The notes under the pieces were generated by a model that saw only the letters and a list, made by a program, of their open reading frames with translations, searched no databases and was not told where the DNA came from. Below are positions 1 to 64,000 of a stretch of DNA of 64,000 nt, piece by piece. Numbering within the stretch: the first letter of the stretch is position 1; each line of letters starts with the position of its first letter. Made by a program: the position numbers and the translations under genes. Source of the DNA: an uncultured Bacteroidia bacterium (GTDB taxonomy: Bacteria; Bacteroidota; Bacteroidia; Bacteroidales; UBA932); assembly GCA_902785785.1 (NCBI GenBank), contig CADAAA010000001.1, positions 248,001-312,000 of the forward strand, read 5' to 3'.

Positions 1-300
1 CATACGCTGGAGGCCACGCGTGCAAACCGGGAACTGCAGGACAACCTCAGCGCTCCTGCGCATCTCATCCATGGATCGTCCGAGGGCCGTTTCCGCATCA
101 CCTATTGCCCCGGTCCCGGTATGACTCGCGAGGAGATTGAAGGCGTGGGATTCGACTATGCGCCTCTCGATGAAATGATGGAAAGATACGATGTGCCTTC
201 CCTCAAGGACGGATGGAATACCGTCGGGGGAGAGGATATCTATTATATATCCAATCCGGCCCTGGGCCTGTGGGCCCATCCGGACAGGTTCAAGGACTGA
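1..300 (+). CDS. C-terminal fragment, possible LarA-like (lactate racemase domain) protein
   Basis: The reading frame is open from the first base to a TGA at 298-300, giving 99 residues of the C-terminus only. The end contains the stretches GRFRITYCPGPG, VGFDYAPLDEMM and IYYISNPALGLW. The pattern of a strand, a short helix with a glycine-phenylalanine turn, and a final strand with a proline resembles the C-terminal part of nickel-pincer lactate racemase LarA (DUF2088) paralogues as I remember them. That is inference from a short piece. The gene stops 3 nt before pdxB, so the two are probably cotranscribed. With the N-terminal domain outside the window the call stays tentative. Confidence 0.45.
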   Translation, partial: HTLEATRANRELQDNLSAPAHLIHGSSEGRFRITYCPGPGMTREEIEGVGFDYAPLDEMMERYDVPSLKDGWNTVGGEDIYYISNPALGLWAHPDRFKD

Positions 301-303
301 GCC

Positions 304-1437
304 ATGAAGATAGTCTGCGACAACAAGATACCGTTCCTGCGCGGGGCTTTAGAGCCTTACGCGGAAGTCGTATACCTGCCTGGTGCCGAGACGACGCCGG
401 AGGTGGTGAAGGATGCCGACGCGATAGTCACGCGCACGCGTACCCGTTGCGATGCATCCCTCCTGATCGGGTCGTCCGTCCGGGCGATAGCCACGGCCAC
501 GATAGGTTTCGACCATATAGATACGGCGTGGTGTGAAGCCAACGGGATTGCTTGGAGCAATGCTCCCGGGTGCAATTCCTGGTCCGTCAAGCAGTATATC
601 TCGTCGGTGCTGGCCGTGCTCGCAGAGCGTCACGGCCTGCAGCTTGACACCCTTACACTCGGTGTCGTGGGCGTCGGCAACGTCGGCTCCAAGGTAGCCG
701 AAGTCGGCCGCGCCTTCGGCATGCGGGTCCTTCTCAATGACCCGCCGCGTGCCCGTGCCGAGGGCGGTGAGGCATTCACGGATCTCGATACTCTTCTCAG
801 GGAGAGCGACATCGTCACGGTACATGTGCCGCTGACGCGCGGCGGCGAGGATGCCACATGGCATCTGTTCGACGCCGCCCGCCTCGAGCGCATGCGCCCT
901 TCGCAGGTCCTCATCAATTCCTCCCGCGGTCCGGTAGTGGACAATGCCGCGTTGAAGGACGCCTTGCACAAGGGGGCACTTAAGGCCGCCGTGCTCGATG
1001 TCTGGGAAGGTGAGCCGGATATCGATATCGAACTGCTTGGTCTGCTGGATATTGCGACTCCGCATATAGCCGGCTACAGTGCCGACGGCAAGGCCAACGG
1101 CACGACGATGAGTGTCCGCTACCTCGCTTCGAAACTCGGACTGCCCCTTACGGAGTGGACCGCATCGGGGATTCCGGCACCTGAGCAGGCGCTGGAATTC
1201 GCGGTCGACGCCTCCGGCAGGACCGTGCAGGAAGTCCTCATCGAGGCCGTCCTGCATACTTACGACGTGCGCCGCGACAGCGACGCGCTGCGCGCCGCGC
1301 CCGGCTCGTTCGAGCGCCTGCGCGGCGACTACTGGGTGCGGAGGGAGCCGTCGGCGTTCACGCTGACACTCCTGCACGGCACCGGGGACCTCGCGTCCCG
1401 CCTTGAAAGGATAGGATTCAAAGTTAAAACACAATAA
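304..1437 (+). CDS. pdxB: 4-phosphoerythronate dehydrogenase
   Basis: PdxB oxidises 4-phospho-D-erythronate with NAD in the DXP-dependent route to pyridoxal 5-phosphate, in the cytoplasm. The 377 residues match the family length. The Rossmann motif GVVGVGNVG lies at about 120-128. The catalytic triad of the D-2-hydroxyacid dehydrogenase family is visible as Arg208 (INSSRGPVVD), Glu237 (WEGEPD) and His254 (ATPHIAGYS). The early segment ATATIGFDHID is typical of the family, and a C-terminal dimerisation part follows at about 290-377. The ATG lies 3 nt after the preceding stop, and gnd starts 1 nt after this stop, so it sits in a tight operon. There is no functional link to the uronate genes that follow beyond cotranscription. 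Confidence 0.93.
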   Translation: MKIVCDNKIPFLRGALEPYAEVVYLPGAETTPEVVKDADAIVTRTRTRCDASLLIGSSVRAIATATIGFDHIDTAWCEANGIAWSNAPGCNSWSVKQYISSVLAVLAERHGLQLDTLTLGVVGVGNVGSKVAEVGRAFGMRVLLNDPPRARAEGGEAFTDLDTLLRESDIVTVHVPLTRGGEDATWHLFDAARLERMRPSQVLINSSRGPVVDNAALKDALHKGALKAAVLDVWEGEPDIDIELLGLLDIATPHIAGYSADGKANGTTMSVRYLASKLGLPLTEWTASGIPAPEQALEFAVDASGRTVQEVLIEAVLHTYDVRRDSDALRAAPGSFERLRGDYWVRREPSAFTLTLLHGTGDLASRLERIGFKVKTQ

Positions 1438-1438
1438 T

Positions 1439-2896
1439 ATGAAGGAATTATCGGATATCGGACTCATAGGTCTCGCCGTTATGGGCGAGAACCTAGTGCT
1501 GAACATGGAGAGCAAAGGCTTCCGTGTCAGCGTGTTCAACCGCACCGTCGAGAAGGTGGACAAGTTCATGGAAGGTCGCGGAAAGGGCCTGAACATTTAC
1601 GGCGCCCATTCCCTCGAGGATTTCGTGGCGTCGCTGAAGGCTCCGCGCAAGGTCTTCCTCATGGTCAAGGCGGGCGCCGCCGTCGATGCTTTCATCGACA
1701 AGCTCATACCCGTGCTGTCGCCCGGTGACATCATCATCGACGGCGGCAACACCCATTTCCCCGACACCGCACGCCGTACCGAATATGTGGAGAGCAAGGG
1801 TCTCCTGTACATCGGCACGGGAGTGTCCGGCGGCGAGGAAGGAGCCCTGAAGGGTCCTTCGATGATGCCCGGAGGCTCTCCGGCTGCATGGCCGTATGTC
1901 AAGCCTATCTTCCAGGGTATCTGCGCCAAGGTTGCAGACGGATCTCCCTGCTGCGACTGGGTTGGTGAAGGCGGTGCAGGACATTTCGTCAAGATGGTCC
2001 ACAACGGCATCGAGTACGGAGACATCCAGCTCATCTGCGAGTGCTACCAGATCATGAAGGACATCCTCGGCATGACCAACGAGGAGATGCATGAGACTTT
2101 CGCAGAATGGAACAAGGGCGACCTTGATTCCTACCTCATCGAGATTACGAGGGACATCCTCGCCAAGAAGGATGACGAGGGCCGCTACGTGCTTGACTAT
2201 ATCCTTGACACGGCCGGCCAGAAAGGTACTGGCAAATGGACGGCTGTCTCAGCCCTCGACCAGGGCGTTCCGCTTACGCTTATCGGCGAGTCCGTCTTCG
2301 CACGCTGCCTCTCCGCCCAGAAGGAGGAGCGCGTCGCCGCCTCCGGTATCCTCCAGGGGCCCAGGCCCGCGAAGTTCGCCGGCGACCGCACCGCTTTCCT
2401 CGAGGACCTGCGCAAGGCTCTCTTCGCCGCCAAGGTCGTATCATACGCCCAGGGGTACGCGCTGATGCGCGCCGCCGCCAAGGAGTACGGTTGGAACCTC
2501 AACTACGGCGGCATCGCCCTGATGTGGCGCGGCGGCTGCATCATCCGCAGCGTGTTCCTCGGCCGCATCAAGGAGGCGTTCGACAAGGATCCTGACATTG
2601 CCAACATCCTTCTGGATCCGTATTTCAGCGGCAAGCTCGCCGAAGCCCAGCAGGGCTGGCGCAATGTCCTCTGTACGGCCATCCAGAACGGTGTTCCCGC
2701 ACCCTGCCTGACCGCGGGACTTCAGTACTATGACGGCTACCGTTGCTCGCGCCTGCCTGCCAATATGCTGCAGGCTCAGCGCGATTTCTTCGGGGCCCAT
2801 ACCTACGAGCGTACCGACCGTCCGCGCGGAGAATTCTTCCATACCAATTGGACCGGTCACGGAGGTGACACAGTTTCTTCAACCTATAATGCATAA
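1439..2896 (+). CDS. gnd: 6-phosphogluconate dehydrogenase, decarboxylating
   Basis: The enzyme oxidatively decarboxylates 6-phosphogluconate to ribulose 5-phosphate and makes NADPH. The N-terminal coenzyme domain shows IGLIGLAVMGENL (about 8-20) and the NADP-selective loop FNRTVEKV. The family active-site segment GAGHFVKMVHNGIEYGD carries Lys185, Asn189 and Glu192. The length of 485 residues is that of the long (E. coli-type) form. The ATG follows the pdxB stop by one base, which suggests translational coupling. The next gene, uxaE, begins almost at this stop. It is unusual to find an oxidative pentose phosphate enzyme at the head of a hexuronate set; a shared need to handle sugar acids is only an inference. 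Confidence 0.95.
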   Translation: MKELSDIGLIGLAVMGENLVLNMESKGFRVSVFNRTVEKVDKFMEGRGKGLNIYGAHSLEDFVASLKAPRKVFLMVKAGAAVDAFIDKLIPVLSPGDIIIDGGNTHFPDTARRTEYVESKGLLYIGTGVSGGEEGALKGPSMMPGGSPAAWPYVKPIFQGICAKVADGSPCCDWVGEGGAGHFVKMVHNGIEYGDIQLICECYQIMKDILGMTNEEMHETFAEWNKGDLDSYLIEITRDILAKKDDEGRYVLDYILDTAGQKGTGKWTAVSALDQGVPLTLIGESVFARCLSAQKEERVAASGILQGPRPAKFAGDRTAFLEDLRKALFAAKVVSYAQGYALMRAAAKEYGWNLNYGGIALMWRGGCIIRSVFLGRIKEAFDKDPDIANILLDPYFSGKLAEAQQGWRNVLCTAIQNGVPAPCLTAGLQYYDGYRCSRLPANMLQAQRDFFGAHTYERTDRPRGEFFHTNWTGHGGDTVSSTYNA

Positions 2897-2900
2897 GACA

Positions 2901-4049
2901 ATGATGGAGATCGGCAAATATTCATTCGGAATCGGAGACCGCTTCGCGCACGAAGGGGTCAATCAGCTCAAGGCCCTCATAGAGGCCGAGGAGCGTTTCG
3001 GCGTACATTTCGACCCGGTGTGGAACAAGTCCAACCGCGAGCATCAGATAGTCGGCACCGAACCTGCCGAGACCCGCCGCGAGGCCGATGAGGCCGTGGC
3101 TGCGCTCGGCTACAAGGACAGGTATTTCGTCGACGCCGACCATATCAACCTTACCAACGTCGACCGTTTCATCGAGGCGTCCGACTTCTTCACGATCGAC
3201 GTTGCCGACTATATCGGCAAGACCGGTACGATGGAGGAGCGTTTCCTCCCGGCTATCAAAGAGGCCGGAAGGATCTACCGCCACATCGCAGAGTGCAAGG
3301 GAGCGGGCAATTTCGTCACCGAAGTCTCCATGGATGAGGTTGACAAGGCTCAGACCCCGGAGGAACTCAGGTACATCCTAAAGGAGCTTGCAGCAGAGAA
3401 AATCCCTCTCCAAACCATAGCGCCCAAGTTCACCGGCCGTTTCAACAAGGGAGTGGACTACCGCGGCGACCTCGCATTGTTCGAGAAGGAGTTCGAGCAG
3501 GATCTGATGGTGATCGCCGAGGCCGTGAAGGCTTACGGCCTTCCCGCAAACCTCAAGCTCTCGATCCACTCTGGTTCGGACAAGTTCTCCATCTATCCCA
3601 TCATGGGCCGTCTCATCCGCAAGCATGACGCCGGTATCCACATCAAGACTGCCGGTACGACATGGCTCGAGGAGAACATAGGTCTGGCTGTCGCCGACCC
3701 TGCCGCTTTGGTGCTCGCCAAGAAGATCTACGTGAACGCCCTCGGCCGCATGGAGGAACTGGCAGTACCGTACGCCACTGTCATTGACATCGATGAGTCC
3801 AAGCTTCCTTTACCGGAGGAGGTCGCAGGCTGGGACGCCGACACATATGCACGCACTCTCCGCCACAATCAGGAGGACCCGCTCTACAACCCTTCCTTCC
3901 GTCAGCTCATCCATGTCAGCTACAAGATAGCCGCCGAGCTCGGCGACGAGTTCTATCCGGCCCTCGAGAAGCACACCGACGTCATCGGCGAGCAGATCAC
4001 GGCCAATCTCTGTGAGCGTCACATCAAGCGTCTCTTCCCCGGGAAATAA
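2901..4049 (+). CDS. uxaE: D-tagaturonate epimerase family protein
   Basis: UxaE interconverts D-tagaturonate and D-fructuronate, so galacturonate can enter the same branch as glucuronate. The protein starts MMEIGKYSFGIGDRFAHEG, the typical opening of this family, and keeps the segments YFVDADHINLTNVDRF and SIHSGSDKFSIYPIMGR, which carry the histidines and acids expected for a metal-dependent epimerase. I chose the ATG at 2901, just after the gnd stop (2894-2896). An ATG at 2889 in the same frame would overlap gnd, and one at 2904 is equally possible. The length is 382 residues. It is followed 12 nt later by eda, and uxaC is three genes on, which supports the role in uronate breakdown. Confidence 0.85.
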   Translation: MMEIGKYSFGIGDRFAHEGVNQLKALIEAEERFGVHFDPVWNKSNREHQIVGTEPAETRREADEAVAALGYKDRYFVDADHINLTNVDRFIEASDFFTIDVADYIGKTGTMEERFLPAIKEAGRIYRHIAECKGAGNFVTEVSMDEVDKAQTPEELRYILKELAAEKIPLQTIAPKFTGRFNKGVDYRGDLALFEKEFEQDLMVIAEAVKAYGLPANLKLSIHSGSDKFSIYPIMGRLIRKHDAGIHIKTAGTTWLEENIGLAVADPAALVLAKKIYVNALGRMEELAVPYATVIDIDESKLPLPEEVAGWDADTYARTLRHNQEDPLYNPSFRQLIHVSYKIAAELGDEFYPALEKHTDVIGEQITANLCERHIKRLFPGK

Positions 4050-4061
4050 AACGAAAGCATT

Positions 4062-4727
4062 ATGGCACAGTACAATAAACTCCAAGTCTTGACCGCCATG
4101 AAGGAGACGGGTATCGTCCCCGTCTTCTATCATTCCGATCCGGCTGTCGCCAAACAGGTCCTCAAGGCCTGCTACGACGGTGGCATCCGCGTATTCGAGT
4201 ATGCCAATCGCGGGGATTTCGCCCAGGGGGTGTTCAGCGTTCTTGTCAAATACGCCGAGGCTGAACTGCCCGGCATGATCATGGGTATCGGCTCGGTCGT
4301 GGATCCGGCTACTGCCGCGATGTATATCCAGCTCGGAGCCAACTTCGTTGTCGGCCCTCTCTTCAACCCCGCCGTTGCTCCGGTGTGCAACCGCAGGCTC
4401 ATCCCTTACATGCCCGGCTGCGGAAGCGTGACCGAGGTCGGGATGGCCCAGGAGGCCGGCTGCGATGTCTGCAAGGTGTTCCCCGGTGAGGTGCTCGGCC
4501 CGGCCTTTGTCAAGGGCCTCCGCGCTCCTATGCCCTGGAGCCAGGTGATGGTCACGGGAGGCGTCAAGCCCACCAGGGAAAACCTCGAGGGCTGGTTCAG
4601 GGCCGGAGTGACATGCGTCGGCATGGGCTCCAACCTCTTTCCCAAGGATGCCATCGAGGCAGGGGACTGGGACAGGATAGCCAGTCTCTGCCGAGACGCT
4701 CTCGCCATCGTAAAAGAAGTAAAATAA
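4062..4727 (+). CDS. eda: 2-dehydro-3-deoxy-phosphogluconate (KDPG) aldolase
   Basis: This class I aldolase splits KDPG into pyruvate and glyceraldehyde 3-phosphate, the last step of hexuronate breakdown and of the Entner-Doudoroff path. The segment [12 protein letters not shown] gives the catalytic Glu46, and CKVFPGE gives the Schiff-base Lys138. A phosphate-binding end with [12 protein letters not shown] and GMGSNLF follows. The length of 221 residues fits the family. It lies between uxaE and the hexuronate carrier with short gaps of 12 and 13 nt, so it belongs to the same operon. The phenylalanine after the active lysine and the Tyr in EYANR are features of the Bacteroidetes branch as I know it. 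Confidence 0.92.
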
Positions 4728-4740
4728 CCAACCACACGAT

Positions 4741-6192
4741 ATGTCCACTCAAGCTAAACTGATGACCAACTGGCGCTGGTGGCTGTGCTCGCTGCTCTTC
4801 GTGGCGACCACTGTCAACTACCTCGACCGCCAGGTTCTCTCCTTGACCTACAAGGAGTTCATAGCGCCTCAATTCCATTGGAACGATGCTGACTACGGCA
4901 CCATTACATCTTTCTTCTCCATCTTCTACGCCGTTGCATGCCTGTTTGCGGGCAAGTTCGTGGACTGGATGGGTACCAAGAAGGGATATCTCATCGCCAT
5001 CGGCGTCTGGTCGGTAGGTGCGTGCATGCACGCGGCCTGCGGCTGGGCTACGGCCGCCCTTGTGGACGGCGTGCCCAACGCCGCCGCGCTGAAGGGCCTC
5101 GAGGCCGGCAGCAACGTTGCGCTTGCAGTCTCCACGACTTCGGTTTACCTGTTCATGCTCTGCCGCGGCATCCTAGCCCTGGGTGAGTCAGGCAACTTCC
5201 CGGCCGCCATCAAGGTGACAGCCGAGTATTTCCCGAAGAAGGACCGCGCTTTCTCGACCTCCATTTTCAATGCCGGTGCATCTGTGGGTGCGCTCGCAGC
5301 TCCGCTCTGCATACCGGTGCTGGCGAAGTCCCTCGGCTGGGAGATGGCCTTCATCATTATCGGTGCTCTGGGCTTCATCTGGATGTTCTTCTGGGCGTTC
5401 ATGTATGACAAGCCCGAGAACAGCAAGCACGTGAACGCTGCCGAACTCGAATACATCCATCAGGATGATGCCGATGAGCCCGCTGCCAAGCCTTCCGAGG
5501 AGAAGGCCATCCCGTTCTTCAAGTGCTTCACATTCAAGCAGACATGGCAGTTCATAGCCGGTAAGTTCTTCACGGACGGTGTGTGGTGGTTCTTCCTGTT
5601 CTGGGCTCCTGCGTATTTCCATGACCAGTTCAACGCTCCGGCTTCCACACCGCTTGGGCAGGGACTCATTTTCACGCTTTACGCTATCGTGACGGTCGTG
5701 TCTATCATCGGTGGCTACCTCCCCAAGTTCTTCGTTGAGAAGAAAGGCATGCACCCTTATTCAGGGCGCATGCTCGCAATGCTGATATTCGCTTTCTTCC
5801 CGATAGCCGCGCTATTCGCGCAGCCGCTCGGCCTGAATTTCAACAACCCCTGGTGGCCGGCCATCCTGATCGGCCTTGCCGCCGCGGGACACCAGGCTTG
5901 GTCCGCCAACCTCTTCTCGACCATCGGTGACATGTTCCCCAAGAGCACCATCGCCAGCATCACCGGCATCGGCACCATGGCTGGCGGTATCGGCTCGATG
6001 ATCGTTCAGAAGGTTGCCGGCAACCTCTTCACCTACGCAGAGAATGCGGGTCCGGCTTTCCATTTCATGGGCTTCGAAGGCAAGCCTGCGGGCTATTTCA
6101 TCGTATTCTGTTTCTGCGGTGTGGCGTACCTCATCGCGTGGACGGTCATGAAGTCCCTCGTTCCTAACTACAAACCGATCGTAATTGACTAA
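4741..6192 (+). CDS. MFS hexuronate transporter (ExuT-like, anion:cation symporter family)
   Basis: This is an inner-membrane carrier of 483 residues with about 12 hydrophobic segments and a charged central loop near 235-260 (ELEYIHQDDADEP). The start WRWWLCSLLFVATTVNYLDRQVLS is the hallmark of the ACS branch of the major facilitator superfamily, to which ExuT, GudP and DgoT belong. The segment RGILALGESGNFPAAIK in the fourth helix is also diagnostic. The substrate (glucuronate/galacturonate) is inferred from its place between eda and uxaC. A sugar-acid substrate other than hexuronates cannot be excluded from sequence alone. Confidence 0.88.
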   Translation: MSTQAKLMTNWRWWLCSLLFVATTVNYLDRQVLSLTYKEFIAPQFHWNDADYGTITSFFSIFYAVACLFAGKFVDWMGTKKGYLIAIGVWSVGACMHAACGWATAALVDGVPNAAALKGLEAGSNVALAVSTTSVYLFMLCRGILALGESGNFPAAIKVTAEYFPKKDRAFSTSIFNAGASVGALAAPLCIPVLAKSLGWEMAFIIIGALGFIWMFFWAFMYDKPENSKHVNAAELEYIHQDDADEPAAKPSEEKAIPFFKCFTFKQTWQFIAGKFFTDGVWWFFLFWAPAYFHDQFNAPASTPLGQGLIFTLYAIVTVVSIIGGYLPKFFVEKKGMHPYSGRMLAMLIFAFFPIAALFAQPLGLNFNNPWWPAILIGLAAAGHQAWSANLFSTIGDMFPKSTIASITGIGTMAGGIGSMIVQKVAGNLFTYAENAGPAFHFMGFEGKPAGYFIVFCFCGVAYLIAWTVMKSLVPNYKPIVID

Positions 6193-6200
6193 AACATGCC

Positions 6201-7601
6201 ATGAGTTTCATCCATGAAGATTTCATGCTCACTGGCGACCATGCACGTGAGCTATACCACGGGAGTGCAGAGGGACTGCCCATCATAGACTATCACTGCC
6301 ACCTCGATCCCCGGGAAATAGCGGAGAACATACAGTTCCGCGACATTACCCAGCTGTGGCTGGGCGGGGACCATTACAAATGGCGCGCGATGCGTGCAAA
6401 CGGCGTGACGGAAGACTATATCACGGGTGACCGCAGCCCTTGGGAGAAGTTCGAGAAATGGGCGGATACCCTGTCCCATGCCTATCGCAACCCTTTGTAC
6501 CACTGGTCGCACCTGGAGCTCAGCCGCGTGTTCGGCATCGATACCATCCTCAAGCCGGAAACAGCGCGTGACATCTATGAGGAGTGCAATGCCAAGCTGG
6601 CTACGGAGGAGTTCCGCGGCCAGGCACTCATCCGCAAGTTCAACGTCGAGGTTGTATGCACGACCGACGACCCAGCGGATGACCTTAGATGGCATAGGCG
6701 GATCTCTTTGGAGCCTTTCGGGACCAAGGTCCTTCCGGCATGGCGACCGGACAAGGCGATGGCCATCGAGAATCCCAAGGCTTATGTCGCGTATTTGGAC
6801 AAGCTCGGCGAGGCTGCGGATATGAACATTGATTCTTATGCAGAACTTATCGAGGCATTGAGGAAGCGGCACGGCTACTTCGCTTCGATGGGCTGCAAGC
6901 TTTCCGACCACGGCATCGATACTTTCTATGCCGCGGATTATACCGAGCGTGATATTGAGATGATATTCAAACGGGTGCTTATGGGCAAGACTCCGGACGC
7001 CGCTGATCTGGGCAGATTCCGCAGCGCTTTCCTGCATGACATGGCGGTCATGGATGCGGAGAAAGGTTGGGCGCAGCAATTCCATGTCGGCCCCCTGCGC
7101 AACAACAACGAAAAGATGTTCAAGCTGATCGGTCCCGACACAGGCTTCGATGCCATCGGCGACCTGCCGGTAGCCGCTGCGGGACATAAGTTCTTCAGCC
7201 GACTCGCTGCCGAGGACAAACTCGCAAAGACTATCCTTTACTGCCTTAACCCCAAGGACAATGAGGTGTTCATGGCCATGGCCTACACCTTCAACGACGG
7301 CAGTGTCCCGGGTAAGATGCAGCTTGGTTCCGGCTGGTGGTTCCTCGATCAGGAGGACGGCATGCGCAAGCAGCTCAACACCGTGAGCATGCAAGGCCTG
7401 CTGAGCCGCTTCGTCGGTATGCTGACAGATTCGCGCAGCTTCATCAGCTACCCGCGCCATGAGTATTTCCGCAGGATCCTCTGCGACCTTGTCGGACGCG
7501 ACCTGGACGAGGGCAAACTGCCCGTGTCCGAGCTCCCTTCCATCGGCCGCATGGTCCAGGACATCTCCTACTACAACGCCAAGCGGTACTTCGAGTTTTA
7601 A
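6201..7601 (+). CDS. uxaC: glucuronate/galacturonate isomerase
   Basis: UxaC isomerises D-glucuronate to D-fructuronate and D-galacturonate to D-tagaturonate. It is an amidohydrolase-fold enzyme of 466 residues, the usual size. Visible signatures are PIIDYHCHLDPREIAEN near the N-terminus (metal-binding HxH), the segment WRAMRANGV, VVCTTDDPADDL, and a C-terminal SYPRHEYFRRILC. It is the last gene of the plus-strand uronate set and lies 8 nt after the carrier. Its stop codon overlaps the stop of the convergent PIN toxin gene (7598-7601). No strong terminator hairpin is visible between the two convergent genes. Confidence 0.95.
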   Translation: MSFIHEDFMLTGDHARELYHGSAEGLPIIDYHCHLDPREIAENIQFRDITQLWLGGDHYKWRAMRANGVTEDYITGDRSPWEKFEKWADTLSHAYRNPLYHWSHLELSRVFGIDTILKPETARDIYEECNAKLATEEFRGQALIRKFNVEVVCTTDDPADDLRWHRRISLEPFGTKVLPAWRPDKAMAIENPKAYVAYLDKLGEAADMNIDSYAELIEALRKRHGYFASMGCKLSDHGIDTFYAADYTERDIEMIFKRVLMGKTPDAADLGRFRSAFLHDMAVMDAEKGWAQQFHVGPLRNNNEKMFKLIGPDTGFDAIGDLPVAAAGHKFFSRLAAEDKLAKTILYCLNPKDNEVFMAMAYTFNDGSVPGKMQLGSGWWFLDQEDGMRKQLNTVSMQGLLSRFVGMLTDSRSFISYPRHEYFRRILCDLVGRDLDEGKLPVSELPSIGRMVQDISYYNAKRYFEF

Positions 7602-8011
7602 TTACACTGTGCCAGAAACTCGGCTGGAGTGAGGACCGGGATGTCGGTGAAGTCCCGGAAATGCGCGGTGTTGTCCGTGACGATCACATCGCAGAGCTTT
7701 TCTTCGGCACACATGATCTGGAGGGAATCCTCGAAGTCGGGGCTGCTGCAATTCCTTATCGCCGTCACCATCTGGGAGTCGTTCATCGGCAGGACTTCAC
7801 AGAACTTATAAAGTTTGGACAGGCAGGCCTTGACTTCGTCCATCGGTCTTTTGCGCAGTACATAGGCAATATTCGCCATAGTGAGGAAGGAGACATAGAC
7901 TCTGGTCCATTCATCTTCATGACCGATGCTGATGATACGTCGGGCGTCATCGGCTCCATCCCTGTCCAGAACGAGGTCGAGCAGGACGTTGGTGTCAAGG
8001 AATACCTTCAT
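7598..8011 (-). CDS. PIN-domain toxin (VapC-like ribonuclease)
   Basis: The protein has 137 residues and starts MKVFLDTNVLLDLVLDR, the first acidic strand of a PIN domain. Further acidic residues sit in SPDFEDSLQ (about 92-100) and DVIVTDNTAHF (about 108-118), which completes the four-acid site for Mg2+-dependent RNA cleavage. Its ATG overlaps the stop of the upstream gene in an ATGA junction, so toxin translation is coupled to that of the putative antitoxin. In VapBC modules the toxin cuts tRNA or rRNA and is held by its partner; the target here is unknown. It is most like the PIN_3-type proteins found with ribbon-helix-helix partners in Bacteroidales. Confidence 0.85.
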   Translation of the reverse strand: MKVFLDTNVLLDLVLDRDGADDARRIISIGHEDEWTRVYVSFLTMANIAYVLRKRPMDEVKACLSKLYKFCEVLPMNDSQMVTAIRNCSSPDFEDSLQIMCAEEKLCDVIVTDNTAHFRDFTDIPVLTPAEFLAQCN

Positions 8012-8304
8012 TTCCCGAGGATATAAGCGAGCCGGTCATCAGCTGCCAGCTCTTCGTCAGTGAATTCGACCTTGAAGGAGGAGAGAGCCTGGATCTCATG
8101 CGAAATCTCCTTCGGGACTTTTATCTCCTTGAGTTCTGCTTCCAGGCGGGCGTATTTGTCTTCTCCGCTATCGAGGGCATTCTGAATGGCGCCCTCGACA
8201 TAGGCATTGACGCTTTTCCGCTCGAGCCGGGCGCGTCTCTTCAGCCTGCTGACAAGCTCGGGGCTGAAGCGGAACGCGGTCTGTACTGTTCTTGTTCCTT
8301 CCAT
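8008..8304 (-). CDS. ribbon-helix-helix antitoxin of the PIN pair
   Basis: The protein has 98 residues counted from the ATG at 8304. A longer frame begins at 8388, but it would run through the araB terminator and the -7 box, so I reject it. The N-terminus TVQTAFRFSPELVSRLKRRA followed by KSVNAYVEGAIQ has the strand-helix-helix pattern of an RHH/CopG-type DNA-binding domain. The C-terminal half is acidic (FTDEELAADDRLAYILG) and probably wraps the toxin. The TGA stop overlaps the toxin ATG. Autoregulation of its own promoter is expected for the family but is not shown here. Confidence 0.75.
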   Translation of the reverse strand: MEGTRTVQTAFRFSPELVSRLKRRARLERKSVNAYVEGAIQNALDSGEDKYARLEAELKEIKVPKEISHEIQALSSFKVEFTDEELAADDRLAYILGK

Positions 8305-8320
8305 TTGTATAACTTTTTTA

Positions 8321-8349
8321 CAAATATATAACAAATCCGGAAAAACAAA
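8321..8349 (-). promoter_or_regulatory. Bacteroidetes-type promoter for the antitoxin/toxin pair
   Basis: On the minus strand TATATTTG (8328-8321) matches the -7 consensus TAnnTTTG. A TTTG (8349-8346) lies 17 nt upstream, close to the expected -33 spacing. It lies immediately after the araB terminator, so the pair has its own start. Confidence 0.6.
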
Positions 8350-8350
8350 A

Positions 8351-8384
8351 ATACTCCCCGCTTCACGATAGAGGCGGGGAGTAT
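8351..8384 (-). terminator. Rho-independent terminator of the arabinose operon
   Basis: Arms 8351-8361 and 8374-8384 are perfect 11-bp complements (ATACTCCCCGC and its reverse complement). They extend by three further pairs, including one G-T, to a six-base loop. On the minus strand the stem is followed by TTTTTGTTTTT, a typical U-tract. It closes the operon 22 nt after the araB stop. Confidence 0.9.
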
Positions 8385-8405
8385 TCAATAATTATCGGGA
8401 TGCAG

Positions 8406-9998
8406 TTACTTCTTGGCCTTGACGGCGGCGCGCTCGACGGCGAGGCAGGCCTTGTAGTTCTCAAGGTAGGCCTCGAAGCCTGCGACGTCTTCCGGGGTGG
8501 GGGCGATCTCCGTGCCGGTGTTGCCGGCGAAGACCATCTTGTCCAGGAAGTCCGGAAGCGGGAGCTTGGCGGGGTTGTTCACGAGGTAGGAGCCGAGGAT
8601 GGCGATGCCCCAGGCGCCGCCTTCGCCTGCCGTCTCCATGACGGAGATGGGGGAGTTGAGGGCGGCGGCGAGGACGCGCTGTCCCACGCCCTTGACCTTG
8701 AACAGTCCGCCGTGGCCGGTGATGCGGTCAACCTTGACCTTCTCCTCCTTCAGGAGGACGTCGTTGCCGATCTTGAGCACGCCTACGGTGGCGTACAGGA
8801 TCGAACGCATGAAGTTGGACAGGTTGAAGCTATCGGTCGCGGAGCGGACGAAGAGCGGACGTCCTTCGGCAAATCCCGTGACTGGCTCGCCGGAGATATA
8901 GTTGTAAGATATCAAGCCGCCGCAGTCCGGGTCGCCCTTGTCGGCAGCGTCGAACAGGCGCTGGAATATCTTGCCCATATCGACTTTCACTCCCATCAGT
9001 TCCTCATACTCCTTGAAGAGACCTACCCAACCGTTGAGGTCGGACGTGCAGTTGTTGCAGTGGACCATGGCGACGAGGTTGCCATCCGGAGTGGTGACCA
9101 TGTCGATCATCTCGTTCGGCTTGGAGAGCTCCTTCTCCAGGACTATCATGGAGAAGGAGGAGGTACCGGCCGAAACGTTGCCGGTGCGCGGCCTGACCGC
9201 GTTCGTGGCGACCATGCCGGTCCCCGCATCTCCTTCCGGAGGGCAGAGAGGGACGCCGGCCTGGAGGTGACCCGAGACATCGAGGCGCTTCGCGCCGTTC
9301 TCGGTCAGCACGCCTGCAGGCGCGCCTGCGGGCAGAACCTTCGGCAGGATGTCACCAAGCTTCCAGGGGAATCCGTAGGGCGCGACGAGATTGTCGAACT
9401 TCTCGACCATGTCGGTCCTGTAGTTCCCGGTCTCGGGATCGACGGGTATCATGCCCGATGCGTCGCCGACTCCCAGCACCTTCTCGCCGGTGAGCTTCCA
9501 GTGGATATAGCCGGCCAGGGTGGTGAAATAGGCGATCTGGGGGACATGCTCCTCCTTGTTCAGGATGGCCTGGTACAGGTGGGAGATGCTCCAGCGCAGG
9601 GGGATGTTGTATACGAACAGCTTCGAGAGGGCCGCTGCGGCCTCACCGGTATTGGTGTTGCGCCAGGTGCGGAAGGGGACCATGAGGTGGCCTTCCTTGT
9701 CGAAAGGCATGTAGCCGTGCATCATGGCGCTGATGCCGATGGCGGCGAGATGCTCGATCTCCACGTCATAGCGCTTGCGGACATCGTTGCGCAGGTCAGC
9801 GTAGCAGTCCTGCAGGCCGAACCAGATGGTTTCGTTGCTGTAGGTCCAAAGGCCGTCCACGAGCTGGTTTTCCCACTCGTGGCTGCCCTGTGCGATAGGG
9901 ACGTGATCCTCGTCCACCAGCACCGCCTTGATGCGGGTGGAACCGAACTCGATGCCGAGGACGGCTTTTCCGGATTCGATGGTTCTTCTTGCGTCCAT
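8406..9998 (-). CDS. araB: FGGY-family carbohydrate kinase, ribulokinase
   Basis: The kinase phosphorylates L-ribulose at C5 in L-arabinose breakdown. It has 530 residues with the FGGY two-domain plan: the phosphate-binding start VLGIEFGSTRIKAVLVDE (about 13-30), GDAGTGMVATNAV in the middle, and the second ATP-binding stretch ITGHGGLFK with SVMETAGEGGAWGIAI near 465-480. It is the Bacteroidetes-type ribulokinase, which differs from E. coli AraB. The assignment rests on position: it lies 1 nt after araA and is last in the operon before a terminator. A xylulokinase role is the main alternative, since FGGY substrates are hard to read from sequence. Confidence 0.85.
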   Translation of the reverse strand: MDARRTIESGKAVLGIEFGSTRIKAVLVDEDHVPIAQGSHEWENQLVDGLWTYSNETIWFGLQDCYADLRNDVRKRYDVEIEHLAAIGISAMMHGYMPFDKEGHLMVPFRTWRNTNTGEAAAALSKLFVYNIPLRWSISHLYQAILNKEEHVPQIAYFTTLAGYIHWKLTGEKVLGVGDASGMIPVDPETGNYRTDMVEKFDNLVAPYGFPWKLGDILPKVLPAGAPAGVLTENGAKRLDVSGHLQAGVPLCPPEGDAGTGMVATNAVRPRTGNVSAGTSSFSMIVLEKELSKPNEMIDMVTTPDGNLVAMVHCNNCTSDLNGWVGLFKEYEELMGVKVDMGKIFQRLFDAADKGDPDCGGLISYNYISGEPVTGFAEGRPLFVRSATDSFNLSNFMRSILYATVGVLKIGNDVLLKEEKVKVDRITGHGGLFKVKGVGQRVLAAALNSPISVMETAGEGGAWGIAILGSYLVNNPAKLPLPDFLDKMVFAGNTGTEIAPTPEDVAGFEAYLENYKACLAVERAAVKAKK

Positions 9999-9999
9999 A

Positions 10000-11535
10000 C
10001 TACTTCAGGGCTTTGTTGAGCATGTAGTACACCTCGTTGGTGCGGAGTTCCTTCTTGAAGCCCTCGATGGTGGTGTCCTTGCTGATATGGACGAACTCGA
10101 TGCCGGTCATCTCGGCGAAATCGTCCCAGTACTCGGCGTCGATGTCATAGCTGAATGCGGAGTGGTGCGTGCCGCCGGCGAGGATCCAGGCGCCTGCGCC
10201 GATCTCGAAGGTCGGCTGAGGTACCCACAGGGCCGAAGCGACAGGGAGGTTCGGCATCGGCTTGGGCTCGATGCACTCCACATCCTGGGCGATGAGGCGG
10301 AAACGGTTGCCAAGGTCCACGACGGTGGCCTTGATGCCGAAGCCGGTCTTGGAGGTGAACACCAGACGGGCGGTCTGCTGCTTGCGGATACCGATGCCGA
10401 GGAAATGGACCTCGAGCTTCGGCTTGCCGGTAGCGATCATAGGGCAGATCTCGAGCATGTGGCTCTGGAGGCAGGAACTGCGGTCGCCGGCGAAGTTGAG
10501 GGTGTAGTCCTCGAGGAAAGAGCAGCCCTTAGGCAGGCCCTGGGACATCACCCAGAGGGTGCGGACGAGGCAGGCGGTCTTCCAGTCGCCTTCGGCGCCG
10601 AAGCCGTAGCCCTCATCCATGAGGCGCTGCGAAGCGAGGCCGGGGATCTGGTCGAAGCCGCAGAAGTCCGGAGCGTCGATGTCGGCGTCTCCGAGGTCGT
10701 CGAAGTTGGTGGTGAAGGCCATGGCGCCCTCGTCCTTCAGGACGCGGCGCAGGGCGATCTCCGCCTTGGCGGAGTTGCGAACCTTCTCCCAGTAGACTTC
10801 CTCACCGGACTCGTCGATCTTGATGGTATAGAGTTTCTTGTACTCTTCTACGAGGGCGTCGGTCTCGGCGTCGGTCACTTTCTTGTAATACTCCATGAGG
10901 GAGGATACAGGATAGTAATCCACATGGTATCCGAGACGCTGCTCGAACTCGACGCGGTCACCGTCGGTGACTGCTACGTTGTTCATGTTCATTCCGAACA
11001 TGAGGCAGCGGACATTCTTGGCATCGGCGACACCGGCGGCCACGCGGGCCCACACGGCGATCTTCTTCTGTGCCTCGGCATCCTTCCAATAGCCTACGAC
11101 GACCTTTCTCGGCACGCGCATGCGGGTGCAGATGTGACCGAACTCGATGTCTCCGTGAGCGCTCTGGTTGAGGTTCATGAAGTCCATGTCGATCTTGTCC
11201 CACGGAATCTCCGCGTTGTACTGGGTGTGGAAATGGAGAAGCGGCTTCTCGAGGGCCTGAAGGCCCTTGATCCACATCTTGGCAGGGGAGAAGGTGTGCA
11301 TCCAGGTGATAATACCCGCGCACTTGGGGTCGTTGTTGGCGGCCTTCATGACTGCCTCGACTTCCTTGCTGCTATTGGCAGTGCCTTTATAAACGATCTT
11401 TACAGGGATATTTCCGGAGGCGTTGAGGCCTTCGACCATTTCTTTGGAGTGTCCGTCGACGGCGACCACGGCGTCTCCTCCGTAAAGGAGCTGCGCACCG
11501 GTCACCCACCATAATTCGATATTTTCAAATGCCAT
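10000..11535 (-). CDS. araA: L-arabinose isomerase
   Basis: The enzyme converts L-arabinose to L-ribulose, with Mn2+ as cofactor in the family. The 511 residues fit. Recognisable segments are ELWWVTGAQLLYGGDAV at the start, GIITWMHTFSPAKMWIKG (about 94-111), GFGAEGDWKTACLVR with a catalytic Glu, SFLEDYTLNF with the second Glu, and HSAFSYDIDAEYWDDFAEM near the C-terminus with a metal His. It is placed between araD (23 nt upstream) and araB (1 nt downstream) in the same direction. Start codon choice is secure because the N-terminus aligns with known AraA openings. Confidence 0.96.
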   Translation of the reverse strand: MAFENIELWWVTGAQLLYGGDAVVAVDGHSKEMVEGLNASGNIPVKIVYKGTANSSKEVEAVMKAANNDPKCAGIITWMHTFSPAKMWIKGLQALEKPLLHFHTQYNAEIPWDKIDMDFMNLNQSAHGDIEFGHICTRMRVPRKVVVGYWKDAEAQKKIAVWARVAAGVADAKNVRCLMFGMNMNNVAVTDGDRVEFEQRLGYHVDYYPVSSLMEYYKKVTDAETDALVEEYKKLYTIKIDESGEEVYWEKVRNSAKAEIALRRVLKDEGAMAFTTNFDDLGDADIDAPDFCGFDQIPGLASQRLMDEGYGFGAEGDWKTACLVRTLWVMSQGLPKGCSFLEDYTLNFAGDRSSCLQSHMLEICPMIATGKPKLEVHFLGIGIRKQQTARLVFTSKTGFGIKATVVDLGNRFRLIAQDVECIEPKPMPNLPVASALWVPQPTFEIGAGAWILAGGTHHSAFSYDIDAEYWDDFAEMTGIEFVHISKDTTIEGFKKELRTNEVYYMLNKALK

Positions 11536-11558
11536 AAGTGTTATTGATTTAGTGTTGA

Positions 11559-12275
11559 TTATTTCTTTTTCTGGCCGTAATAGGCGTTGGGGCCGTGCTT
11601 GCGGCTATAGTGCTTCTCGATGAGAAGCTTGTTCATCGAGGGCTTGTGGTTCACAAGGTCAAGCGTAGAGAGGTTGAGTGTCACGGCGACGAAACCCATC
11701 TTGGCAACCTGCTCCAGCACGACGGCATTGTGCACCGCATTGTCAGCATCCGTGCCCCAGGTGAAGGGACCGTGGTTCCTGACCAGCACTGCAGGGGTGT
11801 CTACGGGATTCATCCCCTTGAAACGCTCTACGATGACGTTGCCCGTCTCCTTCTCATACTCTCCGAATACTTCGGATTTCTTCATATCGCGGGTGCACGG
11901 GATGTCATCGTGGAAATAATCCGCGTGGGTGGTGCCGATGTTGGGGATGTCAAGCCCGGCCTGTGCCCATGCGGTGGCGTATGTCGAGTGCGTGTGCACG
12001 ACTCCGCCGATCTCGGGGAACGCCTTGTACAGGACAAGGTGCGTAGGAGTGTCCGAAGAAGGGCGGAGGTCGCCCTCGACGACTTTGCCGTCAAGGTCGA
12101 CCACCACCATGTCTTCTGCGCGCATAGTCTCGTAGCTTACGCCGCTGGGCTTGATCACCACGAGGCCCGTTGCCCGGTCGATGGCCGAGACATTGCCCCA
12201 GGTGAAGATCACCAGCCCGTGCTTCACCAGGTCGAGATTGGCGCGAAATACTTTTTCTTTAAGCTCTTCAAGCAT
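11559..12275 (-). CDS. araD: L-ribulose-5-phosphate 4-epimerase
   Basis: AraD epimerises L-ribulose 5-phosphate to D-xylulose 5-phosphate, which then enters the pentose phosphate pathway. It is a class II aldolase-fold zinc enzyme. [13 protein letters not shown] and [11 protein letters not shown] bind phosphate, [16 protein letters not shown] and [16 protein letters not shown] supply the zinc and catalytic residues, and [10 protein letters not shown] gives the third His. The length of 238 residues is typical. It lies 6 nt after the symporter gene and 23 nt before araA in the arabinose operon. Confidence 0.95.
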
Positions 12276-12281
12276 GGCAGA

Positions 12282-14006
12282 CTACCAGAAGTAAATGTAG
12301 AACGCCACGGTGAAGGCGAGGATGATGCAAGTGTGGATGATGTCCCAGGTGCCCCAGGAGGCACGGGTCTCAGCCTTCTGCTCAGGAGTGGCAGTGCCGA
12401 AGCACAGGCCGCGGATCTGCTCCTCGGAAGGTTTCGGGGTGCACTTTGTGATGATGAACAGGAGCAGGCAGCAGAAGAGGAACATCCAGACGCAGAATGC
12501 GTACACGTTCAGCTCGTTGAAGATGAAGGTGAAGACATTGTGTGCCTGCGGGTTGACGATCATCGTCACGAGACGGGTGCCGCCCAGCACGAGACCTGCG
12601 ATAAGGGTCCACATACCGGCCTTGGGAGAGGTCTTCTTCCAGCAGATACCGAGGAGGAACACTGCAGCAATGGCCGGGGCCAGGAGACTCTGGACGCTCT
12701 GGATATAATTGTACAGGCTCTTGCCCATCCTCTGGATGACGAAGATCCACAGGACGCCGAGCACGACCACCACGACGGTGGCGATACGGCCGATGCGGAC
12801 AAGTTTCTTCTCTTCGGTCTCAGGGTGCTTGCGCTTGTAGATATCGATGGTGTAGAGCATTGCAGAGGAGTTGTACAGGGAAGCCAGGGAGCTCATCAGG
12901 GCGGCGAGGATACCGCAGATCACGACTCCCTTGAGGCCGACAGGCAGAAGCGTGTTGACCAGCATAGGGAATGCGATGTCGGGATTGGCTACCGTACCGT
13001 CAGCCTGAAGTCCGAGAGCGACTGCGAGCTGCTGTCCGATGGCGGAGTCAGGAGTCCTGGTCAGAGCGTAAGCGATCATGCCGGGGACGAGGAACAGGAA
13101 CACGGGGAGGAGCTTGAGGTATGCGCCGAAGATGGTACCGCGGCGGGACTCCTTCTGGTTCTTGCCGGAGAGGACGCGCTGGACGATGAACTGGTCGGTA
13201 CACCAGTACCAGAATCCGATGATGGCGGAGCCGAAGAGGGCGCCGTACCAAGGGAATTCAGGATCCTTTCCGCTGCGCATCAGGTCGGTCATGGTATCTC
13301 CATACTGGTTGACCGGCTGGGAGTTGCAGATGTCCATCATGGTGTTCCATCCGCCGAGCTCCTTGAGGCCGAGCCAAAGGATGACCAGCGAGCCGAGCAA
13401 CAGGATAGGGGTCTGGAGGACCGAGGTCTTGAGGACGGACTCCATACCGCCGATGACGGTGTAGATGGCAGTGATGATCACCAGTGCGAGGGCGGCAACC
13501 CAGAAGTTGATGCCCAGGAGGGTGTTCAGCGCGAGGCCGCCGGCGAGGACGGTCACGGAAACCTTGGTGAGGACGTAGCTGGCGAGGGACAGCCAGGTGA
13601 GGATGCCGCGGCTCTCCTTGTTGTAGCGCTTCTCGAGGAATTCGGGCATGGTATAAACCATACTGCGCTCATAGAACGGTACGAAGACCCAGCCGAGGAT
13701 GAGGATCATCCAGCCCTGGATCTCCCAGTGGGCCTGGGCCATACCTGCGGAGGCGCCGGTACCGGCGAGGCCGATGAGGTGCTCGGAACCGATGTTGGAT
13801 GCGAAGATGGATGCGCCGATGGCGATCCAGGTCGCGGAACGGCCGCTCAGGAAGTAGTCTCCGGAGGTCTCTTTCTTCTTGCGGGAGACATCATAGCAGA
13901 TCCAGACCATCGCCAGGAAGAAGATCGCGATGACGATCCAGTCCCAGGAGGCGAGTGAGATGCGGTTCAGGTCCGCAGCCTGTAGAGGAATGAAATTCAA
14001 CAGCAT
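12282..14006 (-). CDS. sodium/sugar symporter (SGLT/SSS family)
   Basis: This is an inner-membrane carrier of 574 residues with about 14 hydrophobic segments. SGDYFLSGRSATWIAIGASI and NIGSEHLIGLAGTGA are the conserved SGLT signatures of the first transmembrane bundle, and GFWYWCTDQFIVQRVLSGK is the well-known sugar-carrier motif near residue 270. It most likely brings in L-arabinose with Na+, inferred from its place between galM and araD. Homologues of this subtype also carry galactose, glucose or xylose, so substrate range is open. The C-terminal part ends in a final membrane helix (HTCIILAFTVAFYIYFW). Confidence 0.9.
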   Translation of the reverse strand: MLLNFIPLQAADLNRISLASWDWIVIAIFFLAMVWICYDVSRKKKETSGDYFLSGRSATWIAIGASIFASNIGSEHLIGLAGTGASAGMAQAHWEIQGWMILILGWVFVPFYERSMVYTMPEFLEKRYNKESRGILTWLSLASYVLTKVSVTVLAGGLALNTLLGINFWVAALALVIITAIYTVIGGMESVLKTSVLQTPILLLGSLVILWLGLKELGGWNTMMDICNSQPVNQYGDTMTDLMRSGKDPEFPWYGALFGSAIIGFWYWCTDQFIVQRVLSGKNQKESRRGTIFGAYLKLLPVFLFLVPGMIAYALTRTPDSAIGQQLAVALGLQADGTVANPDIAFPMLVNTLLPVGLKGVVICGILAALMSSLASLYNSSAMLYTIDIYKRKHPETEEKKLVRIGRIATVVVVVLGVLWIFVIQRMGKSLYNYIQSVQSLLAPAIAAVFLLGICWKKTSPKAGMWTLIAGLVLGGTRLVTMIVNPQAHNVFTFIFNELNVYAFCVWMFLFCCLLLFIITKCTPKPSEEQIRGLCFGTATPEQKAETRASWGTWDIIHTCIILAFTVAFYIYFW

Positions 14007-14021
14007 ATTATTTTGGTTTTG

Positions 14022-15164
14022 TTATTTGACTGAGAAGGCGAAGATACAGTGGCTGGTATACTTCTCACCGGGACGGAGCACCACGGACGGCCAGTCGGGA
14101 TTGTGCGGGGTGTCCGGATAGTGCTGGCTCTCGAGGCAGATGCCGGCGCGCTGGTTGTAGACGATGCCATGCTTGCCGGTGACGGAGCCATCGAGGAAGT
14201 TGCCGGAGTAGACCTGGATGCCGGGCTCGTCAGTGTAGACGTCGAGGCTTATGCCGGTCTTGGGGCTGGTGAGGGTGACCGCCGGAACTGTGATGTCGCC
14301 GTTGGTGTCGAGGATCCAGTTGTGGTCGTAACCGTTGCCGAGCTCGATCTGCTCGAAATCGCGCTTGTTAATGTCGTCACCTATCCTCTTGGGGGTATTG
14401 AAGTCCATGGGAGTTCCGAGCAGGGAAACGATCTCTCCGGTAGGGATGAGGCCGGGGCCTGCAGGGGTAGTGGTGCTGGACTTGATGTAGAGGATGTCAT
14501 CCAGGACGTTGTTTGCAGGGTCGCCGTCGAGGTTGAAGTACGAGTGATTGGTCATGTTGATGACCGTCGGCTTGTCGGTAGTGGCCTCGTAATAGATGTC
14601 AATGGCGTTCTGGTCGGTGAGGGTATAGGTCACATAGGCCTTGACATGGCCCGGGAAACCGTTGTCCCCGTCGGGAGAGTCACGAAGGATCTTGATGTGG
14701 CTGGCATCTGCTTCGACCACCTCATAGACCTGGTACTGCCAGCCGGTAGGACCGCCGTGCAGGGTGTTCTCACTGTCGTTCTTGGGCAGGTTGTAGACGG
14801 TGCCGTCGATCTCGAAGCTGCCGCCCGCGATGCGGTTGGCATAGCGGCCGATGGCGGCGCCGAAGTCACTGGCGTTGTTCTCCGGGAAATAGTCGGAGAC
14901 CTTGTCGAAACCGAGGACTACGTCCCTGAATGCTCCGTCCTTGTCGGGAGCCATGATGGAGACGATGCGGCCGCCGAAGTTGGTGATGCACACCTCCATG
15001 CCGTTGGCATTTGTGAGGGTGTAGAGGGCGGTGGGCTGTCCGTTGTACTCGGATACGAAATTCTGGGGATCGAGGCCGGACTTGGTGAGGCCGCTCTCCT
15101 TCTGGGCGCAGCTGACGGCGAGGACCGCCATCGCGGCTGCAATTACGATTCTGATGTGTTTCAT
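14022..15164 (-). CDS. galM: aldose 1-epimerase (mutarotase), lipoprotein form
   Basis: The enzyme interconverts alpha and beta anomers of aldoses. I start it at the ATG at 15164, giving 380 residues with the lipoprotein signal MKHIRIVIAAAMAVLAVSC and a lipid-modifiable Cys at about 19. A longer frame would start at 15233 inside the neighbouring gene and would bury the signal. The family motifs are present: ENTLHGGPTGWQY, VINMTNHSYFNLDG (catalytic His) and AGICLESQHYPDTPHNP (catalytic Glu). Its export to the cell envelope and its place between GH51 and the symporter fit a role in preparing released L-arabinose for uptake. Confidence 0.92.
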   Translation of the reverse strand: MKHIRIVIAAAMAVLAVSCAQKESGLTKSGLDPQNFVSEYNGQPTALYTLTNANGMEVCITNFGGRIVSIMAPDKDGAFRDVVLGFDKVSDYFPENNASDFGAAIGRYANRIAGGSFEIDGTVYNLPKNDSENTLHGGPTGWQYQVYEVVEADASHIKILRDSPDGDNGFPGHVKAYVTYTLTDQNAIDIYYEATTDKPTVINMTNHSYFNLDGDPANNVLDDILYIKSSTTTPAGPGLIPTGEIVSLLGTPMDFNTPKRIGDDINKRDFEQIELGNGYDHNWILDTNGDITVPAVTLTSPKTGISLDVYTDEPGIQVYSGNFLDGSVTGKHGIVYNQRAGICLESQHYPDTPHNPDWPSVVLRPGEKYTSHCIFAFSVK

Positions 15165-15174
15165 ATCGAACTGG

Positions 15175-16728
15175 TTATTTGATTTCGATTGCGATGATGG
15201 ACATGGCGGGGACCTTGAGCTCGATGCCGTCATTGGTCACCTTGAAGTCCTTGAAAGCCTCGGGAGCGACCTTGGCCTTCTTGCCGAACTCGTTGCAGTC
15301 GGTGATCTTCTTCGAGGTGAGGATGCGGGCGGAGACGTCACGCTTCCTGACTTTTCCGAGGTCGTCCCAGGTCAGGAGGACTTCCTGGTCATTCTTGAGG
15401 TCGATGTTGGTGATGTCAACGTTGATGACGTCACCCTTGCGGGAAGCGGTGGCGCTGAGCGACGGGACAGGACCCTTGTCGCTGTTGGCGATCTCCGAGG
15501 TGCTGTAGTCCACGGGGATGAACTCGGCGTCCTGATGGACCTTGTACATCTCGAAGACGTGATAGGTCGGGGTGAGGACCATCTGGTCGTCACGGGTGAG
15601 GATCATCGACTGGAGGACGTTAACGACCTGGGCGATGTTGGCCATCTTGATGCGGCGGGTGTACTTGTGGAAGATGTCCAGGGACACTGCGGCGACGATG
15701 GCGTCACGCATGGTGTTCTGCTGGAAGAGGTGGCCGGGATCAGTGCCGGGCTCGACGTCCCACCAGGTACCCCACTCGTCCACGAGGAGGTCGACCTTGC
15801 ACTCGGGGTCATACTTGTCCATGATGGCGATGTGCTTCTGGATACAAGGCTCGATGGCAACTGCACGGCCGAGGGCACGGTAATACTCCTGGTCGGTGAA
15901 ATTGGTGGCGGAGCCCTTGCTGCCCGTCCAGGTCATGCAGGTGTAGTAGTGGACGGCGATGGCATCCATCTTGTCGCCGATGTTCTGCATGCAGACCTCG
16001 GTCCAGTTGTAGTCGGTGTCGGAGGCGCCGCTGGCAATCTTGTACAGGCGGTTGCCGTTGTAGTCGCGGGTGTAGGTGGTGTAACGGCGGAAGAGGTTGG
16101 AGTAGTACTCCGGAGTCATGTTGCCGCCGCAGCCCCAGGCTTCGTTGCCGATGCCGAGGAACTTGACTTTCCAAGGCTCGTCACGGCCGTTTTCGCGGCG
16201 CATCTCGGCCACGGTGCTGTGGCTGGAGGATGTCATGTATTCAACCCATTTGGCAAGCTCCTCGGGGGTGCCGCTTCCGACATTGCCGCTGATGTAGGGC
16301 TCACAGTCAAGCAACTCGCAGAGGTTCAAGAACTCATGCGTACCGAAGCTGTTGTCCTCAAGGGTGCCGCCCCAGTTGTTGTTGCTGATCTTGGCTCGCT
16401 CGGAGACAGGGCCGATGCCGTCCATCCAATGATAGTCGTCGGCGAAGCATCCGCCCGGCCAGCGCATGACGGGAACCTGAAGCTCCTTGAGGGCATTGAG
16501 GACGTCGAGACGGTATCCGTCCTTGTTGGGGATGGGGGAGTCCTTGCCAACCCAGAGGCCGCCGTAGATGCAGCTGCCGAGATGCTCGGAGAACTGTCCG
16601 TAGATCTCCTTCGGGATGATCTGTCCGTTGGCTTCACTGTCCTTGACGTGAACCTTGACCTGTGCAGACAGGCTGATGCCGGCAGTGAAGATGACTGCCA
16701 GCGCGATGAGTCTTCTGTAATTGTTCAT
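15175..16728 (-). CDS. alpha-L-arabinofuranosidase, GH51
   Basis: This is a secreted glycoside hydrolase of 517 residues that releases terminal alpha-L-arabinofuranose. The signal peptide runs to about residue 22 (IFTAGISLSAQ). The GH51 hallmarks are KEIYGQFSEHLG, VPVMRWPGGCFADDYHW, the acid/base GNEAWGCGG and the nucleophile Glu in LVDEWGTWWD. The C-terminal beta-sandwich ends in a run of hydrophobic strands. It is the first gene of the arabinose operon, 10 nt before galM. A -7 box TATATTTG lies upstream at 16772-16765, and a terminator separates it from GH127. Confidence 0.93.
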   Translation of the reverse strand: MNNYRRLIALAVIFTAGISLSAQVKVHVKDSEANGQIIPKEIYGQFSEHLGSCIYGGLWVGKDSPIPNKDGYRLDVLNALKELQVPVMRWPGGCFADDYHWMDGIGPVSERAKISNNNWGGTLEDNSFGTHEFLNLCELLDCEPYISGNVGSGTPEELAKWVEYMTSSSHSTVAEMRRENGRDEPWKVKFLGIGNEAWGCGGNMTPEYYSNLFRRYTTYTRDYNGNRLYKIASGASDTDYNWTEVCMQNIGDKMDAIAVHYYTCMTWTGSKGSATNFTDQEYYRALGRAVAIEPCIQKHIAIMDKYDPECKVDLLVDEWGTWWDVEPGTDPGHLFQQNTMRDAIVAAVSLDIFHKYTRRIKMANIAQVVNVLQSMILTRDDQMVLTPTYHVFEMYKVHQDAEFIPVDYSTSEIANSDKGPVPSLSATASRKGDVINVDITNIDLKNDQEVLLTWDDLGKVRKRDVSARILTSKKITDCNEFGKKAKVAPEAFKDFKVTNDGIELKVPAMSIIAIEIK

Positions 16729-16764
16729 ATCGTAATATTGGTTATCGTTCCGTGTATATCATCA

Positions 16765-16772
16765 CAAATATA
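16765..16772 (-). promoter_or_regulatory. Putative -7 box of the arabinose operon
   Basis: TATATTTG on the minus strand matches TAnnTTTG and sits 36 nt before the GH51 ATG. The expected -33 TTTG is not present at 19-21 nt upstream; the DNA there is A-rich. A weak core of this kind is common where an activator is needed, but no activator gene is visible next to it. Confidence 0.5.
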
Positions 16773-16844
16773 AGTTTTTTTCCCTTTTCTCCATAAGGAG
16801 AAAGGAAGTCAGCGGCCGATAGTGCACGAATGTGAACTAAAAAT

Positions 16845-16882
16845 GAAAGAAAATGCACCCGGCGACAGGTGCATTTCCTTTC
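16845..16882 (-). terminator. Hairpin terminator after GH127
   Basis: Arms 16845-16859 and 16868-16882 pair at 14 of 15 positions around the loop CGGCGACA. On the minus strand the stem ends in a T-rich run (TTTTCTTTCATTTTTAG). It lies 30 nt after the GH127 stop and about 115 nt before the GH51 start, so the two arabinofuranosidase genes are probably separate transcription units. Confidence 0.75.
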
Positions 16883-16912
16883 ATGATTCATTTTTGCTAC
16901 GGTCGGAGCCCT

Positions 16913-18853
16913 TTATTCGCCTTTCTTGAACCAGACGTTCATTTCGCCGCGGCCGCGGTGTGCCCAGGCGTAGTATGGTATGAGGGTGAGCGGGCCGTCA
17001 GCGGTCGTGGTGACAAGTTCGGTGATGCCTTCGAGAAGGCCAGGCTTGGCCTCGACCTTGAACTCAGGCTTTGCCGGGATCTGTGCCTCGCGGACGGAGA
17101 AAGCGTTATCCGGCCATTCGGCGCAGTAGACGATGGGGCCGCGCTCGACGGCGAGGCGGCCGAGGTCGTCAACGACCCGGCTGTCCGCCTCGACAGTGCG
17201 CGGCTCCATGTCGAAGTGAACGGTCACTTCGTCGCCTTCCGCCCAGCTGCGGGTGATGGTGAAATACCCGTCAGGGGTAAGGGAACCCTCTGCGTCGGCA
17301 CCGTTCACTTTCACGCCGTATGTGAGCTGCTTGCCGTCGGAATAGTGGTAAAGTCCGCCGGGCATGACTTCACCCCTGACCCATCCGGGGATGCGGAGCT
17401 TGAGGGTGAAGGGCTTGCGATGGGAGTTGCGGTCAAGCTTGATGCTTATGTCTCCGTTCCAGGGATAGCCTGTAGTCTGGGTGAGCGATACGGCCTTGCC
17501 TTCGACCTTCACATCCATGCTGTTGGACATGTAGAGGTTGACAAATACGGCGTCGTCCTTGACAGCGTAGACATAGCCGGGGACTGACGGGATGAAGCGG
17601 CAGATGTTGGAAGGGCAGCAGGCGCAGCCGAACCATGCCTGGCGCTCGTGGCTGCCGTCGGACTCCAAAGGATTGGGGTAGAAGAATCCGCCTCCGTCAA
17701 GGGATACACCGTCAATCAGGGCGTTATAAAGGCTGCGCTCAAGCACGTCATAGTACTTGGACTCTCCATGGAGGAGGAACATCCTGTAGTTGGTATATAC
17801 GTTGCCGATGGCGGCGCATGTCTCGCAGTACGCGCTCAGGTTCGGCAGTTCGTAATTGTCGCCGAACGCTTCCCCGCCATGCTTGGAGCCGACTCCGCCG
17901 GTGATGTAGGTCTTCTTGGATACCATGTTGTCCCAGATGCGGTCGATGGCATCGATGTAGGACTGCTCTCCGGTGAGGGCTGCAACGTCGGCCAGGCCGG
18001 AATAGAAATACTCGGCGCGGACGGCGTGGCCTACGGCTTCATCCTGCTCGGTGATGGGGACGTGGGACTGGCGGTATTCCTCACTGCCTTTCTCTCCGTG
18101 ACCCCTGCGGTCTATGAAGAATTTGGCCTCGTCGAGATATTTCTTGTCACCGGTCACGGTATATAGCTTGGCCAGGGCCATCTCTGCGATCTGGTGTCCG
18201 GGGACCTTGACCTGCTGGTCGGGGCCGGGACCTATCTCACGGCATACGCAGTCGGCGTATTTGATGGCGATATCCAGGAAGTTACGTTTTCCTGTGGCCT
18301 GATAGTGTGCGATGGCACCTTCGATCATGTGTCCGAGGTCGTAGAACTCGTGGCTGTCCTCGATCTGCGCCCAGCGCTCCGCGCCGGCCCATCTGTGCGG
18401 GTGCTCGGGATTGCGCGTGCGGGCTGTATAAAGGTAACCGTCCGGCTCCTGTGCGGCGGCGACAAGGACCAGGACACTGTCTATGTAGGCCTCTAATTTC
18501 TCGTCCGGGTAGGTTTGGAGGAGGTAGCTCGCACCTTCGATGGTCTTGTAGACATCAGTGTCATCAAACGGAAATCCGACAACGCGGAAACCGAGGTTGT
18601 GGTCGGCGTCCATCTGCTGCCTGGCCTCCACGAAATTCTGGTAGCGGCCGGTCTCCTCGCATTTGCTGAACGCCAGGGGGATGGTGACTTCCCTGGAGGC
18701 CTGGAGCCGTTGGCCCCAGAAGTCGTCGGTCACTTTAACCGAAGTGAACGGCACGGGTGTGATAGGGTAACCGTTCGATTGGGACATTTTCTTGTCCGAT
18801 GCGCAAGACACCAGCATCACGACCGCAGCCACTGCAATGATAAGCCTTTTCAT
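16913..18853 (-). CDS. beta-L-arabinofuranosidase, GH127 (DUF1680)
   Basis: This is an envelope lipoprotein of about 646 residues (signal MKRLIIAVAAVVMLVSC) that removes terminal beta-L-arabinofuranose. The catalytic domain is an (alpha/alpha)6 barrel. The zinc-thiolate site of GH127 can be read as AYCETCAAIGN and FGCACCPSNICRF, where a cysteine acts as nucleophile. YITGGVGSKHGGEAFG is the upstream conserved segment with the metal Glu nearby. Beta-sandwich domains follow from about residue 430. An ATG two codons earlier (18859) is also possible. It follows thiL by about 40 nt on the same strand. Its activity complements the GH51 enzyme on arabinan or hydroxyproline-linked arabinose; the true substrate is inferred. 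Confidence 0.9.
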   Translation of the reverse strand: MKRLIIAVAAVVMLVSCASDKKMSQSNGYPITPVPFTSVKVTDDFWGQRLQASREVTIPLAFSKCEETGRYQNFVEARQQMDADHNLGFRVVGFPFDDTDVYKTIEGASYLLQTYPDEKLEAYIDSVLVLVAAAQEPDGYLYTARTRNPEHPHRWAGAERWAQIEDSHEFYDLGHMIEGAIAHYQATGKRNFLDIAIKYADCVCREIGPGPDQQVKVPGHQIAEMALAKLYTVTGDKKYLDEAKFFIDRRGHGEKGSEEYRQSHVPITEQDEAVGHAVRAEYFYSGLADVAALTGEQSYIDAIDRIWDNMVSKKTYITGGVGSKHGGEAFGDNYELPNLSAYCETCAAIGNVYTNYRMFLLHGESKYYDVLERSLYNALIDGVSLDGGGFFYPNPLESDGSHERQAWFGCACCPSNICRFIPSVPGYVYAVKDDAVFVNLYMSNSMDVKVEGKAVSLTQTTGYPWNGDISIKLDRNSHRKPFTLKLRIPGWVRGEVMPGGLYHYSDGKQLTYGVKVNGADAEGSLTPDGYFTITRSWAEGDEVTVHFDMEPRTVEADSRVVDDLGRLAVERGPIVYCAEWPDNAFSVREAQIPAKPEFKVEAKPGLLEGITELVTTTADGPLTLIPYYAWAHRGRGEMNVWFKKGE

Positions 18854-18893
18854 AATCATATGGTTTTGTTGTTTGTTACTTAATGAGAGGGGG

Positions 18894-19877
18894 TCAGAAA
18901 TGCCTGAAGCCTGTGAAATCCTTGTCCGTACCTTCCCAAATGATGACTGGTCCTGCCGTTTCTGATCCTTCCGGGGCGGCGAGGATCTCTCCGATGACAG
19001 TGTGGGGGATGCTGACGGGCGTGCCTGGGCGGCAGGTGAAGAGGAGTTCGTAGTCCTCGCCGCCGCTCAGTGCAAGTTCGGCAGGGTCCCAGCCGCGGCG
19101 CGCGCAAAGGTCCCGGAGCTCCGCTGAAAGCGGCAGGCTCCGGACATCGACGCGCGCTGTGACGCCCGACGCTTCCAGTATGTGCCGGAGGTCGGATCCG
19201 ATACCGTCTGAAATGTCCATGCAGGCGTTCACTCCCGTAGTCGCCGCCAGCCTGAGTCCTTCCGCTATCCGTGGCATCGGCCGGTAATGGCGGTCCACCA
19301 GGATTCTCTCTGTATCGGGTGCTTCAGGGCTCCCGCAACCATCGGACTGTCTCTCAAGCACGAGCTTTAGTCCGGCGGCCGAGTCACCGAGCGTGCCCGT
19401 CACGCAGACGAGGTCGCCCGGCCGGGCACCGGAGCGCTTCAGCGACTGCCCGGCCCCGCAGCTGCCCAGCACCGTGACGTTGATGCACAGGCGGTCCTTG
19501 GCTGCGGTTGTATCTCCGCCAAGCAGGGGGCAGTTGAAACGGTCGGATATATCCTTGTATCCACGTATGAATTCTTCGGTGAAGCCGTCGTGAATATTCT
19601 TCGGAAGGGCGATGCTGAGGAAGGTCCCGACCAGCTTCCCGCCCATTCCGGCTATGTCACTAAGGTTGACCGCAGCGGATTTCCACCCCAGACTGTAGGG
19701 GTCGATGTCTTCCATCAGGAAATGTATCCCGTCCACCAGCATGTCGGTTGTGACAAGCGTCTCCAGCCCGTCCCTCTGGGGCATGACCGCGCAGTCATCC
19801 CCGATGCCCAGGATCCCTTCCGGCACCTCGAACTGCTCCTTTATCCAGCCTATCAGTTCAAATTCTCCTTTTCCCAT
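18894..19877 (-). CDS. thiL: thiamine-monophosphate kinase
   Basis: ThiL phosphorylates thiamine monophosphate to thiamine diphosphate with ATP. From the ATG at 19877 the protein has 327 residues and opens MGKGEFELIGWIKEQF. Family motifs are GIGDDCAVMP (metal/ATP binding), TDMLVDGIHFL, GWKSAAVNLSDIAGMGG, VCVTGTLGDSAAGLKL, MDISDGIGSDLRHIL and LSGGEDYELLFTC, all in the expected order. An in-frame ATG at 19913 would add 12 residues unlike the family and start inside a repeat. The 5' region carries two palindromic repeats (19901-19988), downstream of a likely -7 box, so the leader is probably transcribed through them. Confidence 0.93.
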   Translation of the reverse strand: MGKGEFELIGWIKEQFEVPEGILGIGDDCAVMPQRDGLETLVTTDMLVDGIHFLMEDIDPYSLGWKSAAVNLSDIAGMGGKLVGTFLSIALPKNIHDGFTEEFIRGYKDISDRFNCPLLGGDTTAAKDRLCINVTVLGSCGAGQSLKRSGARPGDLVCVTGTLGDSAAGLKLVLERQSDGCGSPEAPDTERILVDRHYRPMPRIAEGLRLAATTGVNACMDISDGIGSDLRHILEASGVTARVDVRSLPLSAELRDLCARRGWDPAELALSGGEDYELLFTCRPGTPVSIPHTVIGEILAAPEGSETAGPVIIWEGTDKDFTGFRHF

Positions 19878-19900
19878 ATTCTTTCTCCCTGCCTGACATC

Positions 19901-19988
19901 CGTTTCTGAACAAAACCGCGGTTTTTGTTCAGAATTGCCCTTATTTCAGCCGTTTCTGCACGAAATCAGCGTTTTTGTTCAGAATTGC
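19901..19988. repeat. Two 27-bp imperfect palindromes at 50-bp period
   Basis: Unit 1 is 19906-19932, with arms CTGAACAAAA and TTTTGTTCAG around a 7-nt centre. Unit 2 is 19956-19982, with arms CTGCACGAAA and TTTTGTTCAG. The shared block is longer: both units are preceded by CCGTTT and followed by AATTGC, so 38-bp copies start exactly 50 bp apart (19901, 19951). The left arm of unit 2 has two changes that break pairing. The repeats lie between the thiL start and its likely -7 box (20010-20003), probably in the thiL 5' leader. No family name is known to me. Confidence 0.85.
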
Positions 19989-20002
19989 GGGCGGGGTGTA
20001 GA

Positions 20003-20038
20003 CAAATGTAAGAATAATCGGCGGAATTGCTATCTTTG
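20003..20038. promoter_or_regulatory. Divergent -7 boxes for thiL and the 183-residue gene
   Basis: TACATTTG on the minus strand (20010-20003) and TATCTTTG on the plus strand (20031-20038) both match TAnnTTTG and point away from each other. The plus box lies 24 nt before the ATG at 20063. Good -33 elements are not evident for either. Confidence 0.55.
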
Positions 20039-20062
20039 CAGCCAGCAATTTCAAGGTAAGCA

Positions 20063-20614
20063 ATGGACGACAGCAGGATAGCGACATACGACAGGTTCGA
20101 GGCCAGCCTGAGGAGGGAACTCATAAAACTCTGTACTGAATACGAGATGATGAACGGGCAGCTGCTTCACTCGGACGATATCGATGCCAAGTGGGACGAA
20201 TTCGCCCGCGACTACATGATCGATGCTGTCCATGAGTTCAATGCATATCCCGAAGCATCGCTTGCCTGGGCTGCTTTCCTCGGCATGGGCGTCGCACGTC
20301 ATTGGGACGAGGACTGGCGCAGGCATTCTTCCGACAAATACGTTTCCTATTACGGCAGCAGGGGATATGATGACATGGACGAGCATGTTCTGAGAGATGT
20401 CCTGGGCTACGCACTTGATTCCGATAAGGCCAAGGCCATCATTTCGATGCTCAGCCGTTGCGCCGCACTGGTCCTGACGCTCATCCGTCGTGAGGGCTTC
20501 GAATCACAGAGCGTCGAGGCCTATTATGTCCTTATCCGCAGCGTCAAGGTCATGTACCAGATCGGCGCTTCCATCGAGTTGTTCCGCCTCGGGTATTCCT
20601 TCCGTCCGCTCTGA
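20063..20614 (+). CDS. conserved hypothetical protein, helical, 183 residues
   Basis: I do not recognise a named family. The protein is acidic, without signal peptide or membrane segment, and appears mostly alpha-helical. Aromatic residues alternate with charges in YMIDAVHEFNAYPEASLAWA and GMGVARHWDEDWRRH. The middle contains a tyrosine-rich turn (YVSYYGSRGYDD), and the C-terminal half is a set of amphipathic helices (AIISMLSRCAALVLTLIRRE). It has its own -7 box and stands alone between thiL (divergent) and a lipoprotein gene with its own promoter, so the context gives no function. Confidence 0.75.
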   Translation: MDDSRIATYDRFEASLRRELIKLCTEYEMMNGQLLHSDDIDAKWDEFARDYMIDAVHEFNAYPEASLAWAAFLGMGVARHWDEDWRRHSSDKYVSYYGSRGYDDMDEHVLRDVLGYALDSDKAKAIISMLSRCAALVLTLIRREGFESQSVEAYYVLIRSVKVMYQIGASIELFRLGYSFRPL

Positions 20615-20625
20615 TGCCTTGAAGG

Positions 20626-20656
20626 CTTGCCGGTTCGGGACTTTTTCATATCTTTG
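20626..20656 (+). promoter_or_regulatory. Full Bacteroidetes-type promoter for the DUF2271 gene
   Basis: CTTG (20626-20629) lies 19 nt before TATCTTTG (20649-20656), matching the -33/-7 arrangement. The ATG follows 21 nt after the -7 box. Confidence 0.7.
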
Positions 20657-20677
20657 TAGAAATCAAAGGTTTTCACT

Positions 20678-21253
20678 ATGAAAAAGATCATTTCCCTCTT
20701 GTTTGTCTGCACCGTTTCCACGCTGCTCGCATCCTGCGCTTCCAAGCCCGGAACGGTCGAACTGTCCTTCAACTATACCAAGCAGGCCGGTCCCGGCTCC
20801 AATCAGTACGCCGTCTGGATCGAGGATGCCGCTGGAAAGGTAGTCAAAACACTCTTCGTTACCGAGTTCACCTCCAAGGGACGCAGCCGCGACGGCTCAA
20901 AGCCTGCGCGCGGCTACACATACCGCACTTCGTGCATGCCTACCTGGGTGAAACACGTTGGAGCCGAGAGCCTTACGGACGAGCAGATGGACGCCTTCAC
21001 CGGCGCAACGCCTGCCCAGAGCGGCGTTCAAACATTCACCTGGGATTTCACCGACCAGGCCGGGAAGCCGGTTGCCAAGGGTACCTACCGCGTCTATCTA
21101 GAGGCTACCTATAACGGAAACAGCGTAGTTACGTACACCGGTACCGTCACGTCGGGCCAGAAGCCCGGTGAACTCAAACTGGACAAATCATACATGGAGG
21201 AGTCGGAGGACCGCAAGGACATGATCTCCGACGTTACTGCGAAGGTCTTTTAG
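20678..21253 (+). CDS. DUF2271 lipoprotein
   Basis: This is a lipoprotein of 191 residues with the signal MKKIISLLFVCTVSTLLASC and a lipid-modifiable Cys at 20. The mature part is a beta-sandwich of the DUF2271 type: VELSFNYTKQAGPGSNQYAV, WIEDAAGKVVKTLFV, and later TFTWDFTDQAGKPVAKGTYR and VYLEAT. DUF2271 proteins are often found near flavinylated or PepSY proteins in membrane electron transfer, but no such partner is seen here. It is a single gene with its own promoter, convergent with the YkvA gene (4-nt gap). Confidence 0.8.
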   Translation: MKKIISLLFVCTVSTLLASCASKPGTVELSFNYTKQAGPGSNQYAVWIEDAAGKVVKTLFVTEFTSKGRSRDGSKPARGYTYRTSCMPTWVKHVGAESLTDEQMDAFTGATPAQSGVQTFTWDFTDQAGKPVAKGTYRVYLEATYNGNSVVTYTGTVTSGQKPGELKLDKSYMEESEDRKDMISDVTAKVF

Positions 21254-21256
21254 GCA

Positions 21257-21709
21257 TCAGCCCTGGACGTCGACATCGCCGCCATCCTTAGGATTCTTTT
21301 CAATGGTGATCTCCGCTTCGTCGTAGTCGCCGAACCAGTCATGCAGCTTCTGCTTGGCCTGGGCTTCTATCTCCGGAGTGACGTTCTTGGCCACCGCGTA
21401 GAATGCCCAGAGCAGGGCGGCCAGGTCGTCGGTATATCCTGCTACAGGGATGAAGTCGGGGATGATGTCTATCGGCAGGATGAAATATCCCAGCGCGCCC
21501 CAGATCTTGCCCTTGTCGGCAGTCTTGACCTTGGGACTTTTCAGGACATAATACAATATAAGGGCTAGATATACGACTTTGATGCCGGCCTTCCTGGCGG
21601 CTCTGGTGACTTTCTTGAGGAAGTCCTGTTCGTTGTACCGGTTCTGGTATTTCTCGATATCCTTGGGTGTCATCTTGTCAGTCTGGATGGTCCGGGCATG
21701 GAACTGCAT
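21257..21709 (-). CDS. YkvA family protein (DUF1232)
   Basis: From the ATG at 21709 the protein has 150 residues. A longer frame to 21907 would run through the promoter and the start of the divergent gene. The DUF1232 core is clear: VVYLALILYYVLKSPKV, then GKIWGALGYFILPIDIIPDFIPVAGYTDDLAALLWAF. This hairpin-like membrane segment with the LPIDIIPD motif defines the family. The molecular role is not established. The acidic C-terminus (DYDEAEITIEKNPKDGG) is probably cytoplasmic. An internal ATG at about 21673 is an alternative start. Confidence 0.82.
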   Translation of the reverse strand: MQFHARTIQTDKMTPKDIEKYQNRYNEQDFLKKVTRAARKAGIKVVYLALILYYVLKSPKVKTADKGKIWGALGYFILPIDIIPDFIPVAGYTDDLAALLWAFYAVAKNVTPEIEAQAKQKLHDWFGDYDEAEITIEKNPKDGGDVDVQG

Positions 21710-21738
21710 AAATTGTTCCAGCTTTCTCCTAAAAACAG

Positions 21739-21746
21739 TATCTTTG
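21739..21746 (+). promoter_or_regulatory. -7 box of the YgjP-type gene
   Basis: TATCTTTG matches TAnnTTTG exactly and lies 18 nt before the ATG at 21765. A TTG at 21713-21715 is 23 nt upstream, slightly too far for an ideal -33. Confidence 0.55.
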
Positions 21747-21764
21747 CCCAGGAACTCCGACACT

Positions 21765-22151
21765 ATGTTTTTCTTTATCCGCAGACGCAGGCGCAAAAGA
21801 AAACCCCTGACGGCCGAACAGGCCGCAGAGGTGGAGCGGCTGCGCATCCAGGCCAAGGTGGCCCTGCCGCCCCGCCTGGCCGAGCTCGCCGCCCGCCATG
21901 GCTTCACCTACAACCAGGTACGCATCAAGCACAATGTCTCCAACTGGGGCAGTTGCTCTGAGCTCGGCAACATCAATCTCAATCTCAACATAATGCGCCT
22001 TCCTGAGCACTTGCAGGACTATATCATGCTGCACGAGCTCTGCCACCTGTGCTATCTCAACCACGGTCCGGAGTTCCATGCCCTGCTGGAGAGCATCTGC
22101 CCCGGCCACCGTGCCCTCGCCCGTGAGTTGAAGGGATACAGACTTATTTAA
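21765..22151 (+). CDS. YgjP-like zinc metallopeptidase domain protein (DUF45)
   Basis: The protein has 128 residues from the ATG at 21765, which follows a good -7 box; an earlier in-frame start at 21579 lies antisense inside the YkvA gene. The N-terminus is very basic (FFFIRRRRRKRK). The gluzincin-like core reads RIKHNVSNWGSCSELGNINL, the zinc motif HELCHL and the further ligand region NHGPEFHALL. This matches the YgjP/WLM superfamily of small zinc peptidases. It is shorter than E. coli YgjP and keeps only the catalytic half. Its stop overlaps that of the convergent lipoprotein gene. Confidence 0.85.
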   Translation: MFFFIRRRRRKRKPLTAEQAAEVERLRIQAKVALPPRLAELAARHGFTYNQVRIKHNVSNWGSCSELGNINLNLNIMRLPEHLQDYIMLHELCHLCYLNHGPEFHALLESICPGHRALARELKGYRLI

Positions 22152-22549
22152 AAGGCCAGCTGCACTCCCGAACAGATAGGGGTCCAGTCGCCCCACCAGT
22201 CTTCGTCGTACATTCTGACATGCGTGCTCGCTTCTACAAGCACCGACTTGGGATATGCGCTCCTGTTCGGGGCGATGGTGACGGGGAAGGTGTTGCCCTT
22301 GGAACCGGCAACATCGGCGACGGACGCTATCTGTCCGTCGATGATGATGCGGTACTGCCAGTCGAAATACTTGACATCCGCCTTTGTATCATAGTAGGCG
22401 TAGTCGTAGCGGATCATGTATGTCCCGCCTTCTGCGGGAATCACGGTCGGAAGATTGTCATATCCGAAGACCGGCTCGTAATAGTCTGTACTACAGGAGC
22501 TGAAGCCGATTGCGGCCAGCGCAAGGAGGAGTATGCTTATCTTTTTCAT
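22148..22549 (-). CDS. small lipoprotein, unknown function
   Basis: This lipoprotein has 133 residues, signal MKKISILLLALAAIGFSSC and a lipid-modifiable Cys at 19. The mature part looks like one all-beta Ig-like domain: PTVIPAEGGTYMIRYDYAYY, then WQYRIIIDGQIAS, then FPVTIAPNRSAYPKSVLVEA. The phrase IPAEGGTY recalls the opening of BACON/Ig-like domains of Bacteroidetes surface proteins, though only loosely. It stands alone, with a short AT-rich leader (22550-22599) between it and the tricorn gene on the same strand. I assign no function. Confidence 0.7.
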   Translation of the reverse strand: MKKISILLLALAAIGFSSCSTDYYEPVFGYDNLPTVIPAEGGTYMIRYDYAYYDTKADVKYFDWQYRIIIDGQIASVADVAGSKGNTFPVTIAPNRSAYPKSVLVEASTHVRMYDEDWWGDWTPICSGVQLAF

Positions 22550-22599
22550 ATGCGAAATCTTTATTATAAGACGGTCCAGGGCCGTTTTTGTTAAAGATA

Positions 22600-25500
22600 C
22601 TATCGCATTTCCCTGATAACTTCGGCTATGGCGGCGTCAAGCTGGGGATCCTTGCCCTCGAGCCTGTCCTTGAAGGTGTTCTTGACGTAGATGTCCGGCT
22701 TGACGCCTGTATTCTCGAGGTCGGAGCCGTCGATGACGCTGTAGCAGCCCCAGGCGGGCATACGGCAAGTGGAGCCGTCCAGCAGGCGGACGGAGGAGGT
22801 GAAGATGATCCAGCGGTAGGTCTCAGTACCTACGAGTTTGGCGATGCCAAGGGTCTTGATGCCGTTGGAAGTCACTTCGGCGTCGGAGAGGCTGTGCTCG
22901 TTGACAAGCACGACTATGGGCTTTCCTGCGGGAGCCACGTTCGGGTGCGAAGCCTTCGGGAAGTCCCTGTACGCCCATTCGAAATGGGCCTGCCCCCGCA
23001 GGAAATCAATCACTTCCTTGTGGACGTTGCCTCCGTTGTTGTAACGCAGGTCGAGGATCAGGGCGTCCTTGTCATATACTTCCGTGTGCATTTTCAGGAG
23101 GAACGAATCGAGGTCCTCCGCTCCCATGGCGCGCATATGGATGTATCCGACCCGGCCTCCGGTCCTGTCGGATACGATCTCCGCGCGCTGCTCCTCCCAT
23201 TCCTTGTAGGCCAGCGTCTTGATGCTCGAGAAGGTGGTGGTGTGCACCTTGACATCGAATTCCTTGCCGCCGCGGCTGAACCGCAGCTTGAGCTCGTCCG
23301 CCGGCACGGCGCCCGAGAAATACTTCTCGCGGTTCTGCGCCTTGTCCACCCGCACTCCGTTCACGGCGATGAGCTCGTCACCCTTGCGGACGTCGATCCC
23401 GTGCCTGTCGGCAGGGGAGTCCGCAAGGATCCCGGCGACCTTGTACGGGGATGCGTTGTCGAACACGATACCGGTTCCGTATGTACGGATCCTGGTCTCG
23501 TTCTTCTCCTCGGAACCGGTGGACGTGAATCCCAGGTGCGAGGAGTTGAGCTCGCCCAGAAGGTCCGCAAGGAGGGTCCTGAGGTTCGCACGCGTCCTGA
23601 CGTAAGGAAGGAGCGAAGCGTAATAATCCCTCACTGCGGGCCAGTCCGCCCCGTGGAAATTGACATCATAGTAATTCTGCTCGAGCACTGCCCAGGTCTC
23701 GTAGAACATCTGCCTGAATTCATCGTCCAGCACTGCCTCTACATCCTTCTTGACTTCGGTCTTTGTCGCTGTCGCGGCAGCCGGGTCCACCTTGTAGATG
23801 GCGCCGGAAGCCAGGCAGTACAGCGCATCCTTGCAGCTGAAGAATGTACCTCCGTTCAGGTCCTTGACCTGCTTCGGCTTGGCGTCCGGGTCGGAGATTT
23901 CCAGGGAGAATACTCCCGGAGTTCCCGATCCCATGGAACGGTACAGTAGGTAGTCCTTGCCTTTTGAAGTATAGATATAAGGGCTGCCCTGGCTCCCTTC
24001 CCGCTCGACGCGGGTCATCCTCTCATGGATGTCCTTGAAGTCGATCACGACGACGGAGTCTTTCTTCGGCTCGTCCTTCTTGTCCCGGAACAGCTCATCG
24101 ACCTTCTCCGACTTGAAGGGGGTATCGTATTTCTGCAGGGGCAGCTTGTACAGCGCAGACCTCGCACCGCGCGGATAGGAGGTTGCCGTCGGATTGGCCA
24201 GCAGATACATGTATTTCCCGTCAGGGGTGAACACGGCGCTTTCCTCCACTGACGCGGAGTTCGTGAAATTCCTGAGGCTTCCGTCCTTGAGGTTGTAGAG
24301 GAAGATATCAGGCTCAAACATGTGCATCGCATCGAACGCCAGCCAGTTGCCGTCATACGAGAATGCGAGGTCATAATTCTGGAATGACCAGAACTCTGCT
24401 TCGGCTGCCTTGACGGTGGTTCCGGCCTTCATGTCGTGGAGCATCACTGCACGGCTGCCGTCGATGAAGGCGAGTTTCTCGCGCTTCTTGTCGACGGCCA
24501 GGCTCTTGGTGTTGTTCTGTGACAGGAATACCGGCGTCTCGCCTGAGCTGCCGTCGGCCGATATCTTGTAGAGGTTGGTCCACCCCTTGTCGGTCCTGGT
24601 GTAATAGACGGTCTTGCTGTCATTGCCCCAGACGACCTGGTCCACCCGCTCATCGGAAGGGGTGTCAAGCATTTGCAGATACTTGCATTTGGTGTCGGAG
24701 ATGTACAGCCTGCCGCGGATGACCAGGGCGAACTTCTTCCCGTCGGGAGACACATCCGCGGCGGTGGGCGTCTGCCCTTCGAACGACCTGCGGACCTCGA
24801 CGCTTCCTGATGCTATATTGATCTGAGGGACAGATACTTTACCCGTAGATGGCTCCAGGACATGGATCTCGTAGTCCTTGAGGAAAACGATGGCCGAACC
24901 GTTATGTGCGATGGAAGGATACTGGACAGACTTGTCGAAACTCGTCAACTGCTGGGGCTTTCCACCCTTGACATACTTGACGATATTGGATTCCTTGTTG
25001 AGCTCATCGCTGACATAGTAGATGTTGCCGTCCTTGTCCGCCATAGGCCATTGGTCCTTGCCTATATAGTCGGTAAGCTCGGTATATGCCTTGCTCTTCG
25101 GATTCCACAATTTGATGTTGGGATTGTGGTCTCCGACATAGCGTTTCCTGGTCGGGAAGCTGATGCTTTCCATCGACTCGTTGAAGAGGAACTCTCCTGT
25201 CTTGGGATTCTCGGCGAGGTTGACTATGGTGTTGAAGTATCCGTCGAACATCAGCTGCGGCGTGCCGCCCGCTACGGCCACCTTGAAGGTGGTCTTGCGG
25301 GCGCTGGCACGCGTGGACTCGAAATAGACGAAATCCGACTTGGCAGACCAGTTCACCGGGACGTCCGGCGCTTCGTGGAAGGTCAGCTGGACGGCCTGGC
25401 CGCCATTGACTGGCACGACGTAAACATCGTTGTTGCCCTGGATGTCGGAGCTGAAGGCCAGCCACTTACCGTCGGGGGAGACGAGGGGCGAGTCCTGCAC

Positions 25501-25695
25501 GCCCGGCATCGTGATGACGGCCGTCGCCTGCCCGCCCCCGACGGGAACGGTATAGATATCCCCGTCATAACTGAAGTATATCTGCTTCCCGTCCGGGGAA
25601 AGCGACGGATGCGACGCGAAGCGGATGTTCTCCGCAACTGCGGCAGTGGTAGCGACCATCATCACAATGGCCGTGAGGATAAATCTTTTATTCAT
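22600..25695 (-). CDS. tricorn-type S41 family protease
   Basis: This is a periplasmic protein of 1031 residues with a cleaved signal (VMMVATTAAVAEN). The first half carries WD40/PD40-like beta-propeller repeats with SPDGKQIYFS, SPDGKWLAFSS, SPDGKKFALV, YDGNWLAFDA and TPDGKYMYLL, as in the tricorn core. From about residue 660 follow the C1 helical domain, a PDZ domain (GILADSPADRHGIDVRKGDELIAVNGV, about 770-800) and the S41 catalytic domain. ALILDLRYNNGG and NEHSLSDAE place the serine nucleophile near residue 925. Such proteins trim peptides from larger proteases. It has its own promoter with a palindrome array just upstream. Confidence 0.92.
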   Translation of the reverse strand: MNKRFILTAIVMMVATTAAVAENIRFASHPSLSPDGKQIYFSYDGDIYTVPVGGGQATAVITMPGVQDSPLVSPDGKWLAFSSDIQGNNDVYVVPVNGGQAVQLTFHEAPDVPVNWSAKSDFVYFESTRASARKTTFKVAVAGGTPQLMFDGYFNTIVNLAENPKTGEFLFNESMESISFPTRKRYVGDHNPNIKLWNPKSKAYTELTDYIGKDQWPMADKDGNIYYVSDELNKESNIVKYVKGGKPQQLTSFDKSVQYPSIAHNGSAIVFLKDYEIHVLEPSTGKVSVPQINIASGSVEVRRSFEGQTPTAADVSPDGKKFALVIRGRLYISDTKCKYLQMLDTPSDERVDQVVWGNDSKTVYYTRTDKGWTNLYKISADGSSGETPVFLSQNNTKSLAVDKKREKLAFIDGSRAVMLHDMKAGTTVKAAEAEFWSFQNYDLAFSYDGNWLAFDAMHMFEPDIFLYNLKDGSLRNFTNSASVEESAVFTPDGKYMYLLANPTATSYPRGARSALYKLPLQKYDTPFKSEKVDELFRDKKDEPKKDSVVVIDFKDIHERMTRVEREGSQGSPYIYTSKGKDYLLYRSMGSGTPGVFSLEISDPDAKPKQVKDLNGGTFFSCKDALYCLASGAIYKVDPAAATATKTEVKKDVEAVLDDEFRQMFYETWAVLEQNYYDVNFHGADWPAVRDYYASLLPYVRTRANLRTLLADLLGELNSSHLGFTSTGSEEKNETRIRTYGTGIVFDNASPYKVAGILADSPADRHGIDVRKGDELIAVNGVRVDKAQNREKYFSGAVPADELKLRFSRGGKEFDVKVHTTTFSSIKTLAYKEWEEQRAEIVSDRTGGRVGYIHMRAMGAEDLDSFLLKMHTEVYDKDALILDLRYNNGGNVHKEVIDFLRGQAHFEWAYRDFPKASHPNVAPAGKPIVVLVNEHSLSDAEVTSNGIKTLGIAKLVGTETYRWIIFTSSVRLLDGSTCRMPAWGCYSVIDGSDLENTGVKPDIYVKNTFKDRLEGKDPQLDAAIAEVIREMR

Positions 25696-25775
25696 ATGTC
25701 AATATATAATTTCTCTGTTCAAACTTCGGCAGAATGCTCCCCCCTCATTCCCTTACTAACTTCCACCCCTTTCTC

Positions 25776-25807
25776 CAAATATAGTCCTTCTTCCCGACAA
25801 TCCCAAA
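25776..25807 (-). promoter_or_regulatory. Full Bacteroidetes-type promoter of the tricorn gene
   Basis: On the minus strand TTTG (25807-25804), a 20-nt spacer and TATATTTG (25783-25776) match the -33/-7 consensus very well. The leader is about 70-75 nt. The nearest palindrome of the 25832-25960 array lies 25 bp upstream of the -33 element, a natural place for an operator. Confidence 0.75.
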
Positions 25808-25831
25808 CTTCCCTCCTCCCGGCTATATGAC

Positions 25832-25960
25832 AAGCACAAAAGGGAGCATTTTGTGCTTAAAATGGAGAAGTGGGAGCAAATAAAGCACAAATGCTGGAGT
25901 TTTGTGCTTAAAATGAAGGTGTTAGTGTGAAATAAGCACAAAACAACTGTATTTGTGCTT
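25832..25960. repeat. Three 27-bp palindromes at exact 51-bp period
   Basis: Units are 25832-25858, 25883-25909 and 25934-25960. Each has a left arm AAGCACAAA(A) and a right arm (T)TTTGTGCTT around a 7-9 nt centre that differs in each unit (GGGAGCA, TGCTGGAG, CAACTGTA). The 24 nt between units are mostly different, though the first two are followed by AAAATG. Start-to-start distance is 51 bp twice. The array sits between truB (upstream on the minus strand) and the tricorn promoter. The surrounding 320-bp gap holds no gene. There are no cas genes and the unit centres vary, so it is not CRISPR. Confidence 0.9.
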
Positions 25961-26015
25961 ATTTGAAGGCGAGGTAACAGGGGCGATGAGGAAGGAGGCA
26001 ATAGGGAGGCTGAGG

Positions 26016-27029
26016 TTATTGAAGGATGGCGAGGGCGTCCGGGAGGGAGAGGGCGTCCTCGACGGGGATGCCGCCGTTACGGGTGCGGCGGAGGCTGCTG
26101 AGGAAGGCGCCGCTGCCCAGGGCTTCGCCCAGGTCGCGCGCCAGGGCACGTATGTACGTGCCTTTCGAGCAGTCCACCCGCACCATCGCCGTCGGCAGGT
26201 TATAAGCCGAGATGTCCGCCACATGGATCCTGTTATTCCTGCCGTTTCCATCTCCAGCCGAGGGTATGGGTCCTGAAAATGCCTCACTTCGTTCGGCCCC
26301 TCCCATCGCAGGCGATGGGCCCCTCCCTCTTATGTTGCCGAGGGTGGCACAATTTTCGGGACCCATACCCTCGGCTTTGGGAACAAAGTCATCGTGAGGA
26401 GTCAAACTGTTCGGAGGTGGCTGGCAGATAGAAGAAGAGGCTGGAATGAATCTCTCAAGTTCAAGTGAGTAGATGTTGATCCTTTGCCGGGAGAGGAGGT
26501 CGGTGGCGGCATGGTCGAAGGCCGTGCCGGTGCGCTGCGCCTCGCGGTAGGCCCTGCGGGCCATCTCGTAGGCGCGGATGCCGTCGACGGACTTCGCCGA
26601 GAAGAGCGGCGCGACCTGGTCCTGCTCCCCGACGAAGTCGGGCAGCACGGACTGCAGCGCCGCCTCCGACACCCCGTCCAACGGGAACAGACTGTCTATC
26701 TCTTTCTCCAGGTCGTATGACGGGGTAGTCGCCCCGAAGGTGACTCCGGCCAGATACTGCTTGGGCGACGCTTGAAGTTCCTCGGCCAGTTTCGTAGCCT
26801 TGCCGATGCACACGAGCAACACCCCGGTAGCGAGGGGGTCCAGCGTACCGGCATGTCCTACTTTTAGGTTCTTCTTGTGGAAATGCTTGATGGCCTGGTA
26901 CTTGACCTTGCGGATGACATCCGCGGAGGTCCATCTGTATGGCTTGTCCACCGGGAGGATTATCCCTTCCGGATAGTCGTCGATGTTGTCCGTCAGGGTC
27001 ATTCCCCGGCGTGCCACAAGTGCTGCCAT
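26016..27029 (-). CDS. truB: tRNA pseudouridine(55) synthase with a ~75-residue insert
   Basis: TruB makes pseudouridine 55 in the T-loop of tRNAs. The core is intact: LPVDKPYRWTSADVIRKVKY, the catalytic GTLDPLATGVL (Asp64), QYLAGVTFGATTPSYD, PLFSAKSVDGIRAYEMAR, INIYSLELERF and then VDCSKGTYIRALARDLGEAL. The length of 337 residues exceeds the usual Bacteroidetes size, because about 75 residues separate INIYSLELERF (184-194) from SAYNLPTAMVRVDC (about 274-287), which normally follow almost directly. Residues about 218-258 of the insert are encoded by a palindromic DNA element (26256-26376). The frame stays open. It is the last gene of the dcw-rpiB run; an internal ATG at 27002 may be the true start. 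Confidence 0.9.
   Translation of the reverse strand: MAALVARRGMTLTDNIDDYPEGIILPVDKPYRWTSADVIRKVKYQAIKHFHKKNLKVGHAGTLDPLATGVLLVCIGKATKLAEELQASPKQYLAGVTFGATTPSYDLEKEIDSLFPLDGVSEAALQSVLPDFVGEQDQVAPLFSAKSVDGIRAYEMARRAYREAQRTGTAFDHAATDLLSRQRINIYSLELERFIPASSSICQPPPNSLTPHDDFVPKAEGMGPENCATLGNIRGRGPSPAMGGAERSEAFSGPIPSAGDGNGRNNRIHVADISAYNLPTAMVRVDCSKGTYIRALARDLGEALGSGAFLSSLRRTRNGGIPVEDALSLPDALAILQ
26256..26376. mobile_element. 121-bp palindromic element in frame inside truB
   Basis: Terminal inverted repeats 26256-26280 and 26352-26376 match at 24 of 25 positions (outer part AGCCGAGGGTATGGGTCC). Inside lies a second perfect palindrome, CCCATCGC-AG-GCGATGGG (26306-26323). Read in the truB frame the element gives KAEGMGPEN... 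through GPSPAMGGAERSEA to FSGPIPSAG. Because of the symmetry, the opposite strand also encodes AEGMGPEN and FSGPIPSA. There is no transposase, so it is non-autonomous, like MITE/REP or Rickettsia-style palindromic elements inserted into genes. No target duplication is obvious. I did not find a second copy in the window. Confidence 0.85.
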
Positions 27030-27066
27030 AGTCAGATTGTCAGGGCCTTAAGCCAAAGCGGCGCAG

Positions 27067-27495
27067 CTATACAGGGATCTTGTCGATCCTTCTCTTGTGC
27101 CTGCCGCCTGCGAACTCGGTCAGCAGCCATGCGCGCACGATGCTGACCGCCATGCGGTAGCTGATGAAGCGCGCCGGCATCACCAGCACGTTTGCGTCGT
27201 TGTGCTCCTTGACGAGCTTGCCGACAGCGGTGTTCCAAGCCAGGCCGGCGCGGATGCCGCGATGATGGTTCAGCGTCATCGCCATCCCGTTGCCGGTGCC
27301 GCAGAGCGCGATGCCGCGGTCCACCTCGCCATTCTCGACGGCGGTGGCCAGCGGATGCGCCACGTCGGCGTAATCCATGCTCTCGGTACTGTCGGTACCG
27401 AAATTCACCACTTCGTATCCCTTACCCAGCAGATACGAGATCAGCCGTGCCTTGTATTCGACTCCGGCGTGATCCGAGCAAATACCTATCTTCAT
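27067..27495 (-). CDS. rpiB: ribose 5-phosphate isomerase B
   Basis: RpiB interconverts ribose 5-phosphate and ribulose 5-phosphate. From the ATG at 27495 the protein has 142 residues and opens MKIGICSDHAGVEYKARL, the family start. The active-site Cys and phosphate loop are in GIALCGTGNGMAMTLNHHRG, and NDANVLVMPARFISY follows as usual. A longer frame to 27534 would overlap gltX. It lies 13 nt after gltX and 37 nt before truB on the same strand. Together with gnd and AraD it connects to the pentose phosphate pool, but its position suggests cotranscription with the division genes. Confidence 0.93.
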   Translation of the reverse strand: MKIGICSDHAGVEYKARLISYLLGKGYEVVNFGTDSTESMDYADVAHPLATAVENGEVDRGIALCGTGNGMAMTLNHHRGIRAGLAWNTAVGKLVKEHNDANVLVMPARFISYRMAVSIVRAWLLTEFAGGRHKRRIDKIPV

Positions 27496-27508
27496 AGCCA
27501 AATGCGTT

Positions 27509-29119
27509 TTATTTTCCCAACTTTTCCCCGGCACGGGATATCCTGGCCAGGAATTCCTCCTTCCCGATGAAGGAAAGGATGTCGGCGATGCCCAGGCCGC
27601 TGGAGGCGCCCGAAAGCGCCAGGCGCAGGCAGTTCATCACCTTGCCCATCGGCCACTCGTTGCCGCGGATGAACTCCTCGAGCTCGGTCCCGACGGCCTC
27701 GGCCGTCCAGGGACCCTCGTACGAGGCCATGTGCTCCGCGGCCTTGAAGGCCAGCGTATAATTCTCTTCCTTCCAGAACTTCGCCACATCCTTCTCCACG
27801 TACTCCTGCGGAGCCTTGAAAAGGTATGGCGCGATGGTCCAGAAATCTGCCACGAAAGTTGCGCGCTCCTTGATCAGCGCCACCACGCCCTTTACGTAGT
27901 TCTTTGACACGGAAGCGGCAGCAAAATCATGGCTGACCGGGCATTTGTAGCAGCCCGTTACCTTGATACCGTTTTCTTCGAGTATGGGGACGAACAAGTC
28001 AGTCAGTTCCTCGTCGGACTTCATCCTGAGATACTCCTTGTTGAACCACTTGGCCTTGTCCGGATTGAACTTCGCTCCGGCCTTCTGGACCTTCTCCATC
28101 GAGAAGTTCTGGATCAGTTCGTCCAGTGTGAACAGTTCGCGGTCGTCGCCGGGGTTCCACCCAAGCATGGCCAGCATGTTCACGAATGCCTCGGGGAAAT
28201 ACCCGTCCTCACGGTATCCGTGAGAAGCTTCCCCTTCAGCATTGACCCAGCGCAGCGGGAATACCGGGAAGCCCAGCTTGTCTCCGTCACGTTTGCTCAG
28301 CTTGCCGTTCCCGACGGGCTTGAGCAGCAGCGACAGGTGTGCGAAATGCGGACGCGTGTCCTCCCAACCGAATGCCTTGTAGAGCATGTAATGCAGGGGC
28401 AGGGAAGGCAGCCATTCCTCTCCGCGGATGACCTCGGTGATCTCCATCAGATGGTCATCCACAATGTTTGCCAGATGGTATGTAGGCAGTTCGTCTGCAC
28501 GTTTCCACAGGACCTTGTCGTCGAGGGTATCGGTATTGACCTCGATGTGTCCGCGGATCATGTCGTCCATTGCGACGACGGTATTCTCCGGCATCTTGAA
28601 GCGGATGGTCCAGTTGGCGGTCTCCTTCAGCCTTTGCTGAGTCTCTTCGGGACTGAGCGTCAGGGAGTTGCAGAGCGACAGGCGGGACTTCTGGTTGTAG
28701 GTGAAAGTCTCGCCGCGCCCTTCGGCAGCGGCCCTCGCCGCCTCGAGATCCTCGGAAGAATCGAAGGCGTAGTAGGCATAGCCGTTGGCGATGAGCTGCT
28801 CGGCATACTTGCGGTAAATGCCGCGCCGCTGGCTCTGCCTGTACGGCGCGTGCGGATGGCGCTCCGACGGCGTCTCTACGACGCGGCCGTCGGAGTCCAC
28901 TCCTTCATCGGGTACGATACCGCACCATTTCAGCGCCTCGATGATGTATTCCTCTGCACCGGGCACGAAACGGTTGGAGTCGGTATCCTCGATGCGGAGG
29001 ATGAAATCGCCTTTTCTCTGCTTGGCAAACAGGTAGTTGTAGAGCGCCGTACGGACCCCGCCCATGTGCAGGGGGCCGGTCGGGGACGGCGCGAATCTCA
29101 CTCTCGTTCTTCTTTCCAT
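27509..29119 (-). CDS. gltX: glutamyl-tRNA synthetase
   Basis: GltX charges tRNA-Glu. The class I signatures are RFAPSPTGPLHMGGVRTALYN (HIGH motif as HMGG) at residues 8-27 and KLSKRDGDKLG (KMSKS motif) near 260. LRIEDTDSNR is the glutamate-binding segment, and the alpha-helical anticodon domain fills the last 180 residues. The length is 536 residues, a little longer than the E. coli enzyme, as is normal in Bacteroidales. Only one base separates it from ftsZ, so it is the first translation gene added to the end of the dcw run. Confidence 0.95.
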   Translation of the reverse strand: MERRTRVRFAPSPTGPLHMGGVRTALYNYLFAKQRKGDFILRIEDTDSNRFVPGAEEYIIEALKWCGIVPDEGVDSDGRVVETPSERHPHAPYRQSQRRGIYRKYAEQLIANGYAYYAFDSSEDLEAARAAAEGRGETFTYNQKSRLSLCNSLTLSPEETQQRLKETANWTIRFKMPENTVVAMDDMIRGHIEVNTDTLDDKVLWKRADELPTYHLANIVDDHLMEITEVIRGEEWLPSLPLHYMLYKAFGWEDTRPHFAHLSLLLKPVGNGKLSKRDGDKLGFPVFPLRWVNAEGEASHGYREDGYFPEAFVNMLAMLGWNPGDDRELFTLDELIQNFSMEKVQKAGAKFNPDKAKWFNKEYLRMKSDEELTDLFVPILEENGIKVTGCYKCPVSHDFAAASVSKNYVKGVVALIKERATFVADFWTIAPYLFKAPQEYVEKDVAKFWKEENYTLAFKAAEHMASYEGPWTAEAVGTELEEFIRGNEWPMGKVMNCLRLALSGASSGLGIADILSFIGKEEFLARISRAGEKLGK

Positions 29120-29120
29120 A

Positions 29121-30401
29121 CTATTTCTCGTTACGGGTGCTCCTGCGGATGGCAGGAATGTTCTCCAGCGTGCTGAAATCTTCTCCGTTCTCCATCAGCA
29201 GGACGGGCTTGTTCTGTTCGTCGAACACCGGATGGCTGTTCTGGGTGTTGAAACCGATGGTCTGGATGACGCTTCCTTCCGTGGCGGGAAGGCTGCGTCC
29301 CTCCTCGCTGTCCATCACCCTCTTCTTGTCGAAGACATAGTCGTTGTCGAGGATGATGAGGTTGCCGAGGTCCACGTTGGTGATCTTGTTGAGCTTGTTG
29401 TACTCGAATCCAGTGGCAACGACCGTCACGCGGATGGTGTCGTCGGCGTCGGGATCGTCGTTCCAGATGATGCCGCGCTTGAACATCGTGAATTTTCCGA
29501 GGGCGTCGCGGATCTTGTTGGTCAGGGTGTTGAGGTCATCCATCTCGATGCCGTTCTCGTTGTTGGCGACGGTGATGTTCAGGAGGACCTTCTGGGCGGT
29601 GTTGACCTCGAAGTCGTTGAGCAGCGGGGAGTTGATGGCCGCCTCGATGGCGTCGTCGATGCGGTTCTGGCCCTTCCCGACGCCGCAGCCCATCAGGGCG
29701 AGGCCGCTGTCCTTCATGACGGTCTTGACATCCTCGAAGTCAACGTTGACATAGCCCTTCTTCTTGATGATCTCCACAACGCTCATGACAGCGGTCGCGA
29801 GCACTTCGTCAGCCTTGGGGAAGGCTTCCTGGATGAGGAGCTTGCCGAACTGCTCGTGGAGTTTCTCGTTGTTGATGATAAGGAGGCTGTCGACATTCTT
29901 CTTCAGCTCGTTGATGCCGTCGATGGCGCGTCCGAGGGCCTCCGGACCTTCGTTCTCGAAGGGCAGGGTCACTACCGCCACGGTCAGGATGCCCCGCTCG
30001 CGGGACATCTTGGCGATGACCGGCGCGGCGCCCGTGCCGGTGCCACCACCCATGCCCGCAGTAATGAAGAGCATGTCGATGGGCGTGCCGAAAACCACGG
30101 CCGCGATCTGGTCCTGCGCATCCAGCGCGGCGTTGCGGCCGGCGGTGGAATTGGTGCCGGCGCCGAGGCCGCGTCCCATCTGGATCTTGGTCGGGACCTC
30201 GCAGCCGTCAAGCGCCTGCGAATCAGTGTTGCAGACTATGAAGTTGCAGCCCTGGACCTGCTGCTTGAACATGTAGTTCACGGCGTTGCAACCGCCGCCG
30301 CCCACTCCGATGACGGAGATCTTGGACTCCTTGGCCGGCACCCAGCTCGCGGGCTGGATCTCTATGCCGTCTAATTCGATGCCTTTGTATATCTCGTTCA
30401 T
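29121..30401 (-). CDS. ftsZ: cell division protein FtsZ
   Basis: FtsZ is the tubulin-like GTPase that forms the division ring. The start is secure: VIGVGGGGCNAVNYM (about 30-44) and the tubulin signature GGGTGTGAAPVIA (118-130) bind GTP, and the T7 loop region VDFEDVKTVM lies near 215. The globular domain ends near 330, a variable linker follows (about 330-400), and the conserved C-terminal peptide that binds FtsA reads NIPAIRRSTR. The length is 426 residues. The gene lies 15 nt after ftsA. Confidence 0.97.
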   Translation of the reverse strand: MNEIYKGIELDGIEIQPASWVPAKESKISVIGVGGGGCNAVNYMFKQQVQGCNFIVCNTDSQALDGCEVPTKIQMGRGLGAGTNSTAGRNAALDAQDQIAAVVFGTPIDMLFITAGMGGGTGTGAAPVIAKMSRERGILTVAVVTLPFENEGPEALGRAIDGINELKKNVDSLLIINNEKLHEQFGKLLIQEAFPKADEVLATAVMSVVEIIKKKGYVNVDFEDVKTVMKDSGLALMGCGVGKGQNRIDDAIEAAINSPLLNDFEVNTAQKVLLNITVANNENGIEMDDLNTLTNKIRDALGKFTMFKRGIIWNDDPDADDTIRVTVVATGFEYNKLNKITNVDLGNLIILDNDYVFDKKRVMDSEEGRSLPATEGSVIQTIGFNTQNSHPVFDEQNKPVLLMENGEDFSTLENIPAIRRSTRNEK

Positions 30402-30416
30402 AATGCTGTCCTCCCG

Positions 30417-31976
30417 TTATTCTTCCATTCCGTCGTAGCCGTCGTCGATGATCTTGCCCACTGCCGAACCGACTTTCTTGGTTAACGCGTCGAAGGGGTT
30501 CTTCCATACGATCTTCGGGCGTTTCTTAGCCTTCTCCTCTTCCTTCTTCTTCCTGGCTTCCTCCCGGGCGGCGTCGCGCTGCCTGCGTTCCTCGTCCTTC
30601 TCTTTCAGGCGGGCCCAGATGCCGGATTCCTTCTTCTCTTTTTCTTCGGCCGGTTCCGCATTCTCCTGGATATCCTCGACGGGAATCTGCTCATAAACCT
30701 GCTCCTCGGAAGGGATGAATTCCTCCTCGACGGGCTCCTCCGGAGCGGCGGCAGCGGCCTCTTCTTCCTCGTCGTACCTTGCCGGGGGCTCCGACAGGCA
30801 GTTCAGGTATTTGTTCTCCTTGGCCGCCATGATCATTCCCACGGAAGCCACTGCGCTGGTGTCGTTGATCTCGGGGCAGCCCACGAAGGAGAATTTCTGG
30901 CGCGGATATCCGATGCGGATGTTGTAGCCGGAAAGCTCCTTGACATAGGTCGAGAGGTTGGGGATGACGGCCGAGCCTCCGGTGAGGACGATGCCGTTGC
31001 GCAGGTTCCCGCCGAAACCGCTCTCCTGGATCTTGTACAGGCAGGCGTCGATGATCTCCCTGACGCGGCAGGTGATGACCTCCGACAGGTACTTGACCGA
31101 CAGCTGCTTGCATGATCCGGACTCGTGATTGTTGATCTGGATGATCTTGTCGCGGAGCGTGAGTATTTTCTCCGGCATGCAGGCGCCGTATCCCAGCTTG
31201 ATGTTCTCGGCAAGGCCCTCGGAGGTGCCGCACTCGAGCTTGATGTCGTTGGTGATGCTCTTGCCTCCGAAGGGAATGGAGGAATAGTAGCGCATGATGT
31301 CGTTGTGGTAAATGGTGACGGAGGTCGCTCCCGCACCTATCTCGATCAGCGCCACGCCGTTCTCTCGCTCTTCGTCGGAGAGGATCGCTGCGGCGGTGAT
31401 CTCGGGCAGGAAATACTTCTTGGCCACGGCTACTCCAACCTGGTTCATCACCCTGTCAACGTTGTCACTGTGTCTCTTGCGCCCGACGAACACCTTGAAA
31501 TTGCCCTCGAGCGTATCGCTCACCATGCCCTCGATGTCACTCTCGCGGGCGTTGAGATACTCCTCCGTTGTGAAAGACTGTGCCACCACCCCGTACATGA
31601 TCTGCTTCTCCGGATCGGGCAGCGGGTAGGTGTCGATGGCGTTGTTCTTGAGGAAATCGATCTCCTCGCGCGTGATGGAACTCTCGCTGTCCGAACGCTC
31701 GAACTCGGCACGGGCGTTCACCTGGCTGACTTCGTAGCGGGGGAGGCCGGTCACCACCTGGTGAATCTTGATCTTCAGCTCGTCCTCAGCGTCGGCCAGG
31801 GCCGCCCTGACCTTTTCCGCGGCCTTCTGGGGGTTGAATACATAGGAGTTCCGGATGCCTTCCGAAGGGCTTTCCCGGTAGTAAAGCATCTGGACCCCTT
31901 TGCTGCTGATCTGTGCCACTGTAACGGCTATCTTCGACGTTCCCAGGTCGACGGCCGCTATGTATCTCTCGTCCAT
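30417..31976 (-). CDS. ftsA: cell division protein FtsA with long charged tail
   Basis: FtsA is an actin-like ATPase that ties FtsZ filaments to the membrane. The fold is shown by VDLGTSKIAVTVAQI (phosphate 1), GVALIEIGAGATSVTIYHND (phosphate 2) and GIVLTGGSAVIPNLSTYV (adenosine loop), with the 1C domain in between. The protein has 519 residues, about 100 more than E. coli FtsA. From about residue 400 a tail begins that is first acidic (YDEEEEAAAAA, EEPVEEEFIPSEEQ), then a charged coiled coil (RLKEKDEERRQRDAA), and ends in a helix (NPFDALTKKVGSAVGKII) that can be the membrane anchor. This kind of extension is frequent in Bacteroidetes. It lies 5 nt after ftsQ. Confidence 0.95.
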   Translation of the reverse strand: MDERYIAAVDLGTSKIAVTVAQISSKGVQMLYYRESPSEGIRNSYVFNPQKAAEKVRAALADAEDELKIKIHQVVTGLPRYEVSQVNARAEFERSDSESSITREEIDFLKNNAIDTYPLPDPEKQIMYGVVAQSFTTEEYLNARESDIEGMVSDTLEGNFKVFVGRKRHSDNVDRVMNQVGVAVAKKYFLPEITAAAILSDEERENGVALIEIGAGATSVTIYHNDIMRYYSSIPFGGKSITNDIKLECGTSEGLAENIKLGYGACMPEKILTLRDKIIQINNHESGSCKQLSVKYLSEVITCRVREIIDACLYKIQESGFGGNLRNGIVLTGGSAVIPNLSTYVKELSGYNIRIGYPRQKFSFVGCPEINDTSAVASVGMIMAAKENKYLNCLSEPPARYDEEEEAAAAAPEEPVEEEFIPSEEQVYEQIPVEDIQENAEPAEEKEKKESGIWARLKEKDEERRQRDAAREEARKKKEEEKAKKRPKIVWKNPFDALTKKVGSAVGKIIDDGYDGMEE

Positions 31977-31981
31977 ATCCC

Positions 31982-32758
31982 TTATTTTTTACAAACTATC
32001 TGTTTATCGAATTTCACGTTCACTGTACTGTAGTAACCTTCCCCTTTCTCGGGCAGGATGTAGCGGTAGTAGTCCGACATCCTGTCGAACTTGGCCTTGG
32101 CGTCGGCAGGGCTTCCGAAGATGAAGCGCTCCTTGCCCTCGCGCGGGATCATCACGATGTCCCCGTCATCGTTGACATGCATCTGGACTATATTTTCTGC
32201 CCAGATGCGGGACTTGTCCATATAGTCCACCATGGCGATGACTCCGGCGAGCCATGCCCTCTCTTTCTCGCTTTCCGGCGCTCCCTTGTATCCTTCGGGA
32301 GCTGTGATGCATACGGCCCCGTCCATGATGGGCACGGGGGTGGTGTAGTTCTCCTGCAGCGGGAAGATAAAGCCGTTCACGTCGGAGTAGAAGCCGTAGG
32401 AGCCTTTCTGGAAGCGTATCACAGGCTCCCTCTGGGTGAGACGGATGTTGAGCATGCCGTCGTCTGTAGTGTATGCTTCGGTCTTGAGGACGGCGCTCTG
32501 CACGTCCAGGATGGCTTCCACCTTGTGGAGTGCTATGCTGTCGAGCCTCTGTCCGATGTACGCTCCGTAATGCTTGTCCAGGTATCCCTTGATGTCCTCC
32601 TCGGTCACGAACCTGTAGTCGTCGGCGTATTCCACGCGGATGCCCTCGCATGTATGCAGCGCCCTCTCCCGCGCCGTGGCGGCGTGGATGAGCGCGCAGA
32701 GCGCTGCGAGGGCCGCAAGCGCGGCTACGGAGATCAGGATACGGACTTTTGTTTTCAT
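31982..32758 (-). CDS. ftsQ: cell division protein FtsQ
   Basis: FtsQ is a bitopic membrane protein of 258 residues. One N-terminal membrane helix (VRILISVAALAALAALCALIHA) is followed by a POTRA-like domain (VEYADDYRFVTEEDIKGYLDKH) and a beta-domain (AYTTDDGMLNIRLTQREPVIRF, then DVNGFIFPLQE). The pattern and its position between murC and ftsA identify it, although sequence conservation in this family is low. Its ATG overlaps the murC stop by 4 nt, so translation is coupled. It recruits the later division proteins FtsL and FtsW/FtsI in the model systems. Confidence 0.9.
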   Translation of the reverse strand: MKTKVRILISVAALAALAALCALIHAATARERALHTCEGIRVEYADDYRFVTEEDIKGYLDKHYGAYIGQRLDSIALHKVEAILDVQSAVLKTEAYTTDDGMLNIRLTQREPVIRFQKGSYGFYSDVNGFIFPLQENYTTPVPIMDGAVCITAPEGYKGAPESEKERAWLAGVIAMVDYMDKSRIWAENIVQMHVNDDGDIVMIPREGKERFIFGSPADAKAKFDRMSDYYRYILPEKGEGYYSTVNVKFDKQIVCKK

Positions 32759-34107
32759 TTATATCGGCTTTCCAGCATCTGTGTAATGGGTTCGACGAAA
32801 CGGTCTATGTTGCCTGCACCGAAGGTCACCAGCACCTCGGGGGTCTCTTTCGAAAGTGTCTCCATCAACTCTTCCTTGGTGATAAGCACCTTCTCCGGGG
32901 CCTTCACGTCCTTGAAGATGAGTTCGGAAGTGACTCCGGGGATGGGCTCCTCCCTGGCGGGATAGATGTCCAGAAGGATGAGTTTGTCGACCGAACTCAG
33001 CGCCTCGGCGAACTCGGGCGCAAGGTCCTGCGTGCGCGAATATAGGTGCGGCTGGAACACGGCCGTGACCTTCCTGCCCGGGAACATGCCCTTGATGGAG
33101 GAGATGGTCGTTGCAAGCTCCTTCGGATGATGTGCGTAATCGTCGATGTACGTGAGTTCCGGAGTGTTGAAATGCACGTCCATGCGCCTCTGCACTCCGC
33201 GGAACGTACCGATCGCATGCCTTACGGCCTCCGGGTCCGTTCCGTGGACCAGGCAGAGCGCTGCGGCTGCGATACTGTTCTCGATGTATATCCATCCCGG
33301 AACGCCCGGGGTGATGTCACGGATGACTCCGCGGGGATATACCAGGTCGAAGGTATAGTGTCCGAGCTCACCCCTGCGGATGTTTTCCGCATGGAAGTCG
33401 GCGGCGGGGTCGTCATAGTGGTAAGTGTGGATCTTGGCATTGGTGTCCTTCTCCGTAACCGGCAGCCCGAGTTTCTTGATCAGGACACGGCTCACCTGGG
33501 AGGCGAACGCGCGGAATGCCTCCTGGACGTGTGCCAGGTCGCCGTAAATATCCAGATGGTCGGCATCCATGGCCGTAATAACTGCGGCCTCGGGATACAG
33601 CTGGAGGAACGAACGGTCGAACTCGTCCGCCTCGGCCACTACGGTGGGGACGGGGCTGACGAGGAGGTTCGTACCGTAGTTCTTGGAGATGCCTCCGAGG
33701 AAAGCCGAGCAGCCGTCGCCGCTCTCCGTCAGGATATGGGCGGCGAGCGTGCTCGTAGTGGTCTTGCCGTGAGTGCCGGCCACGGCGAGGCACTCCTGGC
33801 CGCGGGTGATCTCGCCGAGGCTCAGCGAGCGTTTCACGACGCGGTAGCCGTTCTCCCTGACATATGTCAGTTCCGCGTTGTCCGCGGGAATGGCCGGAGT
33901 GTAGATGACGAGCGTCTCCGCGACATCCTTGGGGATGAAACCGGGATCATCCTCGAAATGGACTCCGATACCCTCTTCCTGCAGTTTAGAGGTCAGTTCG
34001 GACGGGGTGCGGTCATACCCGGACACTTCAAGCCCCTTGCGCTTGAAGTAACGGGCGATGGCGCTCATGCCTATGCCGCCGATTCCTATGAAATAGACGT
34101 TCTTCAT
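32755..34107 (-). CDS. murC: UDP-N-acetylmuramate--L-alanine ligase
   Basis: MurC adds L-alanine to UDP-MurNAc in the cytoplasm. The protein has 450 residues. Domain 1 opens YFIGIGGIGMSAIARYF, domain 2 has the ATP P-loop AGTHGKTTTSTLAAHIL (about 111-127) and the segment VVAEADEFDRSFLQLYP, and domain 3 has TYIDDYAHHPKELATTI and FQPHLYSRTQDL. All are conserved Mur ligase marks, with the His pair of MurC. It overlaps murG and ftsQ by 4 nt on each side, a tightly coupled trio. Confidence 0.96.
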   Translation of the reverse strand: MKNVYFIGIGGIGMSAIARYFKRKGLEVSGYDRTPSELTSKLQEEGIGVHFEDDPGFIPKDVAETLVIYTPAIPADNAELTYVRENGYRVVKRSLSLGEITRGQECLAVAGTHGKTTTSTLAAHILTESGDGCSAFLGGISKNYGTNLLVSPVPTVVAEADEFDRSFLQLYPEAAVITAMDADHLDIYGDLAHVQEAFRAFASQVSRVLIKKLGLPVTEKDTNAKIHTYHYDDPAADFHAENIRRGELGHYTFDLVYPRGVIRDITPGVPGWIYIENSIAAAALCLVHGTDPEAVRHAIGTFRGVQRRMDVHFNTPELTYIDDYAHHPKELATTISSIKGMFPGRKVTAVFQPHLYSRTQDLAPEFAEALSSVDKLILLDIYPAREEPIPGVTSELIFKDVKAPEKVLITKEELMETLSKETPEVLVTFGAGNIDRFVEPITQMLESRYK

Positions 34108-35246
34108 TTTTCCAAAAGTCTGTATACTTCCTTGGCAATGTCCATTGCCGCATCCATGCGCGCCAGAGGCGCGATATTGGTCTCCATCGCCTTGATCCGG
34201 GCGGGGTCATGCGCAAGCGATACGGCCTCGGCCATCATCCTTGCGGACGCTTCCGCGTCTTTCACCAGCACGGCCGCGTCCTTGCGGACGAGCGCCATGG
34301 CGTTGTGAGTCTGATGGTCCTCGGCCACGTTAGGGGAGGGAACGAGGATGGAGGCCTTCCTGGCGGCGCATAGCTCGGACACCGAGCTGGCGCCGGAGCG
34401 GGAGACCACCACGTCGGCCACGGCGTAAGCCAGATCCATCCGTTTGATGAAATCCGAATGCTTCACACCTTCGAGAGGGTTGTCCTTGCGCGCCTCCGAC
34501 ATGAAAGCATCGACCTGCGGCTTGTAATACTTGCCGCACTGCCAGAGGACCTCGATGTCCTCTCCTCCCGGACATCCGTCCGAGATCCATTTCTTCATAG
34601 CCTCGTTGAGGGTGCGGCTGCCGAGGCTGCCGCCGACTATGAATATATGCTTCTTGTCGGGGTTCAATCCATAATATGCAAGCCCTTCCTCCTTCATTTC
34701 CGGAGTAACCGGGACGATTTCCTTACGGATGGGGTTGCCTGTGAACACTATCCTGTCCGCGGGGAAGAATCTCTCCATGCCTTCATACGCCACGCAGATG
34801 CTCCCGGCCTTTTTCGCAAGGATCTTGTTGGTGAGGCCGGCGAATCCGTTCTGTTCCTGGATAAGGGCGGGAACACCCTTGCGGGTCGCTACCCAGAGCA
34901 GGGGAGCGCTGGCGTAACCGCCCACGCCGATGGCGACTTCGGGCTTGAACTCATCGATGACCCTTCCGGCCTTACGGACGCTCTGGAGGAGCTTGAACGG
35001 CACCTTCACATCGTTCTTGATATTGTTCCAGTTCAACTGGCGCTGGAGTCCGAGCATCGGCAGGCCGACGATCTCGTAGCCTGCGGCAGGCACCTTCTCC
35101 ATCTCCATCTTGCCCTCGGCACCGACGAACAGGATCTCGCTTTCCGGATTCAACTCCTTCAACTTGTCCGCGATGGAGATGGCAGGGAAGATATGTCCAC
35201 CCGTGCCCCCTCCGCTTATGATAGCTCTCAATGGTCTGTATTCCAT
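34104..35246 (-). CDS. murG: UDP-GlcNAc--undecaprenyl-PP-MurNAc-pentapeptide GlcNAc transferase
   Basis: MurG makes lipid II from lipid I at the inner face of the membrane. I start it at the ATG at 35246 (380 residues, MEYRPLRAIISGGGTGGHIF), because the longer frame to 35306 would run into ftsW. The donor and acceptor signatures are SGGGTGGHIFPAISIAD, GVGGYASAPLLWVA, LIQEQNGFAGLTNKIL, FTGNPIRKEI, VGGSLGSRTLNEAM and VVSRSGASSVSELCA. The gene lies 4 nt after ftsW and overlaps murC by 4 nt. Confidence 0.95.
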   Translation of the reverse strand: MEYRPLRAIISGGGTGGHIFPAISIADKLKELNPESEILFVGAEGKMEMEKVPAAGYEIVGLPMLGLQRQLNWNNIKNDVKVPFKLLQSVRKAGRVIDEFKPEVAIGVGGYASAPLLWVATRKGVPALIQEQNGFAGLTNKILAKKAGSICVAYEGMERFFPADRIVFTGNPIRKEIVPVTPEMKEEGLAYYGLNPDKKHIFIVGGSLGSRTLNEAMKKWISDGCPGGEDIEVLWQCGKYYKPQVDAFMSEARKDNPLEGVKHSDFIKRMDLAYAVADVVVSRSGASSVSELCAARKASILVPSPNVAEDHQTHNAMALVRKDAAVLVKDAEASARMMAEAVSLAHDPARIKAMETNIAPLARMDAAMDIAKEVYRLLEK

Positions 35247-35250
35247 ATCC

Positions 35251-36624
35251 TTATATCTCCGATTCAAATTCGTCCAATGCATCGAGCTCGCCCTGGATAC
35301 CCTCATGGGTCATCTTGAGCGGCTCGGCCGTCCTGGTCTCCCTGTCGATCTTCTTCGATGCCTCGCGGCTGATCGACAGGATCACGCCGAAGGCTATGCA
35401 GAATACTATGAAGGATGAGGATCCGTAGCTTATGAGCGGCAGCGTCTGTCCGGTCAGGGGCCCTATGCCGGAGTTGATGAGCATGTGCATCATCGCCTGG
35501 CCGCTGATGAGCAGGATCAGGCCGGCTACCGTGATCTTTCCGAAATTGTCCTTGCAGTTGCGCACTATCACCGACCCGCGCGCCAGCAGGCTGACGTACA
35601 GGATGATGACTATCAGCGCTCCGATGAGGCCGTATTCCTCGACGATGAAGCTGAACATGTAATCCTCGTACATGACCGGGACCACATAACGCTGGGTGCT
35701 CTGTCCTGCACCTTTGCCCAGCAGGCCGCCCTGCTTGATGGCGATCTTGGCACTGTATGGCTGGCGGATCTTGTCGAGGGCAGCGTAGTACTCGGCTGAC
35801 TTCGGCTTAGCAGCGTGTAAGTCTTCCAGCGCGTCCCCGCTGCCTTGCAGACGGCTTACCCAGGTCTCGATACGGGTGCCTTCGAGCATCTTTCCGTCCG
35901 TGACCTTGTTTATGAGCAGTATGCCGGCTATGATCGCGACCAAGGCGAAGGCAGGAGCTATCAGCTCCTTCATGCTGAGGCCTCCTACGAGTATGGTCAC
36001 GAACATTATGAACCCTATGAAAGCTGCACTGGAACCGCTTCCGAGGGCTACGCAGCCCATCACGAAGAACATCGGCGCATAGATATATATGATCTTCTGC
36101 CAGCCGGGTTTGCCGAGCCAGTGGAAATGCGGAAGCCTCGAGAGCAGGTTCGCGATGCGGTATTCCTTCTTCTGGAAAGCGTCCACTGCCCAGGCCAGGT
36201 ACATGACCATGGCCACCTTGATGACTTCGTATATGTGCAGCTGCAGTCCTCCGATCTTGATGACGCGCCACGCGCCGTTGATCTGTCCGGCCTTGAAGAA
36301 GGACAGGCTGTCGAAATGCGTCACCACCACGAGCAGCAGCAGTGCCGACACCGGGAATCCCAGCTGCGCCAGTACCCGGTATCCCTTGACTCCTATGAAA
36401 TTGTAGCATACCAGCAGGAGGACTATGCCGAAGATGATGACCTTGATGAGGTCCACCATCACGTCCACGCGCGTCTGCGTACCGCTCATCACCTCCTTGG
36501 TAGTGGAGGTGGACGAGAAGATGCAGACGGCCGAGCACATGATCAGCGTCAGCACGATCATCCAGACGACCTTGTCACCCTTGAGGCCGTCGAAGAAGTT
36601 CCATATCCTGCTTTTCTGCGCCAT
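35251..36624 (-). CDS. ftsW: SEDS peptidoglycan polymerase FtsW
   Basis: FtsW is a polytopic membrane glycosyltransferase of the SEDS family that polymerises septal lipid II together with FtsI. The 457 residues contain about ten hydrophobic segments. The family marks are visible in the C-terminal half: SAKIAIKQGGLLGKGAGQS, YVVPVMYEDYMFSFIVEEYG and GPLTGQTLPLISYGSSS. The large periplasmic loop lies about 225-310. Its place between murD and murG marks it as FtsW rather than RodA. A charged cytoplasmic tail (SREASKKIDRETRTAEPL) ends the protein. Confidence 0.93.
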   Translation of the reverse strand: MAQKSRIWNFFDGLKGDKVVWMIVLTLIMCSAVCIFSSTSTTKEVMSGTQTRVDVMVDLIKVIIFGIVLLLVCYNFIGVKGYRVLAQLGFPVSALLLLVVVTHFDSLSFFKAGQINGAWRVIKIGGLQLHIYEVIKVAMVMYLAWAVDAFQKKEYRIANLLSRLPHFHWLGKPGWQKIIYIYAPMFFVMGCVALGSGSSAAFIGFIMFVTILVGGLSMKELIAPAFALVAIIAGILLINKVTDGKMLEGTRIETWVSRLQGSGDALEDLHAAKPKSAEYYAALDKIRQPYSAKIAIKQGGLLGKGAGQSTQRYVVPVMYEDYMFSFIVEEYGLIGALIVIILYVSLLARGSVIVRNCKDNFGKITVAGLILLISGQAMMHMLINSGIGPLTGQTLPLISYGSSSFIVFCIAFGVILSISREASKKIDRETRTAEPLKMTHEGIQGELDALDEFESEI

Positions 36625-36639
36625 TTCGCAATTAACGGT

Positions 36640-37980
36640 TTACAGGTTCCTTACCGCCGCCTTGAACTGCTCGCCGCGGTCCTCATAGCAGCTGAAGAGG
36701 TCGAAGCTCGCGCAGCAGGGACTCAGCAGCACCACGTCCCCGGGGGACGCGAAGCGGCTGGCGGCCTTGACTGCAGCGTCCGCCGAGCCGGTGTCGGTGA
36801 TGTTCTCCGAACCGACGATATCCTCGAAAGCAGCATGTATCTTGGAGTTGTCCACTCCGAGGCATACGATTGCCTTGACCTTCTCCTTGACGAGGTCGGT
36901 CAGCACCGAATAGTCGTTGCCCTTGTCCTTGCCGCCCACGATCCAGACGACAGGCTTGGTCTGGCACTCGAGTGCGTACCATGCCGAATCGACGTTGGTG
37001 GCCTTGGAGTCGTTGATGTAGAGCACGTCCTTGATGCTCAGCACAGGCTCCAGGCGGTGCTCGATGGGCTCGAACGTGGCCAGGCTGCCGCGGATGGTCT
37101 CATCGTCGATGTCCACGGCCTTGGCGGCCAGCGCGGCGGCCATGGAGTTGTATATGTTGTGCTTTCCGCCGAGGGCGAGCTCCTTCAGGTAGATCTCGCT
37201 CTCGGACTCCTCGTACTTGACCACAATCTTCTCGCCTTCAAGGTAGGCTCCCTGGTCCACTTTCCCGTTCTGGGTGAAGGGCAGCATCTTTGCCTGGATG
37301 ATGATCTTGTTCAGGTGGTCGATGGTGATGGCGTCGTCGGAGTCGAAGATGAAGCAGTCCTCCGGACGGAGGTTCCGGGTGATGCGGAACTTGGCCTTGA
37401 CATACTCCTCCATGTTGTAGTTGTAGCGGTCGAGGTGGTCCGGGGTGATGTTGGTGATGATGGCGATGTCCGGCCTGAAATCATATACGTTGTCCAGCTG
37501 GAAACTGCTGATCTCCAGTACATAATAGTCGAAATGCTCCGTCGCTACCTGGAAGGCGTAGCTCTTGCCGATGTTGCCGCCGAGGCCGACGTTGAGACCC
37601 GCCTGCTGCAGCAGGTAGTAGATGAGCGAAGTCGTGGTGGTCTTGCCGTTGGACCCCGTTATGCATATCTTCTTGGCAGTGTCATAGCGCCCTGCGAATT
37701 CGATCTCCGAGAGGATGGGAGTGCCCTGCTGCATCAGTTTCTGGACCATGGGGGCCGCGGTAGGGATGCCGGGGCTCTTCACTACCTCGTCTGCGTTGAG
37801 GATGAGTTCCTCGCTGTGCTGTCCCTCCTCGAAGGGGATCTTCCATTCCCTCAGGGTGTCGGCATAATGGTCCGCGATCTTCCCCTTGTCAGAGAGGAAG
37901 ACGTCGAATCCTTTCACTTTGGCAAGCACTGCGGCTCCGACTCCGCTTTCAGCTCCACCCAATACTACAATCCTAGACAT
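36640..37980 (-). CDS. murD: UDP-N-acetylmuramoyl-L-alanine--D-glutamate ligase
   Basis: MurD adds D-glutamate to UDP-MurNAc-L-Ala. The protein has 446 residues and starts MSRIVVLGGAESGVGAAVLA, the UDP-binding domain. The P-loop is CITGSNGKTTTTSLIYYLL, followed by ISSFQLDN, ITNITPDHLDRYN and, in the C-domain, PIEHRLEPVLSIKDVLYINDSKATN and VGGKDKGNDYSVL. Short gaps to mraY (17 nt) and ftsW (15 nt) place it in the dcw operon. Confidence 0.95.
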   Translation of the reverse strand: MSRIVVLGGAESGVGAAVLAKVKGFDVFLSDKGKIADHYADTLREWKIPFEEGQHSEELILNADEVVKSPGIPTAAPMVQKLMQQGTPILSEIEFAGRYDTAKKICITGSNGKTTTTSLIYYLLQQAGLNVGLGGNIGKSYAFQVATEHFDYYVLEISSFQLDNVYDFRPDIAIITNITPDHLDRYNYNMEEYVKAKFRITRNLRPEDCFIFDSDDAITIDHLNKIIIQAKMLPFTQNGKVDQGAYLEGEKIVVKYEESESEIYLKELALGGKHNIYNSMAAALAAKAVDIDDETIRGSLATFEPIEHRLEPVLSIKDVLYINDSKATNVDSAWYALECQTKPVVWIVGGKDKGNDYSVLTDLVKEKVKAIVCLGVDNSKIHAAFEDIVGSENITDTGSADAAVKAASRFASPGDVVLLSPCCASFDLFSCYEDRGEQFKAAVRNL

Positions 37981-37997
37981 ATATTACGTTTCTTGTT

Positions 37998-39182
37998 TTA
38001 TCTAACTTTCAGCAATGCCAGTGTCGCGATGGCGAGAATGATCTCCACGAACCAGAAGCGAGCGACGATCTTGGCCTCCGGCAGGGCGCGTACGGGCTTC
38101 TGTATCAGCGCCGGTATGCCTTCCTTCTGGAAATGGTGATGCAGCGGTGTCATCTTGAACACCCTCCTGCCTTCGCCGTATTTCTTCTTGGTCTTCTTGA
38201 AATAAGCCCTCTGGATGATGACCGAGAGGCTCTCCACTAGGAAGATGCCGCAAAGGATGGGCAGCAGCAGCTCCTTGCGGATGAGGACGGCGCTCACGCC
38301 GATGATGCCTCCGAGGGTAAGGCTGCCGGTGTCGCCCATGAATACCTGGGCGGGGTAGCAGTTGTACCAAAGGAAGCCCACCAGGGCGCCCACGAACGCG
38401 GCCATGAATACCGCGACCTCACCCGATCCGGGGATGAACATGATGTTCAGGTATTCGGCGTTGAGGATGTTGCCGCCGAGCCATGCGAGTACACCGATCA
38501 CTACGCCCACTATGGCGGAAGTGCCGGCGGCAAGGCCGTCCATGCCATCAGTGAGGTTGGTGCCGTTGGAGCAGGCCAGGATCACGAAGATGATCAGCAC
38601 CAGGTAGATACCCCAGGTGCAATACACTCCGAACTGCCCCTTGAAGGGTGACAGCCAGGAATAGTCGAACTCATTGGCCTTGAAGAACGGTATGGTGGTC
38701 ACGAGGTTGTCTGTGGGGATGGACGGGCTGACGCAGACGATCAGCGCGATGGCGAAGGCGAGGCCGAAGAGCAGGAGCATCTTCATCCTCTCGCTGAGGC
38801 CTTCCTTGTTGTGCTTGAACACCTTGATATAATCGTCAGCGAAACCTACGCCTCCGCACCACAGGGTGGTGAGGAGCAGGAGCTGGGTGTAGATGTTGGT
38901 CATGTCGGCGACCAGAAGTACTCCCACGAGGGTAGCTGCAATGATGATGATACCGCCCATGGTGGGCGTGCCTTTCTTCTGCATCTGGCCCTCGAGGCCG
39001 AGGTCACGGATGGTCTCGCCGATCTGCCGGCGCTGGAGCCAGCGGATGATCGGCTCTCCGGCGAAGAATGCGAAGAGCATACTGATGACATTGGCCAGCA
39101 TGGCCCTGAAGGACAGGTAGCCCATCAGGCCCTGTCCGGGAATGTCGTAGTCTTTGAGCGCTTCGAAAAGATGATAGAGCAT
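37998..39182 (-). CDS. mraY: phospho-N-acetylmuramoyl-pentapeptide transferase
   Basis: MraY joins UDP-MurNAc-pentapeptide to undecaprenyl phosphate to give lipid I. It is a membrane protein of 394 residues with about ten helices. The family signatures KGTPTMGGIIIIAATLVG, FADDYIKVFKHNKEGLS (catalytic Asp pair), NLTDGMDGLAAGT and TPLHHHFQKEGI are all present. It is a little longer than the E. coli enzyme, with an insertion near 165-190 (TIPFFKANEFDYSWLSPF) of the kind usual in Bacteroidetes. It lies between murE and murD. Confidence 0.96.
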   Translation of the reverse strand: MLYHLFEALKDYDIPGQGLMGYLSFRAMLANVISMLFAFFAGEPIIRWLQRRQIGETIRDLGLEGQMQKKGTPTMGGIIIIAATLVGVLLVADMTNIYTQLLLLTTLWCGGVGFADDYIKVFKHNKEGLSERMKMLLLFGLAFAIALIVCVSPSIPTDNLVTTIPFFKANEFDYSWLSPFKGQFGVYCTWGIYLVLIIFVILACSNGTNLTDGMDGLAAGTSAIVGVVIGVLAWLGGNILNAEYLNIMFIPGSGEVAVFMAAFVGALVGFLWYNCYPAQVFMGDTGSLTLGGIIGVSAVLIRKELLLPILCGIFLVESLSVIIQRAYFKKTKKKYGEGRRVFKMTPLHHHFQKEGIPALIQKPVRALPEAKIVARFWFVEIILAIATLALLKVR

Positions 39183-39197
39183 TGTAGGTTTATGGTT

Positions 39198-40604
39198 CTA
39201 GGCTTTTATGTTTGCAAATATCTCCTCGACGATCTCCTTCTCGTCGAAATGGCGTTTTTCCTTTCCGATTATCTGGTATGTCTCGTGGCCCTTGCCGGCG
39301 AGCAGTATTGTCGCGCCTTCGCTGGCGGTCAGTATGGCCGTCCTGATGGCTTCCTTGCGGTCGGCGATGAATATGACCTTGGCCTCGCCGGCGGGAGTGA
39401 ATCCCTTGCGGATATCCTCCATGATGTCCTCGGTCCTTTCGGTGCGGCTGTTGTCCGAGGTCACGATGATGCGGTCCGAGAACTCTTCCGCCACCTTGGC
39501 CATCTCGGGACGCTTGGTCTTGTCACGGTCCCCTCCGCAGCCGAACAGGCAGATGAGCTGCTTCTCGGGGGCGATGTCCCTGAGGGTCTTGAGGACATTC
39601 TCCATGGCGTCCGGGGTATGTGCGTAGTCGATGATGGCCGAGATGCCGCGGGGACCGCGGATGTTCTCGAGGCGGCCCTTGGCTGACTCGAGGCGGCTCA
39701 GCGACAGCAGGGCTTCGTCCTGCGTCGCGCCCACTGCCAGCGCCGCCGAGTATATGGCGAGGAGGTTGTAGGCGTTGTGCTGGCCGATGAGCCTTGTCCA
39801 GACCTCCACTCCGTCGATCTTGAGCATCATGCCCTCGAAGCTCTCCTCCATGATGCGGCAGGTGTGGTCGGCCATGCTCCTGCAGGAGTAGGTGACCACC
39901 TTGGCCGCAGTGTTCTGGACCATCACCATGCCGTTGCGGTCGTCGATGTTGGTGATGGCGGTGGCATCGGCCGGAAGTCCGTCGAAGAACAGTTTCTTGC
40001 AGCGGAGGTACTCGGCGAAGGTCCCGTGATAGTCGAGGTGGTCATGGGTGAGGTTGGAGAATATCCCCACCTTGAACTTGAGCCCGGCCACGCGCTCCTG
40101 CTCGATGCCGATGGAACTGACTTCCATGAAGCAATATTCGCATCCGGCGTCGGCCATGCGGCTCATCAGGGAGTTGATGGTGATGGGGTCCGAAGTGGTG
40201 TTGTCGGTCTCCAGGCGCTCTGTCCCCACATAGTTGGCTATGGTGGAGAGCAGTCCGCAGTTGTATCCGAGACCCATGAACAGGTGGTACAGGAGAGTGA
40301 CGGTCGTAGTCTTGCCGTTGGTTCCGGTTATACCTACGAGCTGCAGCTTCTCCGACGGGTGGTCGTAGAAGTTGGCGGCGCAGAGGGCGAGGCCCCTGCG
40401 GTCGGCGGAGACGACCGCCGCCGCGCCCGCTTCGAGCGCCGCGTCGATGTACTTGTGGCCGTCGGTGGCGAAGCCCTTCACGGCCACGAACAGCGCGCCG
40501 GGCACTACCTTGCGCGAATCACTGCATATCGAAGTGACCTGCGTATTAACCTCTCCGCGGATTATCTCCGCACCTGTATTCCTGATGATGTCTTCGAGTC
40601 TCAT
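39198..40604 (-). CDS. murE: UDP-MurNAc-tripeptide synthetase MurE
   Basis: MurE adds the third residue of the stem peptide, meso-diaminopimelate in Gram-negative bacteria. The protein has 468 residues. The P-loop is VGITGTNGKTTTVTLLYHL (about 93-111), then SNLTHDHLDYHGTFAEYL and AIIDYAHTPDAMENVL. In the C-domain the DAP-recognition motif, usually DNPR, reads DNSR (SDNSRTERTEDIM). The Arg that contacts DAP in E. coli is kept, but proline has become serine. It overlaps ftsI by 4 nt upstream and is followed 15 nt later by mraY. Confidence 0.94.
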   Translation of the reverse strand: MRLEDIIRNTGAEIIRGEVNTQVTSICSDSRKVVPGALFVAVKGFATDGHKYIDAALEAGAAAVVSADRRGLALCAANFYDHPSEKLQLVGITGTNGKTTTVTLLYHLFMGLGYNCGLLSTIANYVGTERLETDNTTSDPITINSLMSRMADAGCEYCFMEVSSIGIEQERVAGLKFKVGIFSNLTHDHLDYHGTFAEYLRCKKLFFDGLPADATAITNIDDRNGMVMVQNTAAKVVTYSCRSMADHTCRIMEESFEGMMLKIDGVEVWTRLIGQHNAYNLLAIYSAALAVGATQDEALLSLSRLESAKGRLENIRGPRGISAIIDYAHTPDAMENVLKTLRDIAPEKQLICLFGCGGDRDKTKRPEMAKVAEEFSDRIIVTSDNSRTERTEDIMEDIRKGFTPAGEAKVIFIADRKEAIRTAILTASEGATILLAGKGHETYQIIGKEKRHFDEKEIVEEIFANIKA

Positions 40605-42706
40605 TTCAGGGTGATCTTTACTGTGCCGCCCTTGGTTGCGGCCGTTCCGGCCTTTGGGGACTGGGTGGCGACATGGCCCGTTCCCGTGTATTCACATTTC
40701 ATCCCGCTGTTCTCGATGGCGAACAACGCGTCCCTCAATCCGAGCCCCGAAAGGTCGGGAACGACAGGGGAGTCAAGTGTCTGCGCAAGCATCTCCCCGG
40801 CAGGCATGGGCGGAACTCCAGCCTTGGGCTCGAGCGTCTCCATCCATACAGGATCCATAGACCAGATGCCGTCGACGATGTCGCGGGCAGCCAGTGCCGG
40901 GAGCGTACCTCCGTAGAAGCTCTCGCCGCTGAGGATCGAGTAGATGACCACGATGAACGAGTACTTCGGCTGTTCGGCCGGGAAGAATCCCACGAAAGTG
41001 GCCTGGTTCTTCTTCCGGCCCCACTCGTCGTTGTACCTGCCCGCAGCGGTCTTGGAGTCCTGCTCGTCCAGGACTATTCGTGCCGTGCCGGTCTTTCCGG
41101 CCACCTTGAACTTGGTGTTCTTCAGGCGGGTGGCGGTACCGCTCTGGACCACGGCCGTGAGGCCGCGGGTGATGGTGTCCGCCGTGGCGCGGGAACAGAT
41201 GGATGCGTTGAGGATGCTCGGTCCGAGCTTCTCCTTCACGACGCCGTTCTTCTCGATGTCCTCGACCAGGTACGGCTTCATCATCTTGCCCTTGTTGGCT
41301 ATCGCGTTGTAGAAAGTCAGGATGTGCATGGGGGTCTCGGTGACGGAATACCCGTAAGCCGTCGTGCCGAGGCTGGTGATGCTCCAGGAATCCCTGTCAG
41401 GCGAAGGCACCGACGGAGTGGCCATGCCGTCCAGGTCGAAGTCGAACGCCTCGCCAAGCTTGTACATGTACAGCTTGTCGATGAAGTCTTTCGGATGCTT
41501 CGAGTAGTTGGCGACTGCGAGATGGGCGAACACGTAGTTCGAGGACATCTCAAGGCCCTTCAGGATTGTTATCTCATTGGTGCCGTACTGGCGCTCGTAA
41601 TCGTAGATGTGCTGGTCGAGAGGCAGTGTGCCTTCCTTGCCATGGTTCGTTGGGATGGTCTCCTCGAGGGAGTGTATGTATCCGTCCTCGAGCAGGGTCA
41701 TGATGGTGGAGGCCTTGAATACCGATCCGGGCTCGCCTGCGCGGCCGATGGCGTAGTTGTAGGACTCCTCCATCTTGCCCGTCTTGGGATCGCGCTTGAG
41801 GTTCACCATGGCGCGGATCGCGCCGGTGGCGACGTCCATGACGATCGCGCAGCCGCCTTCGATCTTGCGGTTGGTGTCGATCTGGGCCCTGAGCGAACGG
41901 TCGGCAAGGTCCTGGATGTCAACGTCCAGGGTAGTGCGGACATCGAGTCCGTCCACGGGCTTCACGGCCGTGCTGTCGAATGTCTGCACGGTCTCGCGTC
42001 CGTCCTTCCTGCGTGTATACCTGTAACCCTCCTCGCCGTGAAGCTTGGAGTTGAACTTGCCCTCGATGCCGATGTAGTTGTTGGTGCTGGCATCGGTATT
42101 GTCGCGGACAAAACCGATGACGCGGCGGGCCAGGGTACCGTAAGGATACTGCCTGACGTCCTTCTGCGTCACGATGAGTCCGCCCTTGTACTGGCCTTCG
42201 CGGAAGAGCGGGAGCTGCTTGATCTCCTGCAGCGTATCGTAATCCACAGGTGTGCCTATGGAGCGGTAGCGTCTGCCGTTCTCGCGGTCCCGGCGTATCT
42301 GCTCATAGTATTCGTCAGCGGTCTTCTCAGGGAAGAACCGCGCCAGTCCTGCGGACAGTTCGCGGGCCTTGCCAAGCCATTCCTGCTCGCGTGCCTTGCC
42401 GTTCTGGGAGTCCTTGGAGAATTCGTCCTTGAGGACGGAAGGATCCATGGCGATGGTGTAGGAAGGGAAGGAGATGGCCAGCATGCGGCCGTCGCGGGCG
42501 AGTATCGCCCCCCTGGCCGGACGCATGACATCCTTGGTGACAGGCGGTGTGAGCTCAGCCTCGATGGCGGGGTCCGGCTTGAAGAAGGTCTGGACGCGAA
42601 TGAGCTGGCCCACCAGGACCACCGCCCCGATGAGGAAAAAGATGTAGAAGATGTACATGATCCTTCCGATCCTGTCCCTCTGTCCTCTATTTCCGTTTTC
42701 TGCCAT
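40601..42706 (-). CDS. ftsI: peptidoglycan transpeptidase FtsI (PBP3) with PASTA domain
   Basis: FtsI cross-links septal peptidoglycan in the periplasm. The protein has 701 residues. One membrane helix (IMYIFYIFFLIGAVVLVGQLI, about 16-36) is followed by the pedestal domain and the transpeptidase. The active-site boxes are GSVFKAST (SxxK), the SSN of EMSSNYVFAHL, and AGKTGTARI (KTG). A single PASTA domain closes the protein (VPDLSGLGLRDALFAIENSG to TKGGTVKITLK), which is normal in Bacteroidetes FtsI. It is 4 nt after ftsL and overlaps murE by 4 nt. Confidence 0.95.
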   Translation of the reverse strand: MAENGNRGQRDRIGRIMYIFYIFFLIGAVVLVGQLIRVQTFFKPDPAIEAELTPPVTKDVMRPARGAILARDGRMLAISFPSYTIAMDPSVLKDEFSKDSQNGKAREQEWLGKARELSAGLARFFPEKTADEYYEQIRRDRENGRRYRSIGTPVDYDTLQEIKQLPLFREGQYKGGLIVTQKDVRQYPYGTLARRVIGFVRDNTDASTNNYIGIEGKFNSKLHGEEGYRYTRRKDGRETVQTFDSTAVKPVDGLDVRTTLDVDIQDLADRSLRAQIDTNRKIEGGCAIVMDVATGAIRAMVNLKRDPKTGKMEESYNYAIGRAGEPGSVFKASTIMTLLEDGYIHSLEETIPTNHGKEGTLPLDQHIYDYERQYGTNEITILKGLEMSSNYVFAHLAVANYSKHPKDFIDKLYMYKLGEAFDFDLDGMATPSVPSPDRDSWSITSLGTTAYGYSVTETPMHILTFYNAIANKGKMMKPYLVEDIEKNGVVKEKLGPSILNASICSRATADTITRGLTAVVQSGTATRLKNTKFKVAGKTGTARIVLDEQDSKTAAGRYNDEWGRKKNQATFVGFFPAEQPKYSFIVVIYSILSGESFYGGTLPALAARDIVDGIWSMDPVWMETLEPKAGVPPMPAGEMLAQTLDSPVVPDLSGLGLRDALFAIENSGMKCEYTGTGHVATQSPKAGTAATKGGTVKITLK

Positions 42707-42710
42707 AGCG

Positions 42711-43067
42711 TTACTTCTTCAATACAGTTGCGGGCTTCTGGGGTTCCGTTACCTTGGAACCGGCCTCCTTCAACATCTCGTTCAGGGCTGCCCTGCGGTT
42801 GAGTGTCCTGAGCTCGAACTCAAGGTTGGCATGCTCTATCTCAAGCTCCTTGATAGCAGCCTGGTTCTTCTCTACCTTGGCTAGCGTCGAGTCGACGCCG
42901 AGGCTGAACCAGATAAGCATGCCGAAGAGGAAGAAGGTATACACGATGTGGATGAAATACCTTCCCACGTTCAGCCTGAGCAGGAACTGACCGTGAAGGA
43001 TGGCCTTGAAGCTTTCCTTCAGCAGCCTTCCTACATCCTGGATCTTCCATTTCTCACCTTCCGCCAT
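42711..43067 (-). CDS. ftsL: FtsL-like division protein
   Basis: This is a small bitopic protein of 118 residues. After a basic cytoplasmic part (MAEGEKWKIQDVGRLLKESF) comes one membrane helix (HIVYTFFLFGMLIWFSLGV, about 47-65) and then a periplasmic leucine-rich coiled coil (KVEKNQAAIKELEIEHANLE, FELRTLNRRAALNEML). Length, topology and place between rsmH and ftsI identify it as FtsL; primary sequence is poorly conserved in this family. It overlaps the end of rsmH by 14 nt. In model systems FtsL works with FtsQ and FtsB to switch on FtsWI. Confidence 0.85.
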   Translation of the reverse strand: MAEGEKWKIQDVGRLLKESFKAILHGQFLLRLNVGRYFIHIVYTFFLFGMLIWFSLGVDSTLAKVEKNQAAIKELEIEHANLEFELRTLNRRAALNEMLKEAGSKVTEPQKPATVLKK

Positions 43068-44022
43068 CCTGCTTCCTCCTTTCTTTTCCTGCGGGCAGCG
43101 GCTTCTCCGCGGTGCGGAGCTTGGCGCTCCTCGCCCGCGTGTTGGCCGCTATCTCGCTCTCCTGCGGCAGCACCGGCTTGCGGTCCAGCGCCCGCAGGGG
43201 AGTTTCGCTCCGCCCGAAGACGTCCTTCTCGACGGTTCCGCCGACGTTCCCGGACTTGATGAAGTTCTTCACCATCCTGTCCTCGAGGGAATGGTAGGTG
43301 ATCACTACGAGCCTGCCGCCGGGCTTCAGGCTCTTCGCTGCGCCGTCCAGGAACTTCCCGAGCGAGCGCATCTCCTGGTTCACCTCGATCCTAAGTGCCT
43401 GATACACTTTGGCGAGGTATTTATGCTCCGCATACGGGGGCAGGACCGGCTTTATGGCCGCGTCCAGGTCGCCCGTGGTGCGGATCTGCCCCTTTTCGCG
43501 CGCGGCGACCACCAGCGCGGCCAGCCTGCGGGAGTTCTCCACTTCGCCGTAAAGGCGGAATATCTGCTCCAGTTCGTCCTGTTCATAGGTGTTGACTACG
43601 TCGGCGGCGGTGAGCTCGGCCTGCGTGTTCATCCTCATGTCCAGGGGGGCGTCATAGCGGAACGAGAATCCTCTCTCCGCGGTGTCGAACTGGTGCGAGG
43701 ATACGCCCAGGTCGGCAAGGATACCGTCCACACCGCACTCCCGGAAATCGCGTGCGGCCTTGTGGGCCTCCAGGAGTGCGAAATTGTGGACGAATCGGAA
43801 ATTATTGTGGATCAGGGTGAGACGCGGGTCGTCCACCCCTCCTGCCAGTGCATCGCTGTCGCGGTCGAAGGCTATGAGCCTCCCATCCGGGGAAAGCCTC
43901 GAAAGGATCTCCGCGGAATGTCCGCCGCCACCGTATGTGGCATCAATGTAAGTTCCTGAAGTGTTGGTGATGAGGGCGTCGACGCTCTCCTTGAGAAGTA
44001 CCGGGACGTGGTATTCCGACAT
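43054..44022 (-). CDS. rsmH: 16S rRNA (cytosine(1402)-N4)-methyltransferase
   Basis: RsmH (MraW) methylates N4 of C1402 in 16S rRNA with SAM. The protein has 322 residues. The start YHVPVLLKESVDAL, the SAM loop IDATYGGGGHSAEIL, GILADLGVSSHQFDTAERGFS, KVYQALRIEVNQEM and LVVITYHSLEDRMVKNFI are the family marks in order. It is the second gene of the dcw run, 12 nt after mraZ. The C-terminus is basic and overlaps ftsL. Confidence 0.96.
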   Translation of the reverse strand: MSEYHVPVLLKESVDALITNTSGTYIDATYGGGGHSAEILSRLSPDGRLIAFDRDSDALAGGVDDPRLTLIHNNFRFVHNFALLEAHKAARDFRECGVDGILADLGVSSHQFDTAERGFSFRYDAPLDMRMNTQAELTAADVVNTYEQDELEQIFRLYGEVENSRRLAALVVAAREKGQIRTTGDLDAAIKPVLPPYAEHKYLAKVYQALRIEVNQEMRSLGKFLDGAAKSLKPGGRLVVITYHSLEDRMVKNFIKSGNVGGTVEKDVFGRSETPLRALDRKPVLPQESEIAANTRARSAKLRTAEKPLPAGKERRKQDGGR

Positions 44023-44034
44023 AGCCTCAGCCTC

Positions 44035-44487
44035 CTACCTCGATTCGGGCAGTCTTCCGGCTATGGCTACGAATTCGTCGTTGGAGATCCTGGAGGCCTC
44101 GTATTTCTCCTTGGCCCAGATCTCGATCTTGTAATCATTGCCGGAAAAAACCACTTCCCTGGTTGCACCAATACGATCCAGAAGTTCCTTTGAGATCGAT
44201 ATGCGTCCGAATTTGGCATCCGGCTCCACAACGTCGCGGTCACGCATATAGGCTCTCCAGAACCTCGCGTGCTCCTCGTTGAAGAAATTCAGTCTGGACT
44301 TGACCTCGGCCGACTGCCTCTCCCACTCCTCGAAAGTGTACATTTCGAGACAGTCTGCGAAGATGTCCTTCTTGATGACGAAACGCATGTCACTTCCATC
44401 GGGCATCATACCCTTCAACGGCGCGGGGAAGACGAGCCGCCCCTTGTCGTCGAGCTTGGATGTATAGTTTCCGATGAATGTGACCAT
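44035..44487 (-). CDS. mraZ: transcriptional regulator MraZ
   Basis: MraZ is a DNA-binding protein made of two swapped AbrB-like halves. From the ATG at 44487 it has 150 residues: MVTFIGNYTSKLDDKGRLVF opens the first half, and KFGRISISKELLDRIGATRE lies in the second. An upstream in-frame start at 44601 would place coding sequence over the promoter and repeats, so I reject it. It heads the dcw operon. Four TGGAA direct repeats at 10-bp spacing lie just upstream (44571-44537) and are probably its own binding sites, as MraZ represses its operon in E. coli. Confidence 0.95.
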   Translation of the reverse strand: MVTFIGNYTSKLDDKGRLVFPAPLKGMMPDGSDMRFVIKKDIFADCLEMYTFEEWERQSAEVKSRLNFFNEEHARFWRAYMRDRDVVEPDAKFGRISISKELLDRIGATREVVFSGNDYKIEIWAKEKYEASRISNDEFVAIAGRLPESR

Positions 44488-44518
44488 GGTTTCTGTAACT
44501 TGTTTCACGCGATTGCCA

Positions 44519-44571
44519 CAAAGGTAAGAAAAAGTTTTCCATTTTGTTCCACCGCTTTCCAAATTTTTCCA
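44519..44571 (-). promoter_or_regulatory. dcw promoter with four MraZ-box-like repeats
   Basis: On the minus strand TGGAA occurs four times at exactly 10-bp steps (44571-44567, 44561-44557, 44551-44547, 44541-44537). These are followed by the -7 box TACCTTTG (44526-44519), 32 nt before the mraZ ATG. In E. coli MraZ binds TGGGN repeats spaced by 5 nt, which also gives a 10-bp period. The repeats cover the -33 region, where no TTTG is found. Confidence 0.75.
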
Positions 44572-44675
44572 CAATATTATGTTGAAAACATACCTGCCCA
44601 TATCAATTCATATCCTACCCCTCAGATAAGTATCTTTTTGAATGCCTTCCATTGCGTTTTTTCGTTTCTTGCGGC

Positions 44676-45362
44676 ATGAAAATAAAGGAACTGACAGAAG
44701 GGGAGAGACCCAGGGAAAGGATGATGGAGTACGGGGCGGAAAGTCTCGGGACGGGAGAGTTGCTGGCGATCCTGCTGCGCAGCGGCACCCGCGGCGAGAG
44801 CGCCGTGGACCTGGCCCAGCGCATGCTGGCCCTGGCCGGAGGCTCGCTCATGCAGCTCTCGCGAATACCTGTGGACAGGCTGCGCGCCCAGCGCGGCCTC
44901 GGCGGCACCAAGGTGCTGCCGGTCATTGCCGCGCTGGAGCTCGGCCGTCGCTTCATGGCGGAGGAATCCAGGCTGGAGAAGATACCTGTCATCGCTCCGG
45001 CGCAGGTCTACATCATGATGAAGCCGGAGTTGAAAGGATTGGAGACTGAGGAGTGCTGGGTGATATATCTCAATGCCGCCAAGTACGTCATCTCGAAGGA
45101 GTGTGTGAGTTCCGGCGGACTAAATGCTACAATCATGGACTGCAAGAGGATCGTGGCTTCAGCCCTTGACCGTAAGGCCCAGGCGCTGGTCCTGGTCCAC
45201 AACCACCCTTCCGGCAATCCCAGGCCTGGGTCGGAAGACATACGGCAGACTGCGGCGCTACGGGCCGCACTCAAGCCTTTCTCCATAGAACTGGTCGACC
45301 ATGTCGTCTTTGCTGACGACAGCTACTACAGTTTTGCGGATGAAACGGTGTATAGAGGCTGA
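44676..45362 (+). CDS. radC: RadC family JAB-domain protein
   Basis: The protein has 228 residues from the ATG at 44676 (MKIKELTEGERPRERMMEYG); an ATG at 44652 would add eight residues unlike the family. The N-terminal helix-hairpin-helix part shows LGTGELLAILLRSGT and LRAQRGLGGTKVLPVIA. The C-terminal MPN+/JAB domain carries the zinc motif LVLVHNHPSGNPRPGSED. The metal site is complete, but a biochemical role for RadC is not settled; the old link to recombination repair was withdrawn. It is divergent from mraZ and convergent with rpoN. Confidence 0.92.
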   Translation: MKIKELTEGERPRERMMEYGAESLGTGELLAILLRSGTRGESAVDLAQRMLALAGGSLMQLSRIPVDRLRAQRGLGGTKVLPVIAALELGRRFMAEESRLEKIPVIAPAQVYIMMKPELKGLETEECWVIYLNAAKYVISKECVSSGGLNATIMDCKRIVASALDRKAQALVLVHNHPSGNPRPGSEDIRQTAALRAALKPFSIELVDHVVFADDSYYSFADETVYRG

Positions 45363-45367
45363 GAGGA

Positions 45368-46780
45368 CTATAGCTCCTTGCGGAGACGGGCCTTGGGTAT
45401 GCCGAGCTGGTCGCGGTACTTGGCGATGGTGCGGCGCGCCACCTTGTACCCTTTTCGGTTCATCTCGTCCACCAGCTGGTCGTCCGTGAGAGGCTTGCGC
45501 TTGTTCTCCCCGTCCACGCACTCCTGAAGGGCCTTCTTCAGCTCGCGTGTAGAGACCTCCTCGCCAGCCTGGTTCTCGAGACCCTCGGAGAAGAAATACT
45601 TGAGCGGATAGATGCCGAAATGCGTCTCGATGTACTTGCTGTTCACGACGCGCGAAATGGTGGAGATGTCGAAGCCGGTGACTTCGGCTATGTCCTTGAG
45701 CACCATGGGCTTGAGATGTGACTCATCACCGTCCATGAAGTAGTCGTGCTGGTAGTCGATGATGGCCCGCATGGTGCTCTCGAGGGTATTGTGGCGCTGC
45801 TTGAGAGCCTCGACGAACCACTTGGCCGAGTCGATCTTTTGCTTGACGAAAGTCGCGGCTTCCTTCTGCTTCTTGTCAGTCGATCCCTTGGCTTCGACAA
45901 GCATGTCCGCGTACTTCTTGTTCACCCTGATCTCCGGGATTGAGAAACGCGGCATAGTAAGGTGAAGCTCGCCGTCAACTATGTCCAGCATGAAGTCCGG
46001 GACGACCTGCTGGGCCTGCTCGGTATACGAGTCGTCGACCTGCCCGCCAGGTGTGGGATTGAGCTTCACGATACGGTTTATGGCGGCCTTGAGCTGCTCC
46101 TCGGATATGCCCATACGGGACATGATCTTCTGGAAATGCTTGTTGGTGAACTCCTGGAAATGGTCGTTGAGTATGCACAGGGCGTTGGTCACGTCCTCTG
46201 TCTGCTTCATCTTGCGGAGCTGGATGGTGAGGCATTCGCGAAGGTCGCGGGCGCCTACCCCCGGCGGATCGAACTGCTGGATGATGCCCAGCAGCTCGGA
46301 CACCTCTTCGTAAGAGGTCTCGATGTTCTCCCGGAAGGCTATGTCGTCCACGATGCTGTCGAGGTCGCGGCGGAGATAGCCGTCCTCGTCGATGCTGCAT
46401 ACCAGATAGCGTCCCACGGCCATCTGATGCTCGTTCAGGTTGCGGAAACCGAGCTGGGTCAGGAGGCTCTGGGTGAAACTCTCCTTGACGGAGAAGGTGT
46501 TGTATTCGGGACGTTCGTCCTTGCCGTAGTTGTTGACTCGCAGGCGGTAGGAAGGGATGGGGTCGTCTGCGTCCAGCTCGTCGATGGATATGTCCTTGGG
46601 CTGGTCGTCATCGTCATCGCGTCCCTCGACAGGACCGTCGTCCAGCACAGGATTGTCCTCAAACTCACTTTTCACGCGCTGTTCCAGTTCCTGGATGGGG
46701 AGTTCGATGAGCTTGATGGTCTGGATCTGAAGCGGTGAAAGCTTCTGAACCTGTTTCTGTTCTAGTCCTTGCTTGATCAT
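45368..46780 (-). CDS. rpoN: RNA polymerase sigma-54 factor
   Basis: RpoN directs transcription from -24/-12 promoters and needs enhancer-binding proteins. The protein has 470 residues. Region I is glutamine-rich (QGLEQKQVQKLSPLQIQTIK). An acidic region II follows (EGRDDDDDQPKDISIDELDADD). The core-binding domain has FDPPGVGARDLRECLTIQL, the HTH region has MVLKDIAEVTGFDISTISRVV, and the C-terminal RpoN box reads ARRTIAKYRDQLGIPKARL. It is the last gene after the SPOR protein (10 nt gap). Confidence 0.95.
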   Translation of the reverse strand: MIKQGLEQKQVQKLSPLQIQTIKLIELPIQELEQRVKSEFEDNPVLDDGPVEGRDDDDDQPKDISIDELDADDPIPSYRLRVNNYGKDERPEYNTFSVKESFTQSLLTQLGFRNLNEHQMAVGRYLVCSIDEDGYLRRDLDSIVDDIAFRENIETSYEEVSELLGIIQQFDPPGVGARDLRECLTIQLRKMKQTEDVTNALCILNDHFQEFTNKHFQKIMSRMGISEEQLKAAINRIVKLNPTPGGQVDDSYTEQAQQVVPDFMLDIVDGELHLTMPRFSIPEIRVNKKYADMLVEAKGSTDKKQKEAATFVKQKIDSAKWFVEALKQRHNTLESTMRAIIDYQHDYFMDGDESHLKPMVLKDIAEVTGFDISTISRVVNSKYIETHFGIYPLKYFFSEGLENQAGEEVSTRELKKALQECVDGENKRKPLTDDQLVDEMNRKGYKVARRTIAKYRDQLGIPKARLRKEL

Positions 46781-46790
46781 GAGGGGGTTC

Positions 46791-47324
46791 CTACGGTCTT
46801 GCGACGGCTATGGTGTCCACGACATAGGCGTGGTTCCTGTCAACGATGGGATAGTTGATATTCTCCTTGACAACGAACGCGGAAGGGAAGTCCGCCTTCA
46901 GGCGGCGCATCATCTGCATGGCCTCGGACTTGGTCCGGAAGTCTCCGACAGTCACCTTGAAATAAGGGCTGGCGAAGGAACGGTAAGCCCCGTGTCCGGG
47001 ATACGCGGCCTTGAAGCGGCCCATGGCCGCCTCGGAGGCGCTCCTGGCGTTCTGCTTGTTGTCGAAGAATATCCTCACCCGGTATCCGGCGATCTTCCTG
47101 CTCTTGTTGCGCTCTATCTTAGCGCTCATCGCGTTGGCTATGGACTGGGACTGGTGGACAGTGACGGAATTGAACACGTTCGTGCCCACAAGGCTCTCGT
47201 CAAGGCTGGCCGCGGGTACGTAGACGAGGGAGTCGGCCGATGCCGTCTCCTCGACATTCTGCGCATGCAGTGGAGCCGCGGCAAATGCCGCGAGGAAGAT
47301 CATATAAAGTAAAAGTCTTTTCAT
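46791..47324 (-). CDS. SPOR-domain periplasmic protein
   Basis: The protein has 177 residues from the ATG at 47324. MKRLLLYMIFLAAFAAAPLHAQ is a cleavable signal peptide. A linker is followed by a C-terminal SPOR-like domain with RKIAGYRVRIFFDNKQNARS, then FKAAYPGHGAYRSFASPYFK and VTVGDFRTKSEAMQMMRRLK. SPOR domains bind denuded glycan strands at the septum. Its ATG overlaps the stop of the upstream lipoprotein gene (ATGA at 47324-47321), and it lies 10 nt before rpoN. Confidence 0.82.
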   Translation of the reverse strand: MKRLLLYMIFLAAFAAAPLHAQNVEETASADSLVYVPAASLDESLVGTNVFNSVTVHQSQSIANAMSAKIERNKSRKIAGYRVRIFFDNKQNARSASEAAMGRFKAAYPGHGAYRSFASPYFKVTVGDFRTKSEAMQMMRRLKADFPSAFVVKENINYPIVDRNHAYVVDTIAVARP

Positions 47325-47830
47325 ATCATGGTCTCTTGGACAATGAGGTCGAGATAGGCGGCGGCCACACTCGGCTCCATCAGGTCGGTAATTCTCAAAT
47401 CTTTGAATCTGAATGTCTTGCATATTCCGAGCATGAAGCGGACCTTGACGTTGAGATCCACTGTCATCCCGCTGAAATCCCGGGTGGAGGCATACTTGAG
47501 CAAGTCCGTCAGGCCGACATCCTTGGCGATGGCTCCCTCGCAGGTGAGGGGATAGACTTTGTTGCTCTTCCTGGCCACCCTGATCTTCCCGGTGGTGAAA
47601 TTGGCGATTTCGCGGCCCGAGTCGTTGATGACACCGTCAATGCGGGAGATGGTAAGGTTGGACATGGGATTGACTATGCCGACCTTGAGGACGGCCTTCA
47701 GGGCCCGGAGGCCGTTGGGCGTAACTGACGCCACGGAGCAGGACGTTACGTTCAAGCCCTTCTCCGTGGAGCATCCGGCCGCCAGGAACAGGACCAGCGC
47801 GGCCGTGACGAGGAGGAACAGTCGTTTCAT
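47321..47830 (-). CDS. lipoprotein with LEA-like beta domain
   Basis: This is a lipoprotein of 169 residues from the ATG at 47830 (MKRLFLLVTAALVLFLAAGC; Cys at 20). A longer frame to 47893 would cover its promoter. The mature part has the spacing of a late-embryogenesis-abundant type 2 (WHy) beta sandwich: LRALKAVLKVGIVNPMSNLT, then ISRIDGVINDSGREIANFT, then FSGMTVDLNVKVRFMLG. The match is by eye and moderate. It heads a three-gene operon with the SPOR protein and rpoN, and is divergent from miaB. Confidence 0.72.
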   Translation of the reverse strand: MKRLFLLVTAALVLFLAAGCSTEKGLNVTSCSVASVTPNGLRALKAVLKVGIVNPMSNLTISRIDGVINDSGREIANFTTGKIRVARKSNKVYPLTCEGAIAKDVGLTDLLKYASTRDFSGMTVDLNVKVRFMLGICKTFRFKDLRITDLMEPSVAAAYLDLIVQETMI

Positions 47831-47850
47831 GCCGGAATGTGCTTTCTTCG

Positions 47851-47877
47851 CAAAGATACAAAAAAATCCTATCTTTG
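47851..47877. promoter_or_regulatory. Mirror-image divergent promoters
   Basis: CAAAGATA (47851-47858, a TATCTTTG box on the minus strand) and TATCTTTG (47870-47877, plus strand) form a perfect inverted repeat with 11 bp between. The minus box serves the lipoprotein-SPOR-rpoN operon (ATG 47830), the plus box miaB (ATG 47915). They are so close that the two polymerases probably exclude each other. Confidence 0.7.
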
Positions 47878-47914
47878 CCTTGCATTTCCTCAAGGGTCAT
47901 GCCAAAAGGGTCTT

Positions 47915-49228
47915 ATGAAGAAAGTTTACATCGAAACATATGGCTGCCAGATGAATGTCAATGACACCGAGGTCGTGTTCTCCATCCTTGCAAAGGAAGG
48001 GTATGAAAGGACCACGGAGATCGGCGAGGCCGACGTCATCATGGCCAACACCTGTTCTGTCAGGGACAATGCCGAACAGCGTATTTGGGGCCGTATCGAG
48101 CAGTTCAACCTCCAGCGCAGGGACCGTCCCGTGGTCATCGGCATCCTCGGATGCATGGCCGAACGCCTGAAGGACAAGCTCCTGGACACCCGCAAGGTAG
48201 ACATCGTGGCCGGCCCGGACGCCTACCGCAGCCTTCCAAGGCTGCTGGAGGCAGTGTCCGACGGACACCCCCAGATCGACGTCATGCTTTCCCGTGAGGA
48301 GACCTATGCCGACATCAATCCCGTCAGGATCGACTCCAACGGCGTATCCGCCTTCATCTCGATCATGCGCGGCTGCAACAATGTCTGTTCCTATTGCGTG
48401 GTGCCGTATACCCGCGGCGCGGAGCGCAGCCGCGACCCCCGCACGATCGTGCGGGAGGCCTGCGACTGCTTCAGCCGCGGGTATAGAGAAGTCACCCTGC
48501 TCGGCCAGAACGTCGATTCGTACCACTGGACAGGCGAAGACGGAGAGGTTACCTTCGCGCAACTCCTCGAGAAGGTAGCCCTTGTCAGCCCCGAACTCCG
48601 CGTGCGTTTCTCCACATCCAATCCACAGGATTTCTCCGATGAGGTCATCTATACGATGGCTGCATACGACAACATCTGCAAGCACATCCATTTCCCCGTA
48701 CAGTCCGGTTCCAACCGCATGCTGGAGAAGATGCGCCGCCGCTATACCCGCGAGTGGTACCTTTCAAGGGTGAAGAAGATCCGCAATGTCATCCCCGACT
48801 GCGGCATTACGACCGACGTCATCGCCGGTTTCTGCACGGAGACCGAAGAGGACCACAAGCAGACGCTGAGCCTGTTTGAGGAGGTCGGCTATGACACAGC
48901 TTTCATGTTCTATTATTCGGAGCGTCCGGGCACTTTCGCCGCCAGGCACTGGCCGGACGACGTGGACATCGAGACCAAGACCCGCCGCCTGAACGAGATC
49001 ATCACCCTGCAGAACCGCAAGAGCCTTGAGAGTTACCGCCGCGACATTGGGAAGCGTTTCAAGGTCCTCGTCGAGGGACCTTCAAAGAAAAACCCTTCCG
49101 AACTGTGCGGAAGGGCTTCCAATAACAAAATGTGCGTCTGGCCTGACACGGCCCACAAAGCCGGTGACTACGTGGAGGTCGAGGTTCTCGACTGTACTTC
49201 CGCCACGCTTCTCTGCAGGCTGGCCTAG
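47915..49228 (+). CDS. miaB: tRNA-2-methylthio-N6-dimethylallyladenosine synthase
   Basis: MiaB adds a methylthio group to i6A37 of tRNAs by radical SAM chemistry. From the ATG at 47915 the protein has 437 residues. The N-terminal MTTase domain has YIETYGCQMNVNDTEVV, MANTCSVRDNAE and IGILGCMAERL with three Fe-S cysteines. The radical SAM motif CNNVCSYC lies at about 148-155, followed by VVPYTRGAERSRDP. A TRAM domain ends the protein (GKRFKVLVEGPSKKNPSE). It ends 2 nt before the stop of the convergent carboxyltransferase gene. Confidence 0.95.
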   Translation: MKKVYIETYGCQMNVNDTEVVFSILAKEGYERTTEIGEADVIMANTCSVRDNAEQRIWGRIEQFNLQRRDRPVVIGILGCMAERLKDKLLDTRKVDIVAGPDAYRSLPRLLEAVSDGHPQIDVMLSREETYADINPVRIDSNGVSAFISIMRGCNNVCSYCVVPYTRGAERSRDPRTIVREACDCFSRGYREVTLLGQNVDSYHWTGEDGEVTFAQLLEKVALVSPELRVRFSTSNPQDFSDEVIYTMAAYDNICKHIHFPVQSGSNRMLEKMRRRYTREWYLSRVKKIRNVIPDCGITTDVIAGFCTETEEDHKQTLSLFEEVGYDTAFMFYYSERPGTFAARHWPDDVDIETKTRRLNEIITLQNRKSLESYRRDIGKRFKVLVEGPSKKNPSELCGRASNNKMCVWPDTAHKAGDYVEVEVLDCTSATLLCRLA

Positions 49229-49230
49229 CT

Positions 49231-51015
49231 TTATTCCTGGACGAAGGCGATCACTTCGCCCTTCGCCACGTCTTTTCCCTGCTTGGCGGTGACCGCAACG
49301 ACGCGTCCGCTCACAGCGGGGACGATCTCCTCCAATCCGTACCAGGTCTGGACATAGCCCATGGGCTTTCCGGACTTGACGGCGGTGCCGGCCACTGGCG
49401 CCTTGGAGTCGTCCTGGACATCCACCTCCCACAGCATCTTGCCCTTGGCAGGAGCCTGGACGGGAGTGGCCTTGGGATATTTTGCCACATAGGAGTCGAT
49501 GTCGAACTCGGGCATCTCCACGACGGGACGGGTGACGACCTTCGGTGCGCCGGCCTTTTCCTTAAGGGCCTCGAGGTCCTTAAGGAAACGCTCCTTGGCG
49601 ACACCGGAGCGGTAGTCGAGGTACTGGCGCTCATGCATGGCAAGCTCGAAGAGCTCCTCATCGTCCTCGCCGTAGTCCCAGCCCTTCTCATCCATCATCT
49701 TGCGGTACTTGGGCAGCTCGTCGGGATAGTTGTCCTGAGGATTGCCGGTCTGGAACTCCATTCCCTTCTCCTTGGCGAGATCGATGATCTCAGGCGCGAG
49801 GGGACCGGGGAGGTTGCCCATCTTGCCCAGGATCATTCCCCAGGTGTCCTTGTCGATGGTGGAGAAGCGAGGCTTGCCGCTGGCAAGGTTGAAGAGATTC
49901 ATCAGCGCGGTATTCTTGACATACTGGCTGAACGGGGTCACGAGCGGCGGGTAGCCGAGCTTGGGCCATACGTACTCGACCTCGCTGAAGAGTTTGACCA
50001 TCAGGGTGTCGAGGCTGCTGACGGGCTCTCCGTGGGAGCGCTCTGCAGCATTGATGGCATCCTTGAAGCCGATGAGGTCCGCCATCATCGAACCCATCAT
50101 ACCTCCGGGGAGTCCGCAGCCGACGAGCAGGGAAGTCATCTGGGAGTTGGTGGGGTTGATCCAATAGCCGAGGAAGTCGTCGATGAACGACTGGGTCAGG
50201 CGGCGCACCTCCATATATGCGTCCATATTGATGTCCTTGACGAGGAATCCGTCGGCCTTCATCATCTCGCGGATGGTGATGACGTCGGGATGGACCTTGC
50301 CCCAGGAGAGGGGCTCGACGGCCACGTCGAGGTAGTCGGCGCCGGCGCGGGCGACCTCGAGCATAGAGGCGGGCGAGAAACCGGGGCCGGTATGGCCGTG
50401 GTACTGGACCTTGATGTGGGGATACTTCTTCTTGATCTCGCGGACGATCTCGGCGAGGGCGGTAGGACGTCCGATGCCTGCCATATCCTTGAGGCAGATC
50501 TCGTCGGCGCCGTATTCCACCAGCTTGTCCACGACACCCATATAATAGTCCACGGTGTGGACGGGGGAGTGGGTGATGGAAAGGGCGGCCTGCGAGATCA
50601 TGCCGGCTTTCTTGGCGTACTCGACCGAGAGCTTGAGGTTGCGGTGGTCGTTCAGGCCGCAGAATGAGCGGGCGATGTCGGTGCCCTGTTTTTTCTTGAC
50701 CTTGAACATGAGTTCACGGACGTCTGCCGGGACGGGATACATGCGGAGGGCGTTGAGACCGCGCTCCAGCATGTGGGTCTCGATGCCCACCTTGTGGAAA
50801 GGAGCGGTCCACTCGCGTACGGAGCGGTTGGGGTTCTCGCCGTAGAGCAGGTTAACCTGCTCGAAGGCTCCGCCATTGGTCTCCACGCGGTCGAAGCAGC
50901 CCATGTCGATGATGGCCGGAGCCACCTTGACGAGCTGGTCCACTCTGGGCTGGTACCTTCCGGAGGATTGCCACATATCCCTGTATACGAGGGAGAATTT
51001 TATTTCACGTGCCAT
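49231..51015 (-). CDS. carboxyltransferase (OadA/PycB-like) with degenerate biotinyl domain
   Basis: The protein has 594 residues from the ATG at 51015 and resembles pyruvate carboxylase subunit B / oxaloacetate decarboxylase alpha. The TIM-barrel domain starts REIKFSLVYRDMWQSSGRYQ. ICLKDMAGIGRPTALA holds the carbamylated-type Lys, and YHGHTGPGFSPASMLEVARAGADYLD the metal histidines. The PYC_OADA domain follows to about 480. The C-terminal lipoyl-like domain (KAPVAGTAVKSGKPMGYV, then SGRVVAVTAKQGKDVAKG) has QTWYGLEEI where AMKM normally stands, so the biotin-accepting Lys is replaced by Tyr at about 559. It may work with a separate carrier, or the domain may be structural. No partner subunit is adjacent. 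Confidence 0.85.
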   Translation of the reverse strand: MAREIKFSLVYRDMWQSSGRYQPRVDQLVKVAPAIIDMGCFDRVETNGGAFEQVNLLYGENPNRSVREWTAPFHKVGIETHMLERGLNALRMYPVPADVRELMFKVKKKQGTDIARSFCGLNDHRNLKLSVEYAKKAGMISQAALSITHSPVHTVDYYMGVVDKLVEYGADEICLKDMAGIGRPTALAEIVREIKKKYPHIKVQYHGHTGPGFSPASMLEVARAGADYLDVAVEPLSWGKVHPDVITIREMMKADGFLVKDINMDAYMEVRRLTQSFIDDFLGYWINPTNSQMTSLLVGCGLPGGMMGSMMADLIGFKDAINAAERSHGEPVSSLDTLMVKLFSEVEYVWPKLGYPPLVTPFSQYVKNTALMNLFNLASGKPRFSTIDKDTWGMILGKMGNLPGPLAPEIIDLAKEKGMEFQTGNPQDNYPDELPKYRKMMDEKGWDYGEDDEELFELAMHERQYLDYRSGVAKERFLKDLEALKEKAGAPKVVTRPVVEMPEFDIDSYVAKYPKATPVQAPAKGKMLWEVDVQDDSKAPVAGTAVKSGKPMGYVQTWYGLEEIVPAVSGRVVAVTAKQGKDVAKGEVIAFVQE

Positions 51016-51054
51016 ATCAGTTTTATTAAAGATTCTTATTGAGCCGTAATCATA

Positions 51055-51062
51055 CAAATATA
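51055..51062 (-). promoter_or_regulatory. -7 box of the carboxyltransferase gene
   Basis: TATATTTG on the minus strand matches TAnnTTTG and lies 39 nt before the ATG at 51015. No good -33 TTTG is seen at the expected distance. Confidence 0.5.
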
Positions 51063-51134
51063 GCAAAAAATCTCACCATATCCGACGCCAGGGTGGACTT
51101 TGTTCAGTTTTTTTATGCAGCCCCAACAAAATAT

Positions 51135-51164
51135 TTTGTCAATCGATTTTTTTCACTACCTTTG
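51135..51164 (+). promoter_or_regulatory. Promoter of tRNA-His
   Basis: TTTG (51135-51138), an 18-nt spacer and TACCTTTG (51157-51164) match the Bacteroidetes consensus and lie 12 nt before the tRNA, the spacing expected for a stable RNA with a very short 5' leader. Confidence 0.7.
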
Positions 51165-51177
51165 CAGTCCTAACACG

Positions 51178-51253
51178 GTGCGATTAGTTCAGTTGGTAGA
51201 GCACCAGATTGTGGTTCTGGGTGTCGTGGGTTCGAGCCCCACATCGCACCCCA
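51178..51253 (+). tRNA. tRNA-His (GTG)
   Basis: A complete cloverleaf can be drawn. The acceptor GTGCGAT pairs with ATCGCAC, the D arm contains AGTTCAGTTGGTAGAGC, the anticodon stem CCAGA/TCTGG encloses the loop TTGTGGT with anticodon GTG, and the T arm reads GTGGGTTCGAGCCCCAC. The discriminator is C, and CCA is encoded (51251-51253). A G at 51177 supplies the extra G-1 that is special to tRNA-His. It has its own promoter and terminator. Confidence 0.97.
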
Positions 51254-51258
51254 ACTGT

Positions 51259-51292
51259 AAAAGGGACGACTCATGCGGGTCGTCCCCTTTTT
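51259..51292 (+). terminator. Terminator of tRNA-His
   Basis: GGGACGAC (51263-51270) pairs with GTCGTCCC (51279-51286) around TCATGCGG. The stem is flanked by AAAA on the left and CTTTTT on the right, giving a standard intrinsic terminator a few bases after the CCA end. Confidence 0.88.
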
Positions 51293-51328
51293 ATAAGTTG
51301 TAGTGCGTCGCGCCCTTCCATTCCCTAT

Positions 51329-51437
51329 CCGTGCGAGTTTTCGCCCTAAATCCGCACCGATTCTCCTGATTGGCCGCATCCGTGCGGAAAAACGCCTGAA
51401 ATCCGCACGGCTTTCCCTCTCCCTTAAATCCGTTTGG
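51329..51437. repeat. 31-bp GC-rich palindromes at 51-bp period (two units plus a remnant)
   Basis: Unit 1 (51329-51359) runs from CCGTGCGA to CCGCACCG. Unit 2 (51380-51410) runs from CCGTGCGGA to TCCGCACGG with perfect 9-bp arms. Starts are 51 bp apart. A half-unit TCCGTTTGG begins at 51429-51430, one further period on, without a pairing arm. Centres share CGCC-T-AAAT. The array lies in the non-coding stretch 51293-51638 between the tRNA-His terminator and the outer-membrane barrel gene. This stretch holds no gene, only this array and the next one. Confidence 0.85.
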
Positions 51438-51452
51438 TTTCCCTCCGCCAGT

Positions 51453-51590
51453 ATACAGCTTGTACAAGGAAACTATAATGAGGTGGGTTTATGTGTACAA
51501 GATGTTAGCAGAAACAACTGAATCCTGGAAAAACAATACAGCTTGTACAAGACTATTCAGTTAGAGAGGATATAGTTGTACAAGCTGTAT
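51453..51590. repeat. Four TTGTACAA-type palindromic sites spaced 33-50-33 bp
   Basis: Ten-bp sites are CTTGTACAAG (51459-51468), TGTGTACAAG (51492-51501), CTTGTACAAG (51542-51551) and GTTGTACAAG (51575-51584). They lie inside two larger inverted repeats. In the second, ATACAGCTTGTACAA (51536-51550) pairs perfectly with 51576-51590. In the first, the same 15-mer (51453-51467) faces a decayed copy at 51492-51505. The last site ends 48 bp before the ATG of the barrel gene, so the array is a likely operator for that gene. Confidence 0.85.
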
Positions 51591-51638
51591 GTGGGGGCAG
51601 ACTGAATGACATCAAATATGATATAAACTTAAAACGGC

Positions 51639-52232
51639 ATGAGAGTCATCTTGAGAAAACTGTTGTTTTCGGTATTATCGATACTTGTCGGCTTGACCCG
51701 CCTTTCCGGGCAGGAGGCAGGCTCCAGCGTTTTTGAAATAGGTGCAGGATTGAATTTATACGGGACTTTAGGTGCCATGGGTGGCCCTTACAGGTATTTC
51801 AGTCCGGGGATATATGGCGAATACCGTTATGGAGCCGCGGAGCGTTTCGACATCGGGGCACAGTTGAACTACAGGTTCGGAAATGGAGAGTCCGACTACT
51901 TTGTTGATTTCGGTCAATGGAAGCTCCGGTTCAATCAGGTTAATCTGAAAGCTGTGGCGGACTTCAAGATGCGTCCCTCACGGGTTGTCCGTCCATTCAT
52001 CGGTGTCGGTGTCGGAGCAGGATTTATTAAGGAAGAGCGCATCGGAGACCTCTCAACAGTCAGTTGGACAGTATCTCCCGTGAAGAAGTGGTTTTTCGTG
52101 ACCGTAGGACCGAGATTTGGCCTTCATATAAAACGCTTCCGTGTCGCAATTGAGACGGATCTCGCATTCGACATGGAGCATTGGGATTCCATAGCTGCCG
52201 CCACCGCCTTGAATGTCGGCTACTCATTCTGA
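51639..52232 (+). CDS. outer-membrane beta-barrel protein
   Basis: The protein has 197 residues. The N-terminus MRVILRKLLFSVLSILVGLT is a signal peptide with a likely cut near GQEA (about 24-26). The rest alternates polar and hydrophobic residues in strands typical of an eight-stranded OmpA/OmpX-like barrel: FEIGAGLNLYGTL, YGEYRYGAAERFDIGAQLNY, VRPFIGVGVGAGFI, KKWFFVTVGPRFGLHI. It ends in Phe (NVGYSF), the C-terminal aromatic expected by the BAM machinery. The TTGTACAA array lies directly upstream. The function is unknown. Confidence 0.8.
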   Translation: MRVILRKLLFSVLSILVGLTRLSGQEAGSSVFEIGAGLNLYGTLGAMGGPYRYFSPGIYGEYRYGAAERFDIGAQLNYRFGNGESDYFVDFGQWKLRFNQVNLKAVADFKMRPSRVVRPFIGVGVGAGFIKEERIGDLSTVSWTVSPVKKWFFVTVGPRFGLHIKRFRVAIETDLAFDMEHWDSIAAATALNVGYSF

Positions 52233-52271
52233 TCCCACCTGAAGTGGGGATTATAAAATAGCCCCGAAACT

Positions 52272-52619
52272 TTACAGCCGCGGCTTCTTGACGATTCGGA
52301 CAATGAGGGAGATCAGGTAGATGATGATGCCGTAGAAGACCGGAATCAGGCCGATTCTCATCCCGCCGAAGAAAACATTGGGGGAGATCAGGTCGAATAA
52401 GCCGCTGACCCCTCCTCCCAGGTCGGAGGCAACCTGCTGAAATGCCTGGAACATCTGGTACATGCCGATAAGGTAGGTCAGGAATCCGAAAACAAGCGCG
52501 AAGGTTCCGATCTCCTTGATCCACCGGGGGGCTTTCCAGGCGGCGAAGAAAATGGCAACCAGAAGAATGGTGAGGATGGTCATGTATCCGGCTCCTCCCT
52601 GCATGAAAATCTTGAACAT
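52272..52619 (-). CDS. small TolQ/ExbB/MotA-like membrane protein
   Basis: The protein has 115 residues and three hydrophobic segments (MTILTILLVAIFFAAW at about 13-28, IGTFALVFGFLTYLIGMYQMF at about 37-57, and IGLIPVFYGIIIYLISLIVRI at about 89-109). The last two correspond to the conserved proton-channel helices of the MotA/TolQ/ExbB family, with GGMRIGLIPVFYGIIIY as the usual signature. The long cytoplasmic loop of full TolQ is absent. Such mini forms are common in Bacteroidetes. No ExbD/TolR partner lies next to it, so the energising role is uncertain. Confidence 0.75.
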   Translation of the reverse strand: MFKIFMQGGAGYMTILTILLVAIFFAAWKAPRWIKEIGTFALVFGFLTYLIGMYQMFQAFQQVASDLGGGVSGLFDLISPNVFFGGMRIGLIPVFYGIIIYLISLIVRIVKKPRL

Positions 52620-52731
52620 GGTACAAAAGATTTACGGGTTTGACTTTCTGTAACAAATGTAAGGAACGGCTCTCCTTTTCCAAAGCCGAATCCCCATGCA
52701 CGGAAGTTAAATCCCCAATGTCGCGTTTTAT

Positions 52732-52764
52732 TTTGGCAGAACCCCGGTCCGTTTGCTATATTTG
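52732..52764 (+). promoter_or_regulatory. Promoter almost abutting the LytTR gene
   Basis: TTTG (52732-52735), a 21-nt spacer and TATATTTG (52757-52764) match the consensus. The ATG at 52773 is only 8 nt past the -7 box, about where transcription should start, so the mRNA may be leaderless. Confidence 0.65.
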
Positions 52765-52772
52765 TGCAGGGA

Positions 52773-53489
52773 ATGAAACGGCTTCTGACCATATCCTATT
52801 GGATAATCGCCATCCTTCTGGTGGCGGTCGTTCTCAGCAGTCTCGAATACACGTTCCTGGAAGCTTTGTTTATCGGAACGCTGTTTCTCCCCGGTGCCCT
52901 GGCGGCCAGGTATTTCTTCCCGAAGGTCAACTACAGCAAAAAGTCGTCCGGTATCGGGGAGACAATCTTTATTGTGCTTGGGATCTTGTTGGGGGAGATC
53001 CTATTGTTCATGATCGCCCATTTTTGCATTCTCTCCTTCAGAGGGGACCTTCCCGGACCTATAGTGGATCTGCCCGACCTTCCTCACATCTTGTCGAACC
53101 CTGTTTTCATCGCCGTCATCTTGACTGCCCTTGCGGCCGGCAGCCATTTCTTCGAAGCGTGGCTGGACAAGAAGCACCCGAGCCGGCCTGGCACCATATC
53201 TTTCATCTCGGACAGGAAGCCGATGACGCTGCCTTTGAACGAAATCCTTTACGTAGAATCGAACGACGACGCAACGTGCATAGTCGCCTCTGATGGCCGG
53301 CGCTTCAAGAACTACACTCCCATCTCCCAATGGGAAGCTACGCTTTGGCCGCATTTCATCCGCATCCATCGCTCCTTCCTTGTGAACAGGACCGCGGTAA
53401 CCAAAGTCGATGTCGACCTCCTGTACATCGACGACATCCAACTGCCCATATCCCGGAAGTATAAGGATACGGTCTCCAACAGTTTCTAG
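52773..53489 (+). CDS. membrane-anchored LytTR family regulator
   Basis: The protein has 238 residues. Four hydrophobic segments fill the first half (about 7-24, 27-46, 61-85, 107-124). From about 140 a LytTR DNA-binding domain follows, with LPLNEILYVESNDDATCIVA, NYTPISQWEATL, FIRIHRSFLVNRTAVTKVD and LPISRKYKDTV. The pattern HRSFLVN is diagnostic. There is no receiver domain, so signalling is probably through the membrane part. A GTG at 52764 in frame lies inside the -7 box, so the ATG at 52773 is preferred. Nearby candidate targets are the barrel gene and the TTGTACAA array, by position only. Confidence 0.86.
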   Translation: MKRLLTISYWIIAILLVAVVLSSLEYTFLEALFIGTLFLPGALAARYFFPKVNYSKKSSGIGETIFIVLGILLGEILLFMIAHFCILSFRGDLPGPIVDLPDLPHILSNPVFIAVILTALAAGSHFFEAWLDKKHPSRPGTISFISDRKPMTLPLNEILYVESNDDATCIVASDGRRFKNYTPISQWEATLWPHFIRIHRSFLVNRTAVTKVDVDLLYIDDIQLPISRKYKDTVSNSF

Positions 53490-53531
53490 TTGTTTCGGGA
53501 GATCCTCGCCTGGCTCCTACGGCTTATGGAT

Positions 53532-54245
53532 CTACTTGACGCGTTTGTAGGTCTTGGCGCGGCGGCCTTCGGTGTCGAAGGGGCTGCGGGCGGTCAGGAG
53601 ACCGCTCTCGGCGTCATAGGTGAATATCAGGCCCCATAGGTAATGCTCCCATCCACCGTCGGCCGCAGGGATGAATTGATGGGTGACGTTCTCGGGCGTG
53701 AAGACACGCTCAACCGTAGGGTCTTCCATGTCCTGCCAGGTCCCGACGAGCGGGCTTGAGGTCAGGGCAGCGAGGTATGCGGGGTCAGGCGCGCCGGCAT
53801 CGACCTTCTCCATGGAGACGGTGATGCCGCGCTCCTTCCTGTCGCTTTCGTTGAAATGCGACAGGGTCTTGTCCTTGCGGTTGATGAAAAGGTAGGTGTC
53901 TTCTCCGTACCTGCCCACGAACTCGAGGAGCTTCTCGTCAGGGCCTACCCCGAACATGTCTTCGTCCATCTCGTTATAGGTATAATTGGTCTCCGGTATG
54001 GCCGAAACAGGGATATCGGGCAGGCTCCTGTCCTTGATGCGTATCTGATACTTGTCGACGGAGATGTAGAAATCGTACATGTCGGCGTCATTGTCCGGTA
54101 CGGTCTCCTTGACGTGCCAGGTGCCGTAGGCCCAGGAATAACCGCTGGTGAGTATACCCTGATGGCTGAGGTTGACGGTCTGCGCTCCGGCGGCCATGGA
54201 AGCGAGGAGCAGGACTCCCGCAATCAGAAGATTCTTGGTGTTCAT
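53532..54245 (-). CDS. secreted protein of unknown function
   Basis: The protein has 237 residues with signal MNTKNLLIAGVLLLASMAAGAQ. I do not recognise a family. The mature chain looks mostly beta. It carries WHVKETVPDNDADMYDFY, a conserved-looking acidic turn NEMDEDMFGVGPDEKLLEFV, and a late segment LVGTWQDMEDPTVERVFTPE that recalls lipocalin-like or DUF4488-type lipid-binding barrels (GTW motif). That likeness is weak. It is the last gene of the Fur-headed operon, 11 nt after its neighbour. Confidence 0.7.
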   Translation of the reverse strand: MNTKNLLIAGVLLLASMAAGAQTVNLSHQGILTSGYSWAYGTWHVKETVPDNDADMYDFYISVDKYQIRIKDRSLPDIPVSAIPETNYTYNEMDEDMFGVGPDEKLLEFVGRYGEDTYLFINRKDKTLSHFNESDRKERGITVSMEKVDAGAPDPAYLAALTSSPLVGTWQDMEDPTVERVFTPENVTHQFIPAADGGWEHYLWGLIFTYDAESGLLTARSPFDTEGRRAKTYKRVK

Positions 54246-54256
54246 GCCTATGTCTG

Positions 54257-55531
54257 TTATCTCTCGCGGCGGTTCAGCTGGCGGACGATGCGGCGGATGA
54301 CGACATCGATGGACTGGTCGGGCTCGATGATGTTGTAATCCTCCCAGAAATTGTCATCGGCGAAAGCGCTGACCTGGTCGGAGAGGATGTCCTTGAACTT
54401 GACGCGGTCCGCAGGGTCGATGGCGATGCCGCCTTCCTTGTGGTCGGTGACGGCCATCTCGGCGGTCACGGTGAAATTGGAACGGAACAGCGAGTGCTGC
54501 TTGCGGGCGTTGAATCCGAGGTCTACACGGCAGTAGTCATAGTACCATTTGTCATCTACACAGCGGTAGCTGACCACATAGTCCGCGCGGTTCACGATGA
54601 ATCTCATGCCCTGGGAACGTCTGACGATGAAGATGTGTGCGGCTTCTTCGGCCCTGCCCTCGAAATCGAGCGAGAACTCCACGCGGCCGATGGCCAGGCT
54701 CTCGGTCTCGATATAGACCGTGCCCTTGAAGAGTATCCCGTCCTCGCGGTTGTTTGGCGTAAACTTGATGGCGTAGAATGAACGGTCGTCGTATACCGCA
54801 GTGCCGGTGAGGTCGAAGGTGTACATCGTCATCATCTCGTCTAGGCTGAGCCCGACGAAGGGATTCTTGACCATGTCGATGTTCAGCGCGGTGTTGATGC
54901 CGCCCTGGAGTTTCACCAGCAACGTATCGGAACTGTCGTAGTTGAGGCTGCCGCGTCCCTTGTAGATGCCAACCTTGTCAGACGCAAAACCGCCGTATGA
55001 GGCTTTGTCGATGTCGATGACGGCTTCGTTGAGCACCAGGTACTTGGCTGTACCCTTGCGTATCATTTCGCGATAGAATGCGGTCATGCCCACCCTGTCT
55101 GTCGGGTAATTGTCGCGGACCTTCAGGAACGCCGCGCGGAAAATGGCCTGTCCGTCCATGGCCCTGACGCGGGCGGGATCGAGCTCTATGGTCATCGGCA
55201 CGAGCTGGATGACCAGGGGCTTCTCCTGCGTGCTGCCGGCGAAATCTCCGACAGTCAGGCTGCGGGTCATGAACCCGAGGTGGCTGATCGTTATCTTGGC
55301 GTCAGCCGGGGTATTCTCCGGAATCTTGAGGGAGAAGACACCGTCGGCATTGGAGACGTTGCTGATCGTGCTGCCCGAGAGGCTGACCGAGGTGAAGAAC
55401 AGCGACTCTGAGTTTGAACTGTCCAGAACGTGGCCATGCAGGGTGGTCACGCCCGTTTCCTGACCTGCTGCCGAGAGGGCCAGGAAAATGGCGGCGAAGG
55501 CCGCTGCGAAATACTTGATGCAGGTTTTCAT
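54257..55531 (-). CDS. carboxypeptidase-regulatory-like domain envelope protein
   Basis: The protein has 424 residues with a signal peptide (FAAIFLALSAAGQE, cut near 24). Residues about 30-115 form a CarboxypepD_reg-like beta sandwich: LHGHVLDSSNSESLFFTSVS, then SNADGVFSLKIPENTPADA, then ISHLGFMTRSL. The remaining part is a large beta-rich domain (FKGTVYIETESLAIGRVEFS, then YVVSYRCVDDKWYYDYCRVD) like the C-terminal region of Bacteroidetes DUF5686-type proteins, but shorter. No TonB-receptor barrel follows. It lies 30 nt after the NigD-like gene. Confidence 0.75.
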   Translation of the reverse strand: MKTCIKYFAAAFAAIFLALSAAGQETGVTTLHGHVLDSSNSESLFFTSVSLSGSTISNVSNADGVFSLKIPENTPADAKITISHLGFMTRSLTVGDFAGSTQEKPLVIQLVPMTIELDPARVRAMDGQAIFRAAFLKVRDNYPTDRVGMTAFYREMIRKGTAKYLVLNEAVIDIDKASYGGFASDKVGIYKGRGSLNYDSSDTLLVKLQGGINTALNIDMVKNPFVGLSLDEMMTMYTFDLTGTAVYDDRSFYAIKFTPNNREDGILFKGTVYIETESLAIGRVEFSLDFEGRAEEAAHIFIVRRSQGMRFIVNRADYVVSYRCVDDKWYYDYCRVDLGFNARKQHSLFRSNFTVTAEMAVTDHKEGGIAIDPADRVKFKDILSDQVSAFADDNFWEDYNIIEPDQSIDVVIRRIVRQLNRRER

Positions 55532-55561
55532 TATGTCAAAATTCAGGTGCGGCCCTTCGGC

Positions 55562-56272
55562 CTATTCAACTTTAAGGTTACCGGAACGGGTGGATTTCTC
55601 ACGCGAGCCGGGGCTGTACTCATCCGTGTACCAGTCCCATTCCAGATGTATTACAGGGTATTTCCCGCCTATCGGCAGGATATTGTCGAGCGGGAAAGAA
55701 GCATAGACTCCCGCGAATACGAGGTTGTTAAAGCTCTCCTCGGGATTCTCGGGGCTCTCTCCGTGAGCGTTGTGGCGCATTTTGAGATAAAGCGTGTCGG
55801 CATTGCTCTTGAAGTCGTCGAACAAAAGATTGATATCATGGACGGTATCGGAGTTCTTCTTCATGGCAACGTTGAGGAAAGAATTCAAGTAACCACCTGA
55901 AACCCAGGCTTGGACGACGTTGACTCCATCTGTTCCCAAAGTGTCGAGGGGAATGGATGAAGCGATGACGGGCTCTTCGCATAAAGCTCCCCTGAAGTCT
56001 ATGATACGGATGTTGTATTCGTTGGACTTGCCTGAAACGGCAGAAAGGACGTCGCAGGAGATCATGATTCGCTTGAGCGTGTCGGGGATGAGGGAGCCGC
56101 TGTCATTCTCCACGATGTTGTAGATGTTGCCGCTGTCGGTCTGGAGCCTTTCCCTTCCAATCGGGGTACACATACCTGAGTCCGTAAACAGGACATCCCT
56201 GTCAGGAAGGCACGAAATGAGAAGGAAGGCCGCGACAGCGACGAAAATAGCTTTGGATACGAATGATTTCAT
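55562..56272 (-). CDS. NigD-like lipoprotein
   Basis: This is a lipoprotein of 236 residues with signal MKSFVSKAIFVAVAAFLLIS followed by Cys21. The first domain (IVENDSGSLIPDTLKRIMIS, then CDVLSAVSGKSNEYNIRIID) has the OB-like layout of the NigD-like N-terminal domain. The second domain (VVQAWVSGGYLNSFLNVAMK, then DTVHDINLLFDDF) matches the NigD-like C-terminal beta sandwich as I recall it. Its ATG overlaps the fur stop (ATGA, 56272-56269). The role of NigD proteins is unknown. Confidence 0.68.
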   Translation of the reverse strand: MKSFVSKAIFVAVAAFLLISCLPDRDVLFTDSGMCTPIGRERLQTDSGNIYNIVENDSGSLIPDTLKRIMISCDVLSAVSGKSNEYNIRIIDFRGALCEEPVIASSIPLDTLGTDGVNVVQAWVSGGYLNSFLNVAMKKNSDTVHDINLLFDDFKSNADTLYLKMRHNAHGESPENPEESFNNLVFAGVYASFPLDNILPIGGKYPVIHLEWDWYTDEYSPGSREKSTRSGNLKVE

Positions 56273-56730
56273 CTTGTAACTGTGCTCTTTTTTACGGTTG
56301 GGTGGCAGATGATCTGGATGTCGACCCCGTCGACCTTGTATCCCCTGTAACGCTTGCTCCTGATGCGCGACTCGACCATTTCCAGCAGTTCATCGTCCAT
56401 GACGTCCTTGAAATCGTTGTTCACGGTGTCATACAGGTGGATGTGCTTGAAATTGTTCACATCGAAATACATCTTGTTGTTGGAACTGAAGCGGTGGGTA
56501 TACACGCCGAGCAGGGACATCTGTGTCAGGATATTGTACACCGAAGCCACCGTCACGCGGGTGCCGCCCCGGTCCTCGAGCCACTCGCGGACCTGGTCGG
56601 CGCTGGCGTGCCCGAGGCTCAGCATGGCCTCGTGCACGGCCAGGCGCTGCGGCGTGGCCTTGAGCGAATAGCGCTTCAGGACCGACTTGAAGCGGTCCAT
56701 GGAGGAGGTGTCTCTCGTCTGTGCGTTCAT
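56269..56730 (-). CDS. Fur/PerR-family metalloregulator
   Basis: The protein has 153 residues. The winged helix is seen in LKRYSLKATPQRLAVHEAML, HASADQVREWLEDRGGTRVT and VASVYNILTQMSLLGV. The dimer domain has FDVNNFKHIHLYDTVNNDFK and ESRIRSKRYRGYKVDGVDIQ, with possible metal ligands His and Asp. The CxxC structural-zinc pairs usual in Fur and PerR are absent. It heads a minus-strand operon with the NigD-like gene (4-nt overlap) and is divergent from trxB. An ATG at 56700 is an alternative start. A thiol/peroxide role is suggested by the trxB neighbour only. Confidence 0.85.
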   Translation of the reverse strand: MNAQTRDTSSMDRFKSVLKRYSLKATPQRLAVHEAMLSLGHASADQVREWLEDRGGTRVTVASVYNILTQMSLLGVYTHRFSSNNKMYFDVNNFKHIHLYDTVNNDFKDVMDDELLEMVESRIRSKRYRGYKVDGVDIQIICHPTVKKSTVTR

Positions 56731-56751
56731 AATCCGGACAATCTGTCCTCA

Positions 56752-56788
56752 CAAAGTTAATCAAAAAAAGATTAAATGCTTATATTTG
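56752..56788. promoter_or_regulatory. Divergent fur / trxB promoters with an internal inverted repeat
   Basis: TAACTTTG on the minus strand (56759-56752) serves fur and TATATTTG on the plus strand (56781-56788) serves trxB. Between and overlapping them lies TTAATC-N7-GATTAA (56757-56775), a perfect inverted repeat of the size of a Fur/PerR box. It overlaps the fur -7 box and the trxB -33 region. Confidence 0.65.
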
Positions 56789-56807
56789 CAGTTCATAAAA
56801 CTGGAAT

Positions 56808-57731
56808 ATGGAGAAAATCAGGCTATTGATCATCGGTGGAGGTCCCGCCGGATACACCGCAGCCATATACGCTTCGCGTGCAGCGCTTTCCCCCGTGTTA
56901 TATGAGGGCATGGAGCCGGGAGGGCAACTCACCACAACCACCGTCGTCGAGAATTATCCCGGTTTTACCGATGGAGTCGACGCCAACAAGCTGATGGGAG
57001 ACATGCGCGCCCAGGCCGTCCGCCTCGGTGCGGACGTCAGGCGCGGCACGGTCGTCAAGGCAGACCTTTCTTCCAAGCCCTTCCGCTTCACATTGGACGG
57101 TGGAGAGGAGATCGAGGCTGAAGCAGTCATCATAGCTACCGGCGCCGCCGCCAAGTATCTCGGCCTGCCGTCGGAACGCAAGTTCCGGGGCATGGGCGTG
57201 TCGGCCTGCGCCACCTGCGACGGATTCTTCTACAGGAAGAAGGACGTCGCCGTGGTGGGCGGAGGCGACACCGCCTGCGAGGAGGCGACCTACCTTGCCG
57301 GTCTCTGCCGCAAGGTGTACATGATCGTGCGCAGAGACGTCCTCCGCGCCTCCAAGGCCATGCAGCAGAGGGTAGCGGACACTCCCAACATCGAAGTCCT
57401 GTGGAACTGCAATACCCAGGAGGTCCTCGGAGACGAGTTCGGCGTCACCGGCGCCAGGCTCCTGAGGAAGGATGGTACTGTTTTTGATATCAGCATCGAC
57501 GGCTTCTTCCTTGCGATCGGGCACCATCCCAACTCCGACCTGTTCAAGGAGTGGCTGGAGACCGACGCCCTGGGCTATATCGTTACGGACGGGAAGTCCT
57601 CCCGTACGAGCGTCGAGGGCGTTTTCGCTGCCGGAGACGTGCAGGACCCCACATACCGCCAGGCGGTCAATGCCGCAGCTTCGGGATGCCGTGCTGCACT
57701 GGACGCCGAGAAATATTTATTGGGAATTTAA
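56808..57731 (+). CDS. trxB: thioredoxin-disulfide reductase
   Basis: TrxB reduces thioredoxin with NADPH through FAD. The protein has 307 residues. The FAD motif LLIIGGGPAGYTAAIYASRA starts at 6, the redox-active cysteines are in SACATCDGFF (134-137), the NADPH motif is VAVVGGGDTACEEATYL (about 146-162), and GVFAAGDVQDPTYRQAVNAA closes the FAD site. It is divergent from the Fur-family gene and is followed after 9 nt by bamD. Confidence 0.95.
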   Translation: MEKIRLLIIGGGPAGYTAAIYASRAALSPVLYEGMEPGGQLTTTTVVENYPGFTDGVDANKLMGDMRAQAVRLGADVRRGTVVKADLSSKPFRFTLDGGEEIEAEAVIIATGAAAKYLGLPSERKFRGMGVSACATCDGFFYRKKDVAVVGGGDTACEEATYLAGLCRKVYMIVRRDVLRASKAMQQRVADTPNIEVLWNCNTQEVLGDEFGVTGARLLRKDGTVFDISIDGFFLAIGHHPNSDLFKEWLETDALGYIVTDGKSSRTSVEGVFAAGDVQDPTYRQAVNAAASGCRAALDAEKYLLGI

Positions 57732-57740
57732 TTGAGCAAG

Positions 57741-58598
57741 ATGAAAAATCCGAAGCTTATCGCAGCATTCGTCATCGGCCTGCTTGCCGCAGTGGGCTGC
57801 AAGTCCGAGTACGAGCTGCTTCTTGAGGGCAACGACGTAGACGCCAAGTACGCCGCCGCTTTCGAGTATTTCAACCAGGGCAAATACCAGAGGGCTTCAC
57901 AGCTTTTCGAGTCGCTGTCGGCCCTTACGAACGGCACCGACCGCGGCGACACCGTGCAGTATTACTGGGGACTCAGCAATTACCGCTACAGGGATTACTA
58001 TACGGCCGAGACCAATTTTACCAACTTCATCGCCACGTACCCCCTCAGCCCGTTCGCTCCTGATGCTGGATTCTTCCGCATCGACTGCCTCTACCGGCAG
58101 ACGCTTCGCTATGAGCTTGACCAGAAGCCTACGCGCAACGCCCTGTCCGCCATAGCCCGTTATCTTGTCGAGAATCCCGACAGTCCTTATCGTCCGCTGT
58201 GTGAGAACATGACTACCGAGCTTAACGGACGCTTGGACCGCAAGGCGTATGAGAACGCCCGCCTGTACTACAAGATGGAGGATTACCAGGCGGCATCCGT
58301 CGCTCTGAGAAATGTCCTGAAGGACAATTCCGAGAACATATACAGGGAGGATATCCTGTATTACATAGCGATGTCTTCCTACAAATACGCTTCCATGAGC
58401 GTCCAGAACAAGCAGAAGGAGCGTTACCTCATCTTCGTCGACGACTATCTCAATTTCGTGGGCGAGTATCCGGAGTCTAACTACCGCGGCGAATTGGACG
58501 GGCTTTACAAGCGTGCCCAGCGCGCCCTCGGCCGCAACACCGCCGTTCCGGGAGTGGAGCTTGACGATGAGGCCGCCGTGGAGGAGATTGAAAAATAA
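57741..58598 (+). CDS. bamD: outer membrane assembly lipoprotein BamD
   Basis: BamD is the TPR lipoprotein of the beta-barrel assembly machine. From the ATG at 57741 it has 285 residues with signal MKNPKLIAAFVIGLLAAVGC; a TTG at 57732 is a weaker start. TPR-like repeats begin at AKYAAAFEYFNQGKYQRASQ and continue with YYWGLSNYRYRDYYTAETNF and ATYPLSPFAPDAGF. The late segment FVGEYPESNYRGELDGLYKRAQ is typical. It ends one base into the next in-frame start, but the rpoZ start I prefer lies 57 nt later. Confidence 0.92.
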   Translation: MKNPKLIAAFVIGLLAAVGCKSEYELLLEGNDVDAKYAAAFEYFNQGKYQRASQLFESLSALTNGTDRGDTVQYYWGLSNYRYRDYYTAETNFTNFIATYPLSPFAPDAGFFRIDCLYRQTLRYELDQKPTRNALSAIARYLVENPDSPYRPLCENMTTELNGRLDRKAYENARLYYKMEDYQAASVALRNVLKDNSENIYREDILYYIAMSSYKYASMSVQNKQKERYLIFVDDYLNFVGEYPESNYRGELDGLYKRAQRALGRNTAVPGVELDDEAAVEEIEK

Positions 58599-58654
58599 TG
58601 AAACTTTCCGCGGACGACGCGGAGTATTCAAGATGTAAGAGAATAGAAAAAGAT

Positions 58655-58975
58655 ATGGAAAAGACAAAGAAAGTCCCCACCAACACCATCACACGTGACG
58701 TCAAGGATCTTGCAGCCCCGACCGGCAACATCTATGAGACGGTGGTGATCCTTTACAAGCGCGCCAACCAGATCGCACTGGCAGAGAAGAAAGAGTTGAA
58801 CAAGAAGCTCGAGGATTTCAAGAACGAGCGCGACACCATGGAAGAGGTCTTCGAGAACAAGGAGCAGATCGAGATCTCCAAATATTACGAAAGGCAGCCC
58901 AAGCCCGACCTCGTGGCCATCTCCGAATTCGAGAACGACGAGCTCTTCTACAGAAAGGCCAAGCAGGAGGATTAA
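58655..58975 (+). CDS. rpoZ: RNA polymerase omega subunit (Bacteroidetes type)
   Basis: The protein has 106 residues from the ATG at 58655. The omega/Rpb6 core reads VPTNTITRDVKDLAAPTGNI then YETVVILYKRANQIALAEKK, as in other Bacteroidetes RpoZ proteins, which differ much from E. coli omega. The C-terminal half is charged and ends ISEFENDELFYRKAKQED. A longer frame starting at 58598 would overlap the bamD stop by one base; its first 19 residues do not look conserved. It is 5 nt before recN. Confidence 0.9.
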   Translation: MEKTKKVPTNTITRDVKDLAAPTGNIYETVVILYKRANQIALAEKKELNKKLEDFKNERDTMEEVFENKEQIEISKYYERQPKPDLVAISEFENDELFYRKAKQED

Positions 58976-58980
58976 TCCTT

Positions 58981-60642
58981 ATGCTCAAGGCTTTAAGCGT
59001 CAGGAATTACGTATTGATAGACTCTCTGGAGATTGATTTCCCGGAGGGTCTGATCATTATTACGGGACAGACCGGAGCCGGAAAGTCCATCATCCTGGGC
59101 GCCCTGTCCCTGCTGATGGGAGCCAAGGCTGACGCTGAAGCCATCGCCGAAGGAGCCGAGACCTGTTCGGTCGAAGCTGAGTTCGAAACGGGAGGTGATG
59201 CTGAATTGCTGGCCCTTCTGAAGGAGAACGACCTGGGTGAGGGCGGCAGCCTGATCCTCCGCAGGGTGGTGAACCGCTCGGGACGGTCGCGTGCTTTCGT
59301 GAACGACTTTCCGGTTAACCTTCCCTTGCTTACGGCTGTAGCCGGGCGTCTTGTAGACATACATTCACAGCATCAGAACCTTCTGCTGGCGGACCATCGT
59401 TTCCAGCTCTCCGCCCTGGACCTGTATGCCGGCAACGGGGAGTTGCTCGAGATCTGCAGGGAGGCGCATTCCGACCTCGTCGCGCTCCGTTCGGAGCTCT
59501 CGGAGGTGTCCGCGCGCCTCGCAAGCCTCAATGCCGAGCGCGACTACAATGAGTCCGTGTTCCGCCGTCTGGACGGTGCTTCGCTCAAGGACGGCGAGCT
59601 CGAGGAGCTGGAGGCGGAGCAGGAGCGTCTTGCAAATGCCGAGGACATCAAGGAGAACCTTTGCTTGCTCGAGTCCTTCTTCTCTCCGGGGGATGATACG
59701 CCCTCTCCCGATGCCGGCCTCAGGAACTGCGTCCAGATCCTTTCCCGCCTCTCGCGTTTCCTGCCGGAAGCCGGACCGCTACAGGAAAGGCTTTCTTCCG
59801 CCCGCATCGAGATTGCGGATATCGCCGGGGAGGTGGCTTCGCTCAATTCCCGTTTCGAGGTGTCCATGGACCGTTTGCAAGCGGTTGAGGAGCGTCTCTC
59901 GACCATTTATGGGCTGCTCAAGACATATTCCTGCAGGACTGTATCCGAGCTTATCTCATTGAAGGACAAGTATTCCGATGCGCTTTTCGACAGCGATTCG
60001 CTGGAAATGCGCAAGGAGGAACTGGAGAAGGCGGTGGGGGAGGCGGCGGCGCGCCTGGACGGCGTGTCAGCGGAGCTCCACGCCGCCCGCCTGCGCGCCG
60101 CCGGCCCCTTCTCCGAAGCCATCATGGACTCGCTCCGCTTCCTGGAGCTGGAGCGCGCCGTCTTCTCGGTGGAGTTCTCGGACGTCCCGCCCGGCCCTGC
60201 CGGGAGCGACTCCGTGAGCTTCCTCTTCTCCGCCGACGGCCGCGGACAGGCCGAACTCTCCAAATGCGCATCGGGCGGCGAGCTCTCTCGTATAATGCTG
60301 AGTCTCAAGGCCATGATGGCACGCTATACCGAGATGCCCACCCTGTTCTTCGACGAGATAGACTCAGGCGTGTCCGGCAGTGCTGCCGACCGCATGGGCT
60401 CTATGATATGCGACATGGGACAGCACATGCAGGTCTTCGCCATCACCCATCTGCCGCAGGTCGCGGCAAAGGGCAATGCGCACTATCTCGTATCAAAATC
60501 CGAAGATGAAGGCGGCCGCACGGTCTCTTCCATCACCCGTCTCGACGATGAGGAGCGCGTAATGGAGGTGGCCCGTATGCTAAGCGGCAGCACCGTCACC
60601 GATGCTGCCGTCGCCAATGCCAAGGCCCTTCTGAAGCCCTAA
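58981..60642 (+). CDS. recN: DNA repair protein RecN
   Basis: RecN is an SMC-like ATPase that helps repair double-strand breaks. The protein has 553 residues. Walker A is GQTGAGKSII (29-38). QHQNLL near 125 is the Q-loop region. Two coiled-coil arms with the segments LEELEAEQERLANAEDIKEN and LEMRKEELEKAVGEAAARLD flank a small hinge. The ABC signature CASGGELSRIMLSLKAMMA and Walker B PTLFFDEIDSGVSG follow, then ITHLPQVAAKGNAHYLV. The stop overlaps that of the convergent DUF4249 gene by 4 nt. Confidence 0.95.
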   Translation: MLKALSVRNYVLIDSLEIDFPEGLIIITGQTGAGKSIILGALSLLMGAKADAEAIAEGAETCSVEAEFETGGDAELLALLKENDLGEGGSLILRRVVNRSGRSRAFVNDFPVNLPLLTAVAGRLVDIHSQHQNLLLADHRFQLSALDLYAGNGELLEICREAHSDLVALRSELSEVSARLASLNAERDYNESVFRRLDGASLKDGELEELEAEQERLANAEDIKENLCLLESFFSPGDDTPSPDAGLRNCVQILSRLSRFLPEAGPLQERLSSARIEIADIAGEVASLNSRFEVSMDRLQAVEERLSTIYGLLKTYSCRTVSELISLKDKYSDALFDSDSLEMRKEELEKAVGEAAARLDGVSAELHAARLRAAGPFSEAIMDSLRFLELERAVFSVEFSDVPPGPAGSDSVSFLFSADGRGQAELSKCASGGELSRIMLSLKAMMARYTEMPTLFFDEIDSGVSGSAADRMGSMICDMGQHMQVFAITHLPQVAAKGNAHYLVSKSEDEGGRTVSSITRLDDEERVMEVARMLSGSTVTDAAVANAKALLKP

Positions 60643-61691
60643 TCGTCCAATTCTATCCAGTCGGTCTCGGAAACCACGTAGGCGCCGCAGACGCCGGCGC
60701 CGCCGCTGACGTTCGTGTACACGAACGACGCGGGCGCCATGCCGAGCGACGAGAAGTCATTATGGTCGCTGTTATACCGAGCCTTGAGGTAGTTGTAATA
60801 GCTCTCTGAGAATCGGTAAAGTACAAGCGAGTATTTGATACTCCGTTCGACCCAACCATGATATTCACCATCTGTATAATCCATCCGTCCAGAGTCCGCT
60901 AAGTTATACGATGTGAGGGTCATACGCCTGCGACTGTCCTTCTGAGAGGGGCTGGATGCATCGCTCCATATCTGCACTATCCGTTCCCTTGATTTATTGG
61001 AGAGGAAGTTGTAATACCTTGGAATAGCTATTACCGGGTCTTCGCTTCCGGCAGAAAGCCCATCCGTATCGGCCATTGCACATGGGGTAAGGTAAGCGGT
61101 GCCGGCGGAATGCTGGACCTCGCCCCAAATCATTTCACCTGTCTCGGGATCACGACTTTGATATTGCTCGTCCGTCTCTACATACTGCCTTATGATGGCC
61201 CCATAATACCCTCCGTCGCCCGGGTCATCGTATTCGATGTCCACCTGCGTCATACTCCTTTTGTTCGGCCTCTTCACCACTCTGGCGTTCCATGTGTATG
61301 ACGGGAATGGTTCAGGCACTTCGCAGGAAGCCTCTACAGTGCCGATTCCCGCCACGGAAGCACTTGTCTCCACCACATCTCCCGGCTGGAAAACATGACC
61401 GGTCACATAGCACTGCATCCTGTCCGGGATTGAACGGCTCCTGCTCTTTTTCAATGTCAGGGTCTGGCCGTTCACACGGACCTCGACGCTCTCTCCGGCA
61501 GTGGTGACAGGCTCGGCCTTACCGAACAGAGGAGTAGTGGCCTGCACATAGAAATAAGTGGAATCGTATTCGTTGGAAGGTATGAACGTCATCCAGATGG
61601 TGCTGTCTCCCACCTGCTTCGCTATATCGAAAGTCCGGTCGCAGCCGCACAGGACCGCAAGAGAAATGACTGTCATCAATACTCGTTTCAT
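60639..61691 (-). CDS. DUF4249 lipoprotein
   Basis: The protein has 350 residues with a short lipoprotein signal, MKRVLMTVISLAVLCGC (Cys17). The N-terminal beta sandwich (EPVTTAGESVEVRVNGQTLT, GHVFQPGDVVETSASVAGI) and the C-terminal helical segment (YYNYLKARYNSDHNDFSSLG) with the ending VSGGAGVCGAYVVSETDWIE are the layout of DUF4249. This family is almost always paired with a TonB-dependent receptor, as here, 3 nt downstream of it. It is presumably the surface partner of that receptor. The substrate is unknown. Confidence 0.83.
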   Translation of the reverse strand: MKRVLMTVISLAVLCGCDRTFDIAKQVGDSTIWMTFIPSNEYDSTYFYVQATTPLFGKAEPVTTAGESVEVRVNGQTLTLKKSRSRSIPDRMQCYVTGHVFQPGDVVETSASVAGIGTVEASCEVPEPFPSYTWNARVVKRPNKRSMTQVDIEYDDPGDGGYYGAIIRQYVETDEQYQSRDPETGEMIWGEVQHSAGTAYLTPCAMADTDGLSAGSEDPVIAIPRYYNFLSNKSRERIVQIWSDASSPSQKDSRRRMTLTSYNLADSGRMDYTDGEYHGWVERSIKYSLVLYRFSESYYNYLKARYNSDHNDFSSLGMAPASFVYTNVSGGAGVCGAYVVSETDWIELDD

Positions 61692-61694
61692 GGC

Positions 61695-63869
61695 TCAGAA
61701 TTTCAAAGTGTAACTGAAGGTGGGAATGATGGGGATCAAGCCGTAGGAGACGCCTGTGTATTCGCCGTCTTTCACTTCCACATCCGCATAGACGGTGTTC
61801 ATACGGCAATAGGCGTTGTAAATGCTGAGATTCCAGGTCCGTATCTTTCCGTCTTTGCGATGCTTGATGAAGTTCATGCCGGCGTCAAGGCGGTGGTAGT
61901 CCGGAAGCTTGATGTTGTTGGGACCGGTGTACACACGGTCGTAAGAATAGAAAACTTTATTGTCCTGATGAATCGTAGCCTGGTACTTGCCCTGCGAACC
62001 TACGGTCATCCGGTTGCCGGAGTGGTACACCCACCCTCCGTAGATCTCGAAACGTTCGCTGAACTTGTGCGTTGCCGTGATGTTGAACTTGTGGCGGTTG
62101 TCGTTACGGTCGCGATACCATCGGTCGCTGAACTCCGGGAAGAATCGTTCGGACCAGGACAGTGTATACGCCACATCCACCTGAGTCTTTTCGTTCTCCC
62201 ATCCGTAAGCCACTTCCGCACCGTAGGCACGGCCCCGGCCTTCGGTGAAAGCGCTTTCCCAGCGGTCCACCGGCGGATAGATCGCCGCCGGACCCGAATA
62301 CTCGTAGATATGCTCCATCGTCTTCCAGAATCCTTCGATGTCCAGATGCATGCCGTGCGGCAGGCGCGTGTATACGCCTGCTGCCGCCTGCTGCGAGTGC
62401 ATCGGACGAATGCTGGCAGTTGTAGGCAGCCAGAGATAGGTCGGCAGGTCCACGTAGGTGGTCTGGAGCCTGTGCTCGAACTGGTTCATCAGGGTGTATG
62501 ACGCCTTCAGAGCGACCACGTCCGAGGCATCATAGCGCAGCGCGACGCGCGGCTCAGGCAGCGCATAGGCTTTTCCCTTTACAAGGAAAAGCGCCGCGCG
62601 CACGCCGACATTCGCCGTCAGGCCGCGCAGCAGCGTCATCTCGTCCTCGACATATATCGAGGGCTCCTCTCCGCTGTAGCGGCTTCCGATAGCCCAGTTG
62701 GAGATCTCCTCCGAAGTCTTGCCGGTCTCTGACCATTGACGGAGCGACCGGTCAGGCATGTAGAGATGATGCTCGATTGAAGCTCCGAAGCGTATGTGGT
62801 GCGTCCTGGACGGCTCCCAGTCGAAGTCGGCTCCCAGCCTGATGCCGTGAATGCCCGAAAGATCTGACTCTTCCATGCAGGAATATACGTCATTGCTCCC
62901 GTTCCAGCTCCAGAAACGCGATCCGTACTTCACCTTGGACAGGTTGAACGAATAGTACAGGCCCAGTCGGGAAGCCAGCTTGTCCGAAAAAGTATGGTTC
63001 AGTGTGAGTCCGGCTGTGGTCGATCCCCAGGCCAACACCCCGTCGAGGCTGTCATCGCCGATATGGACCACGCCGCCATCGTCATCACTGCTCTGCTGAT
63101 CGTTTCCGCCTCTGAGACGATCCATCCCGTTGAACAGGCGGAAGCGCAGCACGTCATGGTTGGACAGATGGTGCGTAATGCCCAGGTTCAGGTCCCAGAA
63201 GGCATAGTGCCCGCGGGTCTTTTCCCCATGTTTGGCATCTTTATGGTTCACGTATGCGAGGGCAGGAATGGTGACAGTGTCCATCCACGTCCGCCGGAGA
63301 CCGAACTGGAACGAAGTCTTGCCGCGCACAAGCGGGCCCTCGTACTGCAGCCGGCCGTCTATCAGTCCGATCGAGAACGATCCGTGATAGTCATACAGGT
63401 CGCCGTCTCTGGTGGTGACATCCACTACCGAAGACAGTCGGCCGCCGTAACGCGCAGGGAAACCGCTCTTGTAGAAGTCCACTCCGTCGACCACATCCGA
63501 GTTGAACGCGGAGAACAGTCCTATGAGATGGCCTGTATTGTATATCGACGAACCGTCCAGAAGGAACAGGTTGTCCCCACCTGTGCCGCCGTGGACGAAC
63601 AGGCCGGACATGAGCTCCGTCCCGGAGGCGACGCCCGGCAGTAGCTGCAGGGTCTTGATGAGGTCGGGGGTGCTGAACACGGCGAAGCCCTTGTTCAGCT
63701 CCTCCCCGCTGAGCCGCGTGAGGCCTGTCTGTGTCCGCATCACCGTCCTGAGACGGTCCGCGGACACCCTTGAAGCCGTCAGCGTGTCCTGCAGCTCCTG
63801 GGCCTGAACAGTCGCAGCGGCAAGAACTGCCGCCGCGACTGCCAAAAGCCACTTTTTAGAAATATTCAT
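61695..63869 (-). CDS. TonB-dependent receptor
   Basis: This is an outer-membrane receptor of 724 residues with signal peptide WLLAVAAAVLAAATVQAQE. The plug domain follows at once (FSTPDLIKTLQLLPGVASGT, then LFVHGGTGGDNLFLLDGSSI, then FPARYGGRLSSVVDVTTRDG). From about 170 come the barrel strands, and it ends in Phe (PTFSYTLKF). The N-terminal carboxypeptidase-regulatory domain that usually precedes the plug in DUF4249-linked receptors is missing; only about 45 residues lie between the signal and the plug. It is first in an operon with DUF4249 or follows the partial gene upstream by 9 nt. Confidence 0.92.
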   Translation of the reverse strand: MNISKKWLLAVAAAVLAAATVQAQELQDTLTASRVSADRLRTVMRTQTGLTRLSGEELNKGFAVFSTPDLIKTLQLLPGVASGTELMSGLFVHGGTGGDNLFLLDGSSIYNTGHLIGLFSAFNSDVVDGVDFYKSGFPARYGGRLSSVVDVTTRDGDLYDYHGSFSIGLIDGRLQYEGPLVRGKTSFQFGLRRTWMDTVTIPALAYVNHKDAKHGEKTRGHYAFWDLNLGITHHLSNHDVLRFRLFNGMDRLRGGNDQQSSDDDGGVVHIGDDSLDGVLAWGSTTAGLTLNHTFSDKLASRLGLYYSFNLSKVKYGSRFWSWNGSNDVYSCMEESDLSGIHGIRLGADFDWEPSRTHHIRFGASIEHHLYMPDRSLRQWSETGKTSEEISNWAIGSRYSGEEPSIYVEDEMTLLRGLTANVGVRAALFLVKGKAYALPEPRVALRYDASDVVALKASYTLMNQFEHRLQTTYVDLPTYLWLPTTASIRPMHSQQAAAGVYTRLPHGMHLDIEGFWKTMEHIYEYSGPAAIYPPVDRWESAFTEGRGRAYGAEVAYGWENEKTQVDVAYTLSWSERFFPEFSDRWYRDRNDNRHKFNITATHKFSERFEIYGGWVYHSGNRMTVGSQGKYQATIHQDNKVFYSYDRVYTGPNNIKLPDYHRLDAGMNFIKHRKDGKIRTWNLSIYNAYCRMNTVYADVEVKDGEYTGVSYGLIPIIPTFSYTLKF

Positions 63870-63878
63870 ACGAAACGT

Positions 63879-64000
63879 CTATTCTGCCAGCCGATAGTGC
63901 TCGTCGGTGATTGAAATGGAAAAAACCTTGGTTCCTGAGAGCCATTCTATTGAATAGGCAATCATTGAAAGTGGACTTAACGGATCGGTGCTTTTTTCTC
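63879..64000 (-). CDS. C-terminal fragment of an unidentified protein
   Basis: On the minus strand one frame is open from the window edge to a TAG at 63881-63879, giving 39 residues (including PLSPLSMIAYSIEWL, VFSISITDEHYRLAE). The stop lies 9 nt before the receptor ATG, the spacing of an operon partner, and the composition looks protein-like. The other two frames give stop-interrupted or implausible peptides. The fragment is too short to name. Confidence 0.5.
   Translation of the reverse strand, partial: EKSTDPLSPLSMIAYSIEWLSGTKVFSISITDEHYRLAE

Follow-up and report, generated by a model that had tools for sequence, protein, structure and literature searches.

The palindrome arrays lying between genes in the window (the whole stretch of 64,000 nt analysed here, from the genome of an uncultured Bacteroidia bacterium) are very probably REP-like repeats, each family of arms being the substrate of its own RAYT-like HUH/Y1 nuclease from a clade that has radiated; the corresponding HUH genes reside at other loci of the genome, where copies of the same palindromes flank them. 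The arrays are RAYT/REP-like without the canonical GTAG foot and with flanking copies that are mostly direct, unlike those of published RAYTs.

Reading the sequences at sites 1–3 confirmed the palindromes and periods of the three arrays that an earlier note on this DNA had described (Table 1), which had overlooked a fourth array that adjoins site 3. The A-tract and T-tract that the note assigned to two of the sites are present at sites 1 and 2, around a variable centre of about 7–9 bases rather than about 7. Contrary to what had been proposed, the arms are not site-specific, and the same arms recur at many loci of the genome.

Table 1. Arrays of the window, and HUH genes with the arms found in their flanks.
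Feature	Position	Strand	Arms or repeat	Period or spacing (bp)	Correspondence
Site 1, doublet	19904-19934 + 19954-19984	.	CTGAACAAAA..TTTTGTTCAG	50	cognate gene L162
Site 2, triplet	25832-25858, 25883-25909, 25934-25960	.	AAGCACAAA..TTTGTGCTT	51	cognate gene L165
Site 3, doublet	51329-51359 + 51380-51410	.	CCGTGCGG..CCGCACGG	51	cognate gene L166
Fourth array, direct and inverted repeats	51453-51590	.	ATACAGCTTGTACAA	83	matches left flank of L170
L162	G000:C5:148486-149412		CTGAACAAA		matches site 1
L165	G000:C6:68650-69558		AAGCACAAA		matches site 2
L166	G000:C4:219642-220550		CCGTGCGG		matches site 3
L170	G000:C6:157651-158262				left flank matches fourth array; failed two-sided palindrome test
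L163			CCGTGCTC
L164			GCGCACG
L168			TAGACGGTCCA
L169			GCGGCAGATGCG

The array pattern occurs far beyond chance in this genome. A scan of the genome gave 36 array matches, against none in one dinucleotide shuffle, a number in which the overlap of L012 and L013 led to the double counting of one array; in an unbiased scan of 844 kb, without L013, 35 arrays stand against one in three shuffles, and the period is 49–52 bp in 26 of the 35. The earlier note had named a comparison with shuffled DNA as able to refute its proposal, had arrays been no more frequent than in such DNA. Likewise, exact GAACAAAA-N-TTTTGTTC palindromes numbered 20 genome-wide, against none for the reversed control pattern. 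All but one of the 35 arrays are intergenic; the remaining one, L038:6714-6849 with a period of 105 bp, sits in a coding region and was rejected as an array of this kind. The ACAAAA/TTTTGT pattern had 24 matches in this genome, against none for its reversed control, and matched in 63 of 395 genomes of the phylum; the counts in the other genomes (0 to 3 per strand) were similar to those of their own controls, and we rejected it as a phylum-wide pattern. A literature search, which covered the subscription literature in part, returned no description of such arrays in this group.

Among all 46 GAACAAA-like palindromes, outer positions 1 and 2 pair in 37 and 30, respectively, against shuffled means of 18.6 and 15.0 (0/2000 shuffles as high), while pairing is weak at outer position 3 (21/46; 26/2000 shuffles as high) and absent at outer positions 4 and 5. 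These unselected palindromes replace a previous count of 96.3% paired, which was biased upwards because 27 of the 46 had been chosen by hand. Covariation in the ten palindromes found for family D was 0.163 vs. 0.070, a value that 0/500 shuffles reached. Both sets of palindromes support the selection on pairing that had been postulated together with a covariation check.

The spacing near 51 bp is independent of arm sequence. Across 42 gene loci of the genus, with arms that differ widely, a palindrome period of exactly 51 bp predominates in 25 loci and one of 50–52 bp in 28, with no such period in shuffled flanks; the flanks of 12 loci showed no period. Leaving out the seed loci L157, L159, L160 and L162, which had been found through their arrays, the period is 51 bp in 23 of 38 loci, three of which, as well as a single locus with 90 bp, rest on one match each. 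Gaps between neighbouring cognate palindromes in the genome containing the window were 51 bp in families B (eight gaps), C (eleven) and D (three), and 50 bp (six) or 51 bp (two) in family A; other families of the same genome showed gaps of 42, 43 and 52 bp (CCTTCGG) and of 73 bp (AGGAGGA).

Profile A1 had nine matches in this genome, and the wider profile A3 twelve. At site 3, positions 51377-51394 are identical to both flanks of L166 in 18 of 18 bases. At the level of the genus, a palindrome common to both sides of the gene was found in 24 of 42 loci vs. 20 of 1722 mismatched flank pairs, and in 20 of 38 loci vs. 9 of 1406 cross pairs without the seed loci; the 18 loci in which this test showed no common palindrome include, from the genome under study, L022, L167 and L170. 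In the 12 loci inspected the gene has copies of its own array on both sides. Flanking copies are direct in 19 of 24 cases, inverted in three and undecided in two. GT[AG]G was found in 2 of 116 feet from six families, vs. a background of 5.1%. For the CCTTCGG and AGGAGGA array families we found no gene among the 12 homologues of this genome, the search yielding only the twelfth homologue, L217, which bears another hairpin. We also considered the arrays as cognate repeats of the PF01797-positive L021 and L022, and rejected this assignment because both have hairpins of their own and not the array arms. Protein identity and arm similarity were weakly related (Spearman 0.13; 219/5000 permutations as high), in a test for which the automatic choice of arm was off in some loci, e.g., L159 and L162.

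The open frames of the HUH genes in this genome encode products of 290–340 aa. H72, H74 and Y130 are invariant both in 14 and in 35 aligned sequences; the alignment suggests that Y130 is the catalytic tyrosine, and the consensus around it is Y-x-N-R-N-G in 35 clade members. Comparison of the clade with two PF01797-positive proteins using hhalign gave a probability of 93.9 (E 1.6e-7), and among 35 clade members, PF01797 was matched at E<=1 by 16 (best 1.5e-5), and NF047646 REP_Tyr_transpos by nine (best 1.7e-6). Searches with the first four proteins gave no useful match in Pfam, NCBIfam or PDB sequences, two proteins gave nothing useful in PHROGs, and profile A1 retrieved no relevant match from PDB; with A3 and A5, named transposases came at the top of the PDB results, which is suggestive only given best E values of 0.09 and 0.045, respectively, and the six PDB sequences listed with A5 (E 0.045–1.2) are all named transposase or TnpArep. 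With HUH histidines, a putative catalytic tyrosine and Y1_Tnp homology, these proteins display, as judged from their sequence, protein features of a RAYT/TnpAREP. Since 19 of the 35 clade members lack a PF01797 match even at E<=1, routine annotation may miss many such genes.

RAYT/TnpAREP proteins with their REP, BIME and REPIN repeats, as treated in the relevant sections of Nunvar (2010; PMC2817692) and Bertels and Rainey (2011; PMC3116915), share with the system described here an HUH and tyrosine protein, a gene placed between cognate palindromes, a private family of intergenic palindromes for each gene, and the organization in fixed-spacing doublets and tandem arrays. Conversely, the GT[AG]G foot of canonical REPs is absent here, and the flanking copies are mostly direct, whereas the sections of Nunvar (2010; PMC2817692) on RAYT genes describe inverted flanking REPs; our proteins also differ from RAYTs in their size of around 300 aa, which includes an extended C-terminal portion, and in reaching up to 19 wide-profile matches per genome. 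REP doublets from SBW25 are described in parts of the same two papers (PMC2817692/PMC3116915) with spacings of 71 and 110 bp depending on the family, unlike the single spacing near 51 bp common to different arms that we found. Another close system may be followed in the sections on TnpAY1 subclasses of the survey by Quentin (2018; PMC6006769), for which PF01797 (E<0.01) served as the seed: subclass 2.6, equivalent to Bertels group 5, shares with our clade its occurrence in Bacteroidetes, an NH[LIV]H-type motif and atypical secondary structures without GTAG, both at the gene and at other genomic locations, but it has a median of 179 aa, the Y motif YIH[QN]NP and a mean of 1.8 copies per genome. 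In contrast, the clade found here has about 300–315 aa (290–340 aa for the open frames of this genome) and a Y-x-N-R-N motif. According to the same sections, a genome carries on average one to two genes of a REP-associated subclass, in most cases guided by GTAG, and the IS200/IS605 transposase has a median of 152 aa. Our system resembles IS200/IS605 elements in its Y1 HUH enzyme and in having same-strand hairpins at both ends, equivalent to the direct flanks, and may differ from them in that the members from this genome that were compared to L162, a partial comparison, are 16–50% identical to it and not near-identical copies.

These features suggest a mechanism in which the HUH protein would bind the hairpin formed by the palindrome in single-stranded DNA, and would cut and rejoin beside it. 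Such reactions may lead to the spread, expansion and trimming of units of two palindromes separated by about 51 nt, in which the pair of same-strand hairpins would play the part of the ends in a miniature IS200/IS605 element; the arrays would thus be mobilised, the geometry of the enzyme or its dimer would impose the constant spacing, and the arms could diverge freely while each protein changes specificity. We tentatively propose, as a wider reading about which we are still somewhat doubtful, that the genus harbours a radiation of mutually orthogonal ssDNA transposition systems, with a 51-nt ruler between same-strand hairpins, free arms and up to around 12 non-cross-reacting enzyme-hairpin pairs in a 2.4-Mb genome, which would continually rewrite intergenic regions. 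Many related enzymes from a single genus have palindromes that diverged around one nearly fixed spacing, so that the sequence read can be told apart from the distance required; with this separation, natural enzyme-substrate pairs offer a direct way to test the recognition code, the size of the mobilised unit and the origin of intergenic turnover.

Related species differ in their arrays, which may be missing, exchanged for others or one period shorter. At the place of site 1, G169 has the same doublet, G130 a single palindrome, a difference in length of exactly 50 bp or one period, and G190 and L050 no array; at the place of site 2, L050 has four copies, and G130 and G169 contain instead a GCGGCAGATGC-type palindrome. 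Presence and absence, together with the exact one-period difference, agree with the suggestion in the earlier note of intergenic elements that spread and are amplified in steps of one period. This turnover bears on an alternative that we consider unlikely, in which domesticated HUH relatives are sequence-specific DNA-binding or chromosome-organising proteins, and the arrays are phased double-stranded sites (51 bp being around five helical turns) that are kept by selection and do not spread. Conserved arms with variable spacers and centres, as well as a spacing that is constant across different arms, would be expected from such sites, and a homodimer site would likewise have symmetric arms. Nevertheless, arrays at the same place differ, are replaced or are missing in related species, our rough gene calls show no clear preference for an orientation with respect to genes, spacings of 43, 73 or 83 bp are maintained in other families, and the gene lies between its array copies in the 12 loci inspected. 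It is rather improbable that the arrays are passive repeats, multiplied through slippage and recombination, with the genes merely located within them: the one-period difference at site 1 and the exact or nearly exact tandem copies at L024:9178-9359 are as slippage would leave them, but it does not explain a 51 bp spacing common to different arms, the pairing and covariation of the arms, or the matching palindromes across the gene.

That the arrays serve the neighbouring genes as operators, transcription terminators or structured RNAs appears very improbable, even if nearly all of them are intergenic. The 34 intergenic arrays lie between tandem (16), convergent (9) or divergent (5) genes, with four unassigned, which roughly follows the share of intergenic base pairs in each class (54, 26 and 20%, respectively), as estimated with home-made gene calling in which atypical HUH genes were overlooked, and an Rfam search of the window found only tRNA and nothing at the arrays; a reading purely as operators or structured RNAs, as contemplated previously, finds no support in these results. 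From the related idea of operators read by paralogous regulators, the paralogous proteins are retained, as relatives of HUH transposases with cognate flanking palindromes, any role as regulators being putative. Compared with such local functions, the reading of the arrays as REP-like substrates of cognate HUH proteins accommodates arms that are common to many loci and, in G190 and L050, the retention of the genes neighbouring site 1 despite the missing array.

The three intergenic palindrome sites that the earlier note described are present in the window and keep the periods it gave, as read directly and by repeat measurement; a fourth array adjoins site 3 (see table). A scan of the source genome (GCA_902785785.1), wider in pattern than the one the note had proposed as a check, accepted any self-pairing 8-base arm recurring in paired form 25–120 bp away. 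It retrieved 36 hits in 870,390 bases vs. none in one dinucleotide shuffle, and 35 vs. one in three shuffles over the 844,000 bases left after exclusion of L013, an overlapping stretch. All but one of these 35 lie outside called genes; the other 34 lie between tandem (16), convergent (9), divergent (5) or unclassed (4) neighbors, close to the shares of intergenic bases (54, 26, and 20%, respectively), classes that are rough because our home-made gene caller misses atypical HUH genes (RAYT-like relatives of HUH/Y1 transposases). The period was 49–52 bp in 26/35 arrays. An equal scan of 1,429,216 bases from other genus members, a set that takes in loci picked for HUH genes or GAACAAAA palindromes (the shuffle control being from the source genome only), gave 55 arrays, with a period of 49–52 bp in 44 and of exactly 51 bp in 33. 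Stretches of relatives chosen without regard to arrays, L055, L070, L122, and L138 among them, also carry some, with other arms and a similar period.

Coordinates of arrays, palindromes and genes (sites 1–3 and the fourth array in window positions)
Feature	Position	Arms or motif	Period or spacing (bp)
Site 1, palindrome doublet	19904–19984	TGAACAAAA	50
Site 2, palindrome triplet	25832–25960	AAGCACAAA	51
Site 3, palindrome doublet	51329–51410	CCGTGCGG	51
Fourth array, repeats in both orientations	51453–51590	ATACAGCTTGTACAA	83
Orphan-family places	L025:11940–12096; L012:13938–14008; L038:18878–19131; L019:287–394	CCTTCGG/AGGAGGA	CCTTCGG 42/43 (elsewhere 52); AGGAGGA 73
Mixed-arm palindrome (9226–9258) near GAACAAAA-type ones	L024:9175–9258	left AAGCACAAAA, right TTTTTGTTCTT	
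Coupled palindromes, species G021	L159:10693–13122; L161:13453–13543	AAAAGAACAAAA with AAAAGCACAAAA	52
Alternating subtypes	L163:1050–1386; 2499–2835	CCGTGCTC and CGGTGCTC	102 (higher period)
Array cluster with minus-strand frame inside	L042:8058–9669	N-H-L-H	
Twelfth HUH homolog	L217:1348–2268	N-H-T-H	
Imperfect direct repeats, 106 bp	L021:1235–1340; 2341–2446	CTCCCTTG hairpin	

The arm families recognized, a list that is not exhaustive, are TGAACAAAA, AAGCACAAA, CCGTGCGG, GCGCAC, TAGACGGTCCA, CGTGCTCA, GCAGATGC, CCTTCGG, and AGGAGGA. Neighboring copies are separated by 51 bp throughout the AAGCACAAA (8/8), GCGCAC (11/11), and TAGACGGTCCA (3/3) families, by 50 (n = 6) or 51 bp (n = 2) in the TGAACAAAA family, by 42 (n = 1), 43 (n = 3), or 52 bp (n = 2) in CCTTCGG and by 73 bp in AGGAGGA (5/5); the GCAGATGC palindromes occur singly. 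At the HUH gene loci, automatically picked palindromes span 25–48 bases and their arms are diverse, with one GAACAAA/GCACAAA group sharing a core. The covariation test suggested in the note bore out its idea of conserved pairing, which survives two-sided changes. In all 46 GAACAAA-like palindromes, outer positions 1 and 2 beyond the searched core are paired in 37 and 30 cases, vs. shuffled means of 18.6 and 15.0 (0/2000 shuffles as high), and position 3 in 21 (26/2000 as high), while pairing at positions 4 and 5 is no higher than chance; a value of 96.3% paired comes from 27 of the 46 picked by hand and is biased. For all 10 TAGACGGTCCA palindromes, covariation was 0.163 vs. 0.070 (0/500 as high). 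Symmetric covariation is expected for a hairpin and a homodimer site alike, and alone does not discriminate between the two. The mixed-arm palindrome of L024 is a possible intermediate of the AAGCACAAA and GAACAAAA families; in the G021 arrays a center containing GGGG is frequent, and the arrays of L163 are arrays of doublets.

Flanks of HUH genes from the source genome carry the arms of the window arrays: CTGAACAAA at L162 (site 1), AAGCACAAA at L165 (site 2), CCGTGCGG at L166 (site 3), and TGTACA-type repeats at L170, whose left flank matches the fourth array. L163, L164, L168, and L169 are flanked by CCGTGCTC, GCGCACG, TAGACGGTCCA, and GCGGCAGATGCG, respectively. When each left flank was compared with the gene's own right flank and with those of all the others, a palindrome was common to the two own flanks in 24 of 42 gene loci (best-scoring matches after removal of three duplicates, with no random draw) vs. 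20 of 1722 cross pairs, and in 20/38 vs. 9/1406 after removal of the four seeds found via their arrays (L157, L159, L160, and L162); the other 18 of the 42 loci have no palindrome common to both flanks. A search of the 96% complete source genome for genes cognate to the CCTTCGG and AGGAGGA families found none.

The dominant flank period in these 42 loci was 51 bp in 25, 50 in two, and 52, 75, and 90 in one each, with none in 12; shuffled flanks had no dominant period. Without the seeds, 23/38 loci had 51 bp, one each had 50, 75, and 90, and 12 had no dominant period; a single match underlies the 90-bp value and each of three 51-bp values. Flank copies were doublets, of 82–99 bases, in six of 12 closely inspected loci and longer in the other six; those of L166 are identical over 82 bases. 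Their orientation in 24 loci was direct in 19, inverted in three and assigned to neither in two. A same-strand, IS200/IS605-like excision would probably require direct copies.

Profile A1, built from the first four HUH proteins, retrieved nine members from the source genome, and the wider A3 retrieved 12. Residues H72, H74, and Y130 are invariant in 14 divergent and 35 clade sequences, a pattern as expected for putative HUH enzymes with one tyrosine. Neither Pfam nor NCBIfam gave a useful match for the first four proteins, nor did PHROGs for two of them. PF01797 was reached at E ≤ 1 by 16/35 members (best 1.5e-5) and the REP-associated tyrosine transposase model by 9/35 (best 1.7e-6); profile-profile comparison of the clade with two PF01797-positive proteins gave a probability of 93.9 (E 1.6e-7), and of 40 with just four sequences. 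The PDB sequences listed for profile A5 are named transposase or TnpArep, in matches that are not significant. In two other species, frames resembling the one inside the L042 cluster are flanked by arrays; the frame that separates two arrays in L040 does not belong to this group. In the L217 homolog, T takes the middle position of the HUH motif, which is otherwise usually hydrophobic, and a hairpin was seen on one side only. In L021, the hairpin-containing repeats bound a PF01797-positive RAYT-like gene, together looking like a small IS-type unit.

RAYT genes are described as having private REP families at their flanks, in inverted orientation (PMC2817692), and REPINs as doublets whose spacing depends on the family (71 or 110 bp in SBW25), with tandem clusters also occurring (PMC3116915); canonical REPs are reported to contain GT[AG]G (PMC6006769). 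As far as sequence tells, the present system works alike. However, it lacks two canonical features, the GT[AG]G foot (2/116 feet) and the inverted flanks, and adds one spacing common to different arms. Likeness, missing features and common spacing together argue that the arrays and HUH genes are, on sequence evidence, a RAYT/REP-type system, new in its variant form, and no canonical REP. The survey in PMC6006769, which started from PF01797 matches, describes a subclass 2.6 from Bacteroidetes with atypical structures and about 179 aa; from that description, the present proteins differ in length and tyrosine motif.

Comparison of the arms across relatives, many of them metagenome-assembled, another check raised in the note, found arrays that were the same, one period shorter, replaced or absent. 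At site 1, species G169 has the same doublet, G130 (neighbor protein 96% identical) a single palindrome and exactly one local period (50 bp) less, and G190 and the stretch L050 (84%) no array. At site 2, L050 has four AAGCACAAA palindromes, G130 and G169 carry a GCGGCAGATGC-type palindrome (L169 family) in place of AAGCACAAA, and G190 has neither. Absence of an array from a relative is compatible with a later gain as well as with a loss. Among 101 genomes sampled from the genus, 88 contained matches of the wide profile, with a maximum of 19 in one. The narrower profile matched seven of 247 sampled genomes of the order, strongly in the source genome and one congener and weakly in the other five (best 4.4e-5); the HUH clade therefore looks genus-centered.
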